Part shown: piece after piece, positions 1-64,000 of the stretch
Numbering within the stretch: position 1 is the stretch's first letter
How the letters are laid out: each line of letters begins with the position of its first letter
Source of the DNA: Flavobacterium ovatum
Lineage (GTDB): Bacteria; Bacteroidota; Bacteroidia; Flavobacteriales; Flavobacteriaceae
Assembly (NCBI RefSeq): GCF_040703125.1
Contig: NZ_CP160035.1
Location: 2,197,001 to 2,261,000 of the forward strand
DNA: 64,000 bases
Reading direction: 5' to 3'
Position numbers and translations under genes: made by a program
The notes under the pieces: generated by a model
Told to the model about the DNA's origin: nothing
The model's database searches: none
What the model saw: only the letters and a program-made list of their open reading frames with translations

Positions 1-2016
1 AAAATCTCTAGCAAGAAAGAACGTTTGATCATACGTTAATCCTTTGGTTAATTGTTTAATAGTTGCTAAATCCTCCTTTGAAAATTGAAAAGCGGGTTTG
101 GTGTAAATATTGATTGAATTGGGAATTATTTTGTTTTTTTGTGTCAAATACGCATTGAGTTTTTTGGCTTCCTTCAAGCTGTCTTTAATGGTTTTTAGCA
201 TTTCGCTATCGTTCACTTTGGTGATTTCAAAATCTTCATCAATTTGGAATAAATTTCCGTCTGAATAGAGATAGTCTTTGTAAATCATTTCGTTGATGCT
301 TCCTTTATTTTGCATAATAGGAATTTTGTGAATGTTGCGAAACTTTTGAACCGTATCCAAACCTGTACTCATCCATGCTGTTTGTTCCATTTTATTCATT
401 TTATAATTGTTCATTAAAAATGAAATTAAACTTGGTGTAATATCCCAATGAGAAGAAACTGATTTAAACGTTTGTGGTTTTTTCAACAAAGGACTGTATA
501 GGTACAATGGGACATGAAAACGGCATAACTTGTCTTTTTGAGCAATTGGAATCAAGCGGTGGTCACCCGTGATAACGAAAATGGTGTTTTTATATTCAGG
601 TCTTTTGGCATAATCATTCATGAATTTTTTAATTGAATGATCAGTATATAACAAACACGCAAAAATATCTTTATAGGTTTCCACTTCTGATTTGGATACT
701 TGTAATGTTTTATTGGTATTGAGGATGCTATCCACTTTTTTAAGATATTCCTTTTTGGCAGGGAAATCAAAAGGTTCGTGATTGGTCAAGGTCATAATAA
801 TGTCCAATCGTGGTGATTTTTTTTCGTCCAATTCAGAAAGCATTTTTTTGAAAATTTCTTCATCAGGATACCCCCAAGTAAAGCCCCCTGAATTGGCTTT
901 GGTTTTTTCGTAACCAGGACCAAATTTATTAATATCAATAACATTGTCGATGCCGTTGTATTCAAGAAAATTGATTTTTCGGTCAAAGCTAGATTCATCA
1001 CCACAATAAAAAGAAGTGTTGTACTCATTGGCTTTTAAAATACTTACTAAAGAAATATTAGAGGGCAATGGATTCATTTCTAAAAAACCTTTCTCTCCAT
1101 AAGGTAAAGAACCTAAGATAGATGGCAAAGCACCAAATGTACGGCCAGCATTACTCACGAAATTTTCCCAATAAAGTGATTTTGGAACCAAAGAGTCTAA
1201 GTAAGGAGTAAAACCTCTGTAAGCATTTTTACCAATAAATTCGGTTCCTAAACCTTCTACGATAATCATAACGATATTAGGTTTTTCTTCATTGATTTGA
1301 AAAAAAGGGGATAATACATCGGGAGTAGCATCAAAGGGTTGTACTAATGGATATTCTTTTTTGTAAAATAATTTATCTGCGTCAAACTCATTTTTATCTG
1401 TTTGATACCTGATAATGTCAGACGTGAAAAAAGCAAGTTTATTTTGATTTTTTGAATCAGAAAAATCAGAAATAAAAATTTTTAAACCTAACGTCAGTAG
1501 TACTAAACTACCCAAAGCTATGTAAGCCGTTTTGGTTAAAACGTATTTTGAAGTGTATTTATTAATTACCAGATATAGCAATGGAAACAGAATAAATGGA
1601 ACAAAATAAAGTATGGATAGCGATTCAGATGCAGTTACCGTTGTGAACATATCATCAATAGAATAGCCTAAAAAGTCAGCTCCAAGATTAACAAGTGTAG
1701 TCAAATGATATTTAGTCAATGCAAATTGTCCAATAATAATCAAACCAAATATCACTTTGATACTAACAATGTCCCAAGGTTTTTTTATATACCCTAATAG
1801 TAGGAACAAAGGGTAAATTAAGGCACTGATGATTAAAACTGTCCAGAAATCATTGAGCAATTTAAAAGAAAAAGCTGTAATAATATTTGAAAGTTCGATT
1901 CCGTTAGCCATTTTTGAAAAAATTTCAAAAAGACTAATGAGCCAGAAGGTAAGAATTAATGAAAGGCTTAAGTATAGATAAGATGAACTAGTTCTTAGTT
2001 GTTCCTTTATTTTCAT
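1..2016 (-). CDS. LTA synthase family sulfatase-like membrane enzyme (3' end outside window)
   Basis: This 672-codon reading frame runs off the left edge, so the C-terminus is missing. About five hydrophobic segments fill the first 180 residues, followed by an extracytoplasmic alkaline-phosphatase/sulfatase-fold domain. Visible landmarks are IVEGLG with metal-ligand Glu254, GRTFGALPS with the presumed Thr293 nucleophile, and a late TGDHR motif. This layout matches LTA synthase-type phosphoglycerol or phosphoethanolamine transferases. Bacteroidota lack lipoteichoic acid, so the acceptor is probably a periplasmic glycan or lipid (inference). It starts 27 bases after the glycosyltransferase gene on the same strand, so it looks like the last gene of that cluster and may decorate its product. 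Confidence 0.85.
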   Translation of the reverse strand, partial: MKIKEQLRTSSSYLYLSLSLILTFWLISLFEIFSKMANGIELSNIITAFSFKLLNDFWTVLIISALIYPLFLLLGYIKKPWDIVSIKVIFGLIIIGQFALTKYHLTTLVNLGADFLGYSIDDMFTTVTASESLSILYFVPFILFPLLYLVINKYTSKYVLTKTAYIALGSLVLLTLGLKIFISDFSDSKNQNKLAFFTSDIIRYQTDKNEFDADKLFYKKEYPLVQPFDATPDVLSPFFQINEEKPNIVMIIVEGLGTEFIGKNAYRGFTPYLDSLVPKSLYWENFVSNAGRTFGALPSILGSLPYGEKGFLEMNPLPSNISLVSILKANEYNTSFYCGDESSFDRKINFLEYNGIDNVIDINKFGPGYEKTKANSGGFTWGYPDEEIFKKMLSELDEKKSPRLDIIMTLTNHEPFDFPAKKEYLKKVDSILNTNKTLQVSKSEVETYKDIFACLLYTDHSIKKFMNDYAKRPEYKNTIFVITGDHRLIPIAQKDKLCRFHVPLYLYSPLLKKPQTFKSVSSHWDITPSLISFLMNNYKMNKMEQTAWMSTGLDTVQKFRNIHKIPIMQNKGSINEMIYKDYLYSDGNLFQIDEDFEITKVNDSEMLKTIKDSLKEAKKLNAYLTQKNKIIPNSINIYTKPAFQFSKEDLATIKQLTKGLTYDQTFFLARDF

Positions 2017-2043
2017 GCTTTTAAAATTATATTTTTTGCCAAT

Positions 2044-3474
2044 TTAGTTATTTGTCATTCCTTTTCTGGTCATTTCACCCCATTTTATTTTTTTGTTAAA
2101 ATAATAATCAAAGTTTCCTTTGATAGCGGCGTATAAAACAAAAGGATGATTGATAAAAGGTTCTAAGAAAGCCGTTTTAACTAGTTGGTAACCAATTCCT
2201 TTTTTTTTATATTGATGATAGGTGTGCTCTTCGGTTATGATGGTCACAATTGAGAAAAAAACAGTAAATAAATAGGCAACAATAATAAAAGCAATAGCAT
2301 AATCCCATTTTACACTTTGCATTGCAATAAGAAACAGAAAATAAAACAGTCCAATTACTTCGATAATAGGTGCAATCCTTTCAAAAATTAACCAATAGGG
2401 ATAACTAATCGTTCCTAATGAATTGTAATCAGAGTTAAATCCTATTTTTTTGTGTTTCTTCAAGGTTTCAATCGTTCCACGAGTCCATCTATTTCTTTGA
2501 GAAATAAAAATTTTATAAGTATCGGGAGCTTCGGTCCAACAAAGAGGATCGGGGATATAGGCTACTTTATATTTTATTTTTTGTTCCTCCATACGTCGTC
2601 TCATTCTGACGATAATTTCCATATCTTCTCCAACAGTATTGGTGTCATAACCTCCAACATCAATAGCTGTTTTCTTGTCAAACATTCCAAAAGCGCCTGA
2701 AATTACTAGTAAACCATTCAATTTACTCCAAGCCATTCTTCCTAATAAAAAGGCTCTTAGGTATTCTAATATCTGACCTCTTACCAAGTCATTTTTCGGC
2801 ATATTTACATCAAGAAGTTTTCCGTCTTTTATTACACAAGAATTAGCAATTCTAATTACTCCACCTGCTGCAATAACCTTGTGGTCAGTAGACTCTAGAA
2901 ATGGTTTTATCATTTTTTGTAAAGCATCCTCCATTAGTAAACAATCGACATCAATACAAGCTACATATTTATTTGTACTGATATTTAGACCTGTATTTAA
3001 TGCATCTGCTTTTCCTCCATTTTCTTTATCAACAACGATTAATTTTTCAAAAGCAGGATTGGTTGACTTGAAAATCCCTTCGCGTAAAGGTTTTGTTGGT
3101 ATTTGTTCATTGATTAAATAATCTACTTTGACTAGATCGTAGGCTTTTATTAATTTTTCAAGACTATCATCTTTACTTCCGTCATTTACAATAATGACAT
3201 CATAATTCACATAGTGACTTGACAACAGGGATCTAACATTTTCAACAACGTTTAAGGTTTCGTTATAGGCTGGTGCTATGATTGAAATAGAAGGTGAAAT
3301 AGATGATGACAAAATTTCTTTGTAATTTACAAAGCTGTTTTTTTTCATATAATTAACCGTTTCAAAACCTGAAATTATAGCTAATATGATATAGGATAGT
3401 ATGGCTGAAAAAGCAAAACCATAAAAAATTAATTCTAAAATGGTAGTTATTATATCAGGTATATTTGTAATCAT
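2044..3474 (-). CDS. Processive family 2 glycosyltransferase (PgaC/BcsA-like)
   Basis: A 476-residue inner-membrane glycosyltransferase with one N-terminal membrane segment (about 10-36) and two or three C-terminal ones (about 365-430) around a cytoplasmic GT-A domain. All processive GT2 hallmarks are visible: NDGS (97-100), the DxD motif DVD (175-177), GED (282-284) and the acceptor motif QRNRW (326-330). Such enzymes polymerise a beta-linked polysaccharide and export it through the membrane; poly-N-acetylglucosamine, hyaluronan and cellulose synthases share the plan. The substrate cannot be told from sequence. Its stop and the neighbouring HEAT gene are two bases apart, and the response regulator follows, so the four genes are probably co-transcribed. 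Confidence 0.9.
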   Translation of the reverse strand: MITNIPDIITTILELIFYGFAFSAILSYIILAIISGFETVNYMKKNSFVNYKEILSSSISPSISIIAPAYNETLNVVENVRSLLSSHYVNYDVIIVNDGSKDDSLEKLIKAYDLVKVDYLINEQIPTKPLREGIFKSTNPAFEKLIVVDKENGGKADALNTGLNISTNKYVACIDVDCLLMEDALQKMIKPFLESTDHKVIAAGGVIRIANSCVIKDGKLLDVNMPKNDLVRGQILEYLRAFLLGRMAWSKLNGLLVISGAFGMFDKKTAIDVGGYDTNTVGEDMEIIVRMRRRMEEQKIKYKVAYIPDPLCWTEAPDTYKIFISQRNRWTRGTIETLKKHKKIGFNSDYNSLGTISYPYWLIFERIAPIIEVIGLFYFLFLIAMQSVKWDYAIAFIIVAYLFTVFFSIVTIITEEHTYHQYKKKGIGYQLVKTAFLEPFINHPFVLYAAIKGNFDYYFNKKIKWGEMTRKGMTNN

Positions 3475-3476
3475 AA

Positions 3477-4583
3477 CTAACTGGCTTTAATTAGACTTGT
3501 ATCTTCTAAGTTTTCTTTGATAACTCTATCCATATTAATGGTATTAGCATCATTAATATCTATTATTTTAATAATATTTTTGGCAGCATTTCTAATCTCA
3601 AAATTTTCATGAGTAGTATATTGCATTATAAATGATTCGTCAACTGTAATAAGGATTCCTTCATCTATGGTAAAGAAAGCTATTTGTTCTTCAATAGTTC
3701 TTTCTTCAATTTGGTCTTTCAACAATTCAATTGCCTCAAAAATTCCTAAATGAGCAACAATTTCAATAGTTTGAATTCTTATTTCTTGATTAGGATGATT
3801 TAATAATTTTAAAATTTCATCTTTGGCCTCAAACTGATTGTAAATTTTAGCCAATTTTAAAGCAAAAGAAATAACAGAGTGATTTGAGGATTGTAACCAG
3901 TGTGTAATGTCTGGAAGCTTGTGATTCTCGGTTTTTTGAAGGATTTCTAATAATTGAATTTGATCCCACTCAGAGAGTTGCGTTTTTAAAACATTTAAAA
4001 ACTCCAGTCCATCAAATGAAAATAATTTAACGAGATAAAATTGGATCTCTCTACGAACTTCTTTTTTAGGATGATTGATGTGTGCAATTATTTCATCATG
4101 AACTTCTTTAATTTCAAATTGTGTTAACTCTTTTATCGCTCTTGCAATTACATCCCATTTTTTTTCTTTTAATTTAGAAGAAGCTTGGTTAATAAATCCA
4201 GTCTTATAATATAATTGTTGAATAGCCTCAGCTGTTTCCCCTGAAATTTCATTTCTTAATTTCAATAAAGTGTTGATGATTATCTTTCTTTTCAGACCGC
4301 TTGCAGCACATTTTTTTAAATAGTTTATGATTTTTTGCTGTTCATTACTGATTTCTTCCTCCTCATTTCCAGCATATAAATATTCAATAAGATCAGATTC
4401 GTATTTTTTTCTGTAGGTAGCTTGAATTCGTTCCTTACTTCTCAATCGAGCTCTTAAATATTTTAAATAAGATACTAATAGTATGATTGTTAAAAAGAAA
4501 CCAGCACTCAAAATCCATGACAATTGGATAATTGTAGGAGCATGTTTGATGTATTCAATAAAATTTTGAGATAAGTTTACCAT
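3477..4583 (-). CDS. Membrane-anchored HEAT-repeat protein
   Basis: A 368-residue protein with one membrane segment near residues 17-40 followed by a basic stretch and a long helical domain. Several units with the HEAT pattern are visible, for example around HPKKEVRREIQFYLVKLF, HPNQEIRIQTIEIVAHLG and HENFEIRNAAKNIIKII. Helical repeat proteins of this type are scaffolds and not enzymes. It lies between a single-domain response regulator and a processive glycosyltransferase. I infer that it may couple the phosphorylated regulator to the synthase at the inner membrane. No catalytic motif was seen. Confidence 0.8.
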   Translation of the reverse strand: MVNLSQNFIEYIKHAPTIIQLSWILSAGFFLTIILLVSYLKYLRARLRSKERIQATYRKKYESDLIEYLYAGNEEEEISNEQQKIINYLKKCAASGLKRKIIINTLLKLRNEISGETAEAIQQLYYKTGFINQASSKLKEKKWDVIARAIKELTQFEIKEVHDEIIAHINHPKKEVRREIQFYLVKLFSFDGLEFLNVLKTQLSEWDQIQLLEILQKTENHKLPDITHWLQSSNHSVISFALKLAKIYNQFEAKDEILKLLNHPNQEIRIQTIEIVAHLGIFEAIELLKDQIEERTIEEQIAFFTIDEGILITVDESFIMQYTTHENFEIRNAAKNIIKIIDINDANTINMDRVIKENLEDTSLIKAS

Positions 4584-4602
4584 AAATAATAGAATTTAAA
4601 GA

Positions 4603-4971
4603 TTAACGAAGCAATCTTTTGGTTCTGATAATTAGTTCGTTGGGACTGAACGGCTTGCTCATGAAATCGGTTGCACCTAAATTAAAGGCATTCAAAACCA
4701 TCTCTTCTTGACCAGCAGAGGAGAAAACAACAATTGGCGTTAGTAATGCCAGCTTGTTCCTTACATGACTTATTACTTCTAGACCGCTTACAAAAGGCAT
4801 CATGATATCCGTTAGAATCATATCAGGGTTATGCTCTTCAATTAGGTTAATAGCCTCTTTACCATTACCTGCAATTAAAAGATGATAACCTTCCTTTTCT
4901 AATTTGAATTTTAGCAATAATGAAAGAATCGAGTTGTCTTCAGCTAAAACAATTTTTTTTGAGATATTCAT
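4603..4971 (-). CDS. Single-domain response regulator (CheY-like)
   Basis: The 122-residue product is only a receiver domain, with no DNA-binding output. The acidic pocket (Glu11, Asp12), the phospho-acceptor Asp55 in LTDIMMP, the switch Ser84/Ser85 and Lys106 in SKPFSP are all present, so it should be phosphorylatable. No histidine kinase is nearby. Being first in a run with a HEAT protein and a glycosyltransferase, it probably acts by protein-protein contact, comparable to other polysaccharide synthases switched by receiver domains or second messengers (inference). Confidence 0.92.
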   Translation of the reverse strand: MNISKKIVLAEDNSILSLLLKFKLEKEGYHLLIAGNGKEAINLIEEHNPDMILTDIMMPFVSGLEVISHVRNKLALLTPIVVFSSAGQEEMVLNAFNLGATDFMSKPFSPNELIIRTKRLLR

Positions 4972-5016
4972 TATAGGTTAAGTTATTAAGTTAAGATTTG
5001 GAATGTTTGGGCATAT

Positions 5017-5024
5017 CAAATATA
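5017..5024 (-). promoter_or_regulatory. Candidate -7 element for the response regulator cluster
   Basis: The minus strand reads TATATTTG, matching the Bacteroidota -7 consensus TAnnTTTG, about 46 bases upstream of the response regulator start. No convincing -33 TTTG was found at the right spacing. Confidence 0.4.
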
Positions 5025-5146
5025 CTACAATATTTTTGTTTTAATCGATAAAACGTATAAAAACACCGATTAAGTACATCTATTATGCGTTATTGGGTAT
5101 AAATACTACAGTTTTGTTCTTGAAATAAAATTATAGATTTACTAAG

Positions 5147-5188
5147 AAACCTCAATGGATTAATAAAAATTAAATTTCGAGGTTTTTT
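5147..5188 (-). terminator. Possible weak terminator after the TIGR02757 gene
   Basis: AAACCTC and GAGGTTT form a stem around a long AT-rich loop. Read on the minus strand it lies downstream of the TIGR02757 stop and ends in a short T-rich tract. The loop is long, so the call is weak. Confidence 0.35.
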
Positions 5189-5241
5189 AAAGAATATCCT
5201 TAATAAAAACAGTAAGTTTAGAAAAGAGAAGAAGAATAAGG

Positions 5242-6006
5242 TTAAAATCCTTCAAATACTCCTAGTCCAAATAGGGCAAAATCATATTTGGAAGGATCAA
5301 TAGGATCTAATTCTCGAAGTTGTGAATCGAGTTCCTTTAGTGCCTTGGCGTCATTTTGTTTTCGGGTTAGTAAGCCTAGTTTTCTAGCAACATTACCAGA
5401 ATGTACATCTAGAGGACATGAAAGTGCTGCCATTGAGATGGTTTTCCAGATGCCTAAATCCACTCCCTTATTGTCTTGACGACACATCCAGCGTAGGTAC
5501 ATATTGATTCGTTTTGCCGCCGAACCGTTCAAAGGGTCTGAAATGTGTTTTTGAGTTCTGCTTAAATGTGGGATTTCAAAGAAAGTTTTTTTGAATTCAG
5601 ATATGCTTTTTTGCATCGAATGCGGTTCTTGGTTTCTAGCAAAAACGGCTTCTAGTCCATTATGATTACTGTAGATATTTCGAAGACTTTGAATGAAAAA
5701 AGAAAAATCATAACTATTGAAAGTTCTGTGAACAAAAGATTCTAATCGTTCCAAGTCATCTTCGGTATGTGACATCACAAAATCATAAGGAGTATTTCCC
5801 ATCATATCCATCATGCGATGACTATTCTTAATAATCATGGTGCGATTACCCCAAGCAATTGTTGCACTCAAAAAGCCAGCAATTTCAATGTCCTCTTTCT
5901 GGGTAAATATATGCGGAATTTGTACAGGATCAGTTTCAATAAAATCTAGGGTATTGTATTGAATAACTTTTTCGTCTAGGAAGTCTTTGAGTTCAGTTTT
6001 ATTCAT
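5242..6006 (-). CDS. TIGR02757 (DUF2400) family protein
   Basis: A 254-residue soluble protein that I recognise as the TIGR02757 family, common in Bacteroidota and spirochaetes and of unproven function. It is helical, with an early IAGFLSATIAWGNR segment and a C-terminal stretch combining YLRWMCR, LDVHSGNVARKLGL and FALFGLGVF. The DxH followed by RxLGL, then an acidic helix and a GLG turn, has the order seen at the end of HhH-GPD DNA glycosylases, so a distant relation is possible (inference). Its ATG directly abuts the stop codon of the upstream membrane protein gene, so translation is probably coupled. Confidence 0.85.
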   Translation of the reverse strand: MNKTELKDFLDEKVIQYNTLDFIETDPVQIPHIFTQKEDIEIAGFLSATIAWGNRTMIIKNSHRMMDMMGNTPYDFVMSHTEDDLERLESFVHRTFNSYDFSFFIQSLRNIYSNHNGLEAVFARNQEPHSMQKSISEFKKTFFEIPHLSRTQKHISDPLNGSAAKRINMYLRWMCRQDNKGVDLGIWKTISMAALSCPLDVHSGNVARKLGLLTRKQNDAKALKELDSQLRELDPIDPSKYDFALFGLGVFEGF

Positions 6007-7683
6007 TTATAGTGATTTAGCGTAAAAGCCATCTTTTAAATTTATTGTTCTCATTTGAGGTGCTATTTTGTAATATTTTTCAAAATACTCTATTTGGTTT
6101 TGACTAACACAAGGTATTCTCCCATCTCCTGTTTCCCAAAAAAAAGAATTGTTTACGGGGGAGTTGAACTCTAAATTACCGTTTTTAATAGTCTTATATT
6201 TAATGTCAAACTTAGAGTTTTTATGAGGATGAAAAATTTCATCGATATTAAAAATACTATTATTTGTCAAATTTGTATTTTTTGTTAAAACACTTAAATT
6301 AATCGGTATAAATAGAGTTATAGCGACAATTAATACTGACAAGTAAAGAGTGGTGATGATTTTTTTTTCATTATTTAAAATCAAAGAGATAATCATCAAT
6401 AAAAATAATAATACGAAATTCATGAAAAACCGATATTGTGGTGAGGACAATAGTAACAATGTGACATGAAATAAAAACACAGTATACAAACTCCAAAAAT
6501 ATTTTTTATTAAAAAACAGTTTTATAAAAAAGGGCATAATAATGATTAAAACTATGATTAATTTATTTATTATACCATCTAAAAAAGGCCTGCAAAGCCA
6601 GATTTTGAAAATTCCGAATGGACTCATTTGTTCAAATTGAATCTTGGTTATGGCGAAAGAATCTCTTCTGTTTTCGTCATAATAAAAATGAGCAATTGAC
6701 TCTGGGATTTGAAAATCAAAAGAAAATGGGTTTGTAGTAATTGGAAATAAAGGGTAGCCGCTAATCAAGGTATTCTTTGTCAGAAAAAGCAATACTACTA
6801 GAGAGCCGATGATGATTGATGTTGTTATTTTTAGTGTGCGATGTTTGAAAAACAGAAATAATAAAATTAAAGTTATCGCAATGAAGGTTACTTTTATATA
6901 AACAATAAAGAAGACAAATATTGCTATCAGATTAAATGTTTCTATAGAAATGTTGTTGTAGTCTTTTATAAATAAATAAAAAATTATAAAAGACAAAATG
7001 TAAACTGGTAAATCCGTTGAAGGACTGCTAATAAATGGGAATAAAAAAACATTAGACAAAGGTAATAAACCTATAATTAGGGCATTTTTTTCTTTGGTTT
7101 TAAAAAACGAATTGAGATGAGAAATGGCAAAAATATTCCCTAACAGAAGGCAAAATCCGCTTAAGTCATTGAAGTTTTTATAAATAAAAGAAAAATTGTA
7201 AGCACTTTGTGTAATGTGCCAACCACTAGTTTGTGCTAATGAAAGATGTAAGTTAGCCAAGCCTTTTACAAACCCATAATTATTGATCCATTTGATGGTT
7301 TGGATGTAGTAAGATTCGTTGTCTATGATATACGGTACAGCAGCGCATTGTGCTAAAATTAAAAAGGATATGATTGTTAGTATTATTTTTAAAGAACGAC
7401 TAAGTGATTTTAATTGTCTAAAAAATAATTTGTAAATAACAAGAACTTCACTTTTTAATTTTAAAAATAAAATGCCATTGAGGACTAGTAAAAACAAGTG
7501 AAATTCAATATTTATTCTTCCAAAAATAGCCCAAAAACTAGCTAAAATTGTAGTTGTAAATAATCCTAGTAGTGAACAAATAACAAAATTTGTATTTTTC
7601 AGTTGAGTTACTTTATTTAATAGCACACCAAGATTTATGGTGGAAAATATAATATAAATCCAACTAATTAGGATCAGAATCAT
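6007..7683 (-). CDS. Polytopic membrane protein, possibly LIC_10190-type or GT39-like
   Basis: A 558-residue integral membrane protein with a dozen or so hydrophobic segments and a hydrophilic C-terminal tail of about 90 residues. It begins with MILILISWIYIIFSTINLGV and contains a loop with PYIIDNESYYIQTIKWINNYG. An early acidic loop followed by many membrane helices recalls GT-C-fold glycosyltransferases and the LIC_10190 family of membrane proteins. I am not certain of the family, and no substrate can be named. It lies two bases from the ABC ATPase gene upstream and touches the TIGR02757 gene downstream. Confidence 0.7.
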   Translation of the reverse strand: MILILISWIYIIFSTINLGVLLNKVTQLKNTNFVICSLLGLFTTTILASFWAIFGRINIEFHLFLLVLNGILFLKLKSEVLVIYKLFFRQLKSLSRSLKIILTIISFLILAQCAAVPYIIDNESYYIQTIKWINNYGFVKGLANLHLSLAQTSGWHITQSAYNFSFIYKNFNDLSGFCLLLGNIFAISHLNSFFKTKEKNALIIGLLPLSNVFLFPFISSPSTDLPVYILSFIIFYLFIKDYNNISIETFNLIAIFVFFIVYIKVTFIAITLILLFLFFKHRTLKITTSIIIGSLVVLLFLTKNTLISGYPLFPITTNPFSFDFQIPESIAHFYYDENRRDSFAITKIQFEQMSPFGIFKIWLCRPFLDGIINKLIIVLIIIMPFFIKLFFNKKYFWSLYTVFLFHVTLLLLSSPQYRFFMNFVLLFLLMIISLILNNEKKIITTLYLSVLIVAITLFIPINLSVLTKNTNLTNNSIFNIDEIFHPHKNSKFDIKYKTIKNGNLEFNSPVNNSFFWETGDGRIPCVSQNQIEYFEKYYKIAPQMRTINLKDGFYAKSL

Positions 7684-7684
7684 T

Positions 7685-8347
7685 TTAGTTAATTATTTGA
7701 CCATCCATCATCACTAACTTTCTATCAGCCATATTAGCCAGTTCTTCATTATGAGTAACGATGACAAAAGTTTGTCCAAATTCATCTCTTAGCTTGAAAA
7801 ATAATTGGTGTAAATTTTCTGCTGAAACAGTATCGAGATTCCCTGAAGGTTCATCTGCAAAAATAATGGCAGGTTTATTAATCAAAGCTCTCGCTACTGC
7901 TACACGTTGCTGCTCTCCACCCGATAGTTCGTTAGGTTTGTGATTGATTCGGTGCGAAAGACCTAGGTATTCCAATAGTCTTTTCGCTTCCGTTTCCGTT
8001 TCTTTTTTTGACTTGTTTGCAATAAAGGCTGGGATACATACATTTTCCAAAGCGGTAAACTCAGGTAGCAACTGATGAAACTGAAATATAAAACCCAAAT
8101 TCAAGTTACGGAATTGAGATAATTTTTTATCGTTAAGAGTTAAAATGTCGTCACCGTTGATTTTTAGCTCGATATTACTATCTTTTTCGGGTTTATCCAA
8201 AGTGCCTAATATTTGCAACAGTGTTGTTTTTCCAGCTCCTGAAGCGCCTACAATGGAAACTATTTCACCTTTTTGTATGTGCAAATCTACTCCTTTGAGA
8301 ACATGAAGTTGATCGTAATATTTATGTAGATTTTTTGCTTGAATCAT
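7685..8347 (-). CDS. ABC transporter ATP-binding protein, LolD/MacB-type
   Basis: A 220-residue ATPase counted from the internal start [11 protein letters not shown]; an upstream in-frame ATG at 8392 would add 15 residues that look unlike the family. Walker [10 protein letters not shown] (34-42), Q-loop, signature LSGGEQQR (141-148), Walker B IIFADEP (161-167) and the switch histidine in VTHNEE are intact. The motifs [15 protein letters not shown] and GNLD are typical of the LolD/MacB/FtsE group, which drives lipoprotein release or MacB-type efflux. No permease gene is adjacent, as is usual for LolD-like ATPases in Flavobacteriia. Confidence 0.88.
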
Positions 8348-8457
8348 TTGAACCAATTTTAGCAAAGAAACAAAGATTTTGCTCAAATTCATATTCTTTT
8401 GCTATTAAGAAAGATAAATTTTAGTTAAAAACAATCTTTTAAATCCACATAATAACC

Positions 8458-8465
8458 TAAATTTG
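8458..8465 (+). promoter_or_regulatory. Candidate -7 element upstream of msrA
   Basis: TAAATTTG fits the TAnnTTTG consensus and sits about 73 bases before the msrA start. No TTTG is visible at the usual -33 position. Confidence 0.35.
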
Positions 8466-8537
8466 AGAGAATAGTAATTCATCGTTATGAGTTACAGCTT
8501 AAGAACAATTATTATAAATACATATTAAAAAAGAAGC

Positions 8538-9083
8538 ATGAATCAATCAATAGAAAATGAAGTTGCAATATTTGGAGGAGGATGCTTTTGGTGTACAGAA
8601 GCTTTTTTTACAGAACTTAAAGGTGTACAATCTATTGCTCCAGGTTATATTGGGGGAGAAGTGGTAAATCCTACCTACGAAGCAGTTTGCACAGGTACTA
8701 CAGGTCATGCAGAAGCGGTTAAAATCGAATTCAATCCTGCTGAAATTAGTTACGAGCTGCTTTTAGAAGTTTTTTTTGCTACGCATGATCCCACAACTTT
8801 AAATCGTCAAGGAAATGATAGAGGGACACAATATAGAAGTGAGATTTTCTATACTAACAATCAGCAAAAACAATTAGCGGGAGCATACATTGAATTCCTT
8901 ACGCAAGAGCAGGCCTTTCCGGATCCAATAGTGACAAAAATAACTGAAGCGACGACTTATTATGTTGCTGAGAATTACCATCATAACTATTATAGTGGTA
9001 ATAAAGAACAGGGATATTGTTCTTTTGTAATTACACCAAAACTTGAAAAATTCAAGAAGATTTATTCCGATATATTAAAATAA
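8538..9083 (+). CDS. msrA: Peptide-methionine (S)-S-oxide reductase MsrA
   Basis: A 181-residue cytosolic enzyme that reduces the S epimer of methionine sulfoxide in damaged proteins. The catalytic motif GGCFWCTE is at the N-terminus, with nucleophile Cys16; the conserved GYxGG region, the HDPTTLNRQGNDRGTQYRS segment and a resolving Cys in EQGYCSF near the C-terminus are all present. Length matches the single-domain MsrA form without a fused MsrB. It stands alone, divergent from the ABC ATPase gene. Confidence 0.97.
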   Translation: MNQSIENEVAIFGGGCFWCTEAFFTELKGVQSIAPGYIGGEVVNPTYEAVCTGTTGHAEAVKIEFNPAEISYELLLEVFFATHDPTTLNRQGNDRGTQYRSEIFYTNNQQKQLAGAYIEFLTQEQAFPDPIVTKITEATTYYVAENYHHNYYSGNKEQGYCSFVITPKLEKFKKIYSDILK

Positions 9084-9136
9084 TAACACTATTTGTGTTT
9101 TGAATCTTCTGGGGTAAAATTGTAAATAATGTAAGC

Positions 9137-9190
9137 TGAGCACAGTTGAAACCTTGTTTATGGGTAATGATAAATCTCGACTGCACTCGA
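9137..9190. repeat. Imperfect inverted repeat of the GCAGTCGAGA type
   Basis: TGAGCACAGTTGAAA is followed after about 23 bases by its approximate complement TCTCGACTGCACTCGA. A cleaner copy of the same palindrome occurs at 39070-39107. It looks like a dispersed intergenic repeat. Confidence 0.55.
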
Positions 9191-9262
9191 TTTGACAAAA
9201 TAGGTCCTATTAAATTCAAAGTCTAATTTAGTTTAATTTGGGTGTGATTAAAAAAAGTAATT

Positions 9263-9559
9263 ATGGAAGAACAAGTACAGATTTCTCCAGTTGATAATAA
9301 AATTAGAGATCTAATTTTAGGAATTCTATTTGATGTAATTGGAATGATGTCATTTACAATTCCATTTATTGGAGAATTTGGTGATGTAGTATGGGCTCCA
9401 ATATCTGGAATGATTATGGTTTGGATGTACAAAGGTAAAATGGGGAAAGTAGCAGGGGTAGTTTCATTTTTAGAAGAAATCTTTCCCATAACAGATTTTA
9501 TTCCTTCATTCACCTTAATGTGGTTGTACACTTATTTTGTAAAAAAAGGGAAAAGGTAA
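9263..9559 (+). CDS. Small two-helix membrane protein of unknown function
   Basis: A 98-residue protein with two hydrophobic segments, around residues 17-36 and 42-58, and a basic tail ending KKGKR. The protein composition is sensible and the frame is open across its full length, whereas the opposing frame gives only a low-complexity peptide. I do not recognise a named family. It converges on the next gene, with stops four bases apart. Confidence 0.7.
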   Translation: MEEQVQISPVDNKIRDLILGILFDVIGMMSFTIPFIGEFGDVVWAPISGMIMVWMYKGKMGKVAGVVSFLEEIFPITDFIPSFTLMWLYTYFVKKGKR

Positions 9560-9563
9560 AACT

Positions 9564-9878
9564 CTAGCTTTTTGACTTGGGCAATAAAAAACCCATTTTC
9601 ATGCTTTTAATCATCTTTTTACCAAATGGGGTAAAAAATTTAGATTGTCCAAAAAGCCATCCAAAAAATAGCAGCATAAATGGATACAATGGAAGTACTA
9701 TAACTAATAATATTATGTAGTATAGAAAGATATTTGTGTTTTCCTTCGTCATTCCTAACTCTTCTAAAACGAAAGCAGATATTTTGGCTGATAAGGAACC
9801 ATTTATAGCAAATACTAGTATAATAATTATGAGTTGATAATTAGAAGTAATTCCCCAACGTTCTTTTAGTTTCTTCAT
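9564..9878 (-). CDS. Small membrane protein, DUF6787-like
   Basis: A 104-residue protein opening MKKLKERWGITSNYQLIIII, with two membrane segments (about 14-38 and 49-74) and a conserved-looking tail with FFGWLFGQSKFFTPFGKKM. The WGItSNYQL opening and FGWLFGQ..FF..F tail match my memory of the flavobacterial DUF6787 family. Function is unknown. It precedes the DUF6146-like lipoprotein gene on the opposite flank, both on the minus strand. Confidence 0.7.
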   Translation of the reverse strand: MKKLKERWGITSNYQLIIIILVFAINGSLSAKISAFVLEELGMTKENTNIFLYYIILLVIVLPLYPFMLLFFGWLFGQSKFFTPFGKKMIKSMKMGFLLPKSKS

Positions 9879-9909
9879 TTAATTTGTAATGATTACAAAT
9901 ATAAGAACA

Positions 9910-10344
9910 TTATCTTAGAGGTACATTACCATAAAGTTTTTGTTTGTAGGTATTTTGAAAATAAATCATGTAGTTATAAATGAGGTAATTTACTTCGTAA
10001 CCATAATTAATCATTGGGTCATAATTGATGCTCATTTCATATAAATTAGGATTATAACGTTGTGGTTGTAAAACACGGTTGTTCCATTCGTTTATGTACA
10101 ATAGGTTTTTGTTTTCCAAAAAACTTTGCGAATGATAATCACGTGGAAGTGACCTGCTGTTAAGCCAGGTGCTATATCCATTGTCAATAATGATCACTTC
10201 GTATTCTAATTCTTTATTAGCTATTCTTATAGTATCGCTTGCAACTGGATTATAATTTTTCTCTTTTGACGCTACGGTTTTTGAAGAGTTACAGCTAACT
10301 ACAATTCCAATAATAATCACTAATATGTAAATGCTTTTTTTCAT
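9910..10344 (-). CDS. Lipoprotein, DUF6146-like
   Basis: A 144-residue predicted lipoprotein: the leader ends VVSCNSS, giving lipid attachment at Cys18. The mature part contains NKELEYEVIIIDNGYSTWLNSRSLPRDYHS and a C-terminal stretch rich in Tyr and Asn, ending in VNYLIYNYMIYFQNTYKQ. The pattern agrees with the DUF6146 family of flavobacterial envelope proteins. No enzymatic motif was seen, and function is unknown. Confidence 0.72.
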   Translation of the reverse strand: MKKSIYILVIIIGIVVSCNSSKTVASKEKNYNPVASDTIRIANKELEYEVIIIDNGYSTWLNSRSLPRDYHSQSFLENKNLLYINEWNNRVLQPQRYNPNLYEMSINYDPMINYGYEVNYLIYNYMIYFQNTYKQKLYGNVPLR

Positions 10345-10402
10345 GTTGGAAATATGAACACTAAATTTACAAATTAAATTATTGATTTCTAATTGTTCTA
10401 AA

Positions 10403-10438
10403 ATAAAAAAGCCATTTATGTTTTAGATAAATGGCTTT
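10403..10438 (-). terminator. Terminator of the EF-hand protein gene
   Basis: AAAGCCATTTAT and ATAAATGGCTTT form a perfect 12-bp stem with a 7-base loop. On the minus strand it follows the EF-hand gene and is succeeded by a T-rich tract. Confidence 0.8.
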
Positions 10439-10459
10439 GTATATTTAATAGGTTTACCG

Positions 10460-11017
10460 TTATTTTCCAAAAAGTTTCCCAAACATACCCGCTATGCCTC
10501 CTTTTTTAGTAAGTTCAATTGCGTCCTCTAGATCTACTTTTCCATCTGCATTTTGATCCAATCCAAAATGTACTCCATAAGTATCAATTGCTTCCATTAT
10601 TCCAGCTTGTTCTGCACTTCCATTACCAGTTATAGAATTAAGAATATCTGAAATGTTTAAGCTGTTGTCTTTAGGATCGTTTGCTTTTTCGATTAATGCA
10701 TTCAGTACTTGTGGTATCATTCCTTTAGCAGCTCCAGTAGCGGCTTCACTGCTTAATCCAAGTTTCTGGGTTAAAGAATTAGATACTTCAGTTGTGATTT
10801 CTTGTACCGATGGATTGTTTTTATCGATGTCTTTACCTTGTAATAAACCCACTATTTGTGATAAATCACCTTTACTCGCAATTTTTTGTAAACTTGAAAA
10901 GATGGAATTGCTAGTTTCCTTTAGTACGGCCTCATTTTTTTCATTTGGTATACTGTCATTTTTTATTACAGCATCAGTACCAAATTGTTGCGCTAATTGT
11001 GCTAATTGTTCTAACAT
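10460..11017 (-). CDS. EF-hand domain protein
   Basis: A 185-residue soluble protein without a signal peptide. The N-terminal two thirds are helical and rich in Asn, Ser and Lys; the end carries a canonical calcium loop, DQNADGKVDLED, with acidic or polar residues at positions 1, 3, 5, 9 and 12, followed by a Gly-rich tail ending FGKLFGK. The loop suggests one functional calcium site. It resembles a DUF937/YidB-like helical protein fused to an EF-hand, but I cannot confirm this. It has its own terminator. Confidence 0.75.
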   Translation of the reverse strand: MLEQLAQLAQQFGTDAVIKNDSIPNEKNEAVLKETSNSIFSSLQKIASKGDLSQIVGLLQGKDIDKNNPSVQEITTEVSNSLTQKLGLSSEAATGAAKGMIPQVLNALIEKANDPKDNSLNISDILNSITGNGSAEQAGIMEAIDTYGVHFGLDQNADGKVDLEDAIELTKKGGIAGMFGKLFGK

Positions 11018-11054
11018 GGAGTTTTATTTATGAGATTAGTTTACCAAATTTAAT

Positions 11055-11095
11055 GAAAAAAGGACTCATTAACAATTAGTAATGAGTCCTTTTTG
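11055..11095 (-). terminator. Terminator of serA
   Basis: A perfect stem AAAAAGGACTCATTA / TAATGAGTCCTTTTT with a 9-base loop lies 20 bases after the serA stop on the minus strand and can act in both directions. Confidence 0.85.
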
Positions 11096-11115
11096 TATAA
11101 TAAAAACTTTAAATC

Positions 11116-12066
11116 TTAGCTTAATAGGCTAATGATTTGTGAAGCTAATTCAGTTCCAATTCTATCTTGTGCTTCTCCTGTTGCAGCTCCAATGTGTGGA
11201 GTCAAAGAGATTTTTGCATGCATCAATAGTTGTGTAGCTGGAGTTGGTTCGTTTTCGAAAACGTCTAAACCTGCGAAAGAAACTTTTCCACTATCTAAAG
11301 CGTTAACTAAATCTACTTCGTTGATTACACCACCACGAGCACAGTTTACTATACCTACACCGTCTTTCATTGTAGCAAATTCTTTTTCAGAAACAATGTA
11401 ACCATCTTGAGCAGGAACGTGTAACGTGATAAAGTCAGCCTCTTGGAACAAAGATTCCAAAGATTGAGAAACGATAGTAGTAGTAATAGATTGTCCGTCA
11501 AAGAATTCAACTTTCACATCAACTTGAGGGATAAAGCTATCTGCAGCGATCACTTTCATACCCAGACCAAGAGCCATTTTAGCAGTAGCTTGACCAATAC
11601 GACCAATACCTACAACACCCAAAGTTTTACCTCTTAATTCAACTCCATCAGCATATGCTTTCTTCAAGTCATTGAATTTAGTGTCTCCTTCTAATGGCAT
11701 ATTTCTGTTTGAATCATGCAAGAAACGAACACCCGAAAACAAGTGACCAAATACCAATTCAGCAACAGATTCAGATGAAGAAGCTGGTGTATTGATTACG
11801 TTGATTCCTTTGCTTTTAGCGTATTCAACATCAATGTTATCCATACCAACACCACCACGACCGATGATTTTGATTCCAGGACAAGCATCAATAATGTCTT
11901 TACGAACTTTAGTTGCACTACGAACCAAAATAACGCTTACGTTGTTTTCGTTGATATAGTTAGCCACTTGTTCTTGCGCTACTTTTGCAGTGATTACTTC
12001 AAATCCACCTTTTTCTAAAGCTAAGATTCCACTTTTTGAAATCCCATCGTTTGCTAATACTTTCAT
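11116..12066 (-). CDS. serA: D-3-phosphoglycerate dehydrogenase
   Basis: A 316-residue D-2-hydroxyacid dehydrogenase that would oxidise 3-phosphoglycerate to 3-phosphohydroxypyruvate, the first step of serine synthesis. The NAD-binding motif GIGRIG is at 153-158, the substrate Arg244 lies in CARGGVINE, and Glu273 and His291 (LTPHIGAAT) complete the catalytic set. It is the short form and lacks a C-terminal ACT domain, so classical serine feedback through ACT is not expected. The serC gene lies 200 bases upstream on the same strand, supporting the assignment over a generic hydroxyacid dehydrogenase. Confidence 0.9.
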   Translation of the reverse strand: MKVLANDGISKSGILALEKGGFEVITAKVAQEQVANYINENNVSVILVRSATKVRKDIIDACPGIKIIGRGGVGMDNIDVEYAKSKGINVINTPASSSESVAELVFGHLFSGVRFLHDSNRNMPLEGDTKFNDLKKAYADGVELRGKTLGVVGIGRIGQATAKMALGLGMKVIAADSFIPQVDVKVEFFDGQSITTTIVSQSLESLFQEADFITLHVPAQDGYIVSEKEFATMKDGVGIVNCARGGVINEVDLVNALDSGKVSFAGLDVFENEPTPATQLLMHAKISLTPHIGAATGEAQDRIGTELASQIISLLS

Positions 12067-12122
12067 TTTTATTTCATTGCGAGTTACGAAATAATCGTAA
12101 TCTCATATTAATTATAGTTATT

Positions 12123-12204
12123 AGGAGCTATTTCCCGCTATCCGTTTCAATCTTTTTATTTTTAAAAGAAAAAATAAAAAGGATTTTCACTGCTATCGGG
12201 GCTA
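12123..12204. repeat. Flavobacterial-type intergenic palindromic element
   Basis: The inner arms CTTTTTATTTTT (12152-12163) and AAAAATAAAAAG (12170-12181) pair perfectly. Outer parts GGAGCTATTTCCCGCTATCCG and CTATCGGGGCTAG are also partly complementary. The gap between serC and serA contains nothing else. I recall similar elements in other Flavobacterium genomes. Confidence 0.6.
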
Positions 12205-12263
12205 GAATCCTGGGAGTGTTTTTAATTTATTTCAACTTTCCTAATTTCTAGGAATTAGAAGGA

Positions 12264-13334
12264 TTAAACTTTAGCCTCCAAAGCTTGCATCACATCAACC
12301 AAAACTTGAACGCTTTCAATTGGCATTGCGTTGTAAATTGAAGCTCTGTAACCACCTACTGAACGGTGTCCTGGAATTCCAGAAATCCCAGCTTCTTTCC
12401 ACATTTTATCAAATGTTTCAGTGTGCTCTGGGTTGTTCAATAAGAAAGTAGCATTCATGTTGGAACGGTCTTCAGTAACTGCTGCTCCTTTGAACAATGG
12501 GTTTCTGTCGATTTCTCCGTAAAGTAAGGCTGCTTTTGCATTGTTTAATTTCTCAACAGCTGCAACGCCACCTTTTTCTTTAATCCATTTCATAGTCAAT
12601 AAAGAAACGTAAACAGGAAAAACAGGAGGTGTGTTAAACATACTCTCAGCTTTGATATGTTTTGTGTAATCTAAGATACTAGGAATGTTTCTTCCGTTTT
12701 TACCAAGAATCTCTTCTTTGATAACTACCAAAGTAGCTCCAGCAGGTCCCATATTTTTTTGAGCACCAGCATAAATGATATCAAATTGAGTAAAATCGAT
12801 TACTCTTGAAAATATATCCGAACTCATATCGCAAACAACTGGTACGTTGGTTTGTGGGAATGACTTCATTTGAGTACCAAAAATGGTATTGTTTGATGTA
12901 CAGTGGAAATAATCTGCATCAGCAGGAATTTCATATCCTTTAGGTACATTATTGTAATTGTCATCTTTTGAAGAGGCTACAATAACTGTTTCTCCAAAAA
13001 ATTTAGCTTCTTTAATTGCTGCAGTTGCCCAAGTTCCTGAATCAAGATAAGCGGCTTTTCCGTTTTCTTTCATCAAGTTGTATGGAGTTCTCAAGAATTC
13101 CGTACTAGCTCCACCAGCAAGAAAAAGAGCTTGATACCCTTTACCTGTAAGGTCTAGCAATTCTAATGCTAAGGTACGTGCTTCGTCCATTACAGCTACG
13201 AAATCTTTACTTCGGTGCGAAATTTCTAAAATCGACAATCCTGAATTATTGAAATCTAATATAGCTTGAGCTGATTTTTCAAAAACTTCTTGTGGTAAAA
13301 TTGATGGTCCTGCGCTGTAGTTGTGTTTTTTCAT
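12264..13334 (-). CDS. serC: Phosphoserine aminotransferase
   Basis: A 356-residue class V PLP aminotransferase converting 3-phosphohydroxypyruvate and glutamate to phosphoserine. I chose the internal start MKKHNYSAGPS because SAGPS at the very N-terminus is the family signature; the in-frame ATG at 13367 adds 11 unrelated residues. The PLP lysine is Lys193 in AGAQKNMGPAG, and the C-terminal HRSVGGYRASIYNA motif is intact. It lies upstream of serA on the same strand, separated by a palindromic element, so the two may form one unit. Confidence 0.96.
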   Translation of the reverse strand: MKKHNYSAGPSILPQEVFEKSAQAILDFNNSGLSILEISHRSKDFVAVMDEARTLALELLDLTGKGYQALFLAGGASTEFLRTPYNLMKENGKAAYLDSGTWATAAIKEAKFFGETVIVASSKDDNYNNVPKGYEIPADADYFHCTSNNTIFGTQMKSFPQTNVPVVCDMSSDIFSRVIDFTQFDIIYAGAQKNMGPAGATLVVIKEEILGKNGRNIPSILDYTKHIKAESMFNTPPVFPVYVSLLTMKWIKEKGGVAAVEKLNNAKAALLYGEIDRNPLFKGAAVTEDRSNMNATFLLNNPEHTETFDKMWKEAGISGIPGHRSVGGYRASIYNAMPIESVQVLVDVMQALEAKV

Positions 13335-13427
13335 GGTGTAGTTTATGTCCAAAAAATTAAAATGCAAATTTCGGTAATAGGAGTTGAATAATCATTAAAT
13401 TATTCATAATAATTATTAAATTTTTCC

Positions 13428-14486
13428 TTATGTTATTAACAAAAACGATATAGTATCGATATTATCTGCATAATCCCATAATTTTGGTTGTTGTGTTTGT
13501 CCAAATGGGATGCTGTTTTTTATCAAATTATTACTTACGATACATTGGATGTTTTCTTCTTCGGTTTCGAGTTTTTTTTCTAAATCGGCTAGGGTCTCAT
13601 AAAATTCATAAAACACACTTGAAATCGGCGAGGCGTGACTCTTGTCCTCTTTGATCGTTAAAAATCCGTTGTCTAATAATTTAAAATTACTCATCAAGAA
13701 AACCGCTTTGTTGTAATCGTAATTGTTAGCGTACTTTTCATAATGAACCACATCTTGGTACTTAAACATGCCTTCAAAAAAGGGGTCAAATACATATCCT
13801 TTTGGTACAAAAAGCTTAGAAACGTTGCGACATCCAAGTCCAAAATACCTAAAGATATCTTCTCCCAATGCTTCCAATTGCTCCTTCGTTTCTTTTCCAT
13901 TTAAAACTGCCACAGAATTTCTGCTTTTACGAATGATAGATGGTTTGTCTTTGAAATAATATTCAAAATAACGAGCGGTGTTATTGCTTCCTGTGGCAAT
14001 TACAGTATCAAAATTTTCTAATCTCCCTTCGGTAAAAGTAATTTTGCTAGCAAGCTCTGGTTCGATATGGATCAAGTATTTTGCCAAAAAAGGCAATAAA
14101 TGTTGGTCGTTTGATGATAATTTGATTAAAGCTTCGTGTCCGGAAATCAAAACGGACAAAAAATCATGAAATCCAACCAACGGAATGTTTCCAGCAAGAA
14201 TCAAAGCGACTTTTTTTGGAGTGACGTCGGTGAAATCATAAGAATTTAACCAAGTATCTAGGTTCTCTTTAGTCAACGCTTCTGCCCAGGATTGCAACGC
14301 AAAATAAACGTGTTCAGGAGTATACCAGCCATTATGTGATTGAGTAAGCTGAATCAAATCAATAAATGACTCATAAAAAACGTCATTGCCCAAAACGCCT
14401 TCTTTTTGCGTATTTTCGCCTTCAGAAAATTGACTCAGGAATTTCCCTAGTTCAATAAAAGCATTTTTTTTGTTTTCTAATGTCAT
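13428..14486 (-). CDS. LuxC-type acyl-CoA reductase
   Basis: A 352-residue member of the LuxC/aldehyde-dehydrogenase-like acyl-CoA reductase family. The glycine- and asparagine-rich centre with ILAGNIPLVGFHDFLSVL, IATGSNNTARYFEYYF and the GLGCRNVSKLFVP segment (presumed catalytic Cys) is characteristic. Family members reduce activated acyl groups with NAD(P)H; the physiological substrate in Flavobacteriia is not established. It is divergent from the ferredoxin gene, with overlapping promoters, and lies upstream of serC on the same strand. The linkage of serA, serC, this reductase and ferredoxin is one I remember from other Bacteroidota. Confidence 0.85.
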   Translation of the reverse strand: MTLENKKNAFIELGKFLSQFSEGENTQKEGVLGNDVFYESFIDLIQLTQSHNGWYTPEHVYFALQSWAEALTKENLDTWLNSYDFTDVTPKKVALILAGNIPLVGFHDFLSVLISGHEALIKLSSNDQHLLPFLAKYLIHIEPELASKITFTEGRLENFDTVIATGSNNTARYFEYYFKDKPSIIRKSRNSVAVLNGKETKEQLEALGEDIFRYFGLGCRNVSKLFVPKGYVFDPFFEGMFKYQDVVHYEKYANNYDYNKAVFLMSNFKLLDNGFLTIKEDKSHASPISSVFYEFYETLADLEKKLETEEENIQCIVSNNLIKNSIPFGQTQQPKLWDYADNIDTISFLLIT

Positions 14487-14490
14487 AATG

Positions 14491-14522
14491 TTTGTTTATG
14501 AAATGTTTTGATTGTAATTTTG
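14491..14522 (+). promoter_or_regulatory. Promoter of the ferredoxin gene
   Basis: TTTG at 14491-14494 and TAATTTTG at 14515-14522 are separated by 20 bases, a full match to the Bacteroidota -33/-7 promoter. It predicts a leader of about 90 bases. Confidence 0.6.
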
Positions 14523-14524
14523 CA

Positions 14525-14556
14525 CAAAAGTAAGATTTAATAAGTCGAAAGTCAAA
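14525..14556 (-). promoter_or_regulatory. Promoter of the acyl-CoA reductase gene
   Basis: On the minus strand, TTTG (14556-14553) and TACTTTTG (14532-14525) are separated by 20 bases. The element lies back to back with the ferredoxin promoter, its -7 box two bases from the other -7 box. Confidence 0.6.
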
Positions 14557-14622
14557 AGTCTTGTGTCAAATGTTTTTTGGCCTAAAACATTTAACTTAGA
14601 AAAACATAAATTAAAGAACAAA

Positions 14623-14973
14623 ATGGCAATTATCATAACAGACGAATGTATCAACTGTGGTGCATGTGAACCAGAATGTCCAAATACAGCAATTTACGAA
14701 GGTGCTGACGATTGGAGATATAAAGATGGTACAAAATTAACTGGAAAAGTAATCCTTGCTGACGGTACAGAGGTTGATGCAGAAGATGCTCAAACTCCAG
14801 TTTCTGACGAAGTATATTATATTGTTCCAGGAAAATGTACAGAGTGTAAAGGATTTCATGATGAACCTCAATGTGCTGCTGTATGTCCTGTTGACTGTTG
14901 TATTCCTGATGATAATCACGTGGAAGACGAAGAAACATTGTTGAGTAGAAAAGCATTCCTACACAACGAATAG
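14623..14973 (+). CDS. Ferredoxin with two [4Fe-4S] clusters
   Basis: A 116-residue cytosolic electron carrier starting at [20 protein letters not shown]. The first motif ([12 protein letters not shown]) and the second ([13 protein letters not shown]...CPVDCC) supply ligands for two [4Fe-4S] clusters. An insertion of about 40 residues between the motifs and an acidic tail are typical of the longer Bacteroidota and Chlorobi ferredoxins. An upstream in-frame ATG at 14563 is rejected because it falls just downstream of the promoter in a non-coding-like stretch. A strong terminator follows. Confidence 0.93.
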
Positions 14974-15000
14974 GAATAAAAAATACTTTTTGATACTAAG

Positions 15001-15030
15001 AACCTGAGTGATAACTCAGGTTTTTTTTTG
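15001..15030 (+). terminator. Terminator of the ferredoxin gene
   Basis: AACCTGAGT and ACTCAGGTT form a 9-bp stem with a 2-base loop, followed by a run of T. The remaining 240 bases up to the next gene are AT-rich and show only the candidate -7 box at 15213. Confidence 0.9.
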
Positions 15031-15212
15031 TTATATTTTAAAATTCGGTATTTTTTTATATAACTAATATTCGGATCTATATTTTTTTTTAATCCAACTT
15101 GTCTGGTTTTAAATCATCTTGCTGTTTTAATAAAACTTCAAAAGAGTGATTAAATAAACCAATAAAGTTATTTTTAAAACCATCTGTTATAACGGAAGTA
15201 TTGTTGGTTTCA

Positions 15213-15220
15213 TACATTTG
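15213..15220 (+). promoter_or_regulatory. Candidate -7 element for the beta-helix protein
   Basis: TACATTTG matches TAnnTTTG and is 57 bases before the ATG. No correctly spaced -33 element is visible. Confidence 0.35.
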
Positions 15221-15276
15221 TTTGTACTAACGCTAACTGTTTTAGTATCAATATAAAAGATTCATATCCAAACAAG

Positions 15277-17580
15277 ATGAAAAAAAACTACACTCTTTTA
15301 AAACAGCTTAATCTATTAGTGATATTATTAATTATGCATTGTTCCGTTTTTTCGCAAACCAATTATTATGTGAGCGCAACGGGAAATGACGCTAATAATG
15401 GAACGTCATCGGGAACCGCTTGGAAAACATTAGCAAAAGTTAATAGTCAGAGTTTTACAGCTGGAAGTATAATTAATTTTGAATCGGGCAGTGTTTTTAA
15501 TGGTAATTTAACGATTAGTGGTAAAACAGGAACCTCAAGTAATCCTATTATTTATAAATCTTATGGTACTGGGAGCAAACCAGTCATTAGAGCTTCCGCA
15601 ACTATTGGAAATTGGACATTAGTGAGTAGTAATGTTTGGAAAACAACCTTAGGGTTAGTAGGTGGTAAACGACTGGCTTCTTTGTATCTCAATAATACTG
15701 CACAACAAATTGGGAGAGAACCAAACTACAACACTACTGATGGTGGTTTTAGAGTTATCAAATCTCATACTAGTGATAATCTTTCTATTTCGGAAAACTC
15801 GAGTTTGCCTTATCCAATAGATTATTTTAAAGGTGGTGAAATTACGATTCGAACATTAAATGATTTAATGAAATCAGAAACAATTAGTTCGCATAGTGCT
15901 AGTACCGTTATTTTTACTCAGTCAAGTCCAACAAGTACTAGTGAAAATATAATACGAGACAATTTTGGGTACTTTTTTCAAAACCATGTCAATGCTTTGG
16001 ATCAAGAAGGGGAATGGGCACATGATACAACTAACTCGACTCTTTATTTATATAGTACTTTTGATCCCAATACGTTGAGTGTGGAAATCCCTTCTGTTTC
16101 TTATGCTATAGAAATAAAGAATAGCAGTAAGTATATTGAAATAAGGAATTTACAATTTGATAATGGTATTAAAAACGTGATGAATATAAGTAGTATTTCC
16201 AATGTAATTATTGATGGCTGTGTTTTTAATAATGGAAATGAATATGTGACTTTGGGTTTTACATTAACGGATGTTACTTTTACTCATAATACCATTAATG
16301 ATAGCAATAGTGTTGGGGTACGATGGGAAGGCTGTAGTGGGCTTACTTTTAGTAATAACACCATAACTAATATTGGAATGCGTGCAGGAATGGGAGCGAT
16401 TAGTTATATTCCTTATACAGGTGTAAGGATTATAAGTAATGGAACTGGCAATGTTAATATTATAGAGAAAAATAAATTAGACGGCATCGGGTACCACGGA
16501 ATCAATTTTGCGGGGGGTAATACAACGGTTCAGTATAACGAAGTGGCAAATTATTGCGCTGTAAAGGATGATGGTGGTGGTATTTATACGGTTAATAATC
16601 AAAATGCTAATAATCTAATTTTAAAGAATATTGTTCATGATGCCCCTGGCGCCTTCAAAGGAAATCCTGTCGGAGCAACTCCTAAAACGGCAGGGATTTA
16701 TGTTGATAATAATACAAATAATCATGTAATCAGTCAAAATACGGTTTACAATGTGGGAGCATGGGGAATTATGACAAACCTATCTGGAACAAATACAATA
16801 ACTGATAATACCGTTTTTAATTGCGGTAATGCTATAGTGTCTTCAACTTACAATAATAGTTTTGGTCCTGGCGGTGCTGTTGCGAGAGCAAATGATAATA
16901 CTGTTTTAAGAAATATTCTTTTCACAAAACAAAGTACACAATATTGCGCTTCATTTAGCAATCAAATAACGAGTGCCGATTTTGGAACTTATTTGGGAAT
17001 CCTAGATTTTAATTACTATTGTCAGCCTTATACTGGGGGAAAAGAGATTTCAACTAAAGAAGGTGGAACAAGCAAAGAATATCTCTTGCCTGCTTTTAAG
17101 TCAACATATTCTAATTACGAACCTAATGGATTAACTGCTCCCTTGAAATTTAGTATTGGCACAAATCCAGAAGCTTTTATCCGATTTGAAGTGAATGCTA
17201 CAGATACACCTATAGTTGTTAGCTTGGGGAATGTGATTTATAAAGATGCGAAGAATGTTTCTTTTTCATCGGATATAACTCTGGCAGCCTATTCTTCCAT
17301 TGTTTTGCTGAATACTGGGATATTACTTTCAGTGGATAAATTTGGGAATCTAATTACTCCTGAAAAAGTAATTGTTTATCCAAATCCTACTTCAGATTTT
17401 TTGAAGTTAGAAAAGCTAACAATAGGAGATAGTGTTAAAATTTATACGATAATAGGAGAATTGTTAAGTAGTTATAAAGCTAATAATGAAAAAGAAATAA
17501 TAGATGTCTCTAGTTTAGATTCAGGAATATACCTTATTTCAGTTGGAAAATATTTTACTAGTAAATTTATAAAAAAGTAA
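15277..17580 (+). CDS. Secreted right-handed beta-helix protein with T9SS sorting domain
   Basis: A 767-residue exported protein. Residues 1-27 form a signal peptide ending CSVFSQ. The body opens with YYVSATGNDANNGTSSGTAWKTL, the start typical of pectate-lyase-like parallel beta-helix proteins, and continues through many short Asn-rich turns (about 290-560). The last 75 residues are a type A type IX secretion domain starting VIVYPNPTSDFL and ending in a short basic tail. Such proteins are usually polysaccharide lyases, epimerases or adhesins; no catalytic set can be assigned. It stands alone between two terminators. Confidence 0.88.
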   Translation: MKKNYTLLKQLNLLVILLIMHCSVFSQTNYYVSATGNDANNGTSSGTAWKTLAKVNSQSFTAGSIINFESGSVFNGNLTISGKTGTSSNPIIYKSYGTGSKPVIRASATIGNWTLVSSNVWKTTLGLVGGKRLASLYLNNTAQQIGREPNYNTTDGGFRVIKSHTSDNLSISENSSLPYPIDYFKGGEITIRTLNDLMKSETISSHSASTVIFTQSSPTSTSENIIRDNFGYFFQNHVNALDQEGEWAHDTTNSTLYLYSTFDPNTLSVEIPSVSYAIEIKNSSKYIEIRNLQFDNGIKNVMNISSISNVIIDGCVFNNGNEYVTLGFTLTDVTFTHNTINDSNSVGVRWEGCSGLTFSNNTITNIGMRAGMGAISYIPYTGVRIISNGTGNVNIIEKNKLDGIGYHGINFAGGNTTVQYNEVANYCAVKDDGGGIYTVNNQNANNLILKNIVHDAPGAFKGNPVGATPKTAGIYVDNNTNNHVISQNTVYNVGAWGIMTNLSGTNTITDNTVFNCGNAIVSSTYNNSFGPGGAVARANDNTVLRNILFTKQSTQYCASFSNQITSADFGTYLGILDFNYYCQPYTGGKEISTKEGGTSKEYLLPAFKSTYSNYEPNGLTAPLKFSIGTNPEAFIRFEVNATDTPIVVSLGNVIYKDAKNVSFSSDITLAAYSSIVLLNTGILLSVDKFGNLITPEKVIVYPNPTSDFLKLEKLTIGDSVKIYTIIGELLSSYKANNEKEIIDVSSLDSGIYLISVGKYFTSKFIKK

Positions 17581-17598
17581 TAGTACCGTTAGTACAAA

Positions 17599-17636
17599 AA
17601 AAAAATCCTGAGTTTATAAAACTCAGGATTTTTTTA
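17599..17636. terminator. Bidirectional terminator between convergent genes
   Basis: AAAATCCTGAGTTT and AAACTCAGGATTTT form a near-perfect 14-bp stem with T runs on both strands, serving the beta-helix gene and the convergent TonB receptor gene. Confidence 0.9.
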
Positions 17637-17650
17637 TGAAATGATTTTTC

Positions 17651-20368
17651 TTAGAAGTTAAACCCTAATCTAGCATAGTAGTAAGCTCCTCCAAATCCCA
17701 TTTGTACAGCATCATAATAACCACCACCTTCAACCCAGTCATCTTGTTGGTCAGGGTAGATATTCATTAAGTTGTTAGCGCCAATGCTCAACTTTGTTGC
17801 TTTAGAAAGTTTAAATCCTAAAGTCAAATCAGTTGTTATTTTTGCAGTATAAAGGTCAGTAGCCTTATTAATTTTATCATCAAAACTAGCATAGTCAGCA
17901 GTGTCTTCATTTGCTTGATAATCAATTAATTTAACTTCGCTGAAACGTGTAAATGCCAATCCTGCATTAAACCATTTTTTGTTGTAGTTTAAGTTTAGGC
18001 CAAATTTACTGTTTGGAGCAGATGCCAAAAGGAACGCTTTTTCTCTTTCTCCAAAGAAAATTTCTTTGTCTAACGAACCGTTCTTTACCTTGTCTATTTT
18101 CATATCATTAATATTCCCTACTAAGGTTGCGCTAACTGTTTGGTCTCCAAAATTCTTTTTCCAAGAAAAAACCATATCCAAACCTTTAGTTTTGGTATCC
18201 ACACCATTTACGAAAAACTGTGCAGCATCAACACCTATATTCAAAGCTGTTGCATCAAAATATCCAGTTAATACAATACGGTCTTTTACTTTAATATAAT
18301 AACCGTCAACCGTTGCTGTGAAATCACCAAAGTTTGCTGTAAATCCTAGTGAAGCATTTAATGCTTTTTCTTCGTTTAATTTTTGAATTCCAAAACCTTT
18401 AGTTACTGGACTGTTGTTTGGAGATAATAAAACTTCTGAAGCTCCAGCTGAACTAAAGTTAGTGAATCGAAGATTGTAGTACACTTGCGCCAATGATGGT
18501 GCTCTAAATCCAGTACTTACAGATCCTCTAAGGTTTATTTTATCAGAAACTTTCAGACGTGAAGCTAATTTTCCGTTCAATGTACTTCCAAAATCACTGT
18601 AATGCTCAAAACGTACTGCACCACTTATTAATAAAGATTTGGTAACATCCAATTCTAAATCAGAATATAAGGAGATATTGGAACGTGTTTTGTCTACTGC
18701 ATTTGATGGGCTGTATCCAGGAAATCCTTGTGATCCACCTGGTCTACTTAGTGTTACAGGATTATCTGAGGATATAGGCTTTGAAGAGTCGTATTCTGGA
18801 TTAGGAATTATTGGAGCAGATTGTGTAGTTGGGTCAGTGATAACTTTACCATTTGTATCATAAGTTACATAAGAACCTTCTTCACCTGCGAAAATATTAA
18901 ATTTTTCTGTTCTAAATTCACTCCCAAAAGCAATATTAAATCCTGAGAAAAAATCTTCATAGTTTTTTGAAATATCAAAATTGGTTGTATTTTGTGTTAA
19001 ACTATGTCCACCAGCATCAAATTCGGTTGGAGAAGCATTTTCTAATGAAGCATTTAAAGTTCCTTTTACGTAATAATGAAATAGGTTTTTACCATTAGTA
19101 TTGCTAAAATCTATTTTCCATCCTCCTGCAGTTTCTGTTCTAAACCCTACAGCTATTGAATTGTCTAAAATATTTGATGTAATTCGTGGGCTAAAACCAC
19201 CAGCGTAAATTGATTCAACTACACGCTCACCATCGTTTCTCGTAAAAGCATAAGCATCGGTATCTCTAAAGTTTCTTCCTCCAAATGCATAAAACTCTGT
19301 TTTGTCAGAGACGGGAACCATCATATTAGCAAACATATTGAACCCTATAATTGCAGCTTCACCAAAACCTTTACGGAAATCAAAACCAGGTCTTAATGTT
19401 TTGTTTTTGTTGATATATTCTGTTGTGAAATTGGCAAAACCCCCTTTGTCACCAATGGCAACTCCGTAATTTGCTCCTACTTTTACAGAACCACCATCAA
19501 AAGATTGGTTTTTACCAAATGAATTTCCATTTCCATTTTGGTCTAACCTGTAGTTGTCAGTATTAGCGGTTCCAGCAGGGAAATCTCCTTTTGCATTGGT
19601 GTTGTAAGCACCGTAAGTTACAGATCCAGTAAATTCATCAACATTGTCATTCAATACAATATTTACAACTCCGGCAATAGCATCAGATCCGTATTGCGCC
19701 GCCGCACCATCTCTCAGAATTTCGATTCTTTTGATAGAAGTGGCAGGAATCGCATTCAAATCTGTTCCTGTATTTCCACGACCACGCGTTCCAAAAAGAT
19801 TGATAAGCGAAGACTGATGTCTTCTTTTTCCATTAATTAATACTAAAGTCTGATCTGGTCCTAATCCTCTTAATGACGCTGGATCAACGTGGTCAGATCC
19901 ATCAGATCCAGATTGTTTATTCGCATTAAAGGAAGGAGCTACATATTGCAGTAATTCGTTTATTTCTAATTTTCCGCTTTGTGTTGTAATATCTTTTACA
20001 TTAATAATATCAATTGGTACTGCTGAATTGACAACCGTTCTTTTGGAATTCCTAGAACCTACAATAACAATGTCATTCAAAATTTCACCACCTTCAGATG
20101 ATAAAGTTACATTTAAAGTGGTGCCTTTAACTAGTTTTTCAATTGTATTGTAGCCAATGTAACTGAAAATTAAAGTTGCGCCCTCCTTTGCATTGATTTT
20201 GTATTTACCATCAAAATCAGTGGCAACTCCTGTATTGGTTCCTTTTTCAATAATGTTTACACCTGGTATGCCACTTCCTGTTTCATCTTTTACAATTCCG
20301 GAAATTGTTTTTTGTGAAAAAATAAAACTGGTGTTAAGAATTAAAAAGAATAGGTAGGTTATTTTCAT
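17651..20368 (-). CDS. TonB-dependent outer-membrane receptor
   Basis: A 905-residue receptor from the internal start MKITYLFFLIL, which begins a clean signal peptide ending FIFSQ; an ATG 33 bases upstream would add a non-signal prefix. A carboxypeptidase-regulatory-like domain (about 20-95) precedes the plug (about 110-235, with LRGLGPDQTLVLINGKR and RIEILRDGAAAQYGSDA) and a C-terminal beta-barrel ending YARLGFNF. It lacks a SusD partner and its plug is of the classical receptor type, so a siderophore, cofactor or peptide is as likely a ligand as a glycan. No adjacent gene gives the substrate. Confidence 0.9.
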   Translation of the reverse strand: MKITYLFFLILNTSFIFSQKTISGIVKDETGSGIPGVNIIEKGTNTGVATDFDGKYKINAKEGATLIFSYIGYNTIEKLVKGTTLNVTLSSEGGEILNDIVIVGSRNSKRTVVNSAVPIDIINVKDITTQSGKLEINELLQYVAPSFNANKQSGSDGSDHVDPASLRGLGPDQTLVLINGKRRHQSSLINLFGTRGRGNTGTDLNAIPATSIKRIEILRDGAAAQYGSDAIAGVVNIVLNDNVDEFTGSVTYGAYNTNAKGDFPAGTANTDNYRLDQNGNGNSFGKNQSFDGGSVKVGANYGVAIGDKGGFANFTTEYINKNKTLRPGFDFRKGFGEAAIIGFNMFANMMVPVSDKTEFYAFGGRNFRDTDAYAFTRNDGERVVESIYAGGFSPRITSNILDNSIAVGFRTETAGGWKIDFSNTNGKNLFHYYVKGTLNASLENASPTEFDAGGHSLTQNTTNFDISKNYEDFFSGFNIAFGSEFRTEKFNIFAGEEGSYVTYDTNGKVITDPTTQSAPIIPNPEYDSSKPISSDNPVTLSRPGGSQGFPGYSPSNAVDKTRSNISLYSDLELDVTKSLLISGAVRFEHYSDFGSTLNGKLASRLKVSDKINLRGSVSTGFRAPSLAQVYYNLRFTNFSSAGASEVLLSPNNSPVTKGFGIQKLNEEKALNASLGFTANFGDFTATVDGYYIKVKDRIVLTGYFDATALNIGVDAAQFFVNGVDTKTKGLDMVFSWKKNFGDQTVSATLVGNINDMKIDKVKNGSLDKEIFFGEREKAFLLASAPNSKFGLNLNYNKKWFNAGLAFTRFSEVKLIDYQANEDTADYASFDDKINKATDLYTAKITTDLTLGFKLSKATKLSIGANNLMNIYPDQQDDWVEGGGYYDAVQMGFGGAYYYARLGFNF

Positions 20369-20571
20369 ATTATCGATGTTAGTGGGTTTTGTGTTGTGCA
20401 ATATAACAAAATTTTAACACTTTGTTTGTTGGACGGTTGTTAAAACAAGCTTTTTAGTGTATTAATGTTATTTAATTTTTTTGAGAGGAATATTTTTTGA
20501 AAAAAAATAAAAAAAAAGAGAAATATTATTTTAAACTCAAAATTATCACTACTTAAACATTTATTAAATCT

Positions 20572-20579
20572 TATATTTG
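20572..20579 (+). promoter_or_regulatory. Candidate -7 element of ychF
   Basis: TATATTTG matches TAnnTTTG, 66 bases before the ychF ATG. No -33 TTTG is visible at normal spacing. Confidence 0.45.
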
Positions 20580-20644
20580 CACACTTTTAAAGCTAAATTT
20601 TCATATGTACTTATTCTAAGTGCTGATTATAAAATATAAAAACC

Positions 20645-21739
20645 ATGAAAGCAGGAATTGTAGGATTACCTAATGTTGGAAAATCAACCCTTTTTAATTG
20701 TTTGTCTAATGCCAAAGCACAAAGTGCAAACTTTCCTTTTTGTACTATCGAACCAAACATTGGAGTAGTAAACGTTCCAGATCCTCGTATCAACAAATTG
20801 GAGGAATTGGTAAAGCCAGAGCGTGTGCAAATGGCAACGGTAGATATTGTAGATATTGCAGGATTGGTAAAAGGAGCAAGTAAAGGAGAAGGTTTAGGGA
20901 ATCAATTTCTTGGAAATATTAGAGAATGTAACGCTATTATTCACGTTTTACGTTGTTTTGATAATGACAATATCGTTCACGTGGACGGAAATGTAAACCC
21001 AATTCGTGACAAAGAAACGATTGATATCGAGTTACAATTAAAAGATCTTGAAACAGTTGAAAAACGTTTGGAGAAAGTAAATCGTGCGGCAAAAACAGGA
21101 AATAAAGAAGCGATAACAGAAAAAGGACTTCTTGACCGAATTAGAGAGTCGCTTTTACAAGCTAAATCTGCACGTACAATTGTTCTTCAAAACAATGATG
21201 AAGAGGTTTTGATGGAAGCTTTTCAATTAATTACAGCAAAACCAGTTTTGTATGTATGTAATGTGGATGAAAACTCAGCTGTAAGCGGAAATAAATATGT
21301 AGATCTAGTCAAAGAATTAGTAAAAGACGAAGATGCTGAGGTAATTATTCTTTCTGTTGGTGCCGAAGCGGATATCACAGAATTAGAAAGTTTTGAAGAG
21401 CGTCAAGTTTTTCTTGAAGATATGGGGTTAACAGAGCCTGGAGCTTCTGTTTTAATTCGTGCAGCTTACAAATTATTGAAACAACAAACGTATTTTACAG
21501 CAGGTGTAAAAGAAGTTCGTGCTTGGACCATCAATATTGGATCTACTGCACCACAAGCTGCAGGAGTAATCCACACCGATTTCGAAAAAGGATTCATCCG
21601 TGCAGAAGTAATCGCTTACGAAGATTTCGTTAGTTACGGTTCGGAAGCCAAATGTAAGGAAGCAGGTAAATTCAAAGTTGAAGGAAAAGAATATATCGTA
21701 AAAGATGGTGATGTAATGCACTTCCGTTTCAACGTGTAG
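20645..21739 (+). CDS. ychF: Redox-regulated ATPase YchF (Obg-like)
   Basis: A 364-residue P-loop protein of the Obg-related YchF/OLA1 family, which binds ribosomes and hydrolyses ATP in preference to GTP. G1 is GLPNVGKSTLFN at 7-18, G3 is DIAGLVKGASKGEGLG, and the G4 position reads NVDE instead of NKxD, the change associated with ATP use. A coiled-coil insertion and a C-terminal TGS domain (TINIGSTAPQAAGVIHTDFEKGFIRAE) complete the family plan. Full length. Confidence 0.97.
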   Translation: MKAGIVGLPNVGKSTLFNCLSNAKAQSANFPFCTIEPNIGVVNVPDPRINKLEELVKPERVQMATVDIVDIAGLVKGASKGEGLGNQFLGNIRECNAIIHVLRCFDNDNIVHVDGNVNPIRDKETIDIELQLKDLETVEKRLEKVNRAAKTGNKEAITEKGLLDRIRESLLQAKSARTIVLQNNDEEVLMEAFQLITAKPVLYVCNVDENSAVSGNKYVDLVKELVKDEDAEVIILSVGAEADITELESFEERQVFLEDMGLTEPGASVLIRAAYKLLKQQTYFTAGVKEVRAWTINIGSTAPQAAGVIHTDFEKGFIRAEVIAYEDFVSYGSEAKCKEAGKFKVEGKEYIVKDGDVMHFRFNV

Positions 21740-21778
21740 TTAGAAGATAATAGAATAAAGAATAAAGAGAATAGAGGG

Positions 21779-21807
21779 AACCGTAGAAGCAATTCTACGG
21801 TTTTTTT
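21779..21807 (+). terminator. Terminator of ychF
   Basis: AACCGTAGAA and TTCTACGGTT form a 10-bp stem with a 4-base loop, followed by seven T. Confidence 0.9.
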
Positions 21808-21849
21808 GTGGCTTATTTTTTTGAGAGTAGTTTCCTCGCCAAGTTTTGC

Positions 21850-21947
21850 ACGCTGGAAGCGTCTCATGAAAGCCGAGTGAACCCCCGTTTTTAAGTACAG
21901 TTTCTCACGCTGAAAGCGTCTAGCGCAAGCCGAGTATGCCCCAGTTT
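21850..21947. repeat. Two direct copies of a 41-bp G+C-richer unit
   Basis: Copies at 21850-21890 and 21907-21947 share ACGCTG-AAGCGTCT, then AGCCGAGT, then CCCC-GTTT at the same spacing. Each holds its own small palindrome (ACGCT...AGCGT). Base composition differs clearly from the flanks. Confidence 0.75.
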
Positions 21948-22066
21948 GTTTTCCTGCAACTGTTCGATTACAACGAAAGATTCCTCCGGAATGACAAACA
22001 GCCGTTAATTCGTAAGGTTCAACCTCTATTCTTGCCCTAATTTCACTATTTTTATAAAAAAAATAC

Positions 22067-22588
22067 ATGAAAATCATAGCTTTTGGCGCAAGCCCCAGTA
22101 AAAATTCGATTAATAAAAAATTAGCGACCTACGCCGCAAGTTTGTTTGAAAATGCTCAAGTAGAAGTATTGGACTTGAATGATTTTCAAATGCCAGTTTT
22201 TAGTGTGGATATTGAAACCGAAATTGGACAGCATAAATTAGCACAAGCTTTTCTGGATAAAATTGCATCTGCTGATTTTTTGGTAGTTTCTATGGCGGAG
22301 AATAACGGAAATTACTCAGCTGCTTTCAAAAATATTTTTGATTGGTGTACTCGAATTCAAAAAGAAGTTTTTCAACAAAAACCGATGCTATTGATGGCGA
22401 CTTCGCCCGGAGGTAGAGGAGGGGCTTCTGTTTTGGAAATTGCCAAAGCAGCTTTTCCCCGTTTTGGAACAGAAATAAAAGGAGTATTTTCTTTACCTAA
22501 TTTCAATGATAATTTTGATGTCGAAAAAGGACAAATTTCGAACTCAGAATTTGATAATCAATTGAAAACAATTGTCGCTAATTTTTAA
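22067..22588 (+). CDS. NADPH-dependent FMN reductase family protein
   Basis: A 173-residue flavodoxin-like oxidoreductase. The N-terminal FMN phosphate loop GASPSKNSINKKLA (7-20), the AENNGNYSAAFKNIFDW segment (about 78-94) and the TSPGGRGGASVLE loop (about 111-123) fit the NADPH-dependent FMN reductase (SsuE/YieF) family, which uses NAD(P)H to reduce FMN, quinones or metals. A relic of a paralogous 3' end lies about 1 kb downstream. Confidence 0.88.
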   Translation: MKIIAFGASPSKNSINKKLATYAASLFENAQVEVLDLNDFQMPVFSVDIETEIGQHKLAQAFLDKIASADFLVVSMAENNGNYSAAFKNIFDWCTRIQKEVFQQKPMLLMATSPGGRGGASVLEIAKAAFPRFGTEIKGVFSLPNFNDNFDVEKGQISNSEFDNQLKTIVANF

Positions 22589-22606
22589 TTATACCTTCTA
22601 GATTTA

Positions 22607-23572
22607 ATGAAATTTTCTCATTCTCTTTTCTTTGTTTTGGCTCTTCTGTTTTTAAATACAGTTGTAGCTCAAGATTTTGCAGCTGTTGATACCAAAATAA
22701 AAAATTATCCAGCTATTGCCGATGTTGCCGTTTTGGTAGAAAAATTAAAAACTGATTTTGTTACGCCTGCTGAAAAAGCCAGAGCAGCCTATACTTGGAT
22801 TACAACGAATATTGCGTACGATGTTGCTTTTTCTGAAAATATGGAGAAAAAACCTATTATTGCCTTTTCTTATAAAACAGAATAAGAGAGGCAAATAAAG
22901 GAAAAGAAATTCAAAGTAGATTTGGCCACCAGTACTGTTGCTTCCAAAAAAGCGGTTTGTCATGGTTATGCAGCTTTGTCGGAGTACTTATTGTCAAGGT
23001 TAGGTCTAGAAGTGCAAACGGTTTTTGGTACCATCAAAACGGATCCTTCTGAAATTGGTGAAATTCCAACTCAAATTAATCATGCTTGGAATGCCGTTAA
23101 AATAAACGGCGTTTGGCGTTTTATAGACACCACATTAGGTTCCGGTTTTATTTCTCAAAAGACTAATTTATTTAAGTTTTACTTTAATGATAGTTATTTT
23201 TTTACGAAGCCCGAACGTTTTTTCTTAAATCATTATCCTGTTGATTCAAAATGGTTATTGGTGCCAAAGACTAAGAGTGAATTTGCATTGCAACCGGTGT
23301 ATTTTGGTCTGTATTTCAAAAATAATTTTGAGATTTTGCATGAGGGAAAAGGGATTGTTTCGTCAAGTAATGAAGAGAATTTTGCTTTTACCATCAAGGG
23401 ATTAGAGGAGTTTGATTCTGTTCAATGTTCGTTTAACGTTGAGAATAAAAGTATTTTTTTAAAACCTCAAAACGGTTCAGGAGACTTTGTGATTTCGTTA
23501 AAAGACAGGAAAGATAATTATCTTTCCATTTATGTCAATAGGGAAATTATTGCGATTTATAAGATTATTTAA
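22607..23572 (+). pseudogene. Transglutaminase-like secreted protein, interrupted by an in-frame TAA
   Basis: One reading frame spans this interval, broken only by TAA at 22883-22885. The first part has a signal peptide ending VVAQ and PAEKARAAYTWITTNIAYD, the usual start of a transglutaminase-like core. The second part, in the same frame, holds the whole catalytic triad: Cys in KAVCHGYA, His in INHAWNAVKI and Asp in WRFIDTT, then a beta-rich tail. The stop lies between the two, in a Lys/Glu-rich linker (KTE-stop-ERQIKEKK). One GAA-to-TAA change would explain it. Readthrough, internal re-initiation at TTG 22922 (without a signal) or a base error are alternatives; the rest shows no decay, so inactivation would be recent. 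Confidence 0.8.
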
Positions 23573-23632
23573 AAACAGCTAGTTTTTTAAATTATAGTAT
23601 CAATAGTACACAGCTGCTTTTTTTGGAATCTA

Positions 23633-23674
23633 TAATTTGGTAGTCAGTTGAAAGCTATTGTCGCTAATTTTTGA
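23633..23674 (+). pseudogene. Relic of the 3' end of a second FMN reductase gene
   Basis: These 42 bases match the last 42 bases of the FMN reductase gene (22547-22588) at 35 positions and in register. They encode FGSQLKAIVANF-stop against FDNQLKTIVANF-stop. No further upstream similarity is visible. The rest of the 250-base gap before parE shows no gene. Confidence 0.7.
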
Positions 23675-23821
23675 TTTTAATTCCTCAATTCCAAATCCTT
23701 AATCAAAATTCCGAAATTGTTATTTTTTTTTGTCAATATCATTCTTAATAACTTTGATTGCTGCTGCTTTCAAAATAGTTCGAGAAATGCTATATTAGCA
23801 CAAAATCGATAAAATCCCAAA

Positions 23822-25684
23822 ATGTCAGATCAAAATCAATATACCGAAGATAACATTCGGTCACTCGACTGGAAAGAACATATTCGTATGCGTCCTGGGA
23901 TGTATATTGGTAAACTGGGTGATGGTTCTTCGCCCGATGATGGTATTTATATATTGTTAAAAGAGGTCATGGATAACTGTATCGATGAGTTTGTCATGGG
24001 TGCAGGGAAAACGATTGAGGTCACTATCAGAGACAAAACCGTTGCTGTTCGTGATTATGGTCGTGGAATTCCGTTAGGGAAAGTGATTGATGTAGTTTCC
24101 AAAATGAATACCGGAGGTAAATACGATTCCTTAGCGTTTAAGAAGTCCGTTGGTTTAAATGGAGTAGGAACCAAGGCAGTAAATGCTTTGTCTAACTATT
24201 TTAGAGTCGAATCTGTTCGTGAAGACAAACAAAAAGCGGCGGAATTCTCTGCGGGTAATTTGGTACTAGAAGAAGAGGTTATTGATACCACCAAACGCAA
24301 AGGAACCAAAGTTACTTTTATTCCAGACGAAGCTATTTTTAAGAATTACAAATTCAGATATGAGTATGTAATCAAAATGCTGAAAAATTACTGCTACCTA
24401 AATACAGGATTGACCATTATTTTCAATGGTGAAAAATATTTTTCAGACAATGGTTTACGTGATTTATTAGATGAAAATATTGCTGAAGAAGACAAAGTAT
24501 ATCAAATCATCCACTTAAAAGGAGAGGATATTGAGATCGCGATTACGCACAGTAAGTCGCAATACAGTGAGGAATACCATTCTTTTGTAAACGGTCAAAA
24601 TACAACCCAAGGGGGAACGCACCTAGTAGCGTACCGCGAGGCGATTGTGAAAACGATTCGGGAATTTTATAATAAAAACTTTGAACCTTCAGACATTCGT
24701 AAATCGATTGTAAGTGCGGTGAGTATAAAGGTGATGGAACCTGTGTTTGAATCGCAAACCAAAACCAAATTAGGTTCAACCGACATTGGTTCTGAACCCG
24801 GAATGCCATCGGTACGTACGTTTGTAAATGATTTTGTGAAAACAAAATTAGATAATTTTTTACATAAAAATCCAGAAACAGCCGATTTACTTTTACGTAA
24901 AATTTTACAAGCAGAGCGGGAGCGTAAAGAGCTTTCTGGTATTCGAAAATTGGCCAAAGACAGAGCCAAAAAATCGAGTTTACACAATAAAAAACTTAGA
25001 GATTGCCGCGTGCATCTTGCCGATATAAAAAATCCACGTTACCTAGAAAGCACCTTGTTTATTACCGAGGGAGATTCAGCTTCGGGCTCGATTACAAAAT
25101 CTCGTGATGTGAATACGCAAGCGGTATTTAGTTTACGTGGTAAGCCTTTGAATTCCTACGGAATGTCAAAGAAAATTGTTTATGAAAATGAAGAATTCAA
25201 CTTGCTACAAGCCGCATTGGATATCGAGGACGATATGGAGAACCTGCGCTACAACAACATCGTGATTGCAACCGATGCCGATGTCGATGGAATGCATATT
25301 CGATTATTGTTGATAACTTTCTTTTTGCAGTTTTTTCCGGAGTTAATCAAAGATGGCCATTTGTATATTTTACAAACGCCATTGTTTCGGGTTCGAAATA
25401 AAAAAGAAACGATCTACTGTTATTCGGATGAAGAAAAACGAAATGCCATTGAAAAATTAAAACCAAAACCAGAAATCACCCGATTTAAGGGATTGGGAGA
25501 GATTTCACCAGATGAGTTTCAGTTTTTCATTGGCGAAGACATTCGATTAGAACCTGTAATGCTAGACAAAGCGACTTCTATCGAAAAATTGTTGGAGTTT
25601 TACATGGGGAAAAATACGCCAGACCGCCAAGAATTTATCATCAGAAACTTGAAAGTCGAATTGGATGTGATTGAGAAGGAGTAA
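23822..25684 (+). CDS. parE: DNA topoisomerase IV subunit B
   Basis: A 620-residue type IIA topoisomerase ATPase subunit. The GHKL ATPase motifs are [11 protein letters not shown] (about 47-57), DYGRGIP and [14 protein letters not shown]; the Toprim domain has EGDSASGS and the DADVDG metal motif; the end has [13 protein letters not shown]. Length and linkage to parC favour topoisomerase IV over gyrase. It decatenates daughter chromosomes at the end of replication. Confidence 0.94.
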
Positions 25685-25705
25685 GTTTAAAAAAAAAAGT
25701 ATAAA

Positions 25706-25798
25706 ATGATAAGTAAAAAAGTTTTAATTTATACCATAATTGCCTTTGTAGCGGGATTTGTAGCCACTTTTTTTATAATTAAAAGTTTGAAATCATAG
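25706..25798 (+). CDS. 30-residue single-span membrane peptide between parE and parC
   Basis: An ATG 21 bases after parE opens a 30-codon frame ending TAG, giving MISKKVLIYTIIAFVAGFVA followed by TFFIIKSLKS. It has a basic N-terminus, one hydrophobic helix of about 20 residues and a short basic tail, a credible small membrane protein. It sits in the same orientation between two co-transcribed genes. Function is unknown and there is no database support here. Confidence 0.5.
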   Translation: MISKKVLIYTIIAFVAGFVATFFIIKSLKS

Positions 25799-25838
25799 TT
25801 AATTTATTAAAGAATAAACTGAAATAAATTCAGCCTAA

Positions 25839-28556
25839 ATGAAAGACGAAGAAGACGATATCATCCCCAATCAAGATGACGAAAATAGCGCTGAGGAGCA
25901 ATCTACGGACGATAGTCAAGAAAAGGAAGAGGAGATTATAAAAGTAGATGCCAAAAATTTTGAAGGCGGACATTTTTATGATAATACAAATGACGAAGGT
26001 GATACCATTACCAAGGTTACAGGAATGTACAAAGATTGGTTTTTGGATTATGCCTCGTACGTAATTTTGGAACGTGCTGTACCTGCGATTGAAGATGGGT
26101 TCAAGCCGGTGCAACGTCGTATTATGCATTCGCTGAAAGAGCTAGATGACGGTCGTTATAATAAAGTTGCCAATGTAGTAGGTCACACCATGCAGTATCA
26201 CCCACACGGAGATGCGAGTATTGGTGACGCTATGGTGCAATTAGGTCAAAAAGAATTATTGATTGACTGCCAAGGTAACTGGGGGAATATTCTAACGGGT
26301 GATAGCGCAGCGGCATCAAGGTATATTGAGGCTCGTTTGTCTAAATTTGGACTAGAAGTTTTATATTCGCCAAAGATTACCGATTGGGGGGTTTCCTATG
26401 ATGGTCGTCGTGCGGAGCCGAATAACCTTCCTGTAAAATTCCCGTTGCTACTTGCGCAAGGGGCAGAAGGGATTGCAGTAGGACTTTCGACCAAAGTTTT
26501 GCCTCATAACTTTATTGAGTTAATTGATTCGTCTATTAAGATATTGAAGGGAAAACCTTTTACTTTATATCCTGACTTCTTGACTGAAGGAATTGCAGAT
26601 ATATCCAATTATAATGATGGACTTCGTGGTGGGAGAGTTCGTGTACGTGCGAAAATTGCCCAACTCGACAAAAATACGTTGGTGATTACCCAAATTCCGT
26701 TTTCGACCAATACGACTACTTTGATTGATAGTATCCTGAAAGCGAATGAAAAAGGGAAAATAAAAGTCAAAAAAATAGAAGACAATACCGCTGCCAATGT
26801 GGAGATTTTAATCCATATGTATCCTGGTATTTCTCCAGATAAAACCATTGACGCCTTATATGCTTTCACGGCTTGTGAAACGTCAATTGCGCCTTTAGGC
26901 TGTGTTATTGAAGATAATAAACCTTTGTTTATTGGTGTATCGGAGATGTTGAAAATATCAACCAACCGTACGGTTCAATTGCTCAAAAGTGAACTCGAAA
27001 TTCAATTAAAAGAACTTGAAGAACAATGGCACTTCCTATCGTTAGAACGTATTTTTATCGAAAATAAAGTCTATCGATTAATTGAGGAAGAAACCACTCG
27101 TGAAGGTGTAATTAATGCCGTTGACGAAGGTTTGAAACCGCATATCAAACACTTAAAGCGTGCTATTACTGAGGAAGATATTTTGCGTTTGCTGGAAATA
27201 AAGATTATGCGAATTTCTCGTTTTGACAGCAACAAAGCGCAAGACAAAATTGAAGCTCTTGAAGGAAATATTGAGCAAGTAAAACACGATTTGGAGCACC
27301 TAATTGATTTTGCGATAGCTTATTTTCTAAAACTTAAAGAGAAATACGGAAAAGGACGTGAACGTAAAACCGAACTCCGTGTTTTTGATGATATTGAAGC
27401 TACCAAAGTAATTTTAAGAAACACCAAACTCTACGTCAACAAAGTCGAAGGCTTTGTAGGTACCAGTTTGAAACGTGATGAATACGTGACCGATTGCTCG
27501 GATATTGACGATGTAATTGTGTTCATGAGAGACGGTAGTATGATGATTACCAAAGTAGATGCTAAAACCTTTGTTGGTAAGGATATTATTCATATTTCTA
27601 TTTTCGATAAGAGTGATAAACGTACCATTTATAATTTGATTTACAGAGACGGTAAGTCGGGGCCTTCGTACATCAAGCGTTTCAATGTAACGGCGGTAAC
27701 AAGGGATAAAAATTACGATTTGACTAATGGAACCAAAGGGTCCCAAATTCTATATTTTTCGCACAATCCAAATGGGGAAGCGGAAGTTATTACTATTTTA
27801 TTGCGCCAAATAGGAAGTATCAAGAAATTGAAATTCGATATTGATTTTGCAAGTATGGCTATAAAAGGGCGTTCTTCAAAAGGAAACATTGCAAGTAAAT
27901 ATCCAATTAAGAAAATAGAAATAAAAGAGAAAGGAATATCTACTTTATTACCTAGAAAAGTATGGTATGACGAAACCGTACAGCGACTGAATGTTGATGC
28001 AAGAGGGGAGTTGTTAGGCGAATTTAGACCGAATGACAAAATCTTAATTATTCAGCAATCGGGTAAGTTGAAAGTGATTACGCCCGAATTGACGACGCAT
28101 TTTGATCCAGATATGATTGTACTCGAAAAATGGATTCCTAAGAAACCTATTTCTGCGATTTATTTTGATGGAGAAAAAGAAAGGTATTATCTAAAACGTT
28201 TCTTGGTGGAAACCGAAAATAAAGAAGATATTTTTATCACAGAACACGCTAATTCACAGCTCGAAATCGTTTCTACAGATTACCGTCCGGTGGCCGAATT
28301 GATTTTTCCGAAAATTAAGGGAGTTCAAAAAGAAACTATTTCGGTAGATGTGGAGGCTTTTATAGCTGTTAAAGGGTTTAAAGCACTTGGAAATCAATTA
28401 ACGACAGACAAGGTGAAACAAGTAAACTTATTAGAGTCTTTGCAGTATGAACCTCCTGTAGAAGTTGTTCCAGAAAATTTAGAAGTGAAGGACGCTCATG
28501 GTGGAGATGATTCGGATATTCAGCGAGATGAAGATGGACAAATCATTTTGTTTTAA
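25839..28556 (+). CDS. parC: DNA topoisomerase IV subunit A
   Basis: A 905-residue DNA-cleaving subunit. After an acidic, disordered extension of about 60 residues, the winged-helix domain carries the quinolone-region motif HPHGDASIGDAMV (121-133) and the catalytic Tyr162 in AAASRYIEARL. A coiled-coil tower and a C-terminal beta-pinwheel follow, with an acidic tail. The extension and length are larger than in proteobacterial ParC. It follows parE and the small membrane peptide in one unit. Confidence 0.94.
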   Translation: MKDEEDDIIPNQDDENSAEEQSTDDSQEKEEEIIKVDAKNFEGGHFYDNTNDEGDTITKVTGMYKDWFLDYASYVILERAVPAIEDGFKPVQRRIMHSLKELDDGRYNKVANVVGHTMQYHPHGDASIGDAMVQLGQKELLIDCQGNWGNILTGDSAAASRYIEARLSKFGLEVLYSPKITDWGVSYDGRRAEPNNLPVKFPLLLAQGAEGIAVGLSTKVLPHNFIELIDSSIKILKGKPFTLYPDFLTEGIADISNYNDGLRGGRVRVRAKIAQLDKNTLVITQIPFSTNTTTLIDSILKANEKGKIKVKKIEDNTAANVEILIHMYPGISPDKTIDALYAFTACETSIAPLGCVIEDNKPLFIGVSEMLKISTNRTVQLLKSELEIQLKELEEQWHFLSLERIFIENKVYRLIEEETTREGVINAVDEGLKPHIKHLKRAITEEDILRLLEIKIMRISRFDSNKAQDKIEALEGNIEQVKHDLEHLIDFAIAYFLKLKEKYGKGRERKTELRVFDDIEATKVILRNTKLYVNKVEGFVGTSLKRDEYVTDCSDIDDVIVFMRDGSMMITKVDAKTFVGKDIIHISIFDKSDKRTIYNLIYRDGKSGPSYIKRFNVTAVTRDKNYDLTNGTKGSQILYFSHNPNGEAEVITILLRQIGSIKKLKFDIDFASMAIKGRSSKGNIASKYPIKKIEIKEKGISTLLPRKVWYDETVQRLNVDARGELLGEFRPNDKILIIQQSGKLKVITPELTTHFDPDMIVLEKWIPKKPISAIYFDGEKERYYLKRFLVETENKEDIFITEHANSQLEIVSTDYRPVAELIFPKIKGVQKETISVDVEAFIAVKGFKALGNQLTTDKVKQVNLLESLQYEPPVEVVPENLEVKDAHGGDDSDIQRDEDGQIILF

Positions 28557-28577
28557 AAAAAGTTTGATAAATTATAG

Positions 28578-28607
28578 AAAGGCTGTTCGATGAGGACAGC
28601 CTTTTTT
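28578..28607 (+). terminator. Terminator of the parE-parC unit
   Basis: AGGCTGT (28580-28586) and ACAGCCT (28596-28602) form the stem, followed by a T run. Confidence 0.85.
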
Positions 28608-28610
28608 GTT

Positions 28611-28825
28611 ACGCAAAGATCCTCAGAGGAAACGCAGAGATTCGCAAAGTTTTTTATTATCAATTTAATGTTTTGTAACTATACAAGAGCATATCAGTTT
28701 TTATTACAGTGCTATAAAGTAAAGGAGTCAATATGTTTGACCTTTAAGTGCTATTTCATCTTTAGCAGCGTTGCGTGAATGATAGGAGCAAGCTACCGAA
28801 GTAGCGCGGATAGCACGACAGCATT
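28611..28825. repeat. Intergenic repeat-like DNA
   Basis: ACGCAAAGATCCTCAGAGGAAACGC (about 28611-28635) and a G+C-richer segment at about 28785-28825 with GCTACCGAAGTAGC and GCGGATAGCACGACAGC carry small palindromes and no reading frame. They resemble dispersed Flavobacterium intergenic elements; the second shares CGGATAGC with the complement of the 12123-12204 element. Confidence 0.4.
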
Positions 28826-28865
28826 GCAAAAACAGGGCACATCACCGCAAAGTAATGTGCCCTGT
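28826..28865 (-). terminator. Terminator of the cytochrome-c peroxidase gene
   Basis: AACAGGGCACAT (28831-28842) and ATGTGCCCTGTT (28854-28865) form a perfect 12-bp stem with an 11-base loop. On the minus strand it follows the peroxidase gene and ends in TTTTT. Confidence 0.75.
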
Positions 28866-28906
28866 TTATGGAATGGTGGCACGCCCATAGGATTCTTTTG
28901 ATTTTA

Positions 28907-30658
28907 TTACTGAATGTCACTGAGGGTTTTCATGAAAGCTATTAATGCTTTTTTCTCAGGTTCGGTAAGATTTAATTCATCAGCTGGGAGGGTTTGGTTG
29001 GCTACGGGTAAACCGAGGCCTAGGCCGCCACCATTGTTATAAAATTCGATGACTTCCTCTAGGGTAGTGAAGACGCCGTTGTGCATGTAAGGACCTGTTT
29101 TATCGATATTTCGCAGTGTTGGGGTTTTGAAAGAATTTCTGTGAATGATGGCTTGGGTGAGATTGTATTTCCCTAAGTCAGTGTCGAGTTTCCCCATTTT
29201 GTTGGGTATGCCTAGTACTTCACTTTCGGTTTTATCAAATTTTGGAGGAACGGTTCCATTGGTCAAGGGAATAAAGTGGCAACTGGCGCACTTTGCTTTT
29301 CCTGCAAAAAGGTTAAAGCCTTGTTTCTCTTCGGTTGTATAAGTAGTCTCATTTCTCATATAGCGATCAAATTTAGAATCGTAATGGCTAAGGGATCGGA
29401 TGTAAGATGCCAAAGCATTTTTGATTCCAAAGGCATTGATGTCGTTTTTTGGAAATGCTTTTTGGAATTGTCTAACGTACTTTTTGTTTTTCATGATTTC
29501 AAGTGCGGCTTTGTCTAGATTGCCATGCATTTCGTCTTCGTTAGTGATGACGGCCACGGCTTGATCCTCAAGGTAACTCACTCTAGAATCGTAAAAAAAG
29601 TTACGTTGGTAGGCTATATTTTTTAAGGTCGGCGTATTTCTTATTAGGGAGGAGTTTCCGTCCATGCTTTTGGCAGTTGCTAGTCCATCGGTAAAGGCTT
29701 TATCTTCGTAATGGCAGGAAGCGCAGGAACGGGAGTTATCACCAGACAGAATAGGATCATTGAAAAGAATTTTTCCCAATGCGATTTTTTCGGGAGTAGT
29801 TTTGTAATCTAGGAAACCTGAAAATCCTTCGACATCAAAAACGTCTTTGTCAAAAAGTGTTGCTGCCGTAGTTTTGAGTCCGCGAATTTCTTCGAAAATT
29901 GGGATTTTTAATTCCAATTGTTTTTCATACAATGCCTTGCTGATTGGGTTGGCATATTGTTTTATAAAAGTAGCACGATCAAAAGCATTGTAGTCAGTAT
30001 GCGATGTAGTGTAAGCAATTGCTTTTTGTATCAATATGGTTATTTTATCTTGTTTATCAACGGTGTAGGCTTTGTAATAGTTGGCAATACTTTGCAAGGA
30101 TACTGTTGCTTCAGGAATAGATTGTTGGGCAATAGGAGAATCAAATCCTGTAATTCCCATAGTAATGATGCGGAATATTTCTAATCGCAGTGCGTCAAAA
30201 ATGTGTGCATCTGTGAGTTCGTTAGTGTTTGTGATTTTTTTTAAACGAATTAAATTTCCAGATAACATAGCCAATTGTTGTAATAATTCTTTTTTGGTTG
30301 TGATGTCGTAGTTAGGGAAAAGCATTTCTTCGATCACTTGAAAACCTTGTGGGTCGATGATTTTATTGTCATTGACTTCAAATTCGGGTATGGCTGGGCC
30401 ATTAATAGATTTGGAAACTTCGGGAAAATAGTATTCGCTCAACGCTTCAATATCTTTATAGGATTGATGTGCAATACTAAATTTCTTTTGGATTACAGCT
30501 TCACTTTTATGAGCCACGATAGCATTTTGTAATTGCTTGGTATTGGCGATTAATTGCTTGATATTTTCTTGAAGCAATTGTTTCACTTGATTGTGCTTGG
30601 GTTTTGTGTCGCAGGAAACCAAAACGAGGGATAGTAATAGAAATAAATATTTTCTCAT
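28907..30658 (-). CDS. Di-haem cytochrome-c peroxidase (MauG/CcpA type) with helical N-terminal domain
   Basis: A 583-residue lipoprotein from the internal start MRKYLFLLLSLVLVSC, lipid attachment at Cys16. Residues about 20-240 are helical and carry DPQGFQVIEEMLFP, resembling an imelysin-like domain. The C-terminal half is a di-haem peroxidase with haem-c motifs CASCH at 312-316 and 457-461. It would reduce hydrogen peroxide or act as a MauG-like oxidase in the periplasm. The peroxidase half alone is the usual family length, so the N-terminal domain is an addition. It lies downstream of the PhoX-like gene, separated by a terminator. Confidence 0.88.
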   Translation of the reverse strand: MRKYLFLLLSLVLVSCDTKPKHNQVKQLLQENIKQLIANTKQLQNAIVAHKSEAVIQKKFSIAHQSYKDIEALSEYYFPEVSKSINGPAIPEFEVNDNKIIDPQGFQVIEEMLFPNYDITTKKELLQQLAMLSGNLIRLKKITNTNELTDAHIFDALRLEIFRIITMGITGFDSPIAQQSIPEATVSLQSIANYYKAYTVDKQDKITILIQKAIAYTTSHTDYNAFDRATFIKQYANPISKALYEKQLELKIPIFEEIRGLKTTAATLFDKDVFDVEGFSGFLDYKTTPEKIALGKILFNDPILSGDNSRSCASCHYEDKAFTDGLATAKSMDGNSSLIRNTPTLKNIAYQRNFFYDSRVSYLEDQAVAVITNEDEMHGNLDKAALEIMKNKKYVRQFQKAFPKNDINAFGIKNALASYIRSLSHYDSKFDRYMRNETTYTTEEKQGFNLFAGKAKCASCHFIPLTNGTVPPKFDKTESEVLGIPNKMGKLDTDLGKYNLTQAIIHRNSFKTPTLRNIDKTGPYMHNGVFTTLEEVIEFYNNGGGLGLGLPVANQTLPADELNLTEPEKKALIAFMKTLSDIQ

Positions 30659-30690
30659 AATAAATGTAAAAACCTTTTTTAAACATAAAA

Positions 30691-30723
30691 ACAAAAACCA
30701 CGACTCCTAAGAATCGTGGATTT
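30691..30723 (-). terminator. Hairpin between the PhoX-like and peroxidase genes
   Basis: CCACGA (30698-30703) and TCGTGG (30714-30719) form a 6-bp core with AT flanks that extend it. On the minus strand it follows the PhoX-like gene and is succeeded by a T-rich tract, so it may attenuate transcription into the peroxidase gene. Confidence 0.7.
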
Positions 30724-30745
30724 TACAACTATTTTGTATGGTGAA

Positions 30746-32200
30746 TTATCTAGGCAAACCTTTGATTAATACAATTTGACTCGCTTGTTGTTCGTTTAGA
30801 CGAACAGTACCTCCATCAACACCTTTGTACTTTGTTCCTGTCCAGGTATGAGGTTGAACACTTAGTAAGAAAGCATCTTTTACTCCTATTTTGTCTGAAA
30901 CATCAATTAATGCACCGTATTCCCAGTCTCCAAATTTTGAAGTACCACCTACGTTGTATTTTGCAGCATCTACCGCAGTACGACGTTGGTCTAACTCAAC
31001 TACGACTTTCAACGTTTTTTTGGCAATGTCATATTGGTAAATATAACCATCATGAGTTTCGTCTCCATATCCATTTGGGTCCTCTTGAACATACACATAG
31101 TTTGTTGTTACACAAATATTGTCAGGATTTTGGAATTTACCAGCAATTCCAGTACGGTCATCACCATCAAGAACAACTTTCAAAGTTCCTTTTAAAGGAT
31201 CATTATCGTCCAAGTTCAATTGATACACTCTACCATATTTGGTTCTTGATGCATCTGCATTGGTACCAGTTGTGTTTTGCCCCGTAACATTAAAGTATAG
31301 TTCTCTGTTTGAAGTTGCGCTACCTTTTCTATAATCTAAGTCTTCAATTCTGCCAAATTTCACGGCTTTTAGTGTGTTTACGGATGCGTTAATTTGTGCA
31401 CCTGTCAACGTGGTGTGATTGTTAATTTTTACAAAAGAAACAGCATAATCTTGACCAACGGCCATGTCTTTTTCTCTCTGATTGTCATCGTTTCTTTTTA
31501 GCATATAAAGAGATCCGTTTTCTAAGTCTCCCAATTTATCTGAAACATACATGAATAATTGTCCTCCATAAGTTCCGGAATCGTCATCACCAATTACTAC
31601 GACAGTTTTGCCTGGAAAAGCACTTTTGTTTAGAGGTAAAGCATTTTCAGCACTTAACCTTCCAAAAGCAGGTAACTCCTTAGTGATGTTAGCCCCTGCA
31701 ACGTTTCCGTATGGGTCAACACGATGCGTTCTTGACTCTTCACCAGATTCTCCACAGGTTAAGAAGTATGGTCCAAAACCGTGTTCCTCTGGAGTAGCCA
31801 TAGTTGCGCCACACAATCTCCATGTTCCACCGCTTGAGTTTAATAGATATTCTCCTTTTACAGGCTTAAATGTTTTATCTAAGGTGATTCTTGATACAGA
31901 GAAATTATCTTCGTTATTTACCAAGAAGGTATAAGTTCCATCAGGGTTTTTCAATAAACCACTACCATCTGCGGATCCTCCAAAAACATAATTAGGGCTT
32001 TCAGGAAGTATATCATCTGAACTCAATAAAGAAAATAATTCTAGATTTTCAAAACCTGCTTTTTTAGTCAATAATACAGGTGTTACCGATTGATCTTTCA
32101 AAACTACATCTGGGTTTGTTACAAAATCAGATTCTGTTTCGTCTTTATTACACGACACTATTGTCAATGCTAAAAGTGCTGGTAAAATAATTCTTTTCAT
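30746..32200 (-). CDS. PhoX/DUF839-family lipoprotein
   Basis: A 484-residue lipoprotein from the internal start MKRIILPALLALTIVSC, with the lipid Cys at 17; the more upstream ATG adds 20 residues that are not signal-like. The body resembles the PhoX/DUF839 beta-propeller: GGSADGSGLLKNPDGTYTFLVNNED, TWRLCGATMATPEEHGFGPYFLTCGESGEE and PDNICVTTNYVYVQED. PhoX proteins are calcium- and iron-dependent alkaline phosphatases, but lipoprotein members in Bacteroidota have not all been shown to be phosphatases. Its neighbour is a peroxidase, not a phosphate gene. Confidence 0.75.
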   Translation of the reverse strand: MKRIILPALLALTIVSCNKDETESDFVTNPDVVLKDQSVTPVLLTKKAGFENLELFSLLSSDDILPESPNYVFGGSADGSGLLKNPDGTYTFLVNNEDNFSVSRITLDKTFKPVKGEYLLNSSGGTWRLCGATMATPEEHGFGPYFLTCGESGEESRTHRVDPYGNVAGANITKELPAFGRLSAENALPLNKSAFPGKTVVVIGDDDSGTYGGQLFMYVSDKLGDLENGSLYMLKRNDDNQREKDMAVGQDYAVSFVKINNHTTLTGAQINASVNTLKAVKFGRIEDLDYRKGSATSNRELYFNVTGQNTTGTNADASRTKYGRVYQLNLDDNDPLKGTLKVVLDGDDRTGIAGKFQNPDNICVTTNYVYVQEDPNGYGDETHDGYIYQYDIAKKTLKVVVELDQRRTAVDAAKYNVGGTSKFGDWEYGALIDVSDKIGVKDAFLLSVQPHTWTGTKYKGVDGGTVRLNEQQASQIVLIKGLPR

Positions 32201-32491
32201 TTTTTTTTCTTGTTTTAAATTTTTACAAAGAAAGAATTCAAGTATTAATGGAAAACACATTTTATATTATGAAACTTTTAACGTAATCGGTCTTTTTTGA
32301 GAGAAAGCAACAATTTGTTTACAATCGTATTTTTTTCATTGTTAATATAACAATCATAGACTTTTCAGTTTTACCTTTAAGTCCTAGATTTTAATGATGT
32401 TAGGGAAATCAAAGAAAATGAAGGGTGTTACCAAACTGTAAACATATTCCAAAACAAAAAAGACCATTTTGAAAAAGATGGACTTTTTTTT

Positions 32492-33300
32492 GTGGGCTAC
32501 GCCTATCATATGTATAGGGGGTAAATCTCGAACGAGCTTGACAAAGGGAATCGTTAGGTGTTGGTAGTGATCTCAAATCTGAAGATTATTGCGACAGTAA
32601 TAGGTTTCTTAATTTATTATGATTGAACGGAAAGAAACCTAATATAGGGCCTACTCTGTGTGTTAGCTAGATTTAGACTGTAAAGCCAAAGAGTTGGACC
32701 TAAATAGAGGTAGTAAATTATGTCGATTACCGTGAAAGAGATCTGAATTTATAGTAGGAGGTCTGCAATATTATAAGCAAAGAGGAATGAAGTTAGATGG
32801 CTAATTTACTGGAACAGGTTATTAGTTTCAGGAATTTGCAACATGCCTATAAAATGATAAGAAGCAATGGAGGCAGTGGAGGAGTCAATATAATAAGTGT
32901 AAAATACTTTTGATATAAGCATGGGAAACACTACCAAGAACTTCAATTGGAAATAGGATAGGTAACTTATGGCTTGAGGGATACTTTGAAGATGACTCAA
33001 ATGTTTTAGATTAAAACTATGAAAACGAGCTATTGGAGTTAGGTTTCTTATCAAGGTAAAAGTAGAAAAGCCTTAGTGTTGGCGAGTGGCATTGAGTGGA
33101 AAAAGGTGGTAGGGTTTATTTAACAGTCAAGGCCTGAGTATGGGAATGAATAATAATTAGTTTTTTAGAACAAGGCTTATATAGGCTAATGCTGAATTAC
33201 CAGAAGTTATTTTGTAGTCGACTTTAGGTAAACTGCCTTACACATAAGTATATACGGTGGTTTTAGATGAGGACAAAGTTAAACTTTAAAACATAACTTT
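32492..33300 (+). mobile_element. Decayed group II intron with reverse-transcriptase remnant
   Basis: At 32797 a frame reads MANLLEQVISFRNLQHAYKM then IRSNGGSGGVN, the standard opening of a group II intron-encoded reverse transcriptase, followed in the same frame by YKHGKHYQELQLEIG but broken by TGA at 32911 and by a TAG. Near 33017-33034 TMKTSYWS recalls the TRKSYWR motif at the end of such proteins. An imperfect domain-V-like hairpin (ACTGCC...GGTGGT, about 33231-33262) precedes GATGAGGAC. The catalytic YADD core is missing, so more than 1 kb seems deleted. GTGGG at 32492, right after a T tract, is a candidate 5' end; both ends are approximate. Confidence 0.72.
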
Positions 33301-33799
33301 GGCGCCTATTTTAATTTTAGATAACTATTTTTTAATAGTAAACTGATTTAGTTTTTATGAGGTAATTATAACGATTTTATTAAATTGGTTTACCAGATTA
33401 AGCGTTTTAAGCTTTTATTTAGAGAACTTGTATTTTTTTAATAAGTTAATACTTATTTTAATATGTTTTTTGACTAATTTTTCGTTAAAAAAATAGAGTT
33501 TTATTTGCTGAATTATTCTAAAAAAAAAGATTTTAGTTATAATTTTTCAATAAATTTTAATCAAAAGAATGAATTGTGTTTTTATTTTCATTTTTTATTT
33601 TTTTATACGTTGCAGGCTTTTTTATTGGTCAAAAAAAAATTATGTTTGTTTAGTTGATTGGTTAACCAAATTGGTTGATTGGGTTTTAAGATTTAAGTAG
33701 AACAATTTAGTCTAAATTTCTCAATCGATATAGTAATAGTAAAAACGAGGTTAGCTCAAAAAAACAAAATCAAAAAATAACTAACAAACGGATTAAATT
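33301..33799. promoter_or_regulatory. AT-rich leader of the first SusC gene
   Basis: No gene is seen. The region holds TTGGTTTACCA (33385-33395), a perfect palindrome TTGGTTAACCAA (33658-33669) followed by TTGGTTGATTGG, and TATGTTTG (33641-33648), which fits the -7 consensus. The palindrome just downstream of that box would suit an operator. Confidence 0.45.
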
Positions 33800-36700
33800 A
33801 TGAAAAAAACGATTTTAATGTTTCTCTTAGTTTTCTCAGCTATTATGAGTGCTCAGACTGGTACAATTAAAGTGTCAGGAAAAGTACTTGATAATACGGG
33901 TCAATCTATTCCAAATGCTACTGTGATTGTAGATGGCAAGAGTACAGTAACAGATATTGATGGGAAGTACGTGATATTGGCCAATAGCGCTAAGTCAGTT
34001 CTGAAATTTTCTTATTTAGGATTTGACTCAAAAAGTGTTGTTGTGGGTAAGAACACAGTATTAAATGTTTCATTAGTAGAATCAAATAATGTACTTAATG
34101 AGATAGTAGTTGTTGGGTATGGTACTCAAAAACGTTCTAGTGTGACTGGGTCAGTTGCAAAACTGAAGAGTGATCGAATTGAAAATGCTCCAGTATCTCG
34201 ATTGGATCAAGCCATTCAAGGAAAAATTGCTGGTGTAAGAGTACAAAATATATCATCAGAGGCTGGTGCTGATACGCAAATTAACATTAGAGGTATCAGT
34301 TCTGTAAATGCTGGTTCAGGTCCATTAGTAGTTGTTGATGGACAACCAATGCCAGACGGTATGTCCTCTGTAAACAATGCCGATGTAGAATCTGTTGAGG
34401 TATTAAAAGATGCTGCTTCTGCTGCTATTTATGGTTCTAGAGGTGCAGGTGGTGTAATCTTAATTACTACAAAAAAGGGTAAAGAAGGTAAAACAAAGTT
34501 TAAATTCAGTAACAATACTGGTTTTAAAACGGCTTACGAGACTTATAACGTAATGAATTCTGTAGATTATGTTACTCAATTATACGCAGAATCGGATATG
34601 AGAATTGCAGATCCACAATTTTTCACGTACAATAGTGCTGGTGCTTCTGTCGCTAAAACTCGTGCCAATACAATAGGGTCTTTGGGTAAATTTCAAAGTC
34701 AATATGCTATTGAAAAAGAAATATTAGGAGGAGAAGGTACTGATTGGCAAGATGAGGCTTTGAGAACTGCTATCTATCAAGACATCCAATTCAATGTATC
34801 GGGAGGTAGTAAGAAAAGTAATTTTTATATTTCAACTGGTTTTCAAAATGACCAAGGTTTAATGTTGAAAAGTAATTTCCAAAAGTTAAATTTCAGATTG
34901 AAATATAATACAGACTTAACGGATAAAATTAAATTAAGCCTTAATTTGAATCCTTCAAATACTAAAACAGAAAAGCCTGTTGCTAACTTTATTGACTTTG
35001 CAAGGTTTCCTAGTTTTATGCCAATCTACCATAGTCAAGCTACGGTTGATTACATCAAAGCACAATATCCTAATTCTACTGTAAAGGTAGGTGATTTTAC
35101 AGATGATGATGATTTTATTGGTTTAGCTTATAATGAGACTACTTTCGGTCGTAAAATATATGCTCCTGATGGTACTGAATATAGTGTGACCAACGCTACG
35201 GCAAATAGACCATTTAACACTTCAAACACGAATCCAATGCGTAATTTAACGCAACAAAATGATAATAATAATCAATTTCGTTTTCAAGGAAGTGCTGGTT
35301 TAAATTTTCAACTTGCTAAAGGTTTGGATTTTAAAACAACTCAAAGTATCTATTATAAAAATTCTCAAAGAGTACAAACTGGTGAAACAGATGCGTCAAG
35401 AATAGGGAATCCAAATTATGCTACTTATACTAATGGTACTTATTTTGATTTCTTAACAGAAAACACTTTAAATTATAATAAAACTATTGGTAGTCATGAT
35501 TTTACTGCTTTGGGTGGTTTTACATACCAATCTACAAACACTAAATCATTGGTTACTTCTGGAACGACGTTTTCAAGTGAATCTATCAGAAACTTAAACT
35601 ATGCTACAGTTGTTTTGCAACCAATTCAATCTGATATTACTGTTGGTTTAACTTCATTTTTAGGAAGGTTGAATTACTCTTATATGAGCAAATATCAATT
35701 TAGTGCTAGTTACCGTACAGATGGAAGTTCTTTGTTTGATGTAGGAAATAAATGGGGAGGTTTCCCAGCAGTTTCTGTGGGTTGGGTAGTGTCAAAAGAA
35801 AACTTTTTGTCTAATGTAAGCCAAATTTCAAGATTAGCGTTTAGAGCTAGTTATGGAGCAACAGGAAACAATGCAATTACTCCATTTTTATACCAAGAAA
35901 CTTTGAATAGTTCAAACTATGTGAGCGGAATAGGGAATGGTTCTGTAACTGCAGGACTTGCCAATTTAGCTAGTGTGTATAGTAATAGTGATATTACATG
36001 GGAAAGAACTTTTCAAACCAATTTAGGATTTGATTTATCAATGTTCAGAAGTAGAGTAAACCTTAATGTGGATGTATTTAAATCGAATACTGAAAAATTA
36101 TTACTTGAAAATTCTGCGATGTTAACATCAGGGTCAAGCTCTATAATTACAAATGCTGGTAGTTTGGAAAATAAAGGATTTGAAGTTGAGCTATCTACGG
36201 TTAACATTAAAACAAAAGACTTCACTTGGAGTACAGACTTTAATTTTTCACAAGCTAAAAATAAAATCACTGAATTAGGAGATAAAACGTCTTTGATTTC
36301 TCCAACAATTGATGGTAGAAACGGATTGAATAACTACGCTATCGTTGGGCAACCATTAATTAGTTATTTTGGATATAAAACAGCTGGTGTATGGAATAGT
36401 ACTGCTGATATCAATGCTGCTAAAGCTTCTGGTGAAATTATTAGATCTGATTTAACAGGTGATCTTGTTGAAGGAGGTTTGAGAATAGTAGATACAAATG
36501 GTGATAAGATTATTGACACAAATGACCGTGTACTTTTGGGTAATCCTTATCCTGATTTTACTTGGGGTTTGACAAATAACTTTAAGTATAAAAATCTAGA
36601 TTTGAATTTTACTTTACAAGGAGTACTTGGAGGAGAATTAATTAACGGAGACATTAATTATAACGAAATCAAAGAAAGAGTAACAAATTATACAGCAAAC

Positions 36701-37033
36701 AGATGGGTAAGCCCTAGCAATCCAGGTGACGGTAACACACCCTATCTTACAAACGGTGTTAATCCACTTTTTACAGATAATGCTATCGAAGATGCAACTT
36801 ATTTTACTTTAAGAGAGATTTCTTTAGGATATAGTTTTAATGCAAAGAGCCTTAAATTATCTAGTTTAAGAGTTTCGTTAACAGGTCAGAATTTATTATT
36901 TGTTACAAAAGATTACAGAGGTATAAATATTGAAGCTAGAACATCTCAAACAAGTCCGTTGATTGATGGGTATCAAAGAGGTGGATTCCCAATACAGAAA
37001 ATGATTATGTTTGGTGTAGAAGTTGGATTTTAA
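33800..37033 (+). CDS. SusC/RagA-family TonB-linked outer-membrane transporter (first pair)
   Basis: A 1077-residue outer-membrane importer with a signal peptide ending IMSAQ, a carboxypeptidase-regulatory-like domain (about 25-100), the SusC signature NEIVVVGYGTQKRSSVTGS, a plug with LDQAIQGKIAGVRVQ and NIRGISSV, and a beta-barrel ending MIMFGVEVGF. It would take up oligosaccharides captured by the SusD lipoprotein 77 bases downstream. It lies opposite and convergent to the L-AHG operon; whether it serves that substrate is inferred from position only. Confidence 0.95.
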   Translation: MKKTILMFLLVFSAIMSAQTGTIKVSGKVLDNTGQSIPNATVIVDGKSTVTDIDGKYVILANSAKSVLKFSYLGFDSKSVVVGKNTVLNVSLVESNNVLNEIVVVGYGTQKRSSVTGSVAKLKSDRIENAPVSRLDQAIQGKIAGVRVQNISSEAGADTQINIRGISSVNAGSGPLVVVDGQPMPDGMSSVNNADVESVEVLKDAASAAIYGSRGAGGVILITTKKGKEGKTKFKFSNNTGFKTAYETYNVMNSVDYVTQLYAESDMRIADPQFFTYNSAGASVAKTRANTIGSLGKFQSQYAIEKEILGGEGTDWQDEALRTAIYQDIQFNVSGGSKKSNFYISTGFQNDQGLMLKSNFQKLNFRLKYNTDLTDKIKLSLNLNPSNTKTEKPVANFIDFARFPSFMPIYHSQATVDYIKAQYPNSTVKVGDFTDDDDFIGLAYNETTFGRKIYAPDGTEYSVTNATANRPFNTSNTNPMRNLTQQNDNNNQFRFQGSAGLNFQLAKGLDFKTTQSIYYKNSQRVQTGETDASRIGNPNYATYTNGTYFDFLTENTLNYNKTIGSHDFTALGGFTYQSTNTKSLVTSGTTFSSESIRNLNYATVVLQPIQSDITVGLTSFLGRLNYSYMSKYQFSASYRTDGSSLFDVGNKWGGFPAVSVGWVVSKENFLSNVSQISRLAFRASYGATGNNAITPFLYQETLNSSNYVSGIGNGSVTAGLANLASVYSNSDITWERTFQTNLGFDLSMFRSRVNLNVDVFKSNTEKLLLENSAMLTSGSSSIITNAGSLENKGFEVELSTVNIKTKDFTWSTDFNFSQAKNKITELGDKTSLISPTIDGRNGLNNYAIVGQPLISYFGYKTAGVWNSTADINAAKASGEIIRSDLTGDLVEGGLRIVDTNGDKIIDTNDRVLLGNPYPDFTWGLTNNFKYKNLDLNFTLQGVLGGELINGDINYNEIKERVTNYTANRWVSPSNPGDGNTPYLTNGVNPLFTDNAIEDATYFTLREISLGYSFNAKSLKLSSLRVSLTGQNLLFVTKDYRGINIEARTSQTSPLIDGYQRGGFPIQKMIMFGVEVGF

Positions 37034-37110
37034 TAAAAATAATTGTTAAAAAACGGATTCATTTAAACCTTTTTTTTGATGAAGCTATTATAAATTTTAA
37101 AAATATAAAT

Positions 37111-38727
37111 ATGAAAAAATATATCAAAATAAACAAACTGTTTATTTTATTTTCTATCCTTTCGTTAGTAAGTTGTTCTGACAATATAGATATAGAAAAT
37201 GTAAACAAACCTTTGCAGCAAGATTTTTATGTTTCTGTATCTGATTTTAATACAGGATTAAATGGTTGCTACAGTACCTTAAGAGCACCAATTGCTTATG
37301 AGTGGATGTTGACTGAAGTACGTTCAGATAACACCTATCTTAATAACTATGGAACAACCAATCCTCAGAACTTACAAATCATTAGTAATGATGTATTTGA
37401 AGCACCTTCATTTGATTTGTTTATAGAGCAATATTGGGCAACTACTTACACTAGTATTCGAAGTGTAAATGGATTGGCAAGTGCTTTGGGAACTAATTAC
37501 AATCCTGCTACAGGAACTATCGATTATGGTACTACAAGTACTAGTTTTCCTTTGTCAGTTACTGAAAGAAAAAGAATTTCAGGTGAAGCTTCTTTCATGA
37601 GAGCATACCATTATTTTAATTTAGTAAGAGTATATGGTGGTGTCTTTTTGATTGATAAAATCATTACTCCTGATGAAGCATTATTGATTCCGAGATCAAG
37701 TGTTGCCGATATTTATAAATTTATCATTGCCGATTTAAAAAATGCCACTGCTAATTGTACTACTGCAAAATACTCTGCGGCAGTAGGAACTGGTGGCGCT
37801 GCAACAAAATGGGCGGCAGAAGCATTATTGGCTAAAGTGTACCTTACTTTAGGTCAAAAATCTGATGCTTTACCTTTATTGACAGATGTCATTACTAATA
37901 GTGGACACAGTCTTATTACAGCAGGTACTGCTCCTTATTCAGATGTTTTTTCTTCTACTAATGAGTTAAATCAGGAAATACTTTTTGCTATTCGTTTTAA
38001 ATCAGGAGGTTTAGGATACGGTAGTTCATTGTCTAATTTATTCTCTAGTACTACAGATCAAAAAATATCAGGCTTAGTGTATCCTACAGGAACAAGAGGA
38101 GGATATAATAATCCAACTCCAGAATTATATGGGAATTACGCAACTAATGATAAGAGGAGAGATTATAATATTAAAACTAAAATAGTTACACCAGTTACTA
38201 CTACAAGTGCTAATAGTCAATTGTATTGGGCAGGAAAGCATAATATTGCGGTTTCCGTTCAAAATGATTCTGAATTAGATTGGCCAGTTTTACGTTATAG
38301 CGATGTATTGTTAATGTATTGTGAGGCTTCAAATGCACCTACCACAACTGCTTCACTATCTTATTCTTATTTGAATCAAGTGCATGTTAGATCTGGTGCA
38401 ACTGCAATAGTATTGGCAAATGTACTTGCAACAGCAGGTTATGAGAAAGCAGTTGCAGATGAAAGAAGATGGGAATTTGCATTAGAAAATCAAAGATGGT
38501 TTGACTTGTTGCGTTTTAAAACAACAATGCCAACAGTAAATGCAAAAACAATAATGGAAAATCACTTTACTGCTATGCAACCATTCTATAGTCAGTTTGA
38601 TGCGGCCTACACAACGCCACAATTAATTGCAAAAGTTAATAATGTTAAGTTCGATTTATCACCGATCCCAAATGTTGAAATCGTAACGAATACAGTACAA
38701 AAAATCCCGAATAATCCTGGATATTAA
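37111..38727 (+). CDS. SusD/RagB-family nutrient-binding lipoprotein (first pair)
   Basis: A 538-residue surface lipoprotein; the leader ends SLVSCSDN with the lipid Cys at 22. The TPR-like SusD fold is visible in RISGEASFMRAYHYFNLVRVYGGV, KWAAEALLAKVYLTLGQKSDAL and the C-terminal KAVADERRWEFALENQRWFDLLRF and PIPNVEI motifs. It forms the lid of the SusC pore and binds glycan. It follows SusC directly and ends in its own terminator. Confidence 0.95.
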   Translation: MKKYIKINKLFILFSILSLVSCSDNIDIENVNKPLQQDFYVSVSDFNTGLNGCYSTLRAPIAYEWMLTEVRSDNTYLNNYGTTNPQNLQIISNDVFEAPSFDLFIEQYWATTYTSIRSVNGLASALGTNYNPATGTIDYGTTSTSFPLSVTERKRISGEASFMRAYHYFNLVRVYGGVFLIDKIITPDEALLIPRSSVADIYKFIIADLKNATANCTTAKYSAAVGTGGAATKWAAEALLAKVYLTLGQKSDALPLLTDVITNSGHSLITAGTAPYSDVFSSTNELNQEILFAIRFKSGGLGYGSSLSNLFSSTTDQKISGLVYPTGTRGGYNNPTPELYGNYATNDKRRDYNIKTKIVTPVTTTSANSQLYWAGKHNIAVSVQNDSELDWPVLRYSDVLLMYCEASNAPTTTASLSYSYLNQVHVRSGATAIVLANVLATAGYEKAVADERRWEFALENQRWFDLLRFKTTMPTVNAKTIMENHFTAMQPFYSQFDAAYTTPQLIAKVNNVKFDLSPIPNVEIVTNTVQKIPNNPGY

Positions 38728-38806
38728 TCTTGATTTTTGATTAGGATTAAAACACTAAAATAATACCACAGATTGGTTTTTAGATAATGTAATTTCATTT
38801 TTTTTG

Positions 38807-38854
38807 AACACCCAATGGCACTTGTTTATCGCAAGAGTTATTGGGTGTTTTTTA
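38807..38854 (+). terminator. Terminator of the first SusC/SusD pair
   Basis: AACACCCAAT (38807-38816) and ATTGGGTGTT (38840-38849) pair perfectly, with an internal CTTG/CAAG helix in the loop, and a T run follows. Confidence 0.85.
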
Positions 38855-39069
38855 TTGGTCGCTATAAAACTTTAAGCCACAGTATAAAAAAAATATACGG
38901 ATCATAACCGAAATTTCACATATTAGATCTATGTAATAGGAAGTTATTGCTAAAGTTATTTTCAATTAATGATGCATTTTTCTTAGATTGAGTACATTTT
39001 AAATCTTGTTTAGAAACAATAAATAACTTATACCAATAATGTTTGTAAAATAGTTCAATTATCAGTTTG

Positions 39070-39107
39070 AGCGCAGTCGAGAACCGCTATTACATCTCGA
39101 CTGCGCT
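39070..39107. repeat. Perfect inverted repeat AGCGCAGTCGAGA / TCTCGACTGCGCT
   Basis: Two 13-base arms (39070-39082 and 39095-39107) with a 12-base loop, G+C-rich in an AT-rich gap with no gene. Same family as 9137-9190. Confidence 0.75.
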
Positions 39108-39169
39108 ACCTATGACGTTTTAGTTTAAATACTTGACTTACATATACTTAAAAAAAAACACACCCCTAG

Positions 39170-39185
39170 CCCCTCTCAAGAGGGG
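39170..39185. repeat. Short palindrome CCCCTCTCAAGAGGGG
   Basis: A 7-bp stem with a 2-base loop preceded by ACACACCCCTAG. It has no T run and no gene ends at it, so it is more likely part of a dispersed intergenic element than a terminator. Confidence 0.45.
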
Positions 39186-39323
39186 AATTAGAAGTGCTAA
39201 CATTCAAATAACGTCATTTTATATTGCTTTTTTTAGAATAAAAATTACTCCTCGACGTGACAAAAATTAGATTGGACTAAATTGTACAGGTTTTTGGTAT
39301 TAAGTTAATTATATTTTATAGCC

Positions 39324-39355
39324 ATAAAAAAAGTCCGTTTAATTAAACGGACTTT
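39324..39355 (-). terminator. Terminator of the eight-gene L-AHG operon
   Basis: AAAGTCCGTTTAA and TTAAACGGACTTT form a continuous 26-base palindrome (39330-39355). On the minus strand it follows the last gene of the operon and ends in seven T. Confidence 0.9.
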
Positions 39356-39383
39356 CTTATTATTATAAATATTTGATAAACCT

Positions 39384-40391
39384 TTACGAAGTTCCGTTTC
39401 CGAAAGCAACAAATAGTATTCCAACCACCATACAAGCCAGTCCAAAATAGAGGAAATTTCTAGCTTTACCAGAGGCGTTAATCCATTCTTTAGTTACGAT
39501 TCCGCTCATGATGGCAGTAACCACACAAGAGGTGTTGAAGATGGCATAACCAACCGTATTTCCGCTATTTCCAAGTTTGAAAGCTGCGAAAGCAAACAAA
39601 GCAGAAGCTGCGTAATGAAAAACGGCCATTACCAAAATCAAGAAAAAGTTTTTGCCAAAAGAAGGTGTTTTGAAGTCGTTCCAAGCTTTTTTGGCAGACA
39701 ATTGCCATACAAAATAAGCAGTCATAACCAAACCACCACTGATGAAGATTGGGAACATAACAGCTACGGCAGTAATCCAATCGGCGTTTCCTTGTGCTTG
39801 ACAAGCATCATGTAAGTACGGGCGACCCACTGCATTGGCATAGCTGAAACCAGTTGCCAATAAACCACCAATAACAGCGATAAGGATTCCGGTTGTCATT
39901 GATTTAGAATCTGTACTTTCTTCTTTTTTCTCAGCGCTTTCTCTAGCGTATCCTGCTTTTCCGTTGGCGAAAATTCCAATCAAAACAATGAATAATCCGA
40001 TAAGGATTAAAGTTAATTTGTTGGCAGGAGGAAGGTCTTCTACAATAAATGGAAGTAGAGAACCGACCAAAATCACGGTTCCGATAAATAACGAAAATCC
40101 TAATGAAAGACCGATGTAGTTGATGGCTTTACTCCACATCATTACTCCGATTCCCCATAGGAAACTCGCCAATCCCATTTTGATTAAAATATCTGTTGGC
40201 ATTTCGCTAAAAATGGTCGAAAAACCATCAATTAAAGTAACCGATGCGATGATAGGCACAACGAACATGGTTAGTAAAAAGAATAAACTCCAAGTATTCT
40301 CGTATTTGAAATCTTTGGTGAATTTTTCTGGCAGTGCGTATAAGCCGAGCATCAAGCCTGCAAATATGGCTAATAATATTCCTTCGATCAT
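39384..40391 (-). CDS. RhaT-like sugar:proton symporter
   Basis: A 335-residue inner-membrane protein with about ten hydrophobic segments and one charged cytoplasmic loop (about 150-168, KAGYARESAEKKEESTDSK). The opening GILLAIFAGLMLGLYALPEKF and the internal GLLATGFSYANAVG and FNTSCVVTAIMSGIVTKEW motifs resemble the L-rhamnose-proton symporter (RhaT) branch of the drug/metabolite transporter superfamily. It is last in the L-AHG operon, so the most economical substrate is L-AHG, L-AHG-related acids or galactose (inference). RhaT transports a deoxy-L-hexose. Confidence 0.82.
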   Translation of the reverse strand: MIEGILLAIFAGLMLGLYALPEKFTKDFKYENTWSLFFLLTMFVVPIIASVTLIDGFSTIFSEMPTDILIKMGLASFLWGIGVMMWSKAINYIGLSLGFSLFIGTVILVGSLLPFIVEDLPPANKLTLILIGLFIVLIGIFANGKAGYARESAEKKEESTDSKSMTTGILIAVIGGLLATGFSYANAVGRPYLHDACQAQGNADWITAVAVMFPIFISGGLVMTAYFVWQLSAKKAWNDFKTPSFGKNFFLILVMAVFHYAASALFAFAAFKLGNSGNTVGYAIFNTSCVVTAIMSGIVTKEWINASGKARNFLYFGLACMVVGILFVAFGNGTS

Positions 40392-40433
40392 AATTTTTGT
40401 ATTGTGTGGTGGTTAATTAATTTTTTTTGTTGA

Positions 40434-41480
40434 CTAGAAAGATAGTTTGAAAACAGTTTCACTTTCGAATGTTTCTCCTGCTTTTGTGATGCAGTTTGGA
40501 GCATTTTCCATATTGATTCCGTTTGGATAACGATGCGTTTCACAACAGAAAGCACGGTACTTACCAAATTTCTCTCCTGTTTCCCTCACAATGGCATCCG
40601 AAGTATATTTTCCGGTGTAGAATAACATACCAGGTTCTGAACTACTGATTTCTAGTTTGCGACCGTTTGAAGGGCAATTGATTTCGGCTACTTTTTCTAA
40701 TTCGAAATTGTTTTTATCGAAAATATAGTAGTGCTCAAAACCGTCATTCATTTTAGTATGAACCTCTTTGATAGTTTGAGTAGTTCTCAAATCATCTTGT
40801 TGTCCATCAAGGTTGACGATTTCGCCTGTTGCGGCTCCAGTGTCATCCATGGCTAGTTTTTTGCCAGCATGCACTTGAACCGAATGGCTCTCGATAGAAT
40901 CTGAAAATCCAGATAGGTTAAAATAGGTGTGATTTGTCAATGAAAGGGGAGTGTCAGCATCAGAATTGGCTTGGTATTTAATGCTCAATTCGTTGGCATT
41001 ATTTAAGCTAAACCAAACTTGAACTACCACATTTCCTGGGAAACCTTCCTCAAGGTGATTGCTTAGTAATGACATTTTTACTACTGACGCAGCTTCAGTT
41101 TGGATAGTTTCGGCATGCCATATTTTTTTATCATATCCAACAACACCTCCGTGTAAATTATTAGCTCCACAGTTAGCTGCTAATGCGTATTCTTTTCCGT
41201 TAAGACTGAATTTGGAATTTTTTATTTGCGAAGAATAACGTCCAACGATGGATCCAAAATAAGGAGCGTTGGATGTATAGCTTTCAGAAAAATAGTTATC
41301 GAAATTTTCAAATCCACATACTAATTCATCTCTTGTTCCATCTTGATTAGGAACAGAGATTGAAGTTATTGTAGCACCATAATTCATGATTTTTACGGTC
41401 ATACCGTTATCATTTGTTAAGGTGAATAAATCAATTTCTTGATTATTATGGGTTGCAAAATTGCTTTTGGTTGCTTGCAT
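40434..41480 (-). CDS. galM: Aldose 1-epimerase (galactose mutarotase)
   Basis: A 348-residue galactose-mutarotase-like protein. Conserved landmarks are NYGATITSISVPNQDG, the GRYSSQI and NNLHGG segment (substrate His), the second His in LTNHTYFNLSG, and the base Glu in the C-terminal ETHRYPNGINMENAPN. It interconverts alpha and beta galactose or a related sugar; galactose is half of agarose, which fits the operon. No signal peptide was seen, so it is cytoplasmic. Confidence 0.93.
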   Translation of the reverse strand: MQATKSNFATHNNQEIDLFTLTNDNGMTVKIMNYGATITSISVPNQDGTRDELVCGFENFDNYFSESYTSNAPYFGSIVGRYSSQIKNSKFSLNGKEYALAANCGANNLHGGVVGYDKKIWHAETIQTEAASVVKMSLLSNHLEEGFPGNVVVQVWFSLNNANELSIKYQANSDADTPLSLTNHTYFNLSGFSDSIESHSVQVHAGKKLAMDDTGAATGEIVNLDGQQDDLRTTQTIKEVHTKMNDGFEHYYIFDKNNFELEKVAEINCPSNGRKLEISSSEPGMLFYTGKYTSDAIVRETGEKFGKYRAFCCETHRYPNGINMENAPNCITKAGETFESETVFKLSF

Positions 41481-41507
41481 TGTGGTTGTTTTTTGGTGTT
41501 AATAGAC

Positions 41508-42602
41508 TTAGTTTTGTTCGAAAGGCGCTAATTTATTCCAATCGAATATTACTCCAGTACCAGGATAATCAGGAGCTACAGCTCTATGATTTTCGACCAC
41601 TAAAGGACGAGTGGTGTACTCATCAATTGGGAAACTATGCACTTCTAACCATCCTGAATTGGGTTGTGCCGAAACCAAACTTACGTGTAGCTCTTGCATA
41701 CCGTGAGAACAAGCAGGAATATTATGTTTGTCTGCTAATCGTGCTGCTGCCAACCATCCTGTAATTCCGCCACAATTGGAAGCATCAGGTTGGATAAATG
41801 ATAATTTGGCTTGGTCAAAAGCGTACTCAAATTCGTGAATCGTATGTAAGTTTTCACCCATTGCCAATGGAAAACCGGTTTGGTCAACAATTTCGCCATA
41901 TCCTTTGTAATCGTCTGGAATAATTGGCTCTTCAAACCAAGTAATATTTTGGTCTTTGAAACCTTCGATAGCACGAATGGCTTTTTCTTTCGACATTGAA
42001 TAATTGGCATCTACCATAAAAGTAACTTCTGGACCAACAAATTCACGTACGGCTCTGATACGTTCTAAATCTTCTTCAAGATTTTCACGACCAATTTTGA
42101 TTTTCACAGCTGTGAAACCTCTTTCCATGTAACCTTTCATGTTGTTCAAAAGCTTTTCGATAGGAAACATCAAGTCGATTCCGCCACAATATGCTTTACA
42201 GGTATTTCCTTGTCCACCAGCCATTTTCCATAACGGTAAGCCAGCTTTTTTACATTTTATATCCCAAAGGGCAATATCGATCGTCGAAATAGCAAAAGAA
42301 GCAATTCCGCCACGACCTACGTAATGTACATGCCATTCCATGAAATCGTAGATTCCGTCAATGTCTGTGCCGTCTTTCCCAACTAGAACGGAAGCAAAAT
42401 CATGCTCCACCATAGCCTTTATGGCATGACCACCTTTTCCACCTGTGTAGGTATATCCAGTTCCTTCCGATCCATCTTCAAGAGTGATCGTCGTAGTAAT
42501 TAATTCAAAATGAGAATGATCACCGTGTTTGGCATCATTTAATATTTCGGGTAAAGGCACTTTAAACAATTGCACTTTTACATTTTTAATAGCAGTATTC
42601 AT
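41508..42602 (-). CDS. 3,6-anhydro-L-galactonate cycloisomerase (enolase superfamily)
   Basis: A 364-residue mandelate racemase/muconate lactonising-type enzyme. The catalytic pair Lys167/Lys169 (VKIKIG), metal ligands Asp198 (MVDANYS), Glu224 (WFEEP) and Glu250 (MGENLHT), and His300 ([11 protein letters not shown]) are all present. The sequence closely matches my memory of bacterial anhydrogalactonate cycloisomerases, including [16 protein letters not shown] near the N-terminus and the conserved [10 protein letters not shown] segment. These open the anhydro ring of 3,6-anhydro-L-galactonate to 2-keto-3-deoxy-L-galactonate. The adjacent dehydrogenase and the GH117 gene support this over other acid-sugar dehydratases. 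Confidence 0.88.
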
Positions 42603-42629
42603 GTTTGTCTATTTAAATTTTTTAAACTT

Positions 42630-44279
42630 TTATTTCTTTTTAGATTTCAGATTTCGAATAATAAGAATCGTATCTGCTTCTCCACGCCAAGGTTGCCAAG
42701 GCCAAAAATTATCTTTTATTTTTTCGTATTTTCTTTCTTCCGAAAATTCACCCGTATAGGTATTGAACCATTGCTGTGTAGCATTTGCACTAGAAAAATC
42801 CTTGTTTATTAGGCCATCAAACATAATAGTAAAATTCTCCTTAGGCATAAACAGCATAATAATACCCTCTTTTTCATTGGTTAAATTATAACCGCTTCCA
42901 TTATTATTAGGTGACGGTTTGAAGTTTTCAATATTGAAAGTATCGTATAATTTTCGCATATGCGAAAAATAATCAAAACGCGGTTTGTAAACGCCTTCGG
43001 GTTGTTCAAAAGGATTGTGAATTATGGCATTCCAAGAAGTTCCTTGCCAATAATAGGTACTGTACGCACCTGCAAAAAAGCACATGTAATTTCGTCTCAA
43101 ACAAGATTCGGCATTGGTATATGCGCCAGGAAAAACCTTGTAAGGTGCTTCTTCGTAACCGCCGTGTTCGATGTTGAAAATAGGTTTGTTGGGGAAATCA
43201 GTACGGGCATCTATCATGTGCTGATAGAGTGTGTGTCTCCAGTTTTGAGTCGAAATAAAATCAACTTCATCGGGATGATTTCTGCAAAAACCATAATCAT
43301 GTACAGAGATTAGCCTTTGGTATCCATCTAGTTTTTTGGTGCGAGCGATACGTTCAGATATGTATTCATTGGTCGCTCTGCCATAATGCAAAGCCTCTTT
43401 GGATACATCCCAAATCATATTCGGGAAAGCTTGGTAGCGTTTGATCACATAATCGTAATACCTATTGTCTTCTGGAGAATTCATTTCTGGCCATGCGACT
43501 TTTTTGTTCCAAACATAAATCATCAAATGACTCACCAATTCTTTATCGTGCATCGAAGCAATTACTTTGTCAAAATGATCAAAAAATGCAACATTGAGCG
43601 AACTAAAATCGGGTTTCGAATTCGAGCCTAAAAAAGGAAACATCTTTTCGCTTCCGCCGTATTCATGTTCTGGATGTTGAGCTAATAAAGGATCTTTGGG
43701 CCATGAAACATCATAAGTGTACAGATTCATTACAATTTGACTAAAACCATTTTGAAGAATCGTTTCTAGCAATTGATTGGTTTTGGATAGTTCTTTCTGA
43801 CCGTAATCAAGAGCAAATAACCAATCGCATTCAAAAGCCAAATTGCTGTAATGTTTGCCATCTTGGTAGAAAAAATGCTGCGGATTTTCCTTAGAAGTAG
43901 TTATACCTCCATGACGGTCTTTTTTAGTATTTTTAAGAATCGAAATAGTACCTTTTTTACCCGACAATTCTTTTATATCACCAGTAATAGTAAAGTTCTT
44001 AATTCCTTCAGAGGCACTTGAATAGCGAAATACCCAAGTGTTATTTCCGTTAAAAAACAAGGGGACTTTTTGCGATTCTCCATTAGCATTTACAAGAGCA
44101 AATACATTTTTATCAAAAGGAGCTTCGACTTTGTTTTTCAAATGAAAAACAAGATCATTTACTTCCCATTGTGGAATGGTAATCAAAGTGTTGGCTTTGG
44201 GATTGTCCCATTTTTTTATTTGTGCTTTCGAAAATGAAAAAGCGCAACAAACAAAGAGTAAAATGATTTTGTTTTTCAT
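42630..44279 (-). CDS. Putative secreted glycoside hydrolase (DUF5060 / DUF4038-type)
   Basis: A 549-residue exported protein with signal peptide ending FSKAQ. Residues about 25-115 look like a beta-sandwich DUF5060 domain, followed by a TIM-barrel-like DUF4038-type domain. Candidate catalytic glutamates are Glu295 in IWDVSKEALHYG (acid/base position at the end of a strand) and Glu371 in IFNIEHGGYEE (nucleophile position). A small beta domain ends the protein. Related proteins are annotated as apiosidase-like or putative collagen-binding, neither of which fits agar. Position inside the L-AHG operon suggests an exo-acting role on an agar- or porphyran-derived oligosaccharide (inference). Confidence 0.75.
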   Translation of the reverse strand: MKNKIILLFVCCAFSFSKAQIKKWDNPKANTLITIPQWEVNDLVFHLKNKVEAPFDKNVFALVNANGESQKVPLFFNGNNTWVFRYSSASEGIKNFTITGDIKELSGKKGTISILKNTKKDRHGGITTSKENPQHFFYQDGKHYSNLAFECDWLFALDYGQKELSKTNQLLETILQNGFSQIVMNLYTYDVSWPKDPLLAQHPEHEYGGSEKMFPFLGSNSKPDFSSLNVAFFDHFDKVIASMHDKELVSHLMIYVWNKKVAWPEMNSPEDNRYYDYVIKRYQAFPNMIWDVSKEALHYGRATNEYISERIARTKKLDGYQRLISVHDYGFCRNHPDEVDFISTQNWRHTLYQHMIDARTDFPNKPIFNIEHGGYEEAPYKVFPGAYTNAESCLRRNYMCFFAGAYSTYYWQGTSWNAIIHNPFEQPEGVYKPRFDYFSHMRKLYDTFNIENFKPSPNNNGSGYNLTNEKEGIIMLFMPKENFTIMFDGLINKDFSSANATQQWFNTYTGEFSEERKYEKIKDNFWPWQPWRGEADTILIIRNLKSKKK

Positions 44280-44293
44280 AAGAAAATTGAAAT

Positions 44294-45748
44294 TTAAGCT
44301 TTATGTCTAATGTAGAAAGTTTTCTTTTCTAAATATTGTTCAAAACCATATTTACCATCTTCACCACCAGAACCAGATAATTTGTATCCGTTATGAAAAC
44401 CTTGGTGTTGCTCACCATGACCACGATTTACATATATTTCTCCGTATTCCAATTCGTCATTACATTTCATGATAGTACTCATGTCATTGGTGAAAACCAT
44501 TGCAGCCAAACCATATTCGCAATCATTGGCAAAACCAATCACTTCTTCAAAAGTTTTGAATTTAAGTACTGGTAATATTGGACCAAAAGACTCTTCATGA
44601 ACAATTGTCATATCTTGTGTTACATTGGTCAAAATAGTTGGTTCAAACCAATATCCTTTTTCAAATCCAGGACCTGTTGGTTTGTTTCCTCCAGTTGCAA
44701 TTGTTGCACCTTCTTTTACACTTACGGCTACCAAATGCTCCATCGCTTTTAATTCGGCGGCGTTAACCTTTGGTCCCATATCTGTATCTTCCAACATTGG
44801 GTCACCTACTTTTAATGCTTTTACTTTTGGAATAAATTTTTCCATGAAAACATCATAAATATCTTCGTGTAAGTACATACGTTCGTTACAAGTACACACT
44901 TGACCACAGTTGTCAAAACGAGAATGCAAAGCAGCATCTACAGCAGCGTCAATATCAGCGTCTGCAAAAACGATAAAAGGGGCTTTTCCACCTAATTCCA
45001 ATTGTACGTGCGTTAAGTTTTCGGCAGCATTACGAGCAATATCTTGACCTACAGGAGTAGAACCTGTCATTGTAACCATTTTGGTTATTGGACTTTTTAC
45101 CAAAGCATTCCCCATAGCTCTACCAGGACCGGTAAGGATATTGATAACTCCAGCAGGAATTCCAACTTTGTTCGCTATGTTTCCTAATTCTAAAGTAGAT
45201 AATGGCGTTTCGGATGTTGGTTTGATTACAATACTATTTCCCGCAATTAAAGCTGGTCCTAGTTTACGTGCTGCTAGTGCAAATGGAAAGTTCCAAGCAG
45301 TAATCGCTACAATTACGCCACGAGGCACTTTTTGAATCCAAATTTGCTCGTTTGCATTGTCTGAAGGGATAATGTCTCCTTCAATTCTACGCGCACCTTC
45401 GCAAGCATATTCGATAAATGACGAAGCTACAGCAACTTCAAAACGAGCAACTTTTAGTAATTTACCTTGTTCTTTTACGATTAATTGCGCTAAATATTCA
45501 GAGTTAGCTTTAATTTCGTTAGAGAATTTATACATTAGATCAGCTCTTTCTCTAGCTGGTTTCTTTTTCCATTCTTTTTGTGCTTTATCCGCATGAGCTA
45601 ATGTTTCAAGAGCTTCTTCAGCCGTTCCATTTTGCACTCTTGCCACAATCTCTTCAGTACAAGGACTTAAAACATCAATTGTATCACCAGAAGTAGAAGT
45701 TCTCCACTCGCCGTTTATAAATAATTGGTATTCTTTAATTTCTGCCAT
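44294..45748 (-). CDS. 3,6-anhydro-L-galactose dehydrogenase (aldehyde dehydrogenase family)
   Basis: A 484-residue NAD(P)-dependent aldehyde dehydrogenase close to the lactaldehyde dehydrogenase (AldA) group. The cofactor segment TAWNFPFALAARKLGPAL, Glu251 in LELGG and the catalytic Cys285 in CGQVC are present; the end reads NRGHGEQHQGFHNGYKLSG. In agar degraders such enzymes oxidise 3,6-anhydro-L-galactose to 3,6-anhydrogalactonate, the substrate of the cycloisomerase encoded two genes away. A lactaldehyde role is possible from sequence alone, but no fucose or rhamnose genes are nearby. Confidence 0.85.
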   Translation of the reverse strand: MAEIKEYQLFINGEWRTSTSGDTIDVLSPCTEEIVARVQNGTAEEALETLAHADKAQKEWKKKPARERADLMYKFSNEIKANSEYLAQLIVKEQGKLLKVARFEVAVASSFIEYACEGARRIEGDIIPSDNANEQIWIQKVPRGVIVAITAWNFPFALAARKLGPALIAGNSIVIKPTSETPLSTLELGNIANKVGIPAGVINILTGPGRAMGNALVKSPITKMVTMTGSTPVGQDIARNAAENLTHVQLELGGKAPFIVFADADIDAAVDAALHSRFDNCGQVCTCNERMYLHEDIYDVFMEKFIPKVKALKVGDPMLEDTDMGPKVNAAELKAMEHLVAVSVKEGATIATGGNKPTGPGFEKGYWFEPTILTNVTQDMTIVHEESFGPILPVLKFKTFEEVIGFANDCEYGLAAMVFTNDMSTIMKCNDELEYGEIYVNRGHGEQHQGFHNGYKLSGSGGEDGKYGFEQYLEKKTFYIRHKA

Positions 45749-45763
45749 TTTTATAAGTTTAAA

Positions 45764-48298
45764 TTATTTTTTATTTTTAAATCCTCTTGCTATTACAGTA
45801 TCGGTTTCACTTTCATATTCTTCACCATTTTCACGCGTTAATTTATCGTAGAATTGGTTGTAATTTGAATATTTATAGATTCCGTTTCTTTTTCTAATTT
45901 CGGCACCCATTTCTTTGAATTCTTTGGCTGCTTGGTCATGGTCTCCAATCAAAAATTGATATTTATTGGTTGAAATAACCACACCATTTTGATCTTTCAA
46001 TTCTAATTTGACATAAAAATTAGATGTCACTTTTTTAAGATTATCTGTTTTTATATCAAAGAATTTTTGGGAACTGTTTTCGCCAACTTTAGAAACTTCA
46101 AAAGATCCTTTTTCGATGGTTTTTCCTTTGTCATTTTCTATTGTGAAATTGGCAACACAATTGTTGTATTCTTTGTAGAAATCATTCACGATCCAAATTT
46201 GACCTTGAAAAGTTTCGTCGTTGTGCCATCTTCTTTTAGCAAAATCCAAATTGATTAAAAGTGGTTGATAGGCCGTTTTTACAAATTCGTACGAACGTTT
46301 TGTCTTTTGGTAATTATCTACGATTCCCCATTTCATATCGGGCCAGTAGGTAATAAAGTGACAAAGTGCAACACCACTATTTTTGGGTTTGTTACGTCTA
46401 AAATGTTCTATTCCTAATTGAAAAATAATCCCTTGAGAATCTTGTGTAGCATCTACAAATTCTTCTAATGAACCTGTTTTTTCGCTGCCAAAAGCATCAA
46501 AATTTTGTGCTCGCAAACGGTCCAAATCTGCCCAGTGATGTCCCCAACTTGGTCCCGGAGGCCAAATTTCATTCGCAGGAATGAATTTCTTCAAACTTTC
46601 GATATTGGGAACAGAGGTGATTGCAAATTCAGGTACAATCGGAAAATCTATTTTTTTGTACCAATCTTCCATAGGCAAATGCCCCATTCCGTAGAAATAA
46701 GCAAGTGCATGAATGGCTTCTTTTGGTTTATATCCTGCTTCTTGCGAAGGTTCATCGGTCATAGGAGAATCGGGAACGTAGGGTAAATCTACTTCTGCTT
46801 GCAATGCTTTTCCAAGACGCTCCAAGAACATTCTAGTAAATGCAGGATCGGCAGAACGCAACATCATTTCTTCGCCACCTTCCATCATAATTAAGGAGGG
46901 GTTGTTGCGTCGTTCTCTAATTACGGCAACTCCTTCGGCAATTGTGGTCGCTATAAATTCCTCATCTCTAGCCAAATTCCCAGTTCCTAGTGGAATAATA
47001 TCATTCCAAACCGTAATTCCAGCTTCGCTACACAATTCGTAAAAAATAGGTAACTCAGAGGGGTGCCATCCAAATATTCGAATATTATTCATGTTTGCTT
47101 CTTTGGCAAGCTGAATTAATTTTCGGTATTTTTCGTCAGACGTACGACCGGTAAAAATGTCTGGAGGTCCACCCCAACAAGCCGATCGGATGTATATTTT
47201 TTTACCATTAATGAGCGTAGTTCTAGGAAAACTCACTTCATCTCTAGTAAAACCAGGATTCCATTCCATTTTTACTTCACGAATACCAAAAGTAGTTTCT
47301 TTGTAATCGTGGTTGATTTTGTTTTCTGTCAAGGACAGCTTATTGATGTACAAATTGGGTTTTCCTAAATCCCAAGGCCACCATAGTTGTGCATTTTTTA
47401 TAAAAATGTCTTTTTTGATTGTTTGTTTTCCGGGGGCAATCGTCTCGGTAAATTCTGTTGTGATTACTTCAGATTCAAAGTTTTTGCCTTGAATTGTCGA
47501 AGTAAAAGTCATTTGTTTAGGTTGCGAATTTGTATTTTCGACTTCAACCTCTAGCGTTACTTTCGCATTGTTATTGTCCTCGATTTTTGGTCGTAGGTAA
47601 ACATCTTTAATTCTTGTTTTTCCAGTATAAACCATTTTTATTGGTCTATAAATTCCAAACGGAATCAAATCTCTCCAATAATCGCCAAACCAAGGCGTTT
47701 TTCTACCTGCAACTTTGGCGTTGACTTGTGGGGGAGGAGCCAATCGAATCATTAACATATTAGTACTGGCTAAGTTTTTTTTGCTGCTGCGAATGTATTT
47801 ATTTACATCGAATGAAAAACGTGAAAAAGCACCTTCGTGACTTCCTAAGTGATTACCGTTCAACCAAATATCGCACGCATAATCAATTCCGTCAAAATCA
47901 ATTCGAACCAATTGATCTTTTAAATCTTGAGTAACATTGAATTGCAAGGCATACCACCATTCGTAGTGCATTACCCATTGTGCTTTTACGCTATTACGTC
48001 CAAAGTAAGGATCTTCGATAGCACCTATTTTCCATAAGTCAGTGTACACATCTCCTGGTACTTGTGCAGAATTCCACACTAGTGTTTCAATATCTTCTGG
48101 TGGTAATTGGTGTAATCCTGCCTTGACACCTTCGCCAGGCAACATCATCTTCATTTTCCATTTAAACCCACTCAAATCTTGTGATAACTGGCTGTTGTCT
48201 TTATGAGAAACTTCAGACCCGGGTTGCGCCAGGACTGAAGTTGTCATAAAAAATAGTATGCTTAAAGCTATAAAGGCTATTCTTTGTAGTAATATCAT
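45764..48298 (-). CDS. Family 2 glycoside hydrolase, beta-mannosidase/exo-glucosaminidase-like, atypical acid/base motif
   Basis: An 844-residue exported enzyme with signal peptide ending SVLAQ. The galactose-binding-like N-terminal domain (about 45-225), immunoglobulin-like domain (about 230-340) and TIM barrel (about 345-690) follow GH2 order; the tail is a further beta domain. The acid/base strand reads NPSLIMMEGGEEMM, so Glu477 is in place but the nearly invariant Asn before it is Glu476. The nucleophile is Glu557 in VPEFAITSVP. This variation recalls the exo-beta-glucosaminidase subfamily. In an agar locus the substrate may be a modified galactoside. Confidence 0.85.
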   Translation of the reverse strand: MILLQRIAFIALSILFFMTTSVLAQPGSEVSHKDNSQLSQDLSGFKWKMKMMLPGEGVKAGLHQLPPEDIETLVWNSAQVPGDVYTDLWKIGAIEDPYFGRNSVKAQWVMHYEWWYALQFNVTQDLKDQLVRIDFDGIDYACDIWLNGNHLGSHEGAFSRFSFDVNKYIRSSKKNLASTNMLMIRLAPPPQVNAKVAGRKTPWFGDYWRDLIPFGIYRPIKMVYTGKTRIKDVYLRPKIEDNNNAKVTLEVEVENTNSQPKQMTFTSTIQGKNFESEVITTEFTETIAPGKQTIKKDIFIKNAQLWWPWDLGKPNLYINKLSLTENKINHDYKETTFGIREVKMEWNPGFTRDEVSFPRTTLINGKKIYIRSACWGGPPDIFTGRTSDEKYRKLIQLAKEANMNNIRIFGWHPSELPIFYELCSEAGITVWNDIIPLGTGNLARDEEFIATTIAEGVAVIRERRNNPSLIMMEGGEEMMLRSADPAFTRMFLERLGKALQAEVDLPYVPDSPMTDEPSQEAGYKPKEAIHALAYFYGMGHLPMEDWYKKIDFPIVPEFAITSVPNIESLKKFIPANEIWPPGPSWGHHWADLDRLRAQNFDAFGSEKTGSLEEFVDATQDSQGIIFQLGIEHFRRNKPKNSGVALCHFITYWPDMKWGIVDNYQKTKRSYEFVKTAYQPLLINLDFAKRRWHNDETFQGQIWIVNDFYKEYNNCVANFTIENDKGKTIEKGSFEVSKVGENSSQKFFDIKTDNLKKVTSNFYVKLELKDQNGVVISTNKYQFLIGDHDQAAKEFKEMGAEIRKRNGIYKYSNYNQFYDKLTRENGEEYESETDTVIARGFKNKK

Positions 48299-48313
48299 TT
48301 TTTGTTTTTTTGA

Positions 48314-49084
48314 TTATCTTCCCATCCAACCACCGTCAACAAGCATCGTAGTACCGTGCATGTAAGAAGCTGCCTCTGAACATAAGAATACTGTAGGTCC
48401 TGCAAAATCTTCAGGTTTTCCCCAACGACCTGCTGGAATTCTACCTAAGATTGAAGCCGAACGAACGGGGTCATTACGTAATGCTTCTGTATTATCGGTG
48501 TTGATATATCCAGGTGCAATTGCATTTACGTTAACCCCTTTTCCTGCCCATTCGTTAGCAAAAGCCATAGTCAATTGACCAATAGCACCTTTACTAGCTG
48601 CATAGCCAGGAACAGTTATTCCACCTTGAAAAGTCAATAATGAAGCCGTGAAAACTACCTTTCCACTTCCTCTAGCGATCATATCTCTACCAATTTCTCT
48701 AGTTAAGATAAACTGTGCATTTTGATTGACTTCAATTACTTTATCCCACATTTCATCTGGGTGTTCTGCTGCAGGAGCTCTTAAAATAGTACCTGCGTTG
48801 TTTACCAAAATATCAATTGTTGGGAAATCTTTTTTTACAGCTTCTATGAAAGCATATAATGCTTTTCTATCACTGAAATCGCAAGCGTATCCTTTGAATT
48901 TTCTACCCAATTCGGTTACTTCTTTTTCAACAGCACTTCCTTCGGTTTCTAATGATGCACTAACGCCAATAATATCAGCACCTGCTTGTGCTAATCCAAT
49001 TGCCATTGCTTTTCCTATTCCTCTTTTGCAACCTGTAACCAAGGCTACTTTTCCTTTTAAACTAAATGTATCTAAAACGCTCAT
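48314..49084 (-). CDS. SDR-family oxidoreductase (KduD-like)
   Basis: A 256-residue short-chain dehydrogenase counted from MSVLDTFSLKGKVALVTG. The upstream ATG at 49159 is rejected because the added residues come from a palindromic repeat. TGCKRGIG (17-24), NNAG (95-98), Ser148, Tyr161 and Lys165 (YAASK) form the classical set. It is close to 2-deoxy-gluconate/KDG 3- or 5-dehydrogenases (KduD). In the L-AHG pathway a KduD-like SDR can reduce 2,5-diketo-3-deoxygluconate-type intermediates to 2-keto-3-deoxygluconate, which suits this position. Confidence 0.85.
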   Translation of the reverse strand: MSVLDTFSLKGKVALVTGCKRGIGKAMAIGLAQAGADIIGVSASLETEGSAVEKEVTELGRKFKGYACDFSDRKALYAFIEAVKKDFPTIDILVNNAGTILRAPAAEHPDEMWDKVIEVNQNAQFILTREIGRDMIARGSGKVVFTASLLTFQGGITVPGYAASKGAIGQLTMAFANEWAGKGVNVNAIAPGYINTDNTEALRNDPVRSASILGRIPAGRWGKPEDFAGPTVFLCSEAASYMHGTTMLVDGGWMGR

Positions 49085-49092
49085 GTTTTTTT

Positions 49093-49192
49093 GCTTTTGG
49101 CCATTAGCTTGAAGCTTTTGGCTCGTTTGTTTATTTCTTATTTGGTAATTATATGTCAAAAAGCCAATAGCTAATAGCCATTAGCCAATAGC
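49093..49192. repeat. Imperfect inverted repeat between the zinc dehydrogenase and SDR genes
   Basis: The arms 49093-49123 (GCTTTTGGCCATTAGCTTGA, then AGCTTTTGGCT) and 49160-49192 (built from GCCAATAGC and TAATAGCCATTAGCC) pair at about 23 of 31 positions. The element falls between two genes of one operon. Confidence 0.65.
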
Positions 49193-49200
49193 AATAAATA

Positions 49201-50217
49201 CTATAATTGACAGTCCATCAATACTTTCAATCCTTCTGGGTTTTTGTCAATGTTTTCAAAAACTTGTTGGATGTTTGATAGTGGCTGTACATCTGTAATC
49301 ATTTGTTCGAAAGGCAATTCGTTTGCTGTAATTAATTCGATTGCTTTTTCGTAATCTTCTTTTTCGTAAACACGAGCACCGATTAAGCTTAATTCTTTCC
49401 AGAAAAATTTGAATAAATCCACTGGTTTTTTCTCTCCGTGTATGGCTACCATTAAGATTCTACCTCTAATACCTGCTACTTCACACATAATGTCAAGTGC
49501 TGGTTGAACACCTGCTACTTCAAAAACAACATCGGCTTTACGACCTTCTGTTTTTCCTTTTACATATTCAACTAAGTCAATTTTGATAGGGTTTACAGCA
49601 TCAAAACCTAATTCCTTAGCTTTTGCAATACGGTTTTCGTTTACTTCAGAGATGATGACCTGTGCTCCAGCATCTTTGGCAACCATAGCTACTAATAAAC
49701 CGATTGGACCACCACCTAATACCACAGCAGTTTCTCCTTTTACCAAGCCACTACGACGTACATCGTGAGTTGCAACAGAAAGCGGCTCAATTAAAGCAGC
49801 TAGTTTTAAGTTGGTATTGTCTTTTAATTTGTGAAGTGTAAAAGCTGGAACATTCCAGTATTCTTGCATAGCACCTGGGCTATCGATTCCGATGAATTTT
49901 AATTCCTCGCAAATGTGATTGAATCCTTTATCAGATGCTTTTGCTTTGCGGTCATCCAAAGGGCGGACAACAACTTTGTCTCCAACAGCATATCCTGTAA
50001 CGCCTTCACCTACAGCATCAATCGTGCCAGACATTTCGTGTCCAATAGTTTCTGGAATGCTTACACGCTTGTCCATCATTCCGTGGTAGATATGCACGTC
50101 AGTTCCACATACACCTACGTAGGCTACTTTGATTCGTACTTCGCCATTTGCTGGATTTTCAATTTCTCTGTTAATTACAGTGAAGGTTTTATTCCCTTCA
50201 TAAATAGTTGCTTTCAT
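49201..50217 (-). CDS. Zinc-binding alcohol/sorbitol dehydrogenase-like enzyme
   Basis: A 338-residue medium-chain dehydrogenase of the threonine/sorbitol dehydrogenase group. Catalytic zinc ligands Cys37 (VCGTDVH) and His60/Glu61 (GHEMSG) are present, and the Rossmann motif GGGPIGLLVA sits near 166-175. The lobe that normally holds the four-cysteine structural zinc has the Cys residues missing (KAKASDKGFNHICEE). First gene of the eight-gene operon. It fits the step that oxidises C5 of 2-keto-3-deoxy-L-galactonate before the SDR reduces it with opposite stereochemistry (inference). Confidence 0.88.
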   Translation of the reverse strand: MKATIYEGNKTFTVINREIENPANGEVRIKVAYVGVCGTDVHIYHGMMDKRVSIPETIGHEMSGTIDAVGEGVTGYAVGDKVVVRPLDDRKAKASDKGFNHICEELKFIGIDSPGAMQEYWNVPAFTLHKLKDNTNLKLAALIEPLSVATHDVRRSGLVKGETAVVLGGGPIGLLVAMVAKDAGAQVIISEVNENRIAKAKELGFDAVNPIKIDLVEYVKGKTEGRKADVVFEVAGVQPALDIMCEVAGIRGRILMVAIHGEKKPVDLFKFFWKELSLIGARVYEKEDYEKAIELITANELPFEQMITDVQPLSNIQQVFENIDKNPEGLKVLMDCQL

Positions 50218-50224
50218 CTTTATA

Positions 50225-50264
50225 TTTGTTTCAAATAGTAAACTTGTTTCTTATTTGAACAAAT
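50225..50264. promoter_or_regulatory. Palindrome at the L-AHG operon promoter, possible operator
   Basis: ATTTGTTTCAAATA and TATTTGAACAAAT are complementary except for one extra base, flanking GTAAACTTGTTTC. The palindrome overlaps the predicted -7 box and start site, a repressor-like location. Confidence 0.5.
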
Positions 50265-50267
50265 ATA
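50260..50267 (-). promoter_or_regulatory. Candidate -7 element of the L-AHG operon
   Basis: The minus strand reads TATATTTG (TAnnTTTG) about 43 bases upstream of the zinc dehydrogenase ATG. No clear -33 was found, which would suit an activated or repressor-controlled promoter. Confidence 0.5.
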
Positions 50268-50316
50268 ATACTTATGAACGAAAGTAACTTACTTTAAAAG
50301 TGATTTTTTATTCACA

Positions 50317-50334
50317 TTTGAAACAAGTTTCGTT
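50317..50334. promoter_or_regulatory. KdgR-like box, candidate IclR operator
   Basis: TTTGAAACAAGTTTCGTT contains GAAAC-AA-GTTTC, the inverted arrangement typical of sites bound by IclR-family KdgR in enterobacteria. It lies between the iclR-type gene and the operon it probably controls. Confidence 0.5.
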
Positions 50335-50350
50335 AATAAAAAAAGGAAAT

Positions 50351-50385
50351 AAAAAAAGTACCTAAAAATCTTAGGTACTTTTTAC
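50351..50385 (-). terminator. Terminator of the IclR gene
   Basis: AAAGTACCTAA and TTAGGTACTTT form an 11-bp stem with a 5-base loop, followed on the minus strand by a T run, 19 bases after the IclR stop. Confidence 0.85.
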
Positions 50386-50403
50386 TAATTGGTTTGTAGT
50401 TGT

Positions 50404-51195
50404 TTACCTTTCGATATAACCAAGTTTAGTAGATATTTCTAAAGCATACTTAGCGATTATCTTTCCTTTTTCCTCAAATTCCGAATGGGGTAATCGACCA
50501 TGCGGAGCTGTAATCCAAAGACAGGCAACAGGTGTACCTTGCTCATTAAAAACAGGAGCTCCAATACAATGGATTCCTTGAATATCTTCACCGTTATCAA
50601 TTGCATATCCTAATTCTCGAACGGTTTTTAATTGTTCTTTAAATTCTTTTTTGGAAGTAATGGTATTCTTGGTGAATTTTTCAAATTTAACCGAACTCAA
50701 AATGGCATCTACTTCTTCGTCTGGAAGAAAGGCTAAAATTGATTTTCCACCAACAGAACTGTGCAAATGGAAACGCGTTCCCAATTCAACAAAAAGTTTT
50801 ACAGGATAGGAGGAGGAGACTTGTTCTAAGATAGTACCGCTATTACCAAGAACTACGCCCAGCATTACTGATTCCTTCAACTCGTCACGTAATGCTCTCA
50901 TGATATCAATCGATAATTCGACAATACTTTGCTCATTCATTGAAGAAATTCCCAAGGTTAACATCTTTCTCGAAAGTGTTATTTTTTTGGTGGTTTCGTT
51001 CTTTTGAAGATAGTTTTTAAAAATCAAAGTATTGGTTATACGAAAGGCACTAGATTTGGTTACGTCCAAAGTCTGAAGGATTTCAGACAAAGTAAGTCCT
51101 TTTGGGTGTATTGCTAATAATTCTATGATTTGTAATCCTCTTTCTAAATTTGGAACGTTATAGTTTGATTTTAAATCTTCTTTTTCTTGAGTCAT
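50404..51195 (-). CDS. IclR-family transcriptional regulator (KdgR-like)
   Basis: A 263-residue regulator: an N-terminal winged helix (about 14-75, NLERGLQIIELLAIHPKGLT with SEILQTLDVTKSSAFRITNTL) and a C-terminal effector domain (about 85-260) with SSVGGKSILAFLP and CIGAPVFNEQGTPVACLWITAP. IclR proteins such as KdgR bind sugar-acid metabolites, often 2-keto-3-deoxygluconate, which is the expected end product of the neighbouring operon. It lies between that operon and the GH16 gene, and is likely a repressor of the operon (inference). It seems to have its own promoter. Confidence 0.92.
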   Translation of the reverse strand: MTQEKEDLKSNYNVPNLERGLQIIELLAIHPKGLTLSEILQTLDVTKSSAFRITNTLIFKNYLQKNETTKKITLSRKMLTLGISSMNEQSIVELSIDIMRALRDELKESVMLGVVLGNSGTILEQVSSSYPVKLFVELGTRFHLHSSVGGKSILAFLPDEEVDAILSSVKFEKFTKNTITSKKEFKEQLKTVRELGYAIDNGEDIQGIHCIGAPVFNEQGTPVACLWITAPHGRLPHSEFEEKGKIIAKYALEISTKLGYIER

Positions 51196-51218
51196 GTTGT
51201 TGTGTACTAGATAGTGTG

Positions 51219-51226
51219 CAAAAATA
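51219..51226 (-). promoter_or_regulatory. Candidate -7 element of the IclR gene
   Basis: The minus strand reads TATTTTTG, fitting TAnnTTTG, 24 bases upstream of the ATG, implying a very short leader. Confidence 0.4.
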
Positions 51227-51299
51227 GTTTTATTTATTTGACTTTGAAAAAAAAATATTTTTATAAAATAAGTTTGATTTTAACTATTTTATGTATCCT

Positions 51300-52499
51300 C
51301 TATTCAGGCTTATAGACTCTAATCCAGTCCACACGCATAGTTGATCGAGCATCATCCAACACGGATGGATCAGTAAAATAATTTATGCCTTGTGATTGTC
51401 TCCAGGGTTGGGATGCGGCCGAAATAATTAAATACATATCCTTGGTAAGTCCAGTTCCACCAGCATAATTATTAGGGTCAATTTGGTTGGTTGGCGTTGT
51501 TCTTACTAGTACACCATCTACATAATATTTTAATGTAAAAGGATCTAACCATAATACTCCATAATTATGGTAATCGTTTGCCCATTGTGTTCCCTTGCCA
51601 TCAGCATAATAGGTTTCCAAACCAGATGGCTGGTAATCCTGAAATGGTGTTCTTATGAAGACATGATGACTTAAGTGTAAACGTTTGGAGTAGTAATCAT
51701 TCGTTTTATCGCCATAAGCTTCTAGATTGTCAATTTCCTGAGTTGAGTCTTCGCTGAGCATCCAAACAGCTGAAGCTAATGAAGATTCGCTAATTTTCAC
51801 TCGTGCTTCCATATACATTGGATAGCCGACTTTAGTTTTAGAAGTAACTACTCCTGTTCGAATTATATCTCCAGTTGATTTTTTTTCGATGGTAGCTTTG
51901 TAGACTAATTCGCCACCAGTAATGGTTGATTGAGAAGCAGAATATACAGTTGGAAGAGCTCCTGTCCATCCATTGAAGAAACGGTCTTGCCAGTTGGTGG
52001 TAAAATCGGCTGTTTTTCCATCATAATTAAACTCATTGGAGAAAACAGGTTGAATAACCCAGCTTTTATTGTTTCCAGCACTTGGTAGAAAACTAACTTC
52101 GCTTGGTTTTTTGGCAGTTGTCAGTTGTTTTTGATCACCATAAAAAGTTACGGAACCAGCTACAAAATAGGCTTTTAGGTAATAGATTTGGTTTTCTTTT
52201 AATCCTGTCAAAGTGAGATCAAATATATTGGAAGTACTAGTAGTTATTTTTTTATTGGTTGCTGTAGTTGGGTTGGTGGTTTCTCCCCAGCAGATTCCTC
52301 TTTCGGTAATTGTTAAATTGTCATTTCCTAAAGTGATGGTTCCTCCCGTTTCAATTTCAGAATATAAAGTTGCGCCTACAGGAGTCTTGGTGATAACGGA
52401 AGTAGCTTTGGGAGTCGGCGCTGGTGCTTCGTCTTTTGTACATGCAGTCGCTATGACAATAGAAAAAGTAATGAACATTAGTGTTTTGAAAAATTTCAT
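51300..52499 (-). CDS. GH16 family beta-agarase/porphyranase-type endo-enzyme, lipoprotein
   Basis: A 399-residue surface lipoprotein, lipid Cys at 20 (IATACTKDE). Residues about 32-130 form a fibronectin/Ig-like module (ERGICWGETTNPT). The catalytic beta-jelly roll follows, with the GH16 signature EIDNLE: nucleophile Glu255, Asp257 and acid/base Glu260 in SEDSTQEIDNLEAYG. The LASAVWMLSEDSTQEID context is that of agarases and porphyranases, as opposed to laminarinases. It would cut agar or porphyran endo-wise at the cell surface. A short C-terminal end (DWIRVYKPE) with no sorting domain agrees with lipid anchoring. Confidence 0.9.
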   Translation of the reverse strand: MKFFKTLMFITFSIVIATACTKDEAPAPTPKATSVITKTPVGATLYSEIETGGTITLGNDNLTITERGICWGETTNPTTATNKKITTSTSNIFDLTLTGLKENQIYYLKAYFVAGSVTFYGDQKQLTTAKKPSEVSFLPSAGNNKSWVIQPVFSNEFNYDGKTADFTTNWQDRFFNGWTGALPTVYSASQSTITGGELVYKATIEKKSTGDIIRTGVVTSKTKVGYPMYMEARVKISESSLASAVWMLSEDSTQEIDNLEAYGDKTNDYYSKRLHLSHHVFIRTPFQDYQPSGLETYYADGKGTQWANDYHNYGVLWLDPFTLKYYVDGVLVRTTPTNQIDPNNYAGGTGLTKDMYLIISAASQPWRQSQGINYFTDPSVLDDARSTMRVDWIRVYKPE

Positions 52500-52537
52500 A
52501 GTTTGGTGGTATTGGTATTAATACATATTAGTACTTA

Positions 52538-52545
52538 CAAATGTA
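52538..52545 (-). promoter_or_regulatory. Candidate -7 element of the GH16 gene
   Basis: The minus strand reads TACATTTG (TAnnTTTG) 39 bases upstream of the ATG. Beyond it lies the shared motif CTAGATATAAACTAAACAAT (52578-52597). Confidence 0.45.
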
Positions 52546-52577
52546 GTTTAAGTAGCTATGATTGTGATAAAAAGCAA

Positions 52578-52597
52578 CTAGATATAAACTAAACAAT
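52578..52597. promoter_or_regulatory. Motif shared with the GH2 upstream region
   Basis: CTAGATATAAACTAAACAAT matches CTAGACATAAACTGAACATT (56967-56986) at 17 of 20 positions in the same orientation relative to both genes. It lies upstream of the -7 box, as for an activator site. Confidence 0.45.
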
Positions 52598-52718
52598 AAA
52601 GCGGAAACTGTTTTTAAGTTGTTTTTTGTTAGTGGTTTATGTTTTTTTTTTTTAACATTAAAGGTATGGATTGATTCATGTTGTTAAAAACAATACTGCA
52701 TCACTACACTTCCCTAAA

Positions 52719-52771
52719 AGATAACTCCCCTTTTTGAATTTACTTTTAAAGTATATCCAAAAAGAGGAGTT
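52719..52771 (-). terminator. Terminator of the GH2-GH117 unit
   Basis: GATAACTCC...CTTTTTG and CAAAAAGAGGAGTTAT form a long imperfect stem with an AT loop. It follows the GH117 stop on the minus strand; the T tract is short. The rest of the 310-base gap carries only the GH16 promoter region. Confidence 0.65.
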
Positions 52772-52810
52772 ATTGGTGAATAATTGAATTATTCTATTTG
52801 TGCATATTCT

Positions 52811-54049
52811 CTACTTCTCTGTTTTTCCGTTTGCTGATTTTTCACCAATAGCTGTATGGGTTGTTTTTCTAGCTGATGAAAAACGCATAATACTTTGGTA
52901 GTTTCCATTGTTATATATATGAGTTAATCCCCATCTTAAAACCTCAGTTGGGTCTTTTTCATTATCTGCTGTTCTGTTTAAGCCAATTGCATGGGGTGCG
53001 TCTTTAATCGAAGCCATAATCTCAAAATTAATTCCATCTGGTGACCATTGAATGGTGTTTTTTTCTGGACCATCAGTGGTGATTAATGATGCAATTCCGC
53101 CGTTGTAAGGCCAAACGCAAATTTCGTGTCCACTATTACTTATTGGGTTATAAGGTGATTTTACGTATGGTCCAAGTGGATTGTCAGCTATAGCGACTCC
53201 ATGACGAATTTGGCGACCACCAAAAGTCATTTCTTCACCCATTTGTTCTCCTTTGTAGTACAAATAGAATTTACCTTTGTATGGTAATATACATGGATCA
53301 TGCGTTTTATGGCTGTCAAAATCTCCTTTTTTTTCTACCATAAAACGGTTGTCCGTAGTACCTTTCCAAACACCATTTTGAGCAGGTGCGATAACGGGAG
53401 CATCCAATTTTGTCCAAGGACCATTTGGCGAGTTAGACCATGCCATTCCTACTTTTTCTTGAACTCGTATGTTGTAGATTCCTTCAACAGTTTGGTAGCA
53501 TAAATAATATTTCTTATCCCATTTCATGATCTCAACTGTGAAAACAGAACGATCATCATAAGATCCTTTTTTACCTCTAGGTATTGCAATACCTTCTTCT
53601 TTCCATGTCCAACCATCTTGAGAAGTTGCGTACCAAATATCGCAACGATCCCATGGAAAAACTTTTTCATTGGCCATATCTCCACCAAATCCTTGTGTTG
53701 GACCAGTACTTTTTGTGTACCAAACATAGTATTTTCCGTTTTCTTGGATGATAGCACTAGGATCTCTTCGTACAACACCTTCTTCGTAAGCCAAATCACC
53801 TTTAAGGGGTTGTAAGTTTCCAAACTCGATAAACCATTCGTTTCCTAATTCTTTAGGCCATTTTAAGGCTCTTTTTGAAGCGGCACTTAAGTGGTTGACA
53901 TCCATAATACCTAACTTATCTTTAAGTTCGATAGCATCTTTTTTTAGTTGTTTTTCTTCCTCCATTTTGCATTTTGTTGACTGTGCAATTGCCGAGATTG
54001 GCATTGCTAGCGTTAATAATCCAAGGACGCTTTTGTTAATTATATTCAT
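52811..54049 (-). CDS. GH117 exo-alpha-1,3-(3,6-anhydro-L-galactosidase)
   Basis: A 412-residue exported five-bladed beta-propeller enzyme, signal peptide ending AIAQS. The N-terminal helical segment with LSAASKRALKW, used for domain swapping in the family, leads into GDLAYEEGVVRRDPSAII (Asp96), THDPCIL (Asp251) and SNSGHE (His308), the expected acidic and histidine catalytic positions. GH117 enzymes release 3,6-anhydro-L-galactose from the non-reducing end of neoagaro-oligosaccharides, feeding the oxidation operon. It lies 31 bases downstream of the GH2 beta-galactosidase gene. Confidence 0.93.
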   Translation of the reverse strand: MNIINKSVLGLLTLAMPISAIAQSTKCKMEEEKQLKKDAIELKDKLGIMDVNHLSAASKRALKWPKELGNEWFIEFGNLQPLKGDLAYEEGVVRRDPSAIIQENGKYYVWYTKSTGPTQGFGGDMANEKVFPWDRCDIWYATSQDGWTWKEEGIAIPRGKKGSYDDRSVFTVEIMKWDKKYYLCYQTVEGIYNIRVQEKVGMAWSNSPNGPWTKLDAPVIAPAQNGVWKGTTDNRFMVEKKGDFDSHKTHDPCILPYKGKFYLYYKGEQMGEEMTFGGRQIRHGVAIADNPLGPYVKSPYNPISNSGHEICVWPYNGGIASLITTDGPEKNTIQWSPDGINFEIMASIKDAPHAIGLNRTADNEKDPTEVLRWGLTHIYNNGNYQSIMRFSSARKTTHTAIGEKSANGKTEK

Positions 54050-54080
54050 AGTTGTAGTTTGATTGGTATTACAATATTAC

Positions 54081-56639
54081 TTAATTTTTATTACTTAATT
54101 TAATTTTACTAGTGAAATTAGTTTTTTCTGTGAAATTTATTTTATTATTTTCAAGAACAATTTTTTCAATTTGAACGGTAGCATCTACTTTTGCTCCTTT
54201 TTTCGATTGAACAATAAGCAAACATCTTCCTTTTGAAGTGGTTATAGTATTTGATTGAAAATCCTGAACATTATCGACTGCTCCATTATCTACTCCAAGT
54301 ATTTTTACGTTTCCATCAATCGAAAATGTGATTGTTGGATTCACTGTTTTTACTGGGTTATTGTCTTTATCAACTACTTGTGCTACGATATGTGCTACAT
54401 CATATCCATCTGCGGAAAGGCTAGTTTTGTCTGTTGTTAATTGAACACGGTAAGCTTCTGTTGGAGTAACTCTTTCCGATGAGATCGTCTTTCCTGATTT
54501 TGTACCTCTTGCAGTTAATTTTCCTGATTGAAAAGGAACGGACCATTTGTAAATATGATCGTCAAAATCGGTTAGTTTTTTCTTTCCTAATGATTTTTCA
54601 TTCAAAAATAATTCGACTTCATCACAATTCGAGTAGATTTCGACAATTGTCTTGTCTCCAGATTGGTACTCCCAATGTTCGTTGACATCATGCCAAACCC
54701 AAAGTGCATTTTCCCATCCATTTTTCTTTTTTTCTACAGGCTCTCCTGTTTGTTCATCAATTTTATAGATTGATTTATCCAGTCTTTGTGTGGCAATATA
54801 TAATTCAGGAGCATCATTCCATAATGATTTCATCATGTGGTAGGATGGTTTTTCGAATCCAGCATAATCTAATATTCCACTATCTATTCCTTTTTTAGGC
54901 CATTGTTTATTGGCTTCGCCCAAATAATCAATACCTGTCCATAAATACGTCCCCGATATAAAAGGGCGTTCCATAATGGCTTTCCATTCGTGCCATTGTG
55001 CTACGTTTTCAGTACCCATTATTGGTAATTCAGGATAGTTTTTATGTCCATAATCGTAAACTACTCTGCGGTAGCTGTAACCAATCATGTCTAATGCATC
55101 TGCATATCCTGATTCATAACTAGATGACGGAAGGATACAGTTAGCAATTACATAGCGAGTAGTGTCCATTTCTTTTGTCCACTTTGCCAGTTTTTTAGCA
55201 GTTTCACCAATATCGTATTTCTCCCTAGGTAGGGTGCGCAAGTTTTCTTGAATTTTCTCAATAGAATTAGGAGGAAGTGACCAGAAATAATTTCCGCTCC
55301 AATCCATATTATCAAAGAACCCAGTGGCTTTTGCATTTCGTTCGTATGTCCATTCAATTTCATTTCCAATACTCCATTGGATGATGCTTGGGTGGTTTCT
55401 ATGTGCTAACATGGTATTTTTTAAATCACGTTCTGCCCATTCTTGAAAATGTTCACCGTATCCGCGGGTAATGGCGTCTACTGATTGTTCTTTCATGTTT
55501 TTACGCTTGTCTTTTGGATTGTCCCATTCATCAAAAAACTCATCTTGAACCATTATTCCCATTTCGTCACAAAGCGAAATAAATTCATCTGAACCTGGAT
55601 TGTGAGAGATTCTGATTGCGTTTACTCCCGCTTCTTTTAGTTTTTCAAAGCGTCTTCTCCAAACTCCTTCTGGTACAGCAGCTCCTACAAGACCAGCGTC
55701 ATGATGCAAACAAACCCCTTTGATTTTCATGTTTTGACCATTTAGGTAAAAACCAGTATTCGCATCAAATTTGATAGTTCGGATTCCAAATTTAGTCTGA
55801 TTCTCATCGACTGTTTTTCCGTTTTGTACAATTTTAAATTGTGCCGTGTACATACTAGGACTCACTACATCCCATAATTTTGGATTTTTTACAGTGGTAT
55901 CGATGTTGAATTTTGTTTCTTCCTTGGAACTTACTTTTCCTTTTGTGGTTTGCTCGGCTACTTTTTTGCCTTTACCATCAAGTATTGTTGTGATGATGTC
56001 AAAAGTTTCATCCTTATCAAAGTTGTTTTTAACATTAACTTCTAAGTGAACTTTGCTTTCTTGCAAAGACACGTGTGGAGTTGTGATATAAGTTCCCCAA
56101 ATAGGAATATGTAGGTTGTTTTTGGTTACTAACTTTACATTTCTGTAAATACCAGATCCAGTGTACCAGCGGCTATCAGCATATCTTGAATGGTCTACTT
56201 TTACCTTAATTTGATTGCTGTTATTGTTTAAATAAGCACTTAAATCATAAAAAAATGGAGAATATCCGTATGGGTGTTCTCCCAATTTTTTATCATTTAG
56301 CCACAAAGTACTATTGTTATATATTCCGTCAAATAGAATATAGGTAGTTTCATTTTTGCTAGGTTTTACTTTAAAATCTTTTTTGTACCAACCAATACCT
56401 CCTAAAAGATATCCTGTTGCACCTTCTCCTTTTATAGAATCAAATGAAAAACCAACACTCCAATCATGTGGGAGGTTTACATTTTTCCAATTACTTTGAC
56501 TAGAATTTTCTAATTTGAAATTCCAATCAAAATTAAAGTCTTGAGTGTTATTTTGAGCACAAGCACAAACGGTAATTAAATTAAGAATGCCGAGCTGAAC
56601 TATTTTTTTTACGGAATATTTGGATTTTATTTTCTTCAC
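54081..56639 (-). CDS. GH2 beta-galactosidase (agarolytic type)
   Basis: An 852-residue exported enzyme; the leader ends TVCACAQN, so lipid attachment at Cys25 or Cys27 is possible. Sugar-binding, Ig-like and TIM-barrel domains are in normal order; catalytic Glu427 in SIGNEIEW and nucleophile Glu544 in [12 protein letters not shown] are clear. The tail holds DUF4982- and bacterial-Ig-like domains (about 640-830). In agar loci such enzymes remove D-galactose from agaro-oligosaccharides, alternating with GH117. It is first in a two-gene unit. Confidence 0.9.
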
Positions 56640-57126
56640 GATGATAAGTATATAATTTGTAATTTTTAGGTCTAATGTTTAGTTCTTATGATTGTTTTTA
56701 TGTGTTTAAAAAGGAGTTGTAAACTGAATCATTAATTGTTTTTTATGTTTCAAAATGAACTGAGATTATTATAATTTTGTTCCAGATAAACTTAAAGTTT
56801 CTAGTAAAATGGAGTTTATGGTAAATTGATTATTATGTTTATAACTGAGATTTTGATATAAAAAAGGATTTTAAAATAGTAAATATGAAATTGTGTATCA
56901 TAATTAATGCGAATATTTCTGCGATACAAATATCTTATAAATATGGTTCTTGGTTTTTAATATCGACTAGACATAAACTGAACATTGGTGTTTTTGGGCA
57001 ATTTTTTGCTTTTATTAACTAGACTGTAACTATATTGTACTCTCTTAGAATTGTTATCGTATCGTTCGGTTCAAAATCATTGACTATTTATAAACCAAAT
57101 TCCAAACCAACTAAATATTATTTAAT
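56640..57126. promoter_or_regulatory. Divergent regulatory region between GH2 and the TPR-HTH regulator
   Basis: No gene is seen in these 487 AT-rich bases. They contain TAATTTTG (plus strand, about 56770), an imperfect palindrome around GTGTATC...GATACAAATATC (about 56895-56940), and CTAGACATAAACTGAACATT (56967-56986), the motif shared with the GH16 upstream region. Confidence 0.4.
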
Positions 57127-58782
57127 ATGAATAGAAATACTTTTTATAAGCTTTTGAATAAATTTTGTATTTCAACAAATACAAAGTTTATTCTATTGAC
57201 AGTCTTTTTATTTACGTCTTTTCATTTTTACAGTCAGGAGCATAGTGCTACCAATCCTTACCTAGAGAAGGCAAATGAAATTAAATATACTAATTATAAA
57301 GGGGCTATTTATCATTATAAAAAAAGTATCGAATACAATACTGAAAATAAGGACACCGTAAATGTTATCTTAAACTTACGTGATATGTCCGATTTGTATG
57401 CACACAGATTGGATTATGGAAAAGCGTATGATGGCTATTGGAAAGCACTTTTCTTAGCCGATGCTTCCAAAGATGATTATTCGAAAGCGATGATTTACCA
57501 AGGTTTAGGTTGGTTGTTTAGTTTTTACGATAGAGATATGGAAGCACTTCGGTATTACAATAATTCATTAAATCTTACTAAGAATAATAAAGGCTTAGGG
57601 GAAGTGAAGAAATTTGAATTAATGATTCAAGATTATTTTTCTATTTTGAATTTATACCGTGTTAATGGGGATTATGTGAAAGCTAAAATATATCTTGATA
57701 GTTGTCAGATTTTGCACAATAAGCTTAATAGAGGAAATAAAAACCATTTCGTACGTGCAGAAGAATATTTTTTGAAGGCAGTTGATAAAAAATATGATTC
57801 AGCTTTGGAGGGTTTACAAGAATCCAATCTGTATTTTGAAAAAAACGATCCATCGTATTTAATCATTATTAACTATTTGATTGCTGAAGTACACCGACTG
57901 AAAGGTGATGTAAGTCAAAGTATATTGTATTATGAAAAATCGTTGACTTTCTCTGGGAAATATCACAGCCATGAGAATTATGTAATTATGGATCATGAGG
58001 CTTTGGCTAAATCTTACGCTAAAGCAGGTGATTATCAAAAAGCATTTGCGAACTCTAGTATGGCTATGAAACTCAATGCAGATGTATTTGGTAAAGGGAG
58101 TAAAAACAGTCAACATTTGTTTGAGATTAATGATAAATACAGGGTTCAAAAGCAAAAAGCACAAGAAATTTTAGATAAGCAACGAATTACACAATTAGAA
58201 AGTGAGGAGAAAGTTTGGTTTTTGAAATCCATCTTATATACTATAATAATAGTATCATTAGTGTTATATGGATATTTGTTTGTAAGAAGCATCAGGAGAA
58301 AGCATAAGGCAGAGAAAAAATCTATAGCTGAGAAGCAGGAAATGGAGCTAGTGAGGAGCAAAGCTATTTTGGAATTAAAGAATAAGGAACTAACTAGTTC
58401 TGCTTTACAATTAATAGAGAAAGATGAGTTTATAGAAAGGTTAAAACTTAATTTGACTGATGATAAAGATGTTGATGTGCGAACAATCAACAAAATGCTA
58501 AAAACAATTCAAGGATCACCTAGTAGTAACTGGAAAGAATTTGAAGCTCGATTTACTGATGTTAATCAAAGTTTTTATACAAACCTTAAAGATAAGTTTC
58601 CAGATTTGGGGCAAACCGATTTGAAAATTTGCGCACTTATAAAGTTGAATTTTTCAAGCAAAGACATGGCTGCATTATTGGGAATATCATTTGAAAGTGT
58701 TCATACCTCAAGATATCGCCTTAGAAAGAAATTCAAATTAGATAGAAATGATAATCTAAACGAATTTATAGGAACTTTTTAG
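57127..58782 (+). CDS. Membrane-bound TPR regulator with C-terminal HTH domain
   Basis: A 551-residue protein with a signal-like N-terminus (about 20-36, ending HFYSQ), five or six periplasmic TPR-like units (about 45-345, e.g. YGKAYDGYWKALFLAD, GDYVKAKIYLDSC, GDYQKAFANSSMAM), a membrane helix (about 366-388), a cytoplasmic coiled coil, and a LuxR-like HTH near 500-551 (DLKICALIKLNFSSKDMAALLGISFESVHTSR). The plan resembles SusR-type one-step membrane sensors. It is divergent from the GH2 unit and precedes the second SusC/SusD pair, so it likely senses an agar oligosaccharide (inference). Confidence 0.88.
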   Translation: MNRNTFYKLLNKFCISTNTKFILLTVFLFTSFHFYSQEHSATNPYLEKANEIKYTNYKGAIYHYKKSIEYNTENKDTVNVILNLRDMSDLYAHRLDYGKAYDGYWKALFLADASKDDYSKAMIYQGLGWLFSFYDRDMEALRYYNNSLNLTKNNKGLGEVKKFELMIQDYFSILNLYRVNGDYVKAKIYLDSCQILHNKLNRGNKNHFVRAEEYFLKAVDKKYDSALEGLQESNLYFEKNDPSYLIIINYLIAEVHRLKGDVSQSILYYEKSLTFSGKYHSHENYVIMDHEALAKSYAKAGDYQKAFANSSMAMKLNADVFGKGSKNSQHLFEINDKYRVQKQKAQEILDKQRITQLESEEKVWFLKSILYTIIIVSLVLYGYLFVRSIRRKHKAEKKSIAEKQEMELVRSKAILELKNKELTSSALQLIEKDEFIERLKLNLTDDKDVDVRTINKMLKTIQGSPSSNWKEFEARFTDVNQSFYTNLKDKFPDLGQTDLKICALIKLNFSSKDMAALLGISFESVHTSRYRLRKKFKLDRNDNLNEFIGTF

Positions 58783-58810
58783 TATTATCTACAATTTTCA
58801 ATACTTATAA

Positions 58811-58851
58811 AAACTTCGATTTACTTTATGTAATTCGAGGTTTTTTTTTTT
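58811..58851 (+). terminator. Terminator of the TPR-HTH regulator gene
   Basis: AACTTCGATTTAC and GTAATTCGAGGTT form a stem with a 5-base loop, followed by a long T run. The rest of the gap to 59145 carries the SusC promoter. Confidence 0.85.
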
Positions 58852-59016
58852 GAATTTAATTTTGAAATATAAAAGCAATATTTTAAACATGAATTTAATT
58901 ACAATTACATAAATTGAACTGTATTTAATAGTTTGTACGGTCTAGTTTTTCTTGAACACTAGTATTTACGGGCTTTTTTTTCTTTTTGTACAGTTTTAAT
59001 CAAGTTGGTTTACGAG

Positions 59017-59044
59017 TTGTTTTTGTATAGAATATGTAATTTTG
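59017..59044 (+). promoter_or_regulatory. Promoter of the second SusC gene
   Basis: TTG (59017-59019) and TAATTTTG (59037-59044), 17 bases apart, fit the -33/-7 pattern. TTGGTTTAC lies directly upstream (59005-59013) and AGTTTGTACGGTCTAG at 58930-58945. The predicted leader is about 95 bases. Confidence 0.5.
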
Positions 59045-59145
59045 GGATATATTAATTATGTAGTCAATAAAAATAGCTAACATAGGTTGCATTATTATTA
59101 GTAGAACAACTTAAATCAAATTATTAAACCAATTAAAATTATTGT

Positions 59146-62100
59146 ATGAAAAAAAAGAATGGATTTTGGAAAAAAACATTTCCAATAATGTTTTTTCTTC
59201 TAAGCTTTTGTGTAATGAATGCACAAACGCTTCAAAATGTAAAAGGTAAAATCACAGGTGATGGACTACCATTACCGGGTGTAAGTGTACTTATTAAAGG
59301 AACTACTACGGGAACGGTAGCAGATTTTGATGGTAATTATTCCATTAACGTTAAACCAAACGATATATTAGTATTTAGTTATATCGGTTTTGTTGGTAAA
59401 GAGTTTAAGGTAAGTAATAAATCTACTATCAATATAGATTTAGTTTCCAAAGTTTCTTCATTAGACGAAGTGGTAATTGTAGGATACGGAACGCAAAGAA
59501 AGAAAGAAGTTACAGGTGCCGTTACTCGTGTGAAACAAGAAGACGTTGCAAAATCAGCTACATCCGATTTAGGTTCTGCTTTACAAGGTTTGATTGCAGG
59601 TGTAAATGTAACATCAAGTTCTGGAGATCCAGGAGCAGAGGCAAATGTTCAAATTCGTGGATTGTCTTCTGTTTTGGGAAGCAATAGACCTTTATACGTT
59701 GTTGATGGTATTCCTTATGATATCAATCCAAACATTAGTATGAACGAAATTGAAACAATCGATGTTTTGAAAGATGGTGCTTCGGCTGCTATTTATGGAA
59801 CTAGGGGTTCTGCAGGTGTAATTTTAATCACTACGAAGCAACCAAAAATTGGAATAATGAAAGTTAAAGTAGATAGTTACTATGGTGTTCAAAGTAATTA
59901 CAGACATATGCCTGTTCCAACAGTTGAAGAAAAACTATATATTGAATTTATAAATAAAAATAACTTAGGTGGAACTGTATTTGGAAATTCGTGGACTACA
60001 ATTGAAGCCAACCCAACACAATTAACAAACAATAGTAATTTTTATGATGTTATTGAAAATGATTTGGCTCCAATACAAAGTCATAATTTAAGTCTTTCTG
60101 GAGGAAAAGACGGTTTGTCTTATACAATTAATGGAGGTTACTTTGGTCAAGAAGGTTCCTTAATTAAATCAAATTTTGAACGTTATAATGTAAGAGCCAA
60201 TACCCAATACAATAAAGGTAATTGGAAAATCTCTACAGGTATGTCTGCAAGGAATGAATATACAACAAATGCTCCATGGGGATTGATCCTAGATGCTGTA
60301 CGATATAATCCTTATGGTGTACAAGTAACAGCCGATCAGGTTGCAATTGCAAATACCGGTGGAGATGCAAATGAATCAAGTCGTTTGTCATATATAGGGT
60401 ATAAGTTGCAAACTACTGATAAAAATGCCAGAGATTATTATGATGGTAACATAAGTGCTGAATATAGTTTTAGTAAAAATTTCAAATATACCGCTAGAGG
60501 AGCGGTTAGTTTTGATAATGCAACTAGAATTACAGTTAATCCAGCATTTATCGCCTATGACAACCTAGGGAACTTAGCACCAAGTCAACAATCAAAAATC
60601 AAAAATTTAAGTTCTAGAGCAACAAAGCAAACCTTGGAACACATTTTTAATTACAACAAAAAATTTGGAAACCACAGCTTAGGTTTAACTGGAGTGTATT
60701 CTGCAGAAAGATATACTTATGCTGAATTTTATGCAGAAAAATTTGACCTTGCAAATAATGATTATACTACTTTAAATACTGCTAACGGTCTTGCAAATGC
60801 AGGTACAGGAGCAGGTAATCAATGGACTCAAGATAGAGATACTAAAGTAATTGGTACTTTGGGTAGAATGCAATACAATTACAAAGGAAAATATCTTTTG
60901 AGTTTGAGTGCACGTCGTGATGGTTCTTCTAAATTTAATGCACAACACTACCAATGGTTTCCATCAGCTTCATTGGGTTGGAATGTATCTGATGAAGATT
61001 TTTTCCAACCGTATAAAAAGTATGTTTCTACTTTCAAAACTAGAATGAGTAGAGGAACAACTGGGAATTCAGGTATTGGTGATTACTCATACAATTCGGT
61101 TATCGTATTAAACAATGATTACGTTTTTGGAACAGGAAGCGATCAGAATTATATTCAAGGAGCAACACAAACACAATATGCAAACAAAAATGTAAAATGG
61201 GAGACTTCTGTATCTACCAACTTAGGTTTTGATTTTGCTTTCTTTAATAATAAATTAACCTTAACTTCTGATTTTTATGTAACGGAAAAGAAAGATATGT
61301 TGTTTCCGGTTTTATTGGCTCCATCTGCAGGTGCTGGTCTAGGCGGTGACGTAGTATTGAATGTAGGTAATATGAGAAATTCGGGTATTGAATATGCTTT
61401 AAACTACCGTACTGGAAAAAAATTCAAACATGATTTAGGAATCAACTTCACCAAAAACACCAATAAAGTTACCAAAATGAGTGGAACAAATAAGTTGTTA
61501 CCATTTGACGGAAGTACTATTTCAGGACAAGATAATGATCAGGATAAAGTATCCTACTTGGCTGAAGGTTATGTAGCAGGTGCTTTTTTCTTAATGAAAA
61601 CCGATGGAATTGTAAATTTAAATAATTTGGCTGATTACCAAAAATTAGAACCTACTGCGAAAGCGGGAGATTTACGTTATTTAGACTCCAATGGTGATGG
61701 GAAAATAGATAATGATGACCGTGTTTTCTCTGGAAGCGGAACTCCAGATTTTGAAATAGGTTTAAACTATTCGGGTAATTACAAAGATTTTGATTTTTCT
61801 ATGCAATGGTATGGTTCTTTTGGAGCTGAAATTATAAATGGAGGTAAAGCGTTAGGATATAAATCTTCCAATAATAAAGATTTAATTTACCAATGGACTT
61901 TGCAAAACCAAACATCTCAAATACCTGCGGACAGAGGACCATTACATAATAATTATAGAGGTTGGTCAGATTATTGGTTAGAAGACGGAACTTTTGTAAG
62001 GCTTCGTAATGTCTCTCTAGGATATACGGTACCTAAAAAAGTAATAGATAAAATGAGCTTGACAAAATTACGCTTTTTTGTATCTGCTCAAAATCCACTT

Positions 62101-62226
62101 AGATTTTCTAAATACCAAGGATATGATCCTGAAGTAGGCAATAATGGATTAAGTACACGTGGTATCGACAAAGGTACTATTCCACAAAGTTCAAAATTCA
62201 CTGCGGGTATGCAGTTTGAATTTTAG
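59146..62226 (+). CDS. SusC/RagA-family TonB-linked outer-membrane transporter (second pair)
   Basis: A 1026-residue outer-membrane importer with signal peptide ending VMNAQ, a carboxypeptidase-regulatory-like domain (about 28-105), the SusC signature LDEVVIVGYGTQRKKEVTGA, a plug with LGSALQGLIAGVNV and QIRGLSSV, and a beta-barrel ending KFTAGMQFEF. It differs clearly from the first SusC, so it is not a recent duplicate. It follows the TPR-HTH regulator and precedes its SusD gene by 22 bases. Confidence 0.95.
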   Translation: MKKKNGFWKKTFPIMFFLLSFCVMNAQTLQNVKGKITGDGLPLPGVSVLIKGTTTGTVADFDGNYSINVKPNDILVFSYIGFVGKEFKVSNKSTINIDLVSKVSSLDEVVIVGYGTQRKKEVTGAVTRVKQEDVAKSATSDLGSALQGLIAGVNVTSSSGDPGAEANVQIRGLSSVLGSNRPLYVVDGIPYDINPNISMNEIETIDVLKDGASAAIYGTRGSAGVILITTKQPKIGIMKVKVDSYYGVQSNYRHMPVPTVEEKLYIEFINKNNLGGTVFGNSWTTIEANPTQLTNNSNFYDVIENDLAPIQSHNLSLSGGKDGLSYTINGGYFGQEGSLIKSNFERYNVRANTQYNKGNWKISTGMSARNEYTTNAPWGLILDAVRYNPYGVQVTADQVAIANTGGDANESSRLSYIGYKLQTTDKNARDYYDGNISAEYSFSKNFKYTARGAVSFDNATRITVNPAFIAYDNLGNLAPSQQSKIKNLSSRATKQTLEHIFNYNKKFGNHSLGLTGVYSAERYTYAEFYAEKFDLANNDYTTLNTANGLANAGTGAGNQWTQDRDTKVIGTLGRMQYNYKGKYLLSLSARRDGSSKFNAQHYQWFPSASLGWNVSDEDFFQPYKKYVSTFKTRMSRGTTGNSGIGDYSYNSVIVLNNDYVFGTGSDQNYIQGATQTQYANKNVKWETSVSTNLGFDFAFFNNKLTLTSDFYVTEKKDMLFPVLLAPSAGAGLGGDVVLNVGNMRNSGIEYALNYRTGKKFKHDLGINFTKNTNKVTKMSGTNKLLPFDGSTISGQDNDQDKVSYLAEGYVAGAFFLMKTDGIVNLNNLADYQKLEPTAKAGDLRYLDSNGDGKIDNDDRVFSGSGTPDFEIGLNYSGNYKDFDFSMQWYGSFGAEIINGGKALGYKSSNNKDLIYQWTLQNQTSQIPADRGPLHNNYRGWSDYWLEDGTFVRLRNVSLGYTVPKKVIDKMSLTKLRFFVSAQNPLRFSKYQGYDPEVGNNGLSTRGIDKGTIPQSSKFTAGMQFEF

Positions 62227-62248
62227 ATTAAAATAACCCAACTTAAAA

Positions 62249-64000
62249 ATGAAAAAAATGAAAAAACACTTATACATAAAACTATTGATAGCAGTAGGGC
62301 TTACCCTTAGTGTTAGTAGTTGTCAAAAAGACTGGTTGGATGAATCTAATCCAAACAATATTTCAACAAATTTGTTTTGGAAAGATACCAAAGATTTGCA
62401 ATCTGGATTAACAGCCACTTATTGGTCTTTTGCAAATCCAAGATGCTACGCTGTTATACAGGAATTGGCACGTACAGATTTGGCTTATGCAAACGGATAT
62501 ACAAGACCTAGTAATACCAATCCGTATTATCAGCAAATTTTTACCAATGCGGAAAATCCGATTAATGATAAATGGACTCAGAATTACACCTCTATTTTTA
62601 GAGCTAATCAGGTAATTACTGCTGCCGCAAGAATTATCCCTATACTTACCTCTTCAGCAGACATTGATTTAGCCAATAAAATCGTAGCACAAGCTCGTTT
62701 TTTAAGAGGTTTTCATTATTTTATTCTTTATCACTCTTTTAATGGTGGTAAATTACCAATTTTTGAAAATATACCAGAAAATGAAGCTGATTTTTCTAAA
62801 CCATTACAGAGCGCAGAAACGGTGAAAAAATTCTTTTTAGATGACCTACTTTATGCAGCGGCTAATTTACCCGCTAATTGGACAGGAAAAGACAAAGGAA
62901 GAGCATCTGCAGGTGCAGCGGAAGCTTTAATTGGTCAAACGTATTTATATGAAAATAATTATAAAGACGCAGCTCCTTATTTTAAAAGAGTTATTGAGAA
63001 TTATGGTTATAAATTAATGCCAAATATTGGTAGTAACTTTACAACTATGGATGAGTTGAATGATGAATCTATTCTTGAAATATCCTATGCAACAGGTTAT
63101 ACAGATAATTACAATAATTATGATAGTAGAGACGTAGCGAGTTCTGGAGCATTACAATTACAATTTACTGGAGCTTCTGGAACTTATTTTGGAGCAGTTG
63201 TAGCTAACTGGTTGATCCAAGAATATAGAAATGAGGTAATGGACACGCAAGACGATAGAAATTATGTTACAGATAAAACAACTGGAAATAAACGTTTAAG
63301 AAAATTTAGTTTACGTACTTCTTGGTCAGTAGCAGTTGTTGATGATATTGATATGCCCTATTATCTAAGTGAAGAAACAGGTCAAGGAGCAACTTTTAAT
63401 GTTTTTATGACTACTTTTTGGAGAAAACACACCAATTGGGACATTACCAAAGGTGAAAATATTTTGTCACCAGGTAAAGTTCGCTCTGCAGTAAATGAAA
63501 GACTAATAAGATTAGGTGGTATTCATTTGCAATATGCAGAATGTTTATTAGAATTAGGAGATACAGATGGTGCTTTGGCTCAAATTAACAAGGTTAGAAA
63601 ACGATCAGGAGTACAATTATTGGGAGCAATAGGTTCTGGAGAATATCCAACTAACGATCATGACAATATTGTTTATACCAAAGAAACGTTGAAAAAGCAT
63701 TTAAGATACAAAGAATATCCACTTGAATTATCTGCTGAAGGTTATGGTTGTGAAAGAAATATAGATTTAAGAAGATGGGATGGACCTACAGGAAAAGCGG
63801 ATCGTTTTAAAGCACTAGCTGCTAAAAGATACAAAGCGTTAAACTTTGATGTTTACACCGTTGTAAAATTAGTTCCTTTAACGTTACAGAAAACGACAAG
63901 ATGGTCGTCAATATTTGTTGAAGTTGCACCAACAGATCCATTAGTAAATACAGTCTTGAATGAGTTTGAACAAGCGGCTAAAAATTATAACGCAGCTGCT
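62249..64000 (+). CDS. SusD/RagB-family lipoprotein (second pair), 3' end outside window
   Basis: A 584-codon frame without stop up to the right edge, so the C-terminus is missing. It starts MKKMKKHLYIKLLIAVGLTL and the leader ends SVSSCQKDW with lipid Cys25. SusD landmarks are AQARFLRGFHYFILYHSFNGG, RASAGAAEALIGQTYLYENNYKDAAPYF and LKKHLRYKEYPLELSAEG near the end. It would capture glycan for the adjacent SusC. The ATG lies 22 bases after the SusC stop, so the two are co-transcribed. Confidence 0.93.
   Translation, partial: MKKMKKHLYIKLLIAVGLTLSVSSCQKDWLDESNPNNISTNLFWKDTKDLQSGLTATYWSFANPRCYAVIQELARTDLAYANGYTRPSNTNPYYQQIFTNAENPINDKWTQNYTSIFRANQVITAAARIIPILTSSADIDLANKIVAQARFLRGFHYFILYHSFNGGKLPIFENIPENEADFSKPLQSAETVKKFFLDDLLYAAANLPANWTGKDKGRASAGAAEALIGQTYLYENNYKDAAPYFKRVIENYGYKLMPNIGSNFTTMDELNDESILEISYATGYTDNYNNYDSRDVASSGALQLQFTGASGTYFGAVVANWLIQEYRNEVMDTQDDRNYVTDKTTGNKRLRKFSLRTSWSVAVVDDIDMPYYLSEETGQGATFNVFMTTFWRKHTNWDITKGENILSPGKVRSAVNERLIRLGGIHLQYAECLLELGDTDGALAQINKVRKRSGVQLLGAIGSGEYPTNDHDNIVYTKETLKKHLRYKEYPLELSAEGYGCERNIDLRRWDGPTGKADRFKALAAKRYKALNFDVYTVVKLVPLTLQKTTRWSSIFVEVAPTDPLVNTVLNEFEQAAKNYNAAA

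Follow-up and report, generated by a model that had tools for sequence, protein, structure and literature searches.

The window, a 64,000-nucleotide stretch of Flavobacterium ovatum DNA, carries on its minus strand (39384–56639) a run of genes transcribed in the order GH2gal, GH117, GH16, IclR, ZnDH, SDR, GH2man, AHGD, API, ACI, galM and RhaT (Table 1). The eight genes from ZnDH, the first, to RhaT, the last, make up a catabolic operon (39384–50217, minus strand). The ORF list and family matches show that all nine genes named in a preliminary description of this DNA are intact; it had omitted three others, encoding IclR, GH2man and API. A SusC/SusD pair flanks the locus, its SusC read from the sequence and from cross-matches. 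At the other end lies a divergent TPR-containing protein, homologues of which occur in a number of AHG loci, and beyond it a SusC-like transporter and SusD-like ORF that may also be tied to agar.

Table 1. Features of the agar locus and its flanks (window coordinates).
Feature	Coordinates	Strand	Evidence
SusC/SusD pair flanking the locus	33800..38727	+	Pfam SusD_RagB and SusD-like_3 on 37111-38727
RhaT-like DMT sugar/H+ symporter, last operon gene	39384..40391	-	Pfam RhaT 71.5 bits
Aldose 1-epimerase, galM-like	40434..41480	-	Pfam Aldose_epim 243 bits
ACI, 3,6-anhydro-L-galactonate cycloisomerase	41508..42602	-	632 bits to 5xd7
API, DUF5060 + apiosidase-like glycoside hydrolase	42630..44279	-	Pfam Apiosidase 64.6, DUF5060 31.8 bits
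AHGD, AldA-like 3,6-anhydro-L-galactose dehydrogenase	44294..45748	-	Pfam Aldedh 547 bits
GH2man, beta-mannosidase-like GH2	45764..48298	-	Pfam GH2 domains; 5n6u/2vqu alignment
KduD-like SDR, predicted 2,5-diketo-3-deoxy-L-galactonate reductase giving KDG	48314..49084	-	TIGR01832 kduD 326 bits
ZnDH, predicted 2-keto-3-deoxy-L-galactonate 5-dehydrogenase, first operon gene	49201..50217	-	Pfam ADH_zinc_N 96 bits
Predicted IclR operator, palindrome TATATTTG	50225..50268	-	Conservation with IclR gene
IclR-family regulator, predicted operon repressor	50404..51195	-	Pfam IclR_C 140, HTH_IclR 48 bits
GH16 beta-agarase, probable lipoprotein (by eye)	51300..52499	-	249 bits to agarase 3wz1
GH117 3,6-anhydro-alpha-L-galactosidase	52811..54049	-	719 bits to 3p2n
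GH2gal, exo-beta-galactosidase, agarolytic type	54081..56639	-	1045 bits to 5t9a 'Glycoside Hydrolase'
TPR-containing protein, possible regulator, divergent neighbour	57127..58782	+	Pfam TPR_12
SusC-like transporter	59146..62226	+	Label from sequence, without profile scan
SusD-like ORF after SusC-like transporter	from 62249, past window end	+	Label from sequence, without profile scan

The clustering of these genes around the cycloisomerase is not a product of chance. Among 71 relatives with full flanks, the cycloisomerase is accompanied, in each case on the same strand, by ZnDH (67/71), SDR (64/71), AHGD (67/71), galM (62/71), RhaT (64/71) and GH117 (64/71). ZnDH, SDR and AHGD are all three present in 62 of these loci and, at the cut-offs used, at least one of them is missing from nine. 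The upstream hydrolases are those of an agar locus, with a beta-agarase, a GH117 and an agarolytic GH2 recognised together by sequence: the GH16 scores 249 bits against agarase 3wz1 and 61 against porphyranase 4ate, and the structure closest to GH2gal, 5t9a, we take to be BuGH2C. The RhaT-like protein is the probable AHG importer. It scores 310.6 against the NCBIfam RhaT equivalog, below the cut-off of 369 for an L-rhamnose symporter, and despite this may possibly work like a sugar symporter.

The cycloisomerase is the L-form by score, with 632 bits against 5xd7, presumably the structure of the Vibrio sp. EJY3 enzyme (VejACI). The next other enzyme is a putative racemase (310 bits); talarate/galactarate dehydratase scores 198 bits and the D-AHG cycloisomerase DauB (5olc) 137 bits. 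By these scores, which were used in place of a tree, the protein does not group with other sugar-acid dehydratases, a check that the preliminary description had proposed. That description's claim of a full catalytic set also holds: KIK (167–169), D198 (VDAN), E224 (WFEEP), E250 (GEN) and H300 (SHG) are intact and align to identical residues of VejACI, with only two motif neighbours differing (V197 to Ile, S299 to Thr). They are called catalytic by analogy with their DauB/AtGCI equivalents, which PMC5698469 lists. AHGD has 'Aldehyde dehydrogenase A' (6j75, 737 bits) as its best PDB match. An L-specific AHG dehydrogenase and cycloisomerase, with oxidoreductases alongside, are both recognisable, and the reading of a full L-AHG branch is supported at the level of sequence. 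A homologous dehydrogenase and cycloisomerase pair from Flammeovirga has been expressed (PMC6581685), and start coordinates identify its F. pacifica source as one of the relatives' loci (L063), where the cycloisomerase is 78% identical to the one described here. The dehydrogenase preparation consumed AHG; mass spectrometry there was unable to separate anhydrogalactonate from KDGal, being indistinguishable by mass, and so the Flammeovirga cycloisomerase step is weakly shown.

ZnDH and SDR are candidates for the L-KDGal 5-dehydrogenase and the diketo reductase, and both genes are conserved with ACI. The pair fits EC 1.1.1.389 and 1.1.1.127, which are both assigned to an agar PUL in the text of PMC10163077 consulted; this fit, and the company of ACI in most loci, support the earlier proposal that these two oxidoreductases would convert L-KDGal to KDG. 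The SDR scores 326.2 bits against the KduD equivalog TIGR01832, 13 short of the curated cut-off of 338.85. Its ORF opens at a TTG and encodes 281 aa; the start is most likely Met26, giving 256 aa, in line with the SDRs of two relatives (255 and 256 aa). Neither a KDG kinase nor a KDPG aldolase was seen in the window locus and, as the preliminary description anticipated, they lie elsewhere: a probable KDG kinase and a KDPG aldolase are encoded at C1:1053109-1054811, beside alginate lyases and 1.2 Mb from the agar locus. The aldolase scores 366 bits against PRK07114, above the cut-off of 275. The kinase, for which KDG is the predicted substrate, reaches no curated equivalog cut-off, its best being a KHG/KDPG aldolase-kinase fusion model (422 of 700). 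A kinase homologue is present in 24/24 ACI genomes at E<=1e-89, and in 199/299 genomes at E<=1e-3, so that co-occurrence with ACI is weak evidence for a gene this common across the family.

An IclR gene at least 60% identical is kept in 27 of 80 relatives. The protein does not reach the cut-offs of the KdgR and BhcR IclR equivalogs (133.8 of 275 and 183.9 of 350). A 40-bp palindrome at the operon start overlaps the -7 box, and was sought in 70 regions 5' of ZnDH, the window's own and those of the 69 relatives (out of 80) in which the start of ZnDH could be read, at a cut-off of 28 of 40 positions. It is present in 27/27 relatives with the IclR gene and 0/53 without; in regions lacking the gene the best real match was 23 of 40, and one shuffle reached 28. 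The positive count is partly circular, since the consensus was built from sites later scored; this does not affect the 0/53 or the poor conservation of the flanks. With up to 3 mismatches allowed in a 30-mer, the palindrome matches a single place in the genome. Specificity requires the long pattern: a short operator pattern occurs genome-wide in 10 places against 7 for the reversed control, little better, and GAAACWWGTTTC alone is at chance level in the window, two matches being reached by 52/100 shuffles. IclR probably represses the eight-gene operon through this predicted site, which would make the switch a testable and reusable agar-sugar sensor.

From the observed gene identities, conservation, kinase and aldolase location and operator–IclR linkage, we are highly confident that this is an agar-utilisation locus of the type found in Zobellia, Paraglaciecola and Aquimarina, with an L-AHG to KDG route, a distant kinase and aldolase, and IclR control. 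We infer each substrate, the direction of each oxidoreductase and the repression itself. The GH16 agarase would cleave agarose at the cell surface, and periplasmic GH117 and GH2 beta-galactosidase would trim the oligosaccharides to L-AHG and D-galactose. L-AHG, taken in by the RhaT-like symporter, would be oxidised to anhydrogalactonate by AHGD, and ACI would open the ring to give 2-keto-3-deoxy-L-galactonate (L-KDGal). ZnDH would then oxidise C5, the KduD-like SDR would reduce the resulting 2,5-diketo acid to KDG, and the kinase and KDPG aldolase of the distant alginate locus would complete the breakdown. If KDG is finished there, the pathways for brown- and red-algal sugars would converge on a single kinase and aldolase, apparently shared, and a cell that lost an alginate-locus gene should no longer be able to use agar's anhydro sugar. 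IclR would keep the operon off through the palindrome over the -7 box until some intermediate appears.

The D-anhydrogalactose (carrageenan) branch uses the same enzyme classes, namely an ALDH, an enolase-superfamily cycloisomerase and a DMT transporter (PMC5698469), and the locus might in principle serve that branch instead. We rejected this reading, which is scarcely credible given that DauB is not the closest relative of ACI (137 bits against 632 for the L-enzyme), that the cluster contains GH117 and a GH16 agarase, and that the same genome carries a separate DauA/B/C/D-like set beside a GH127 (C1:3724236-3731710), whose DauB-like protein is only 29% identical to ACI. The fate of L-KDGal is a second point. 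According to PMC5943477, the L-KDGal of Vibrio EJY3 is believed to feed straight into central metabolism, and a 2024 review (PMC11219438) gives other routes, with no occurrence of 'diketo'; on these accounts the matter is not settled for all bacteria. L-KDGal could go straight to an aldolase for cleavage or be phosphorylated, with ZnDH and SDR doing something else, and the SDR's shortfall against the KduD model would suit such a role. We consider this quite unlikely: ZnDH and SDR accompany ACI in most loci, homologues of the kinase and aldolase both lie within 5 of 80 AHG loci (L056, L075, L077, L079 and L080; a sixth, L076, has them only at 31% and 25%), and the Pseudoalteromonas atlantica pathway described in PMC5943477 and the ERC-38 scheme in PMC10163077 both argue for KDG.

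At the operon start, the palindrome could alternatively act at the RNA level, as a 5' leader hairpin controlling translation. Folded as RNA it gives -7.8 kcal/mol (z -3.15), and it lies 5–13 bases upstream of the start codon in 22/22 regions. This explanation is improbable, because the presence of the palindrome tracks the IclR gene, because it is kept at loci headed by another gene (L032 and five Zobellia/Pseudozobellia loci), and because it overlaps a TAnnTTTG box in 19/22 regions as aligned, all of which favour the IclR operator.

API and GH2man, which go beyond the earlier reading, are uncharacterised glycosidases, each with a signal peptide by eye. Genome counts used cut-offs set after the tables were seen, across 299 genomes: ACI gave matches in 291 (E<=1e-3), with 24 kept (at least 77% identity); API matched 22, with 12 kept (at least 44%) and ten weak or partial matches left out, including a 46-aa fragment from the ACI-carrying genome G236; GH2man matched 184, with 12 kept (at least 46%). 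On this basis 11/12 API genomes and 12/12 GH2man genomes also have ACI (hypergeometric 8e-13 and 3e-15, values that overstate certainty since members of a single family do not count as independent). In API the candidate acid E295 and candidate nucleophile E371 are invariant in 16/16 sequences. It exceeds the Pfam Apiosidase cut-off (64.6 against 26.5), yet its profile relatives 4n0r and the DUF4038 proteins 3kzs/5msy, which we assume carry the GH140 label, match at only 123 and 29 bits, and at the putative acid position API aligns a Glu with the Asp of 3kzs. The best solved relatives of GH2man are the GH2 beta-mannosidases (5n6u, 2je8 group), which share Glu at the acid and nucleophile positions and match at only 224 bits. 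An Asn-Glu acid motif is typical of GH2 and is present in 2vqu in our alignment, whereas GH2man has Glu before the acid (GGEE where GNNE is expected) in 15/15 sequences, with E476, E477 and E557 invariant in the same set. Structure predictions for API (mean pLDDT 31.8, two rows) and GH2man (52.4, nine rows) were set aside. Both enzymes probably trim decorated agar oligosaccharides, and their families mark gaps in knowledge of that process.

Paralogues of GH2man are found next to a complete or partial module that comprises a pair of class III CoA-transferases along with an enoyl-CoA hydratase, an AldA-like dehydrogenase and a RhaT-like transporter. In this genome the CoA-transferase pair lies at C1:3410407-3412703. 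As a long shot, GH2man might found a GH2 group devoted to agar and marked by Glu-Glu in the active site. It would release some modified sugar, possibly anhydrogalactose carrying an O-methyl group, which ACI could not open, and the module would degrade the corresponding sugar acid as a CoA thioester; we know of no such breakdown for any algal sugar. The module as an agar-specific unit was rejected, 7 of 16 carrier genomes lacking ACI (CoA-transferase matched 32/299 genomes, 16 kept at best E<=1e-100).

Among the closest known systems, the Zobellia galactanivorans cluster ZGAL_4657-4669 is orthologous to this locus and induced by agar, while the adjoining GH2, ZGAL_4655, is not (PMC5613140). Both have GH117, L-AHG catabolic genes, a SusC/D-type pair and two regulators. 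The Zobellia cluster has a sulfatase, of which no gene was seen in 39384-56639; in the Zobellia loci compared, GH117 precedes ZnDH, and their flanks contain no API or GH2man at 40% identity or above, unlike the locus here. The first two steps are also those of Vibrio sp. EJY3 AHGD/ACI (Yun 2015, via citing papers), from a gammaproteobacterium whose later steps are differently described in PMC5943477. Aquimarina sp. ERC-38 PUL-a and the Paraglaciecola hydrolytica S66T PUL share AHGD, ACI, L-KDGal 5-dehydrogenase and diketo reductase; their hydrolase sets differ, and API and GH2man go unmentioned in the portions of PMC10163077 and PMC5943477 consulted. In ERC-38 the kinase and aldolase are 'in another location' (PMC10163077), as here, and an architecture with both elsewhere is already published in these two papers. 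The published L-AHG pathway is now seen in Flavobacterium, a genus in which few genomes carry the cycloisomerase (5 of the 199 sampled).

The cycloisomerase of the window (residues 1-362) matches the solved 3,6-anhydro-L-galactonate cycloisomerase 5xd7 with 632 bits, against 137 bits for the D-enzyme DauB and 198 bits for talarate/galactarate dehydratase. It is this L-specific match that makes the case for an L-AHG locus and bears out the L-AHG branch proposed in the preliminary description. GH117 matches 3p2n (719 bits), the GH2 beta-galactosidase 5t9a (1045 bits) and AHGD the entry 6j75 (737 bits), titled just 'Aldehyde dehydrogenase A'; GH16 scores 249 bits to an agarase versus 61 to a porphyranase. 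Judged from these similarities, the locus is a real L-AHG locus, complete except for the kinase and the aldolase.

Coordinates of features in the window (bare numbers) and elsewhere in the genome (C1, contig NZ_CP160035.1; L, fetched stretches of this or other genomes)
Feature	Position	Remark
Cycloisomerase (ACI)	41508..42602	
DUF5060/apiosidase-like hydrolase (API)	42630..44279	
AldA-like dehydrogenase (AHGD)	44294..45748	
Beta-mannosidase-like GH2 (GH2man)	45764..48298	
KduD-like SDR	48314..49084	
Zinc dehydrogenase (ZnDH)	49201..50217	
Predicted IclR operator	50225..50268	
IclR regulator gene	50404..51195	
PfkB-family kinase	C1:1053109-1054128	putative KDG kinase, from context
KDPG-type aldolase	L094:14144-14812	directly behind kinase; PRK07114, 366 bits (cut-off 275)
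D-AHG-like (carrageenan-type) set with GH127	C1:3724236-3731710 (L095)	separate from window locus
L178	C1:3459000-3478900	this genome

The genome is a single contig of 4.25 Mb, on which the window spans C1:2197001-2261000, and its cycloisomerase is 99.7% identical to that of Flavobacterium sp. 7A. From 56639 down to 39384 the minus strand carries GH2 beta-galactosidase, GH117, GH16, IclR, ZnDH, SDR, GH2man, AHGD, API, ACI, galM and a RhaT-like transporter; nine of these twelve genes had been named before, with IclR, GH2man and API left out. Gaps of 14-42 bases from ZnDH through RhaT in the ORFs as called (116 bases between ZnDH and SDR if the latter starts at Met26, the start favoured) are compatible with a single transcript, and these genes would fit one operon of eight. 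The galactan region extends beyond the window (L092 and L093, C1:2256000-2295999), where profile scans found an FAD oxidoreductase, a GH2 and a GH43-type protein, and ORFs resemble SusC/D, a LacI-type regulator, a transporter, GH117 and sulfatases (putative, by sequence look).

L-KDGal and KDG differ solely at C5, so C5 oxidation followed by reduction would be enough to link them. This stereochemistry and the published schemes are consistent with the earlier assignment of ZnDH and SDR as the closing oxidoreductase pair, which appears right but is not new, since the pathway is already published: the agar PUL of Aquimarina ERC-38 is described as encoding an L-AHG dehydrogenase, a cycloisomerase, EC 1.1.1.389 (2-keto-3-deoxy-L-galactonate 5-dehydrogenase) and EC 1.1.1.127 (diketo reductase), the genes for the kinase and the aldolase being 'in another location' (PMC10163077), and an identical scheme is given in PMC5943477, the Vibrio route being believed different. 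A Zobellia cluster is reported to be induced by agar (PMC5613140), and an agar-degrading Flavobacterium, F. faecale, is on record (PMC9501601). The locus is ordinary and its pathway already known; three additions to it merit bench work.

In Flammeovirga pacifica WPAGA1 (L063), whose best matches are 78% (ACI) and 72% (AHGD) identical, the ACI match begins at contig base 1628228, the coordinate printed for AHGAC4986 (PMC6581685). In that study crude preparations of the two enzymes, AHGAD4985 and AHGAC4986, were incubated together with a neoagarobiose hydrolase, and AHG vanished in incubations containing the dehydrogenase AHGAD4985; because mass 177 matches anhydrogalactonate and KDGal alike, the cycloisomerase step is unseparated in the data as described.

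Of 151 confirmed relatives we retrieved the best 80, of which 71 have full 10-kb flanks. At the cut-offs we set, these 71 loci contain ZnDH (67), SDR (64), AHGD (67), galM (62), RhaT (64), GH117 (64), GH2 beta-galactosidase (31), IclR (24), GH16 (12, six on the ACI strand) and GH2man (9); API was found in none of the 71 among these best 80. The full trio of ZnDH, SDR and AHGD is found in 62; the nine loci short of it are L021, L031, L032, L042, L062, L064, L069, L070 and L076. Homologues of the kinase (41-51% identity) and of the aldolase (53-72%) both lie within five of the 80 loci (L056, L075, L077, L079 and L080), which supports KDG as the probable end product; the matches in L076 reach just 31% and 25%.

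In this genome, the kinase and aldolase predicted to lie elsewhere have candidates in an alginate-lyase locus. These candidates neighbour two proteins of alginate-lyase type, one with Pfam Alginate_lyase2 and the other with Hepar_II_III_C plus Alginate_lyase, together with an SDR and ORFs whose sequences resemble a GntR regulator, an MFS carrier and a SusC/D pair. The kinase falls below every curated NCBIfam cut-off, and so takes its name from context. A homologue (E<=1e-89) is present in 24 of 24 genomes with a true ACI, a co-occurrence that is weak by itself because 199 of 299 genomes have some match. Labels in the D-AHG-like set, except GH127, come from gene order and similarity to the cluster described in PMC5698469; no NCBIfam model matched its kinase-like member.

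Upstream of ZnDH, TATATTTG is followed by a palindrome whose consensus from 12 sites, TATATTTGTTTCAAATAAGAAACnAGTTTnTTATTTGAAACnAA, shows symmetry at all 34 positions that can be compared. It is present in all 22 upstream regions that IclR immediately precedes, those of the window and of 21 relatives, scoring 33-40 of 40 where shuffles reach 26, in none of five with IclR more distant, and in none of 43 lacking IclR (best score 23, shuffles up to 28). Scans of whole loci found it in 27 of 27 with an IclR gene (>=60% identity) and in none of the 53 that lack one; its position is soon after IclR, not at ZnDH, in five Zobellia/Pseudozobellia loci, and 11 bases ahead of AHGD in L032, which has no ZnDH within its flanks. 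We therefore predict that IclR is a repressor acting at the palindrome; it would repress the operon until a pathway acid binds. Common descent of both within Flavobacteriaceae could inflate this match; pairwise identity drops from 0.86 inside the site to 0.40 and then 0.34 in the two blocks that adjoin it upstream. The 30-base core (<=3 mismatches) occurs at one place in this genome, its reversed control at none. TAnnTTTG, which we take to be the Bacteroidota -7 box, is present in 19 of 22 sites as aligned and shifted one base further on in the window. Among the papers listed in the literature searches, including those on Zobellia and agar, none reported such a regulator. A second, exact GAAACAAGTTTC at 50320-50331, 5' of ZnDH, is by itself no better than chance and is possibly a weaker operator. 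In Zobellia russellii (L043) the ORF next after the palindrome looks AraC-type; the N-terminal stretch of this ORF (L043:3298-4008) resembles the ZnDH start (34% over 58 residues), perhaps a fused remnant.

We read GH2man and API as predicted exo-hydrolases acting on decorated agar. GH2man (844 aa) is nearest to beta-mannosidases (224 bits); in a profile alignment E477 and E557 fall on acid and nucleophile, Glu (E476) replaces the Asn ahead of the acid, and none of these three residues varies across 15 homologues. API (549 aa) matches 4n0r (123 bits) and, weakly, 3kzs/5msy (29 bits), with E295 and E371 invariant in 16 of 16. Among 299 Flavobacteriaceae genomes, at cut-offs of >=77% identity for ACI, >=44% for API and >=46% for GH2man, ACI is present in 24, API in 12 (11 with ACI) and GH2man in 12 (all with ACI); eight ACI genomes have neither. 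Of 199 genomes of the genus, five have ACI and three API, all three with ACI. At 15 other places API neighbours include GH3 (scanned in L123, L124 and L133), GH29 (L127), GH117-like ORFs (six places) and numerous putative sulfatases, by sequence look. In L168 and L169 (GH2man 82%), a GH3-cluster ORF and a sulfatase-looking ORF fill the API slot between ACI and AHGD. DUF5060 appeared only in a Lactobacillus paper in the literature searched, and GH140 was not mentioned in that found on porphyran, GH117 and PULs. A second API copy (C1:2712551-2714098, L133; 56% identity) lies <=6 kb from GH3 and ThuA/3-keto-disaccharide-hydrolase-type genes.

GH2man paralogues in L175, L177, L178 and L181 have as neighbours some or all genes of a putative CoA-type sugar-acid module: CoA-transferase III genes, an enoyl-CoA hydratase and an AldA-like ALDH 43-44% identical to AHGD. 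A RhaT-like carrier is nearby in L175, L178 and L181, and absent from L177 as fetched. L178 contains no CoA-transferase ORF; this genome's pair (C1:3410407-3412703) lies ~55 kb from the L178 paralogue. CoA-transferase (best E<=1e-100) occurs in 16 of 299 genomes, nine with ACI and nine with GH2man. Next to the L178 paralogue, L178:12398-15284 encodes a cytochrome P450 along with a pyridine-nucleotide reductase; such gene types have been described in loci that demethylate 6-O-methyl-galactose (PMC10033563). A third GH2man copy (L179:9161-11083; C1:3204660-3206582) is split into three ORFs and is likely a pseudogene.
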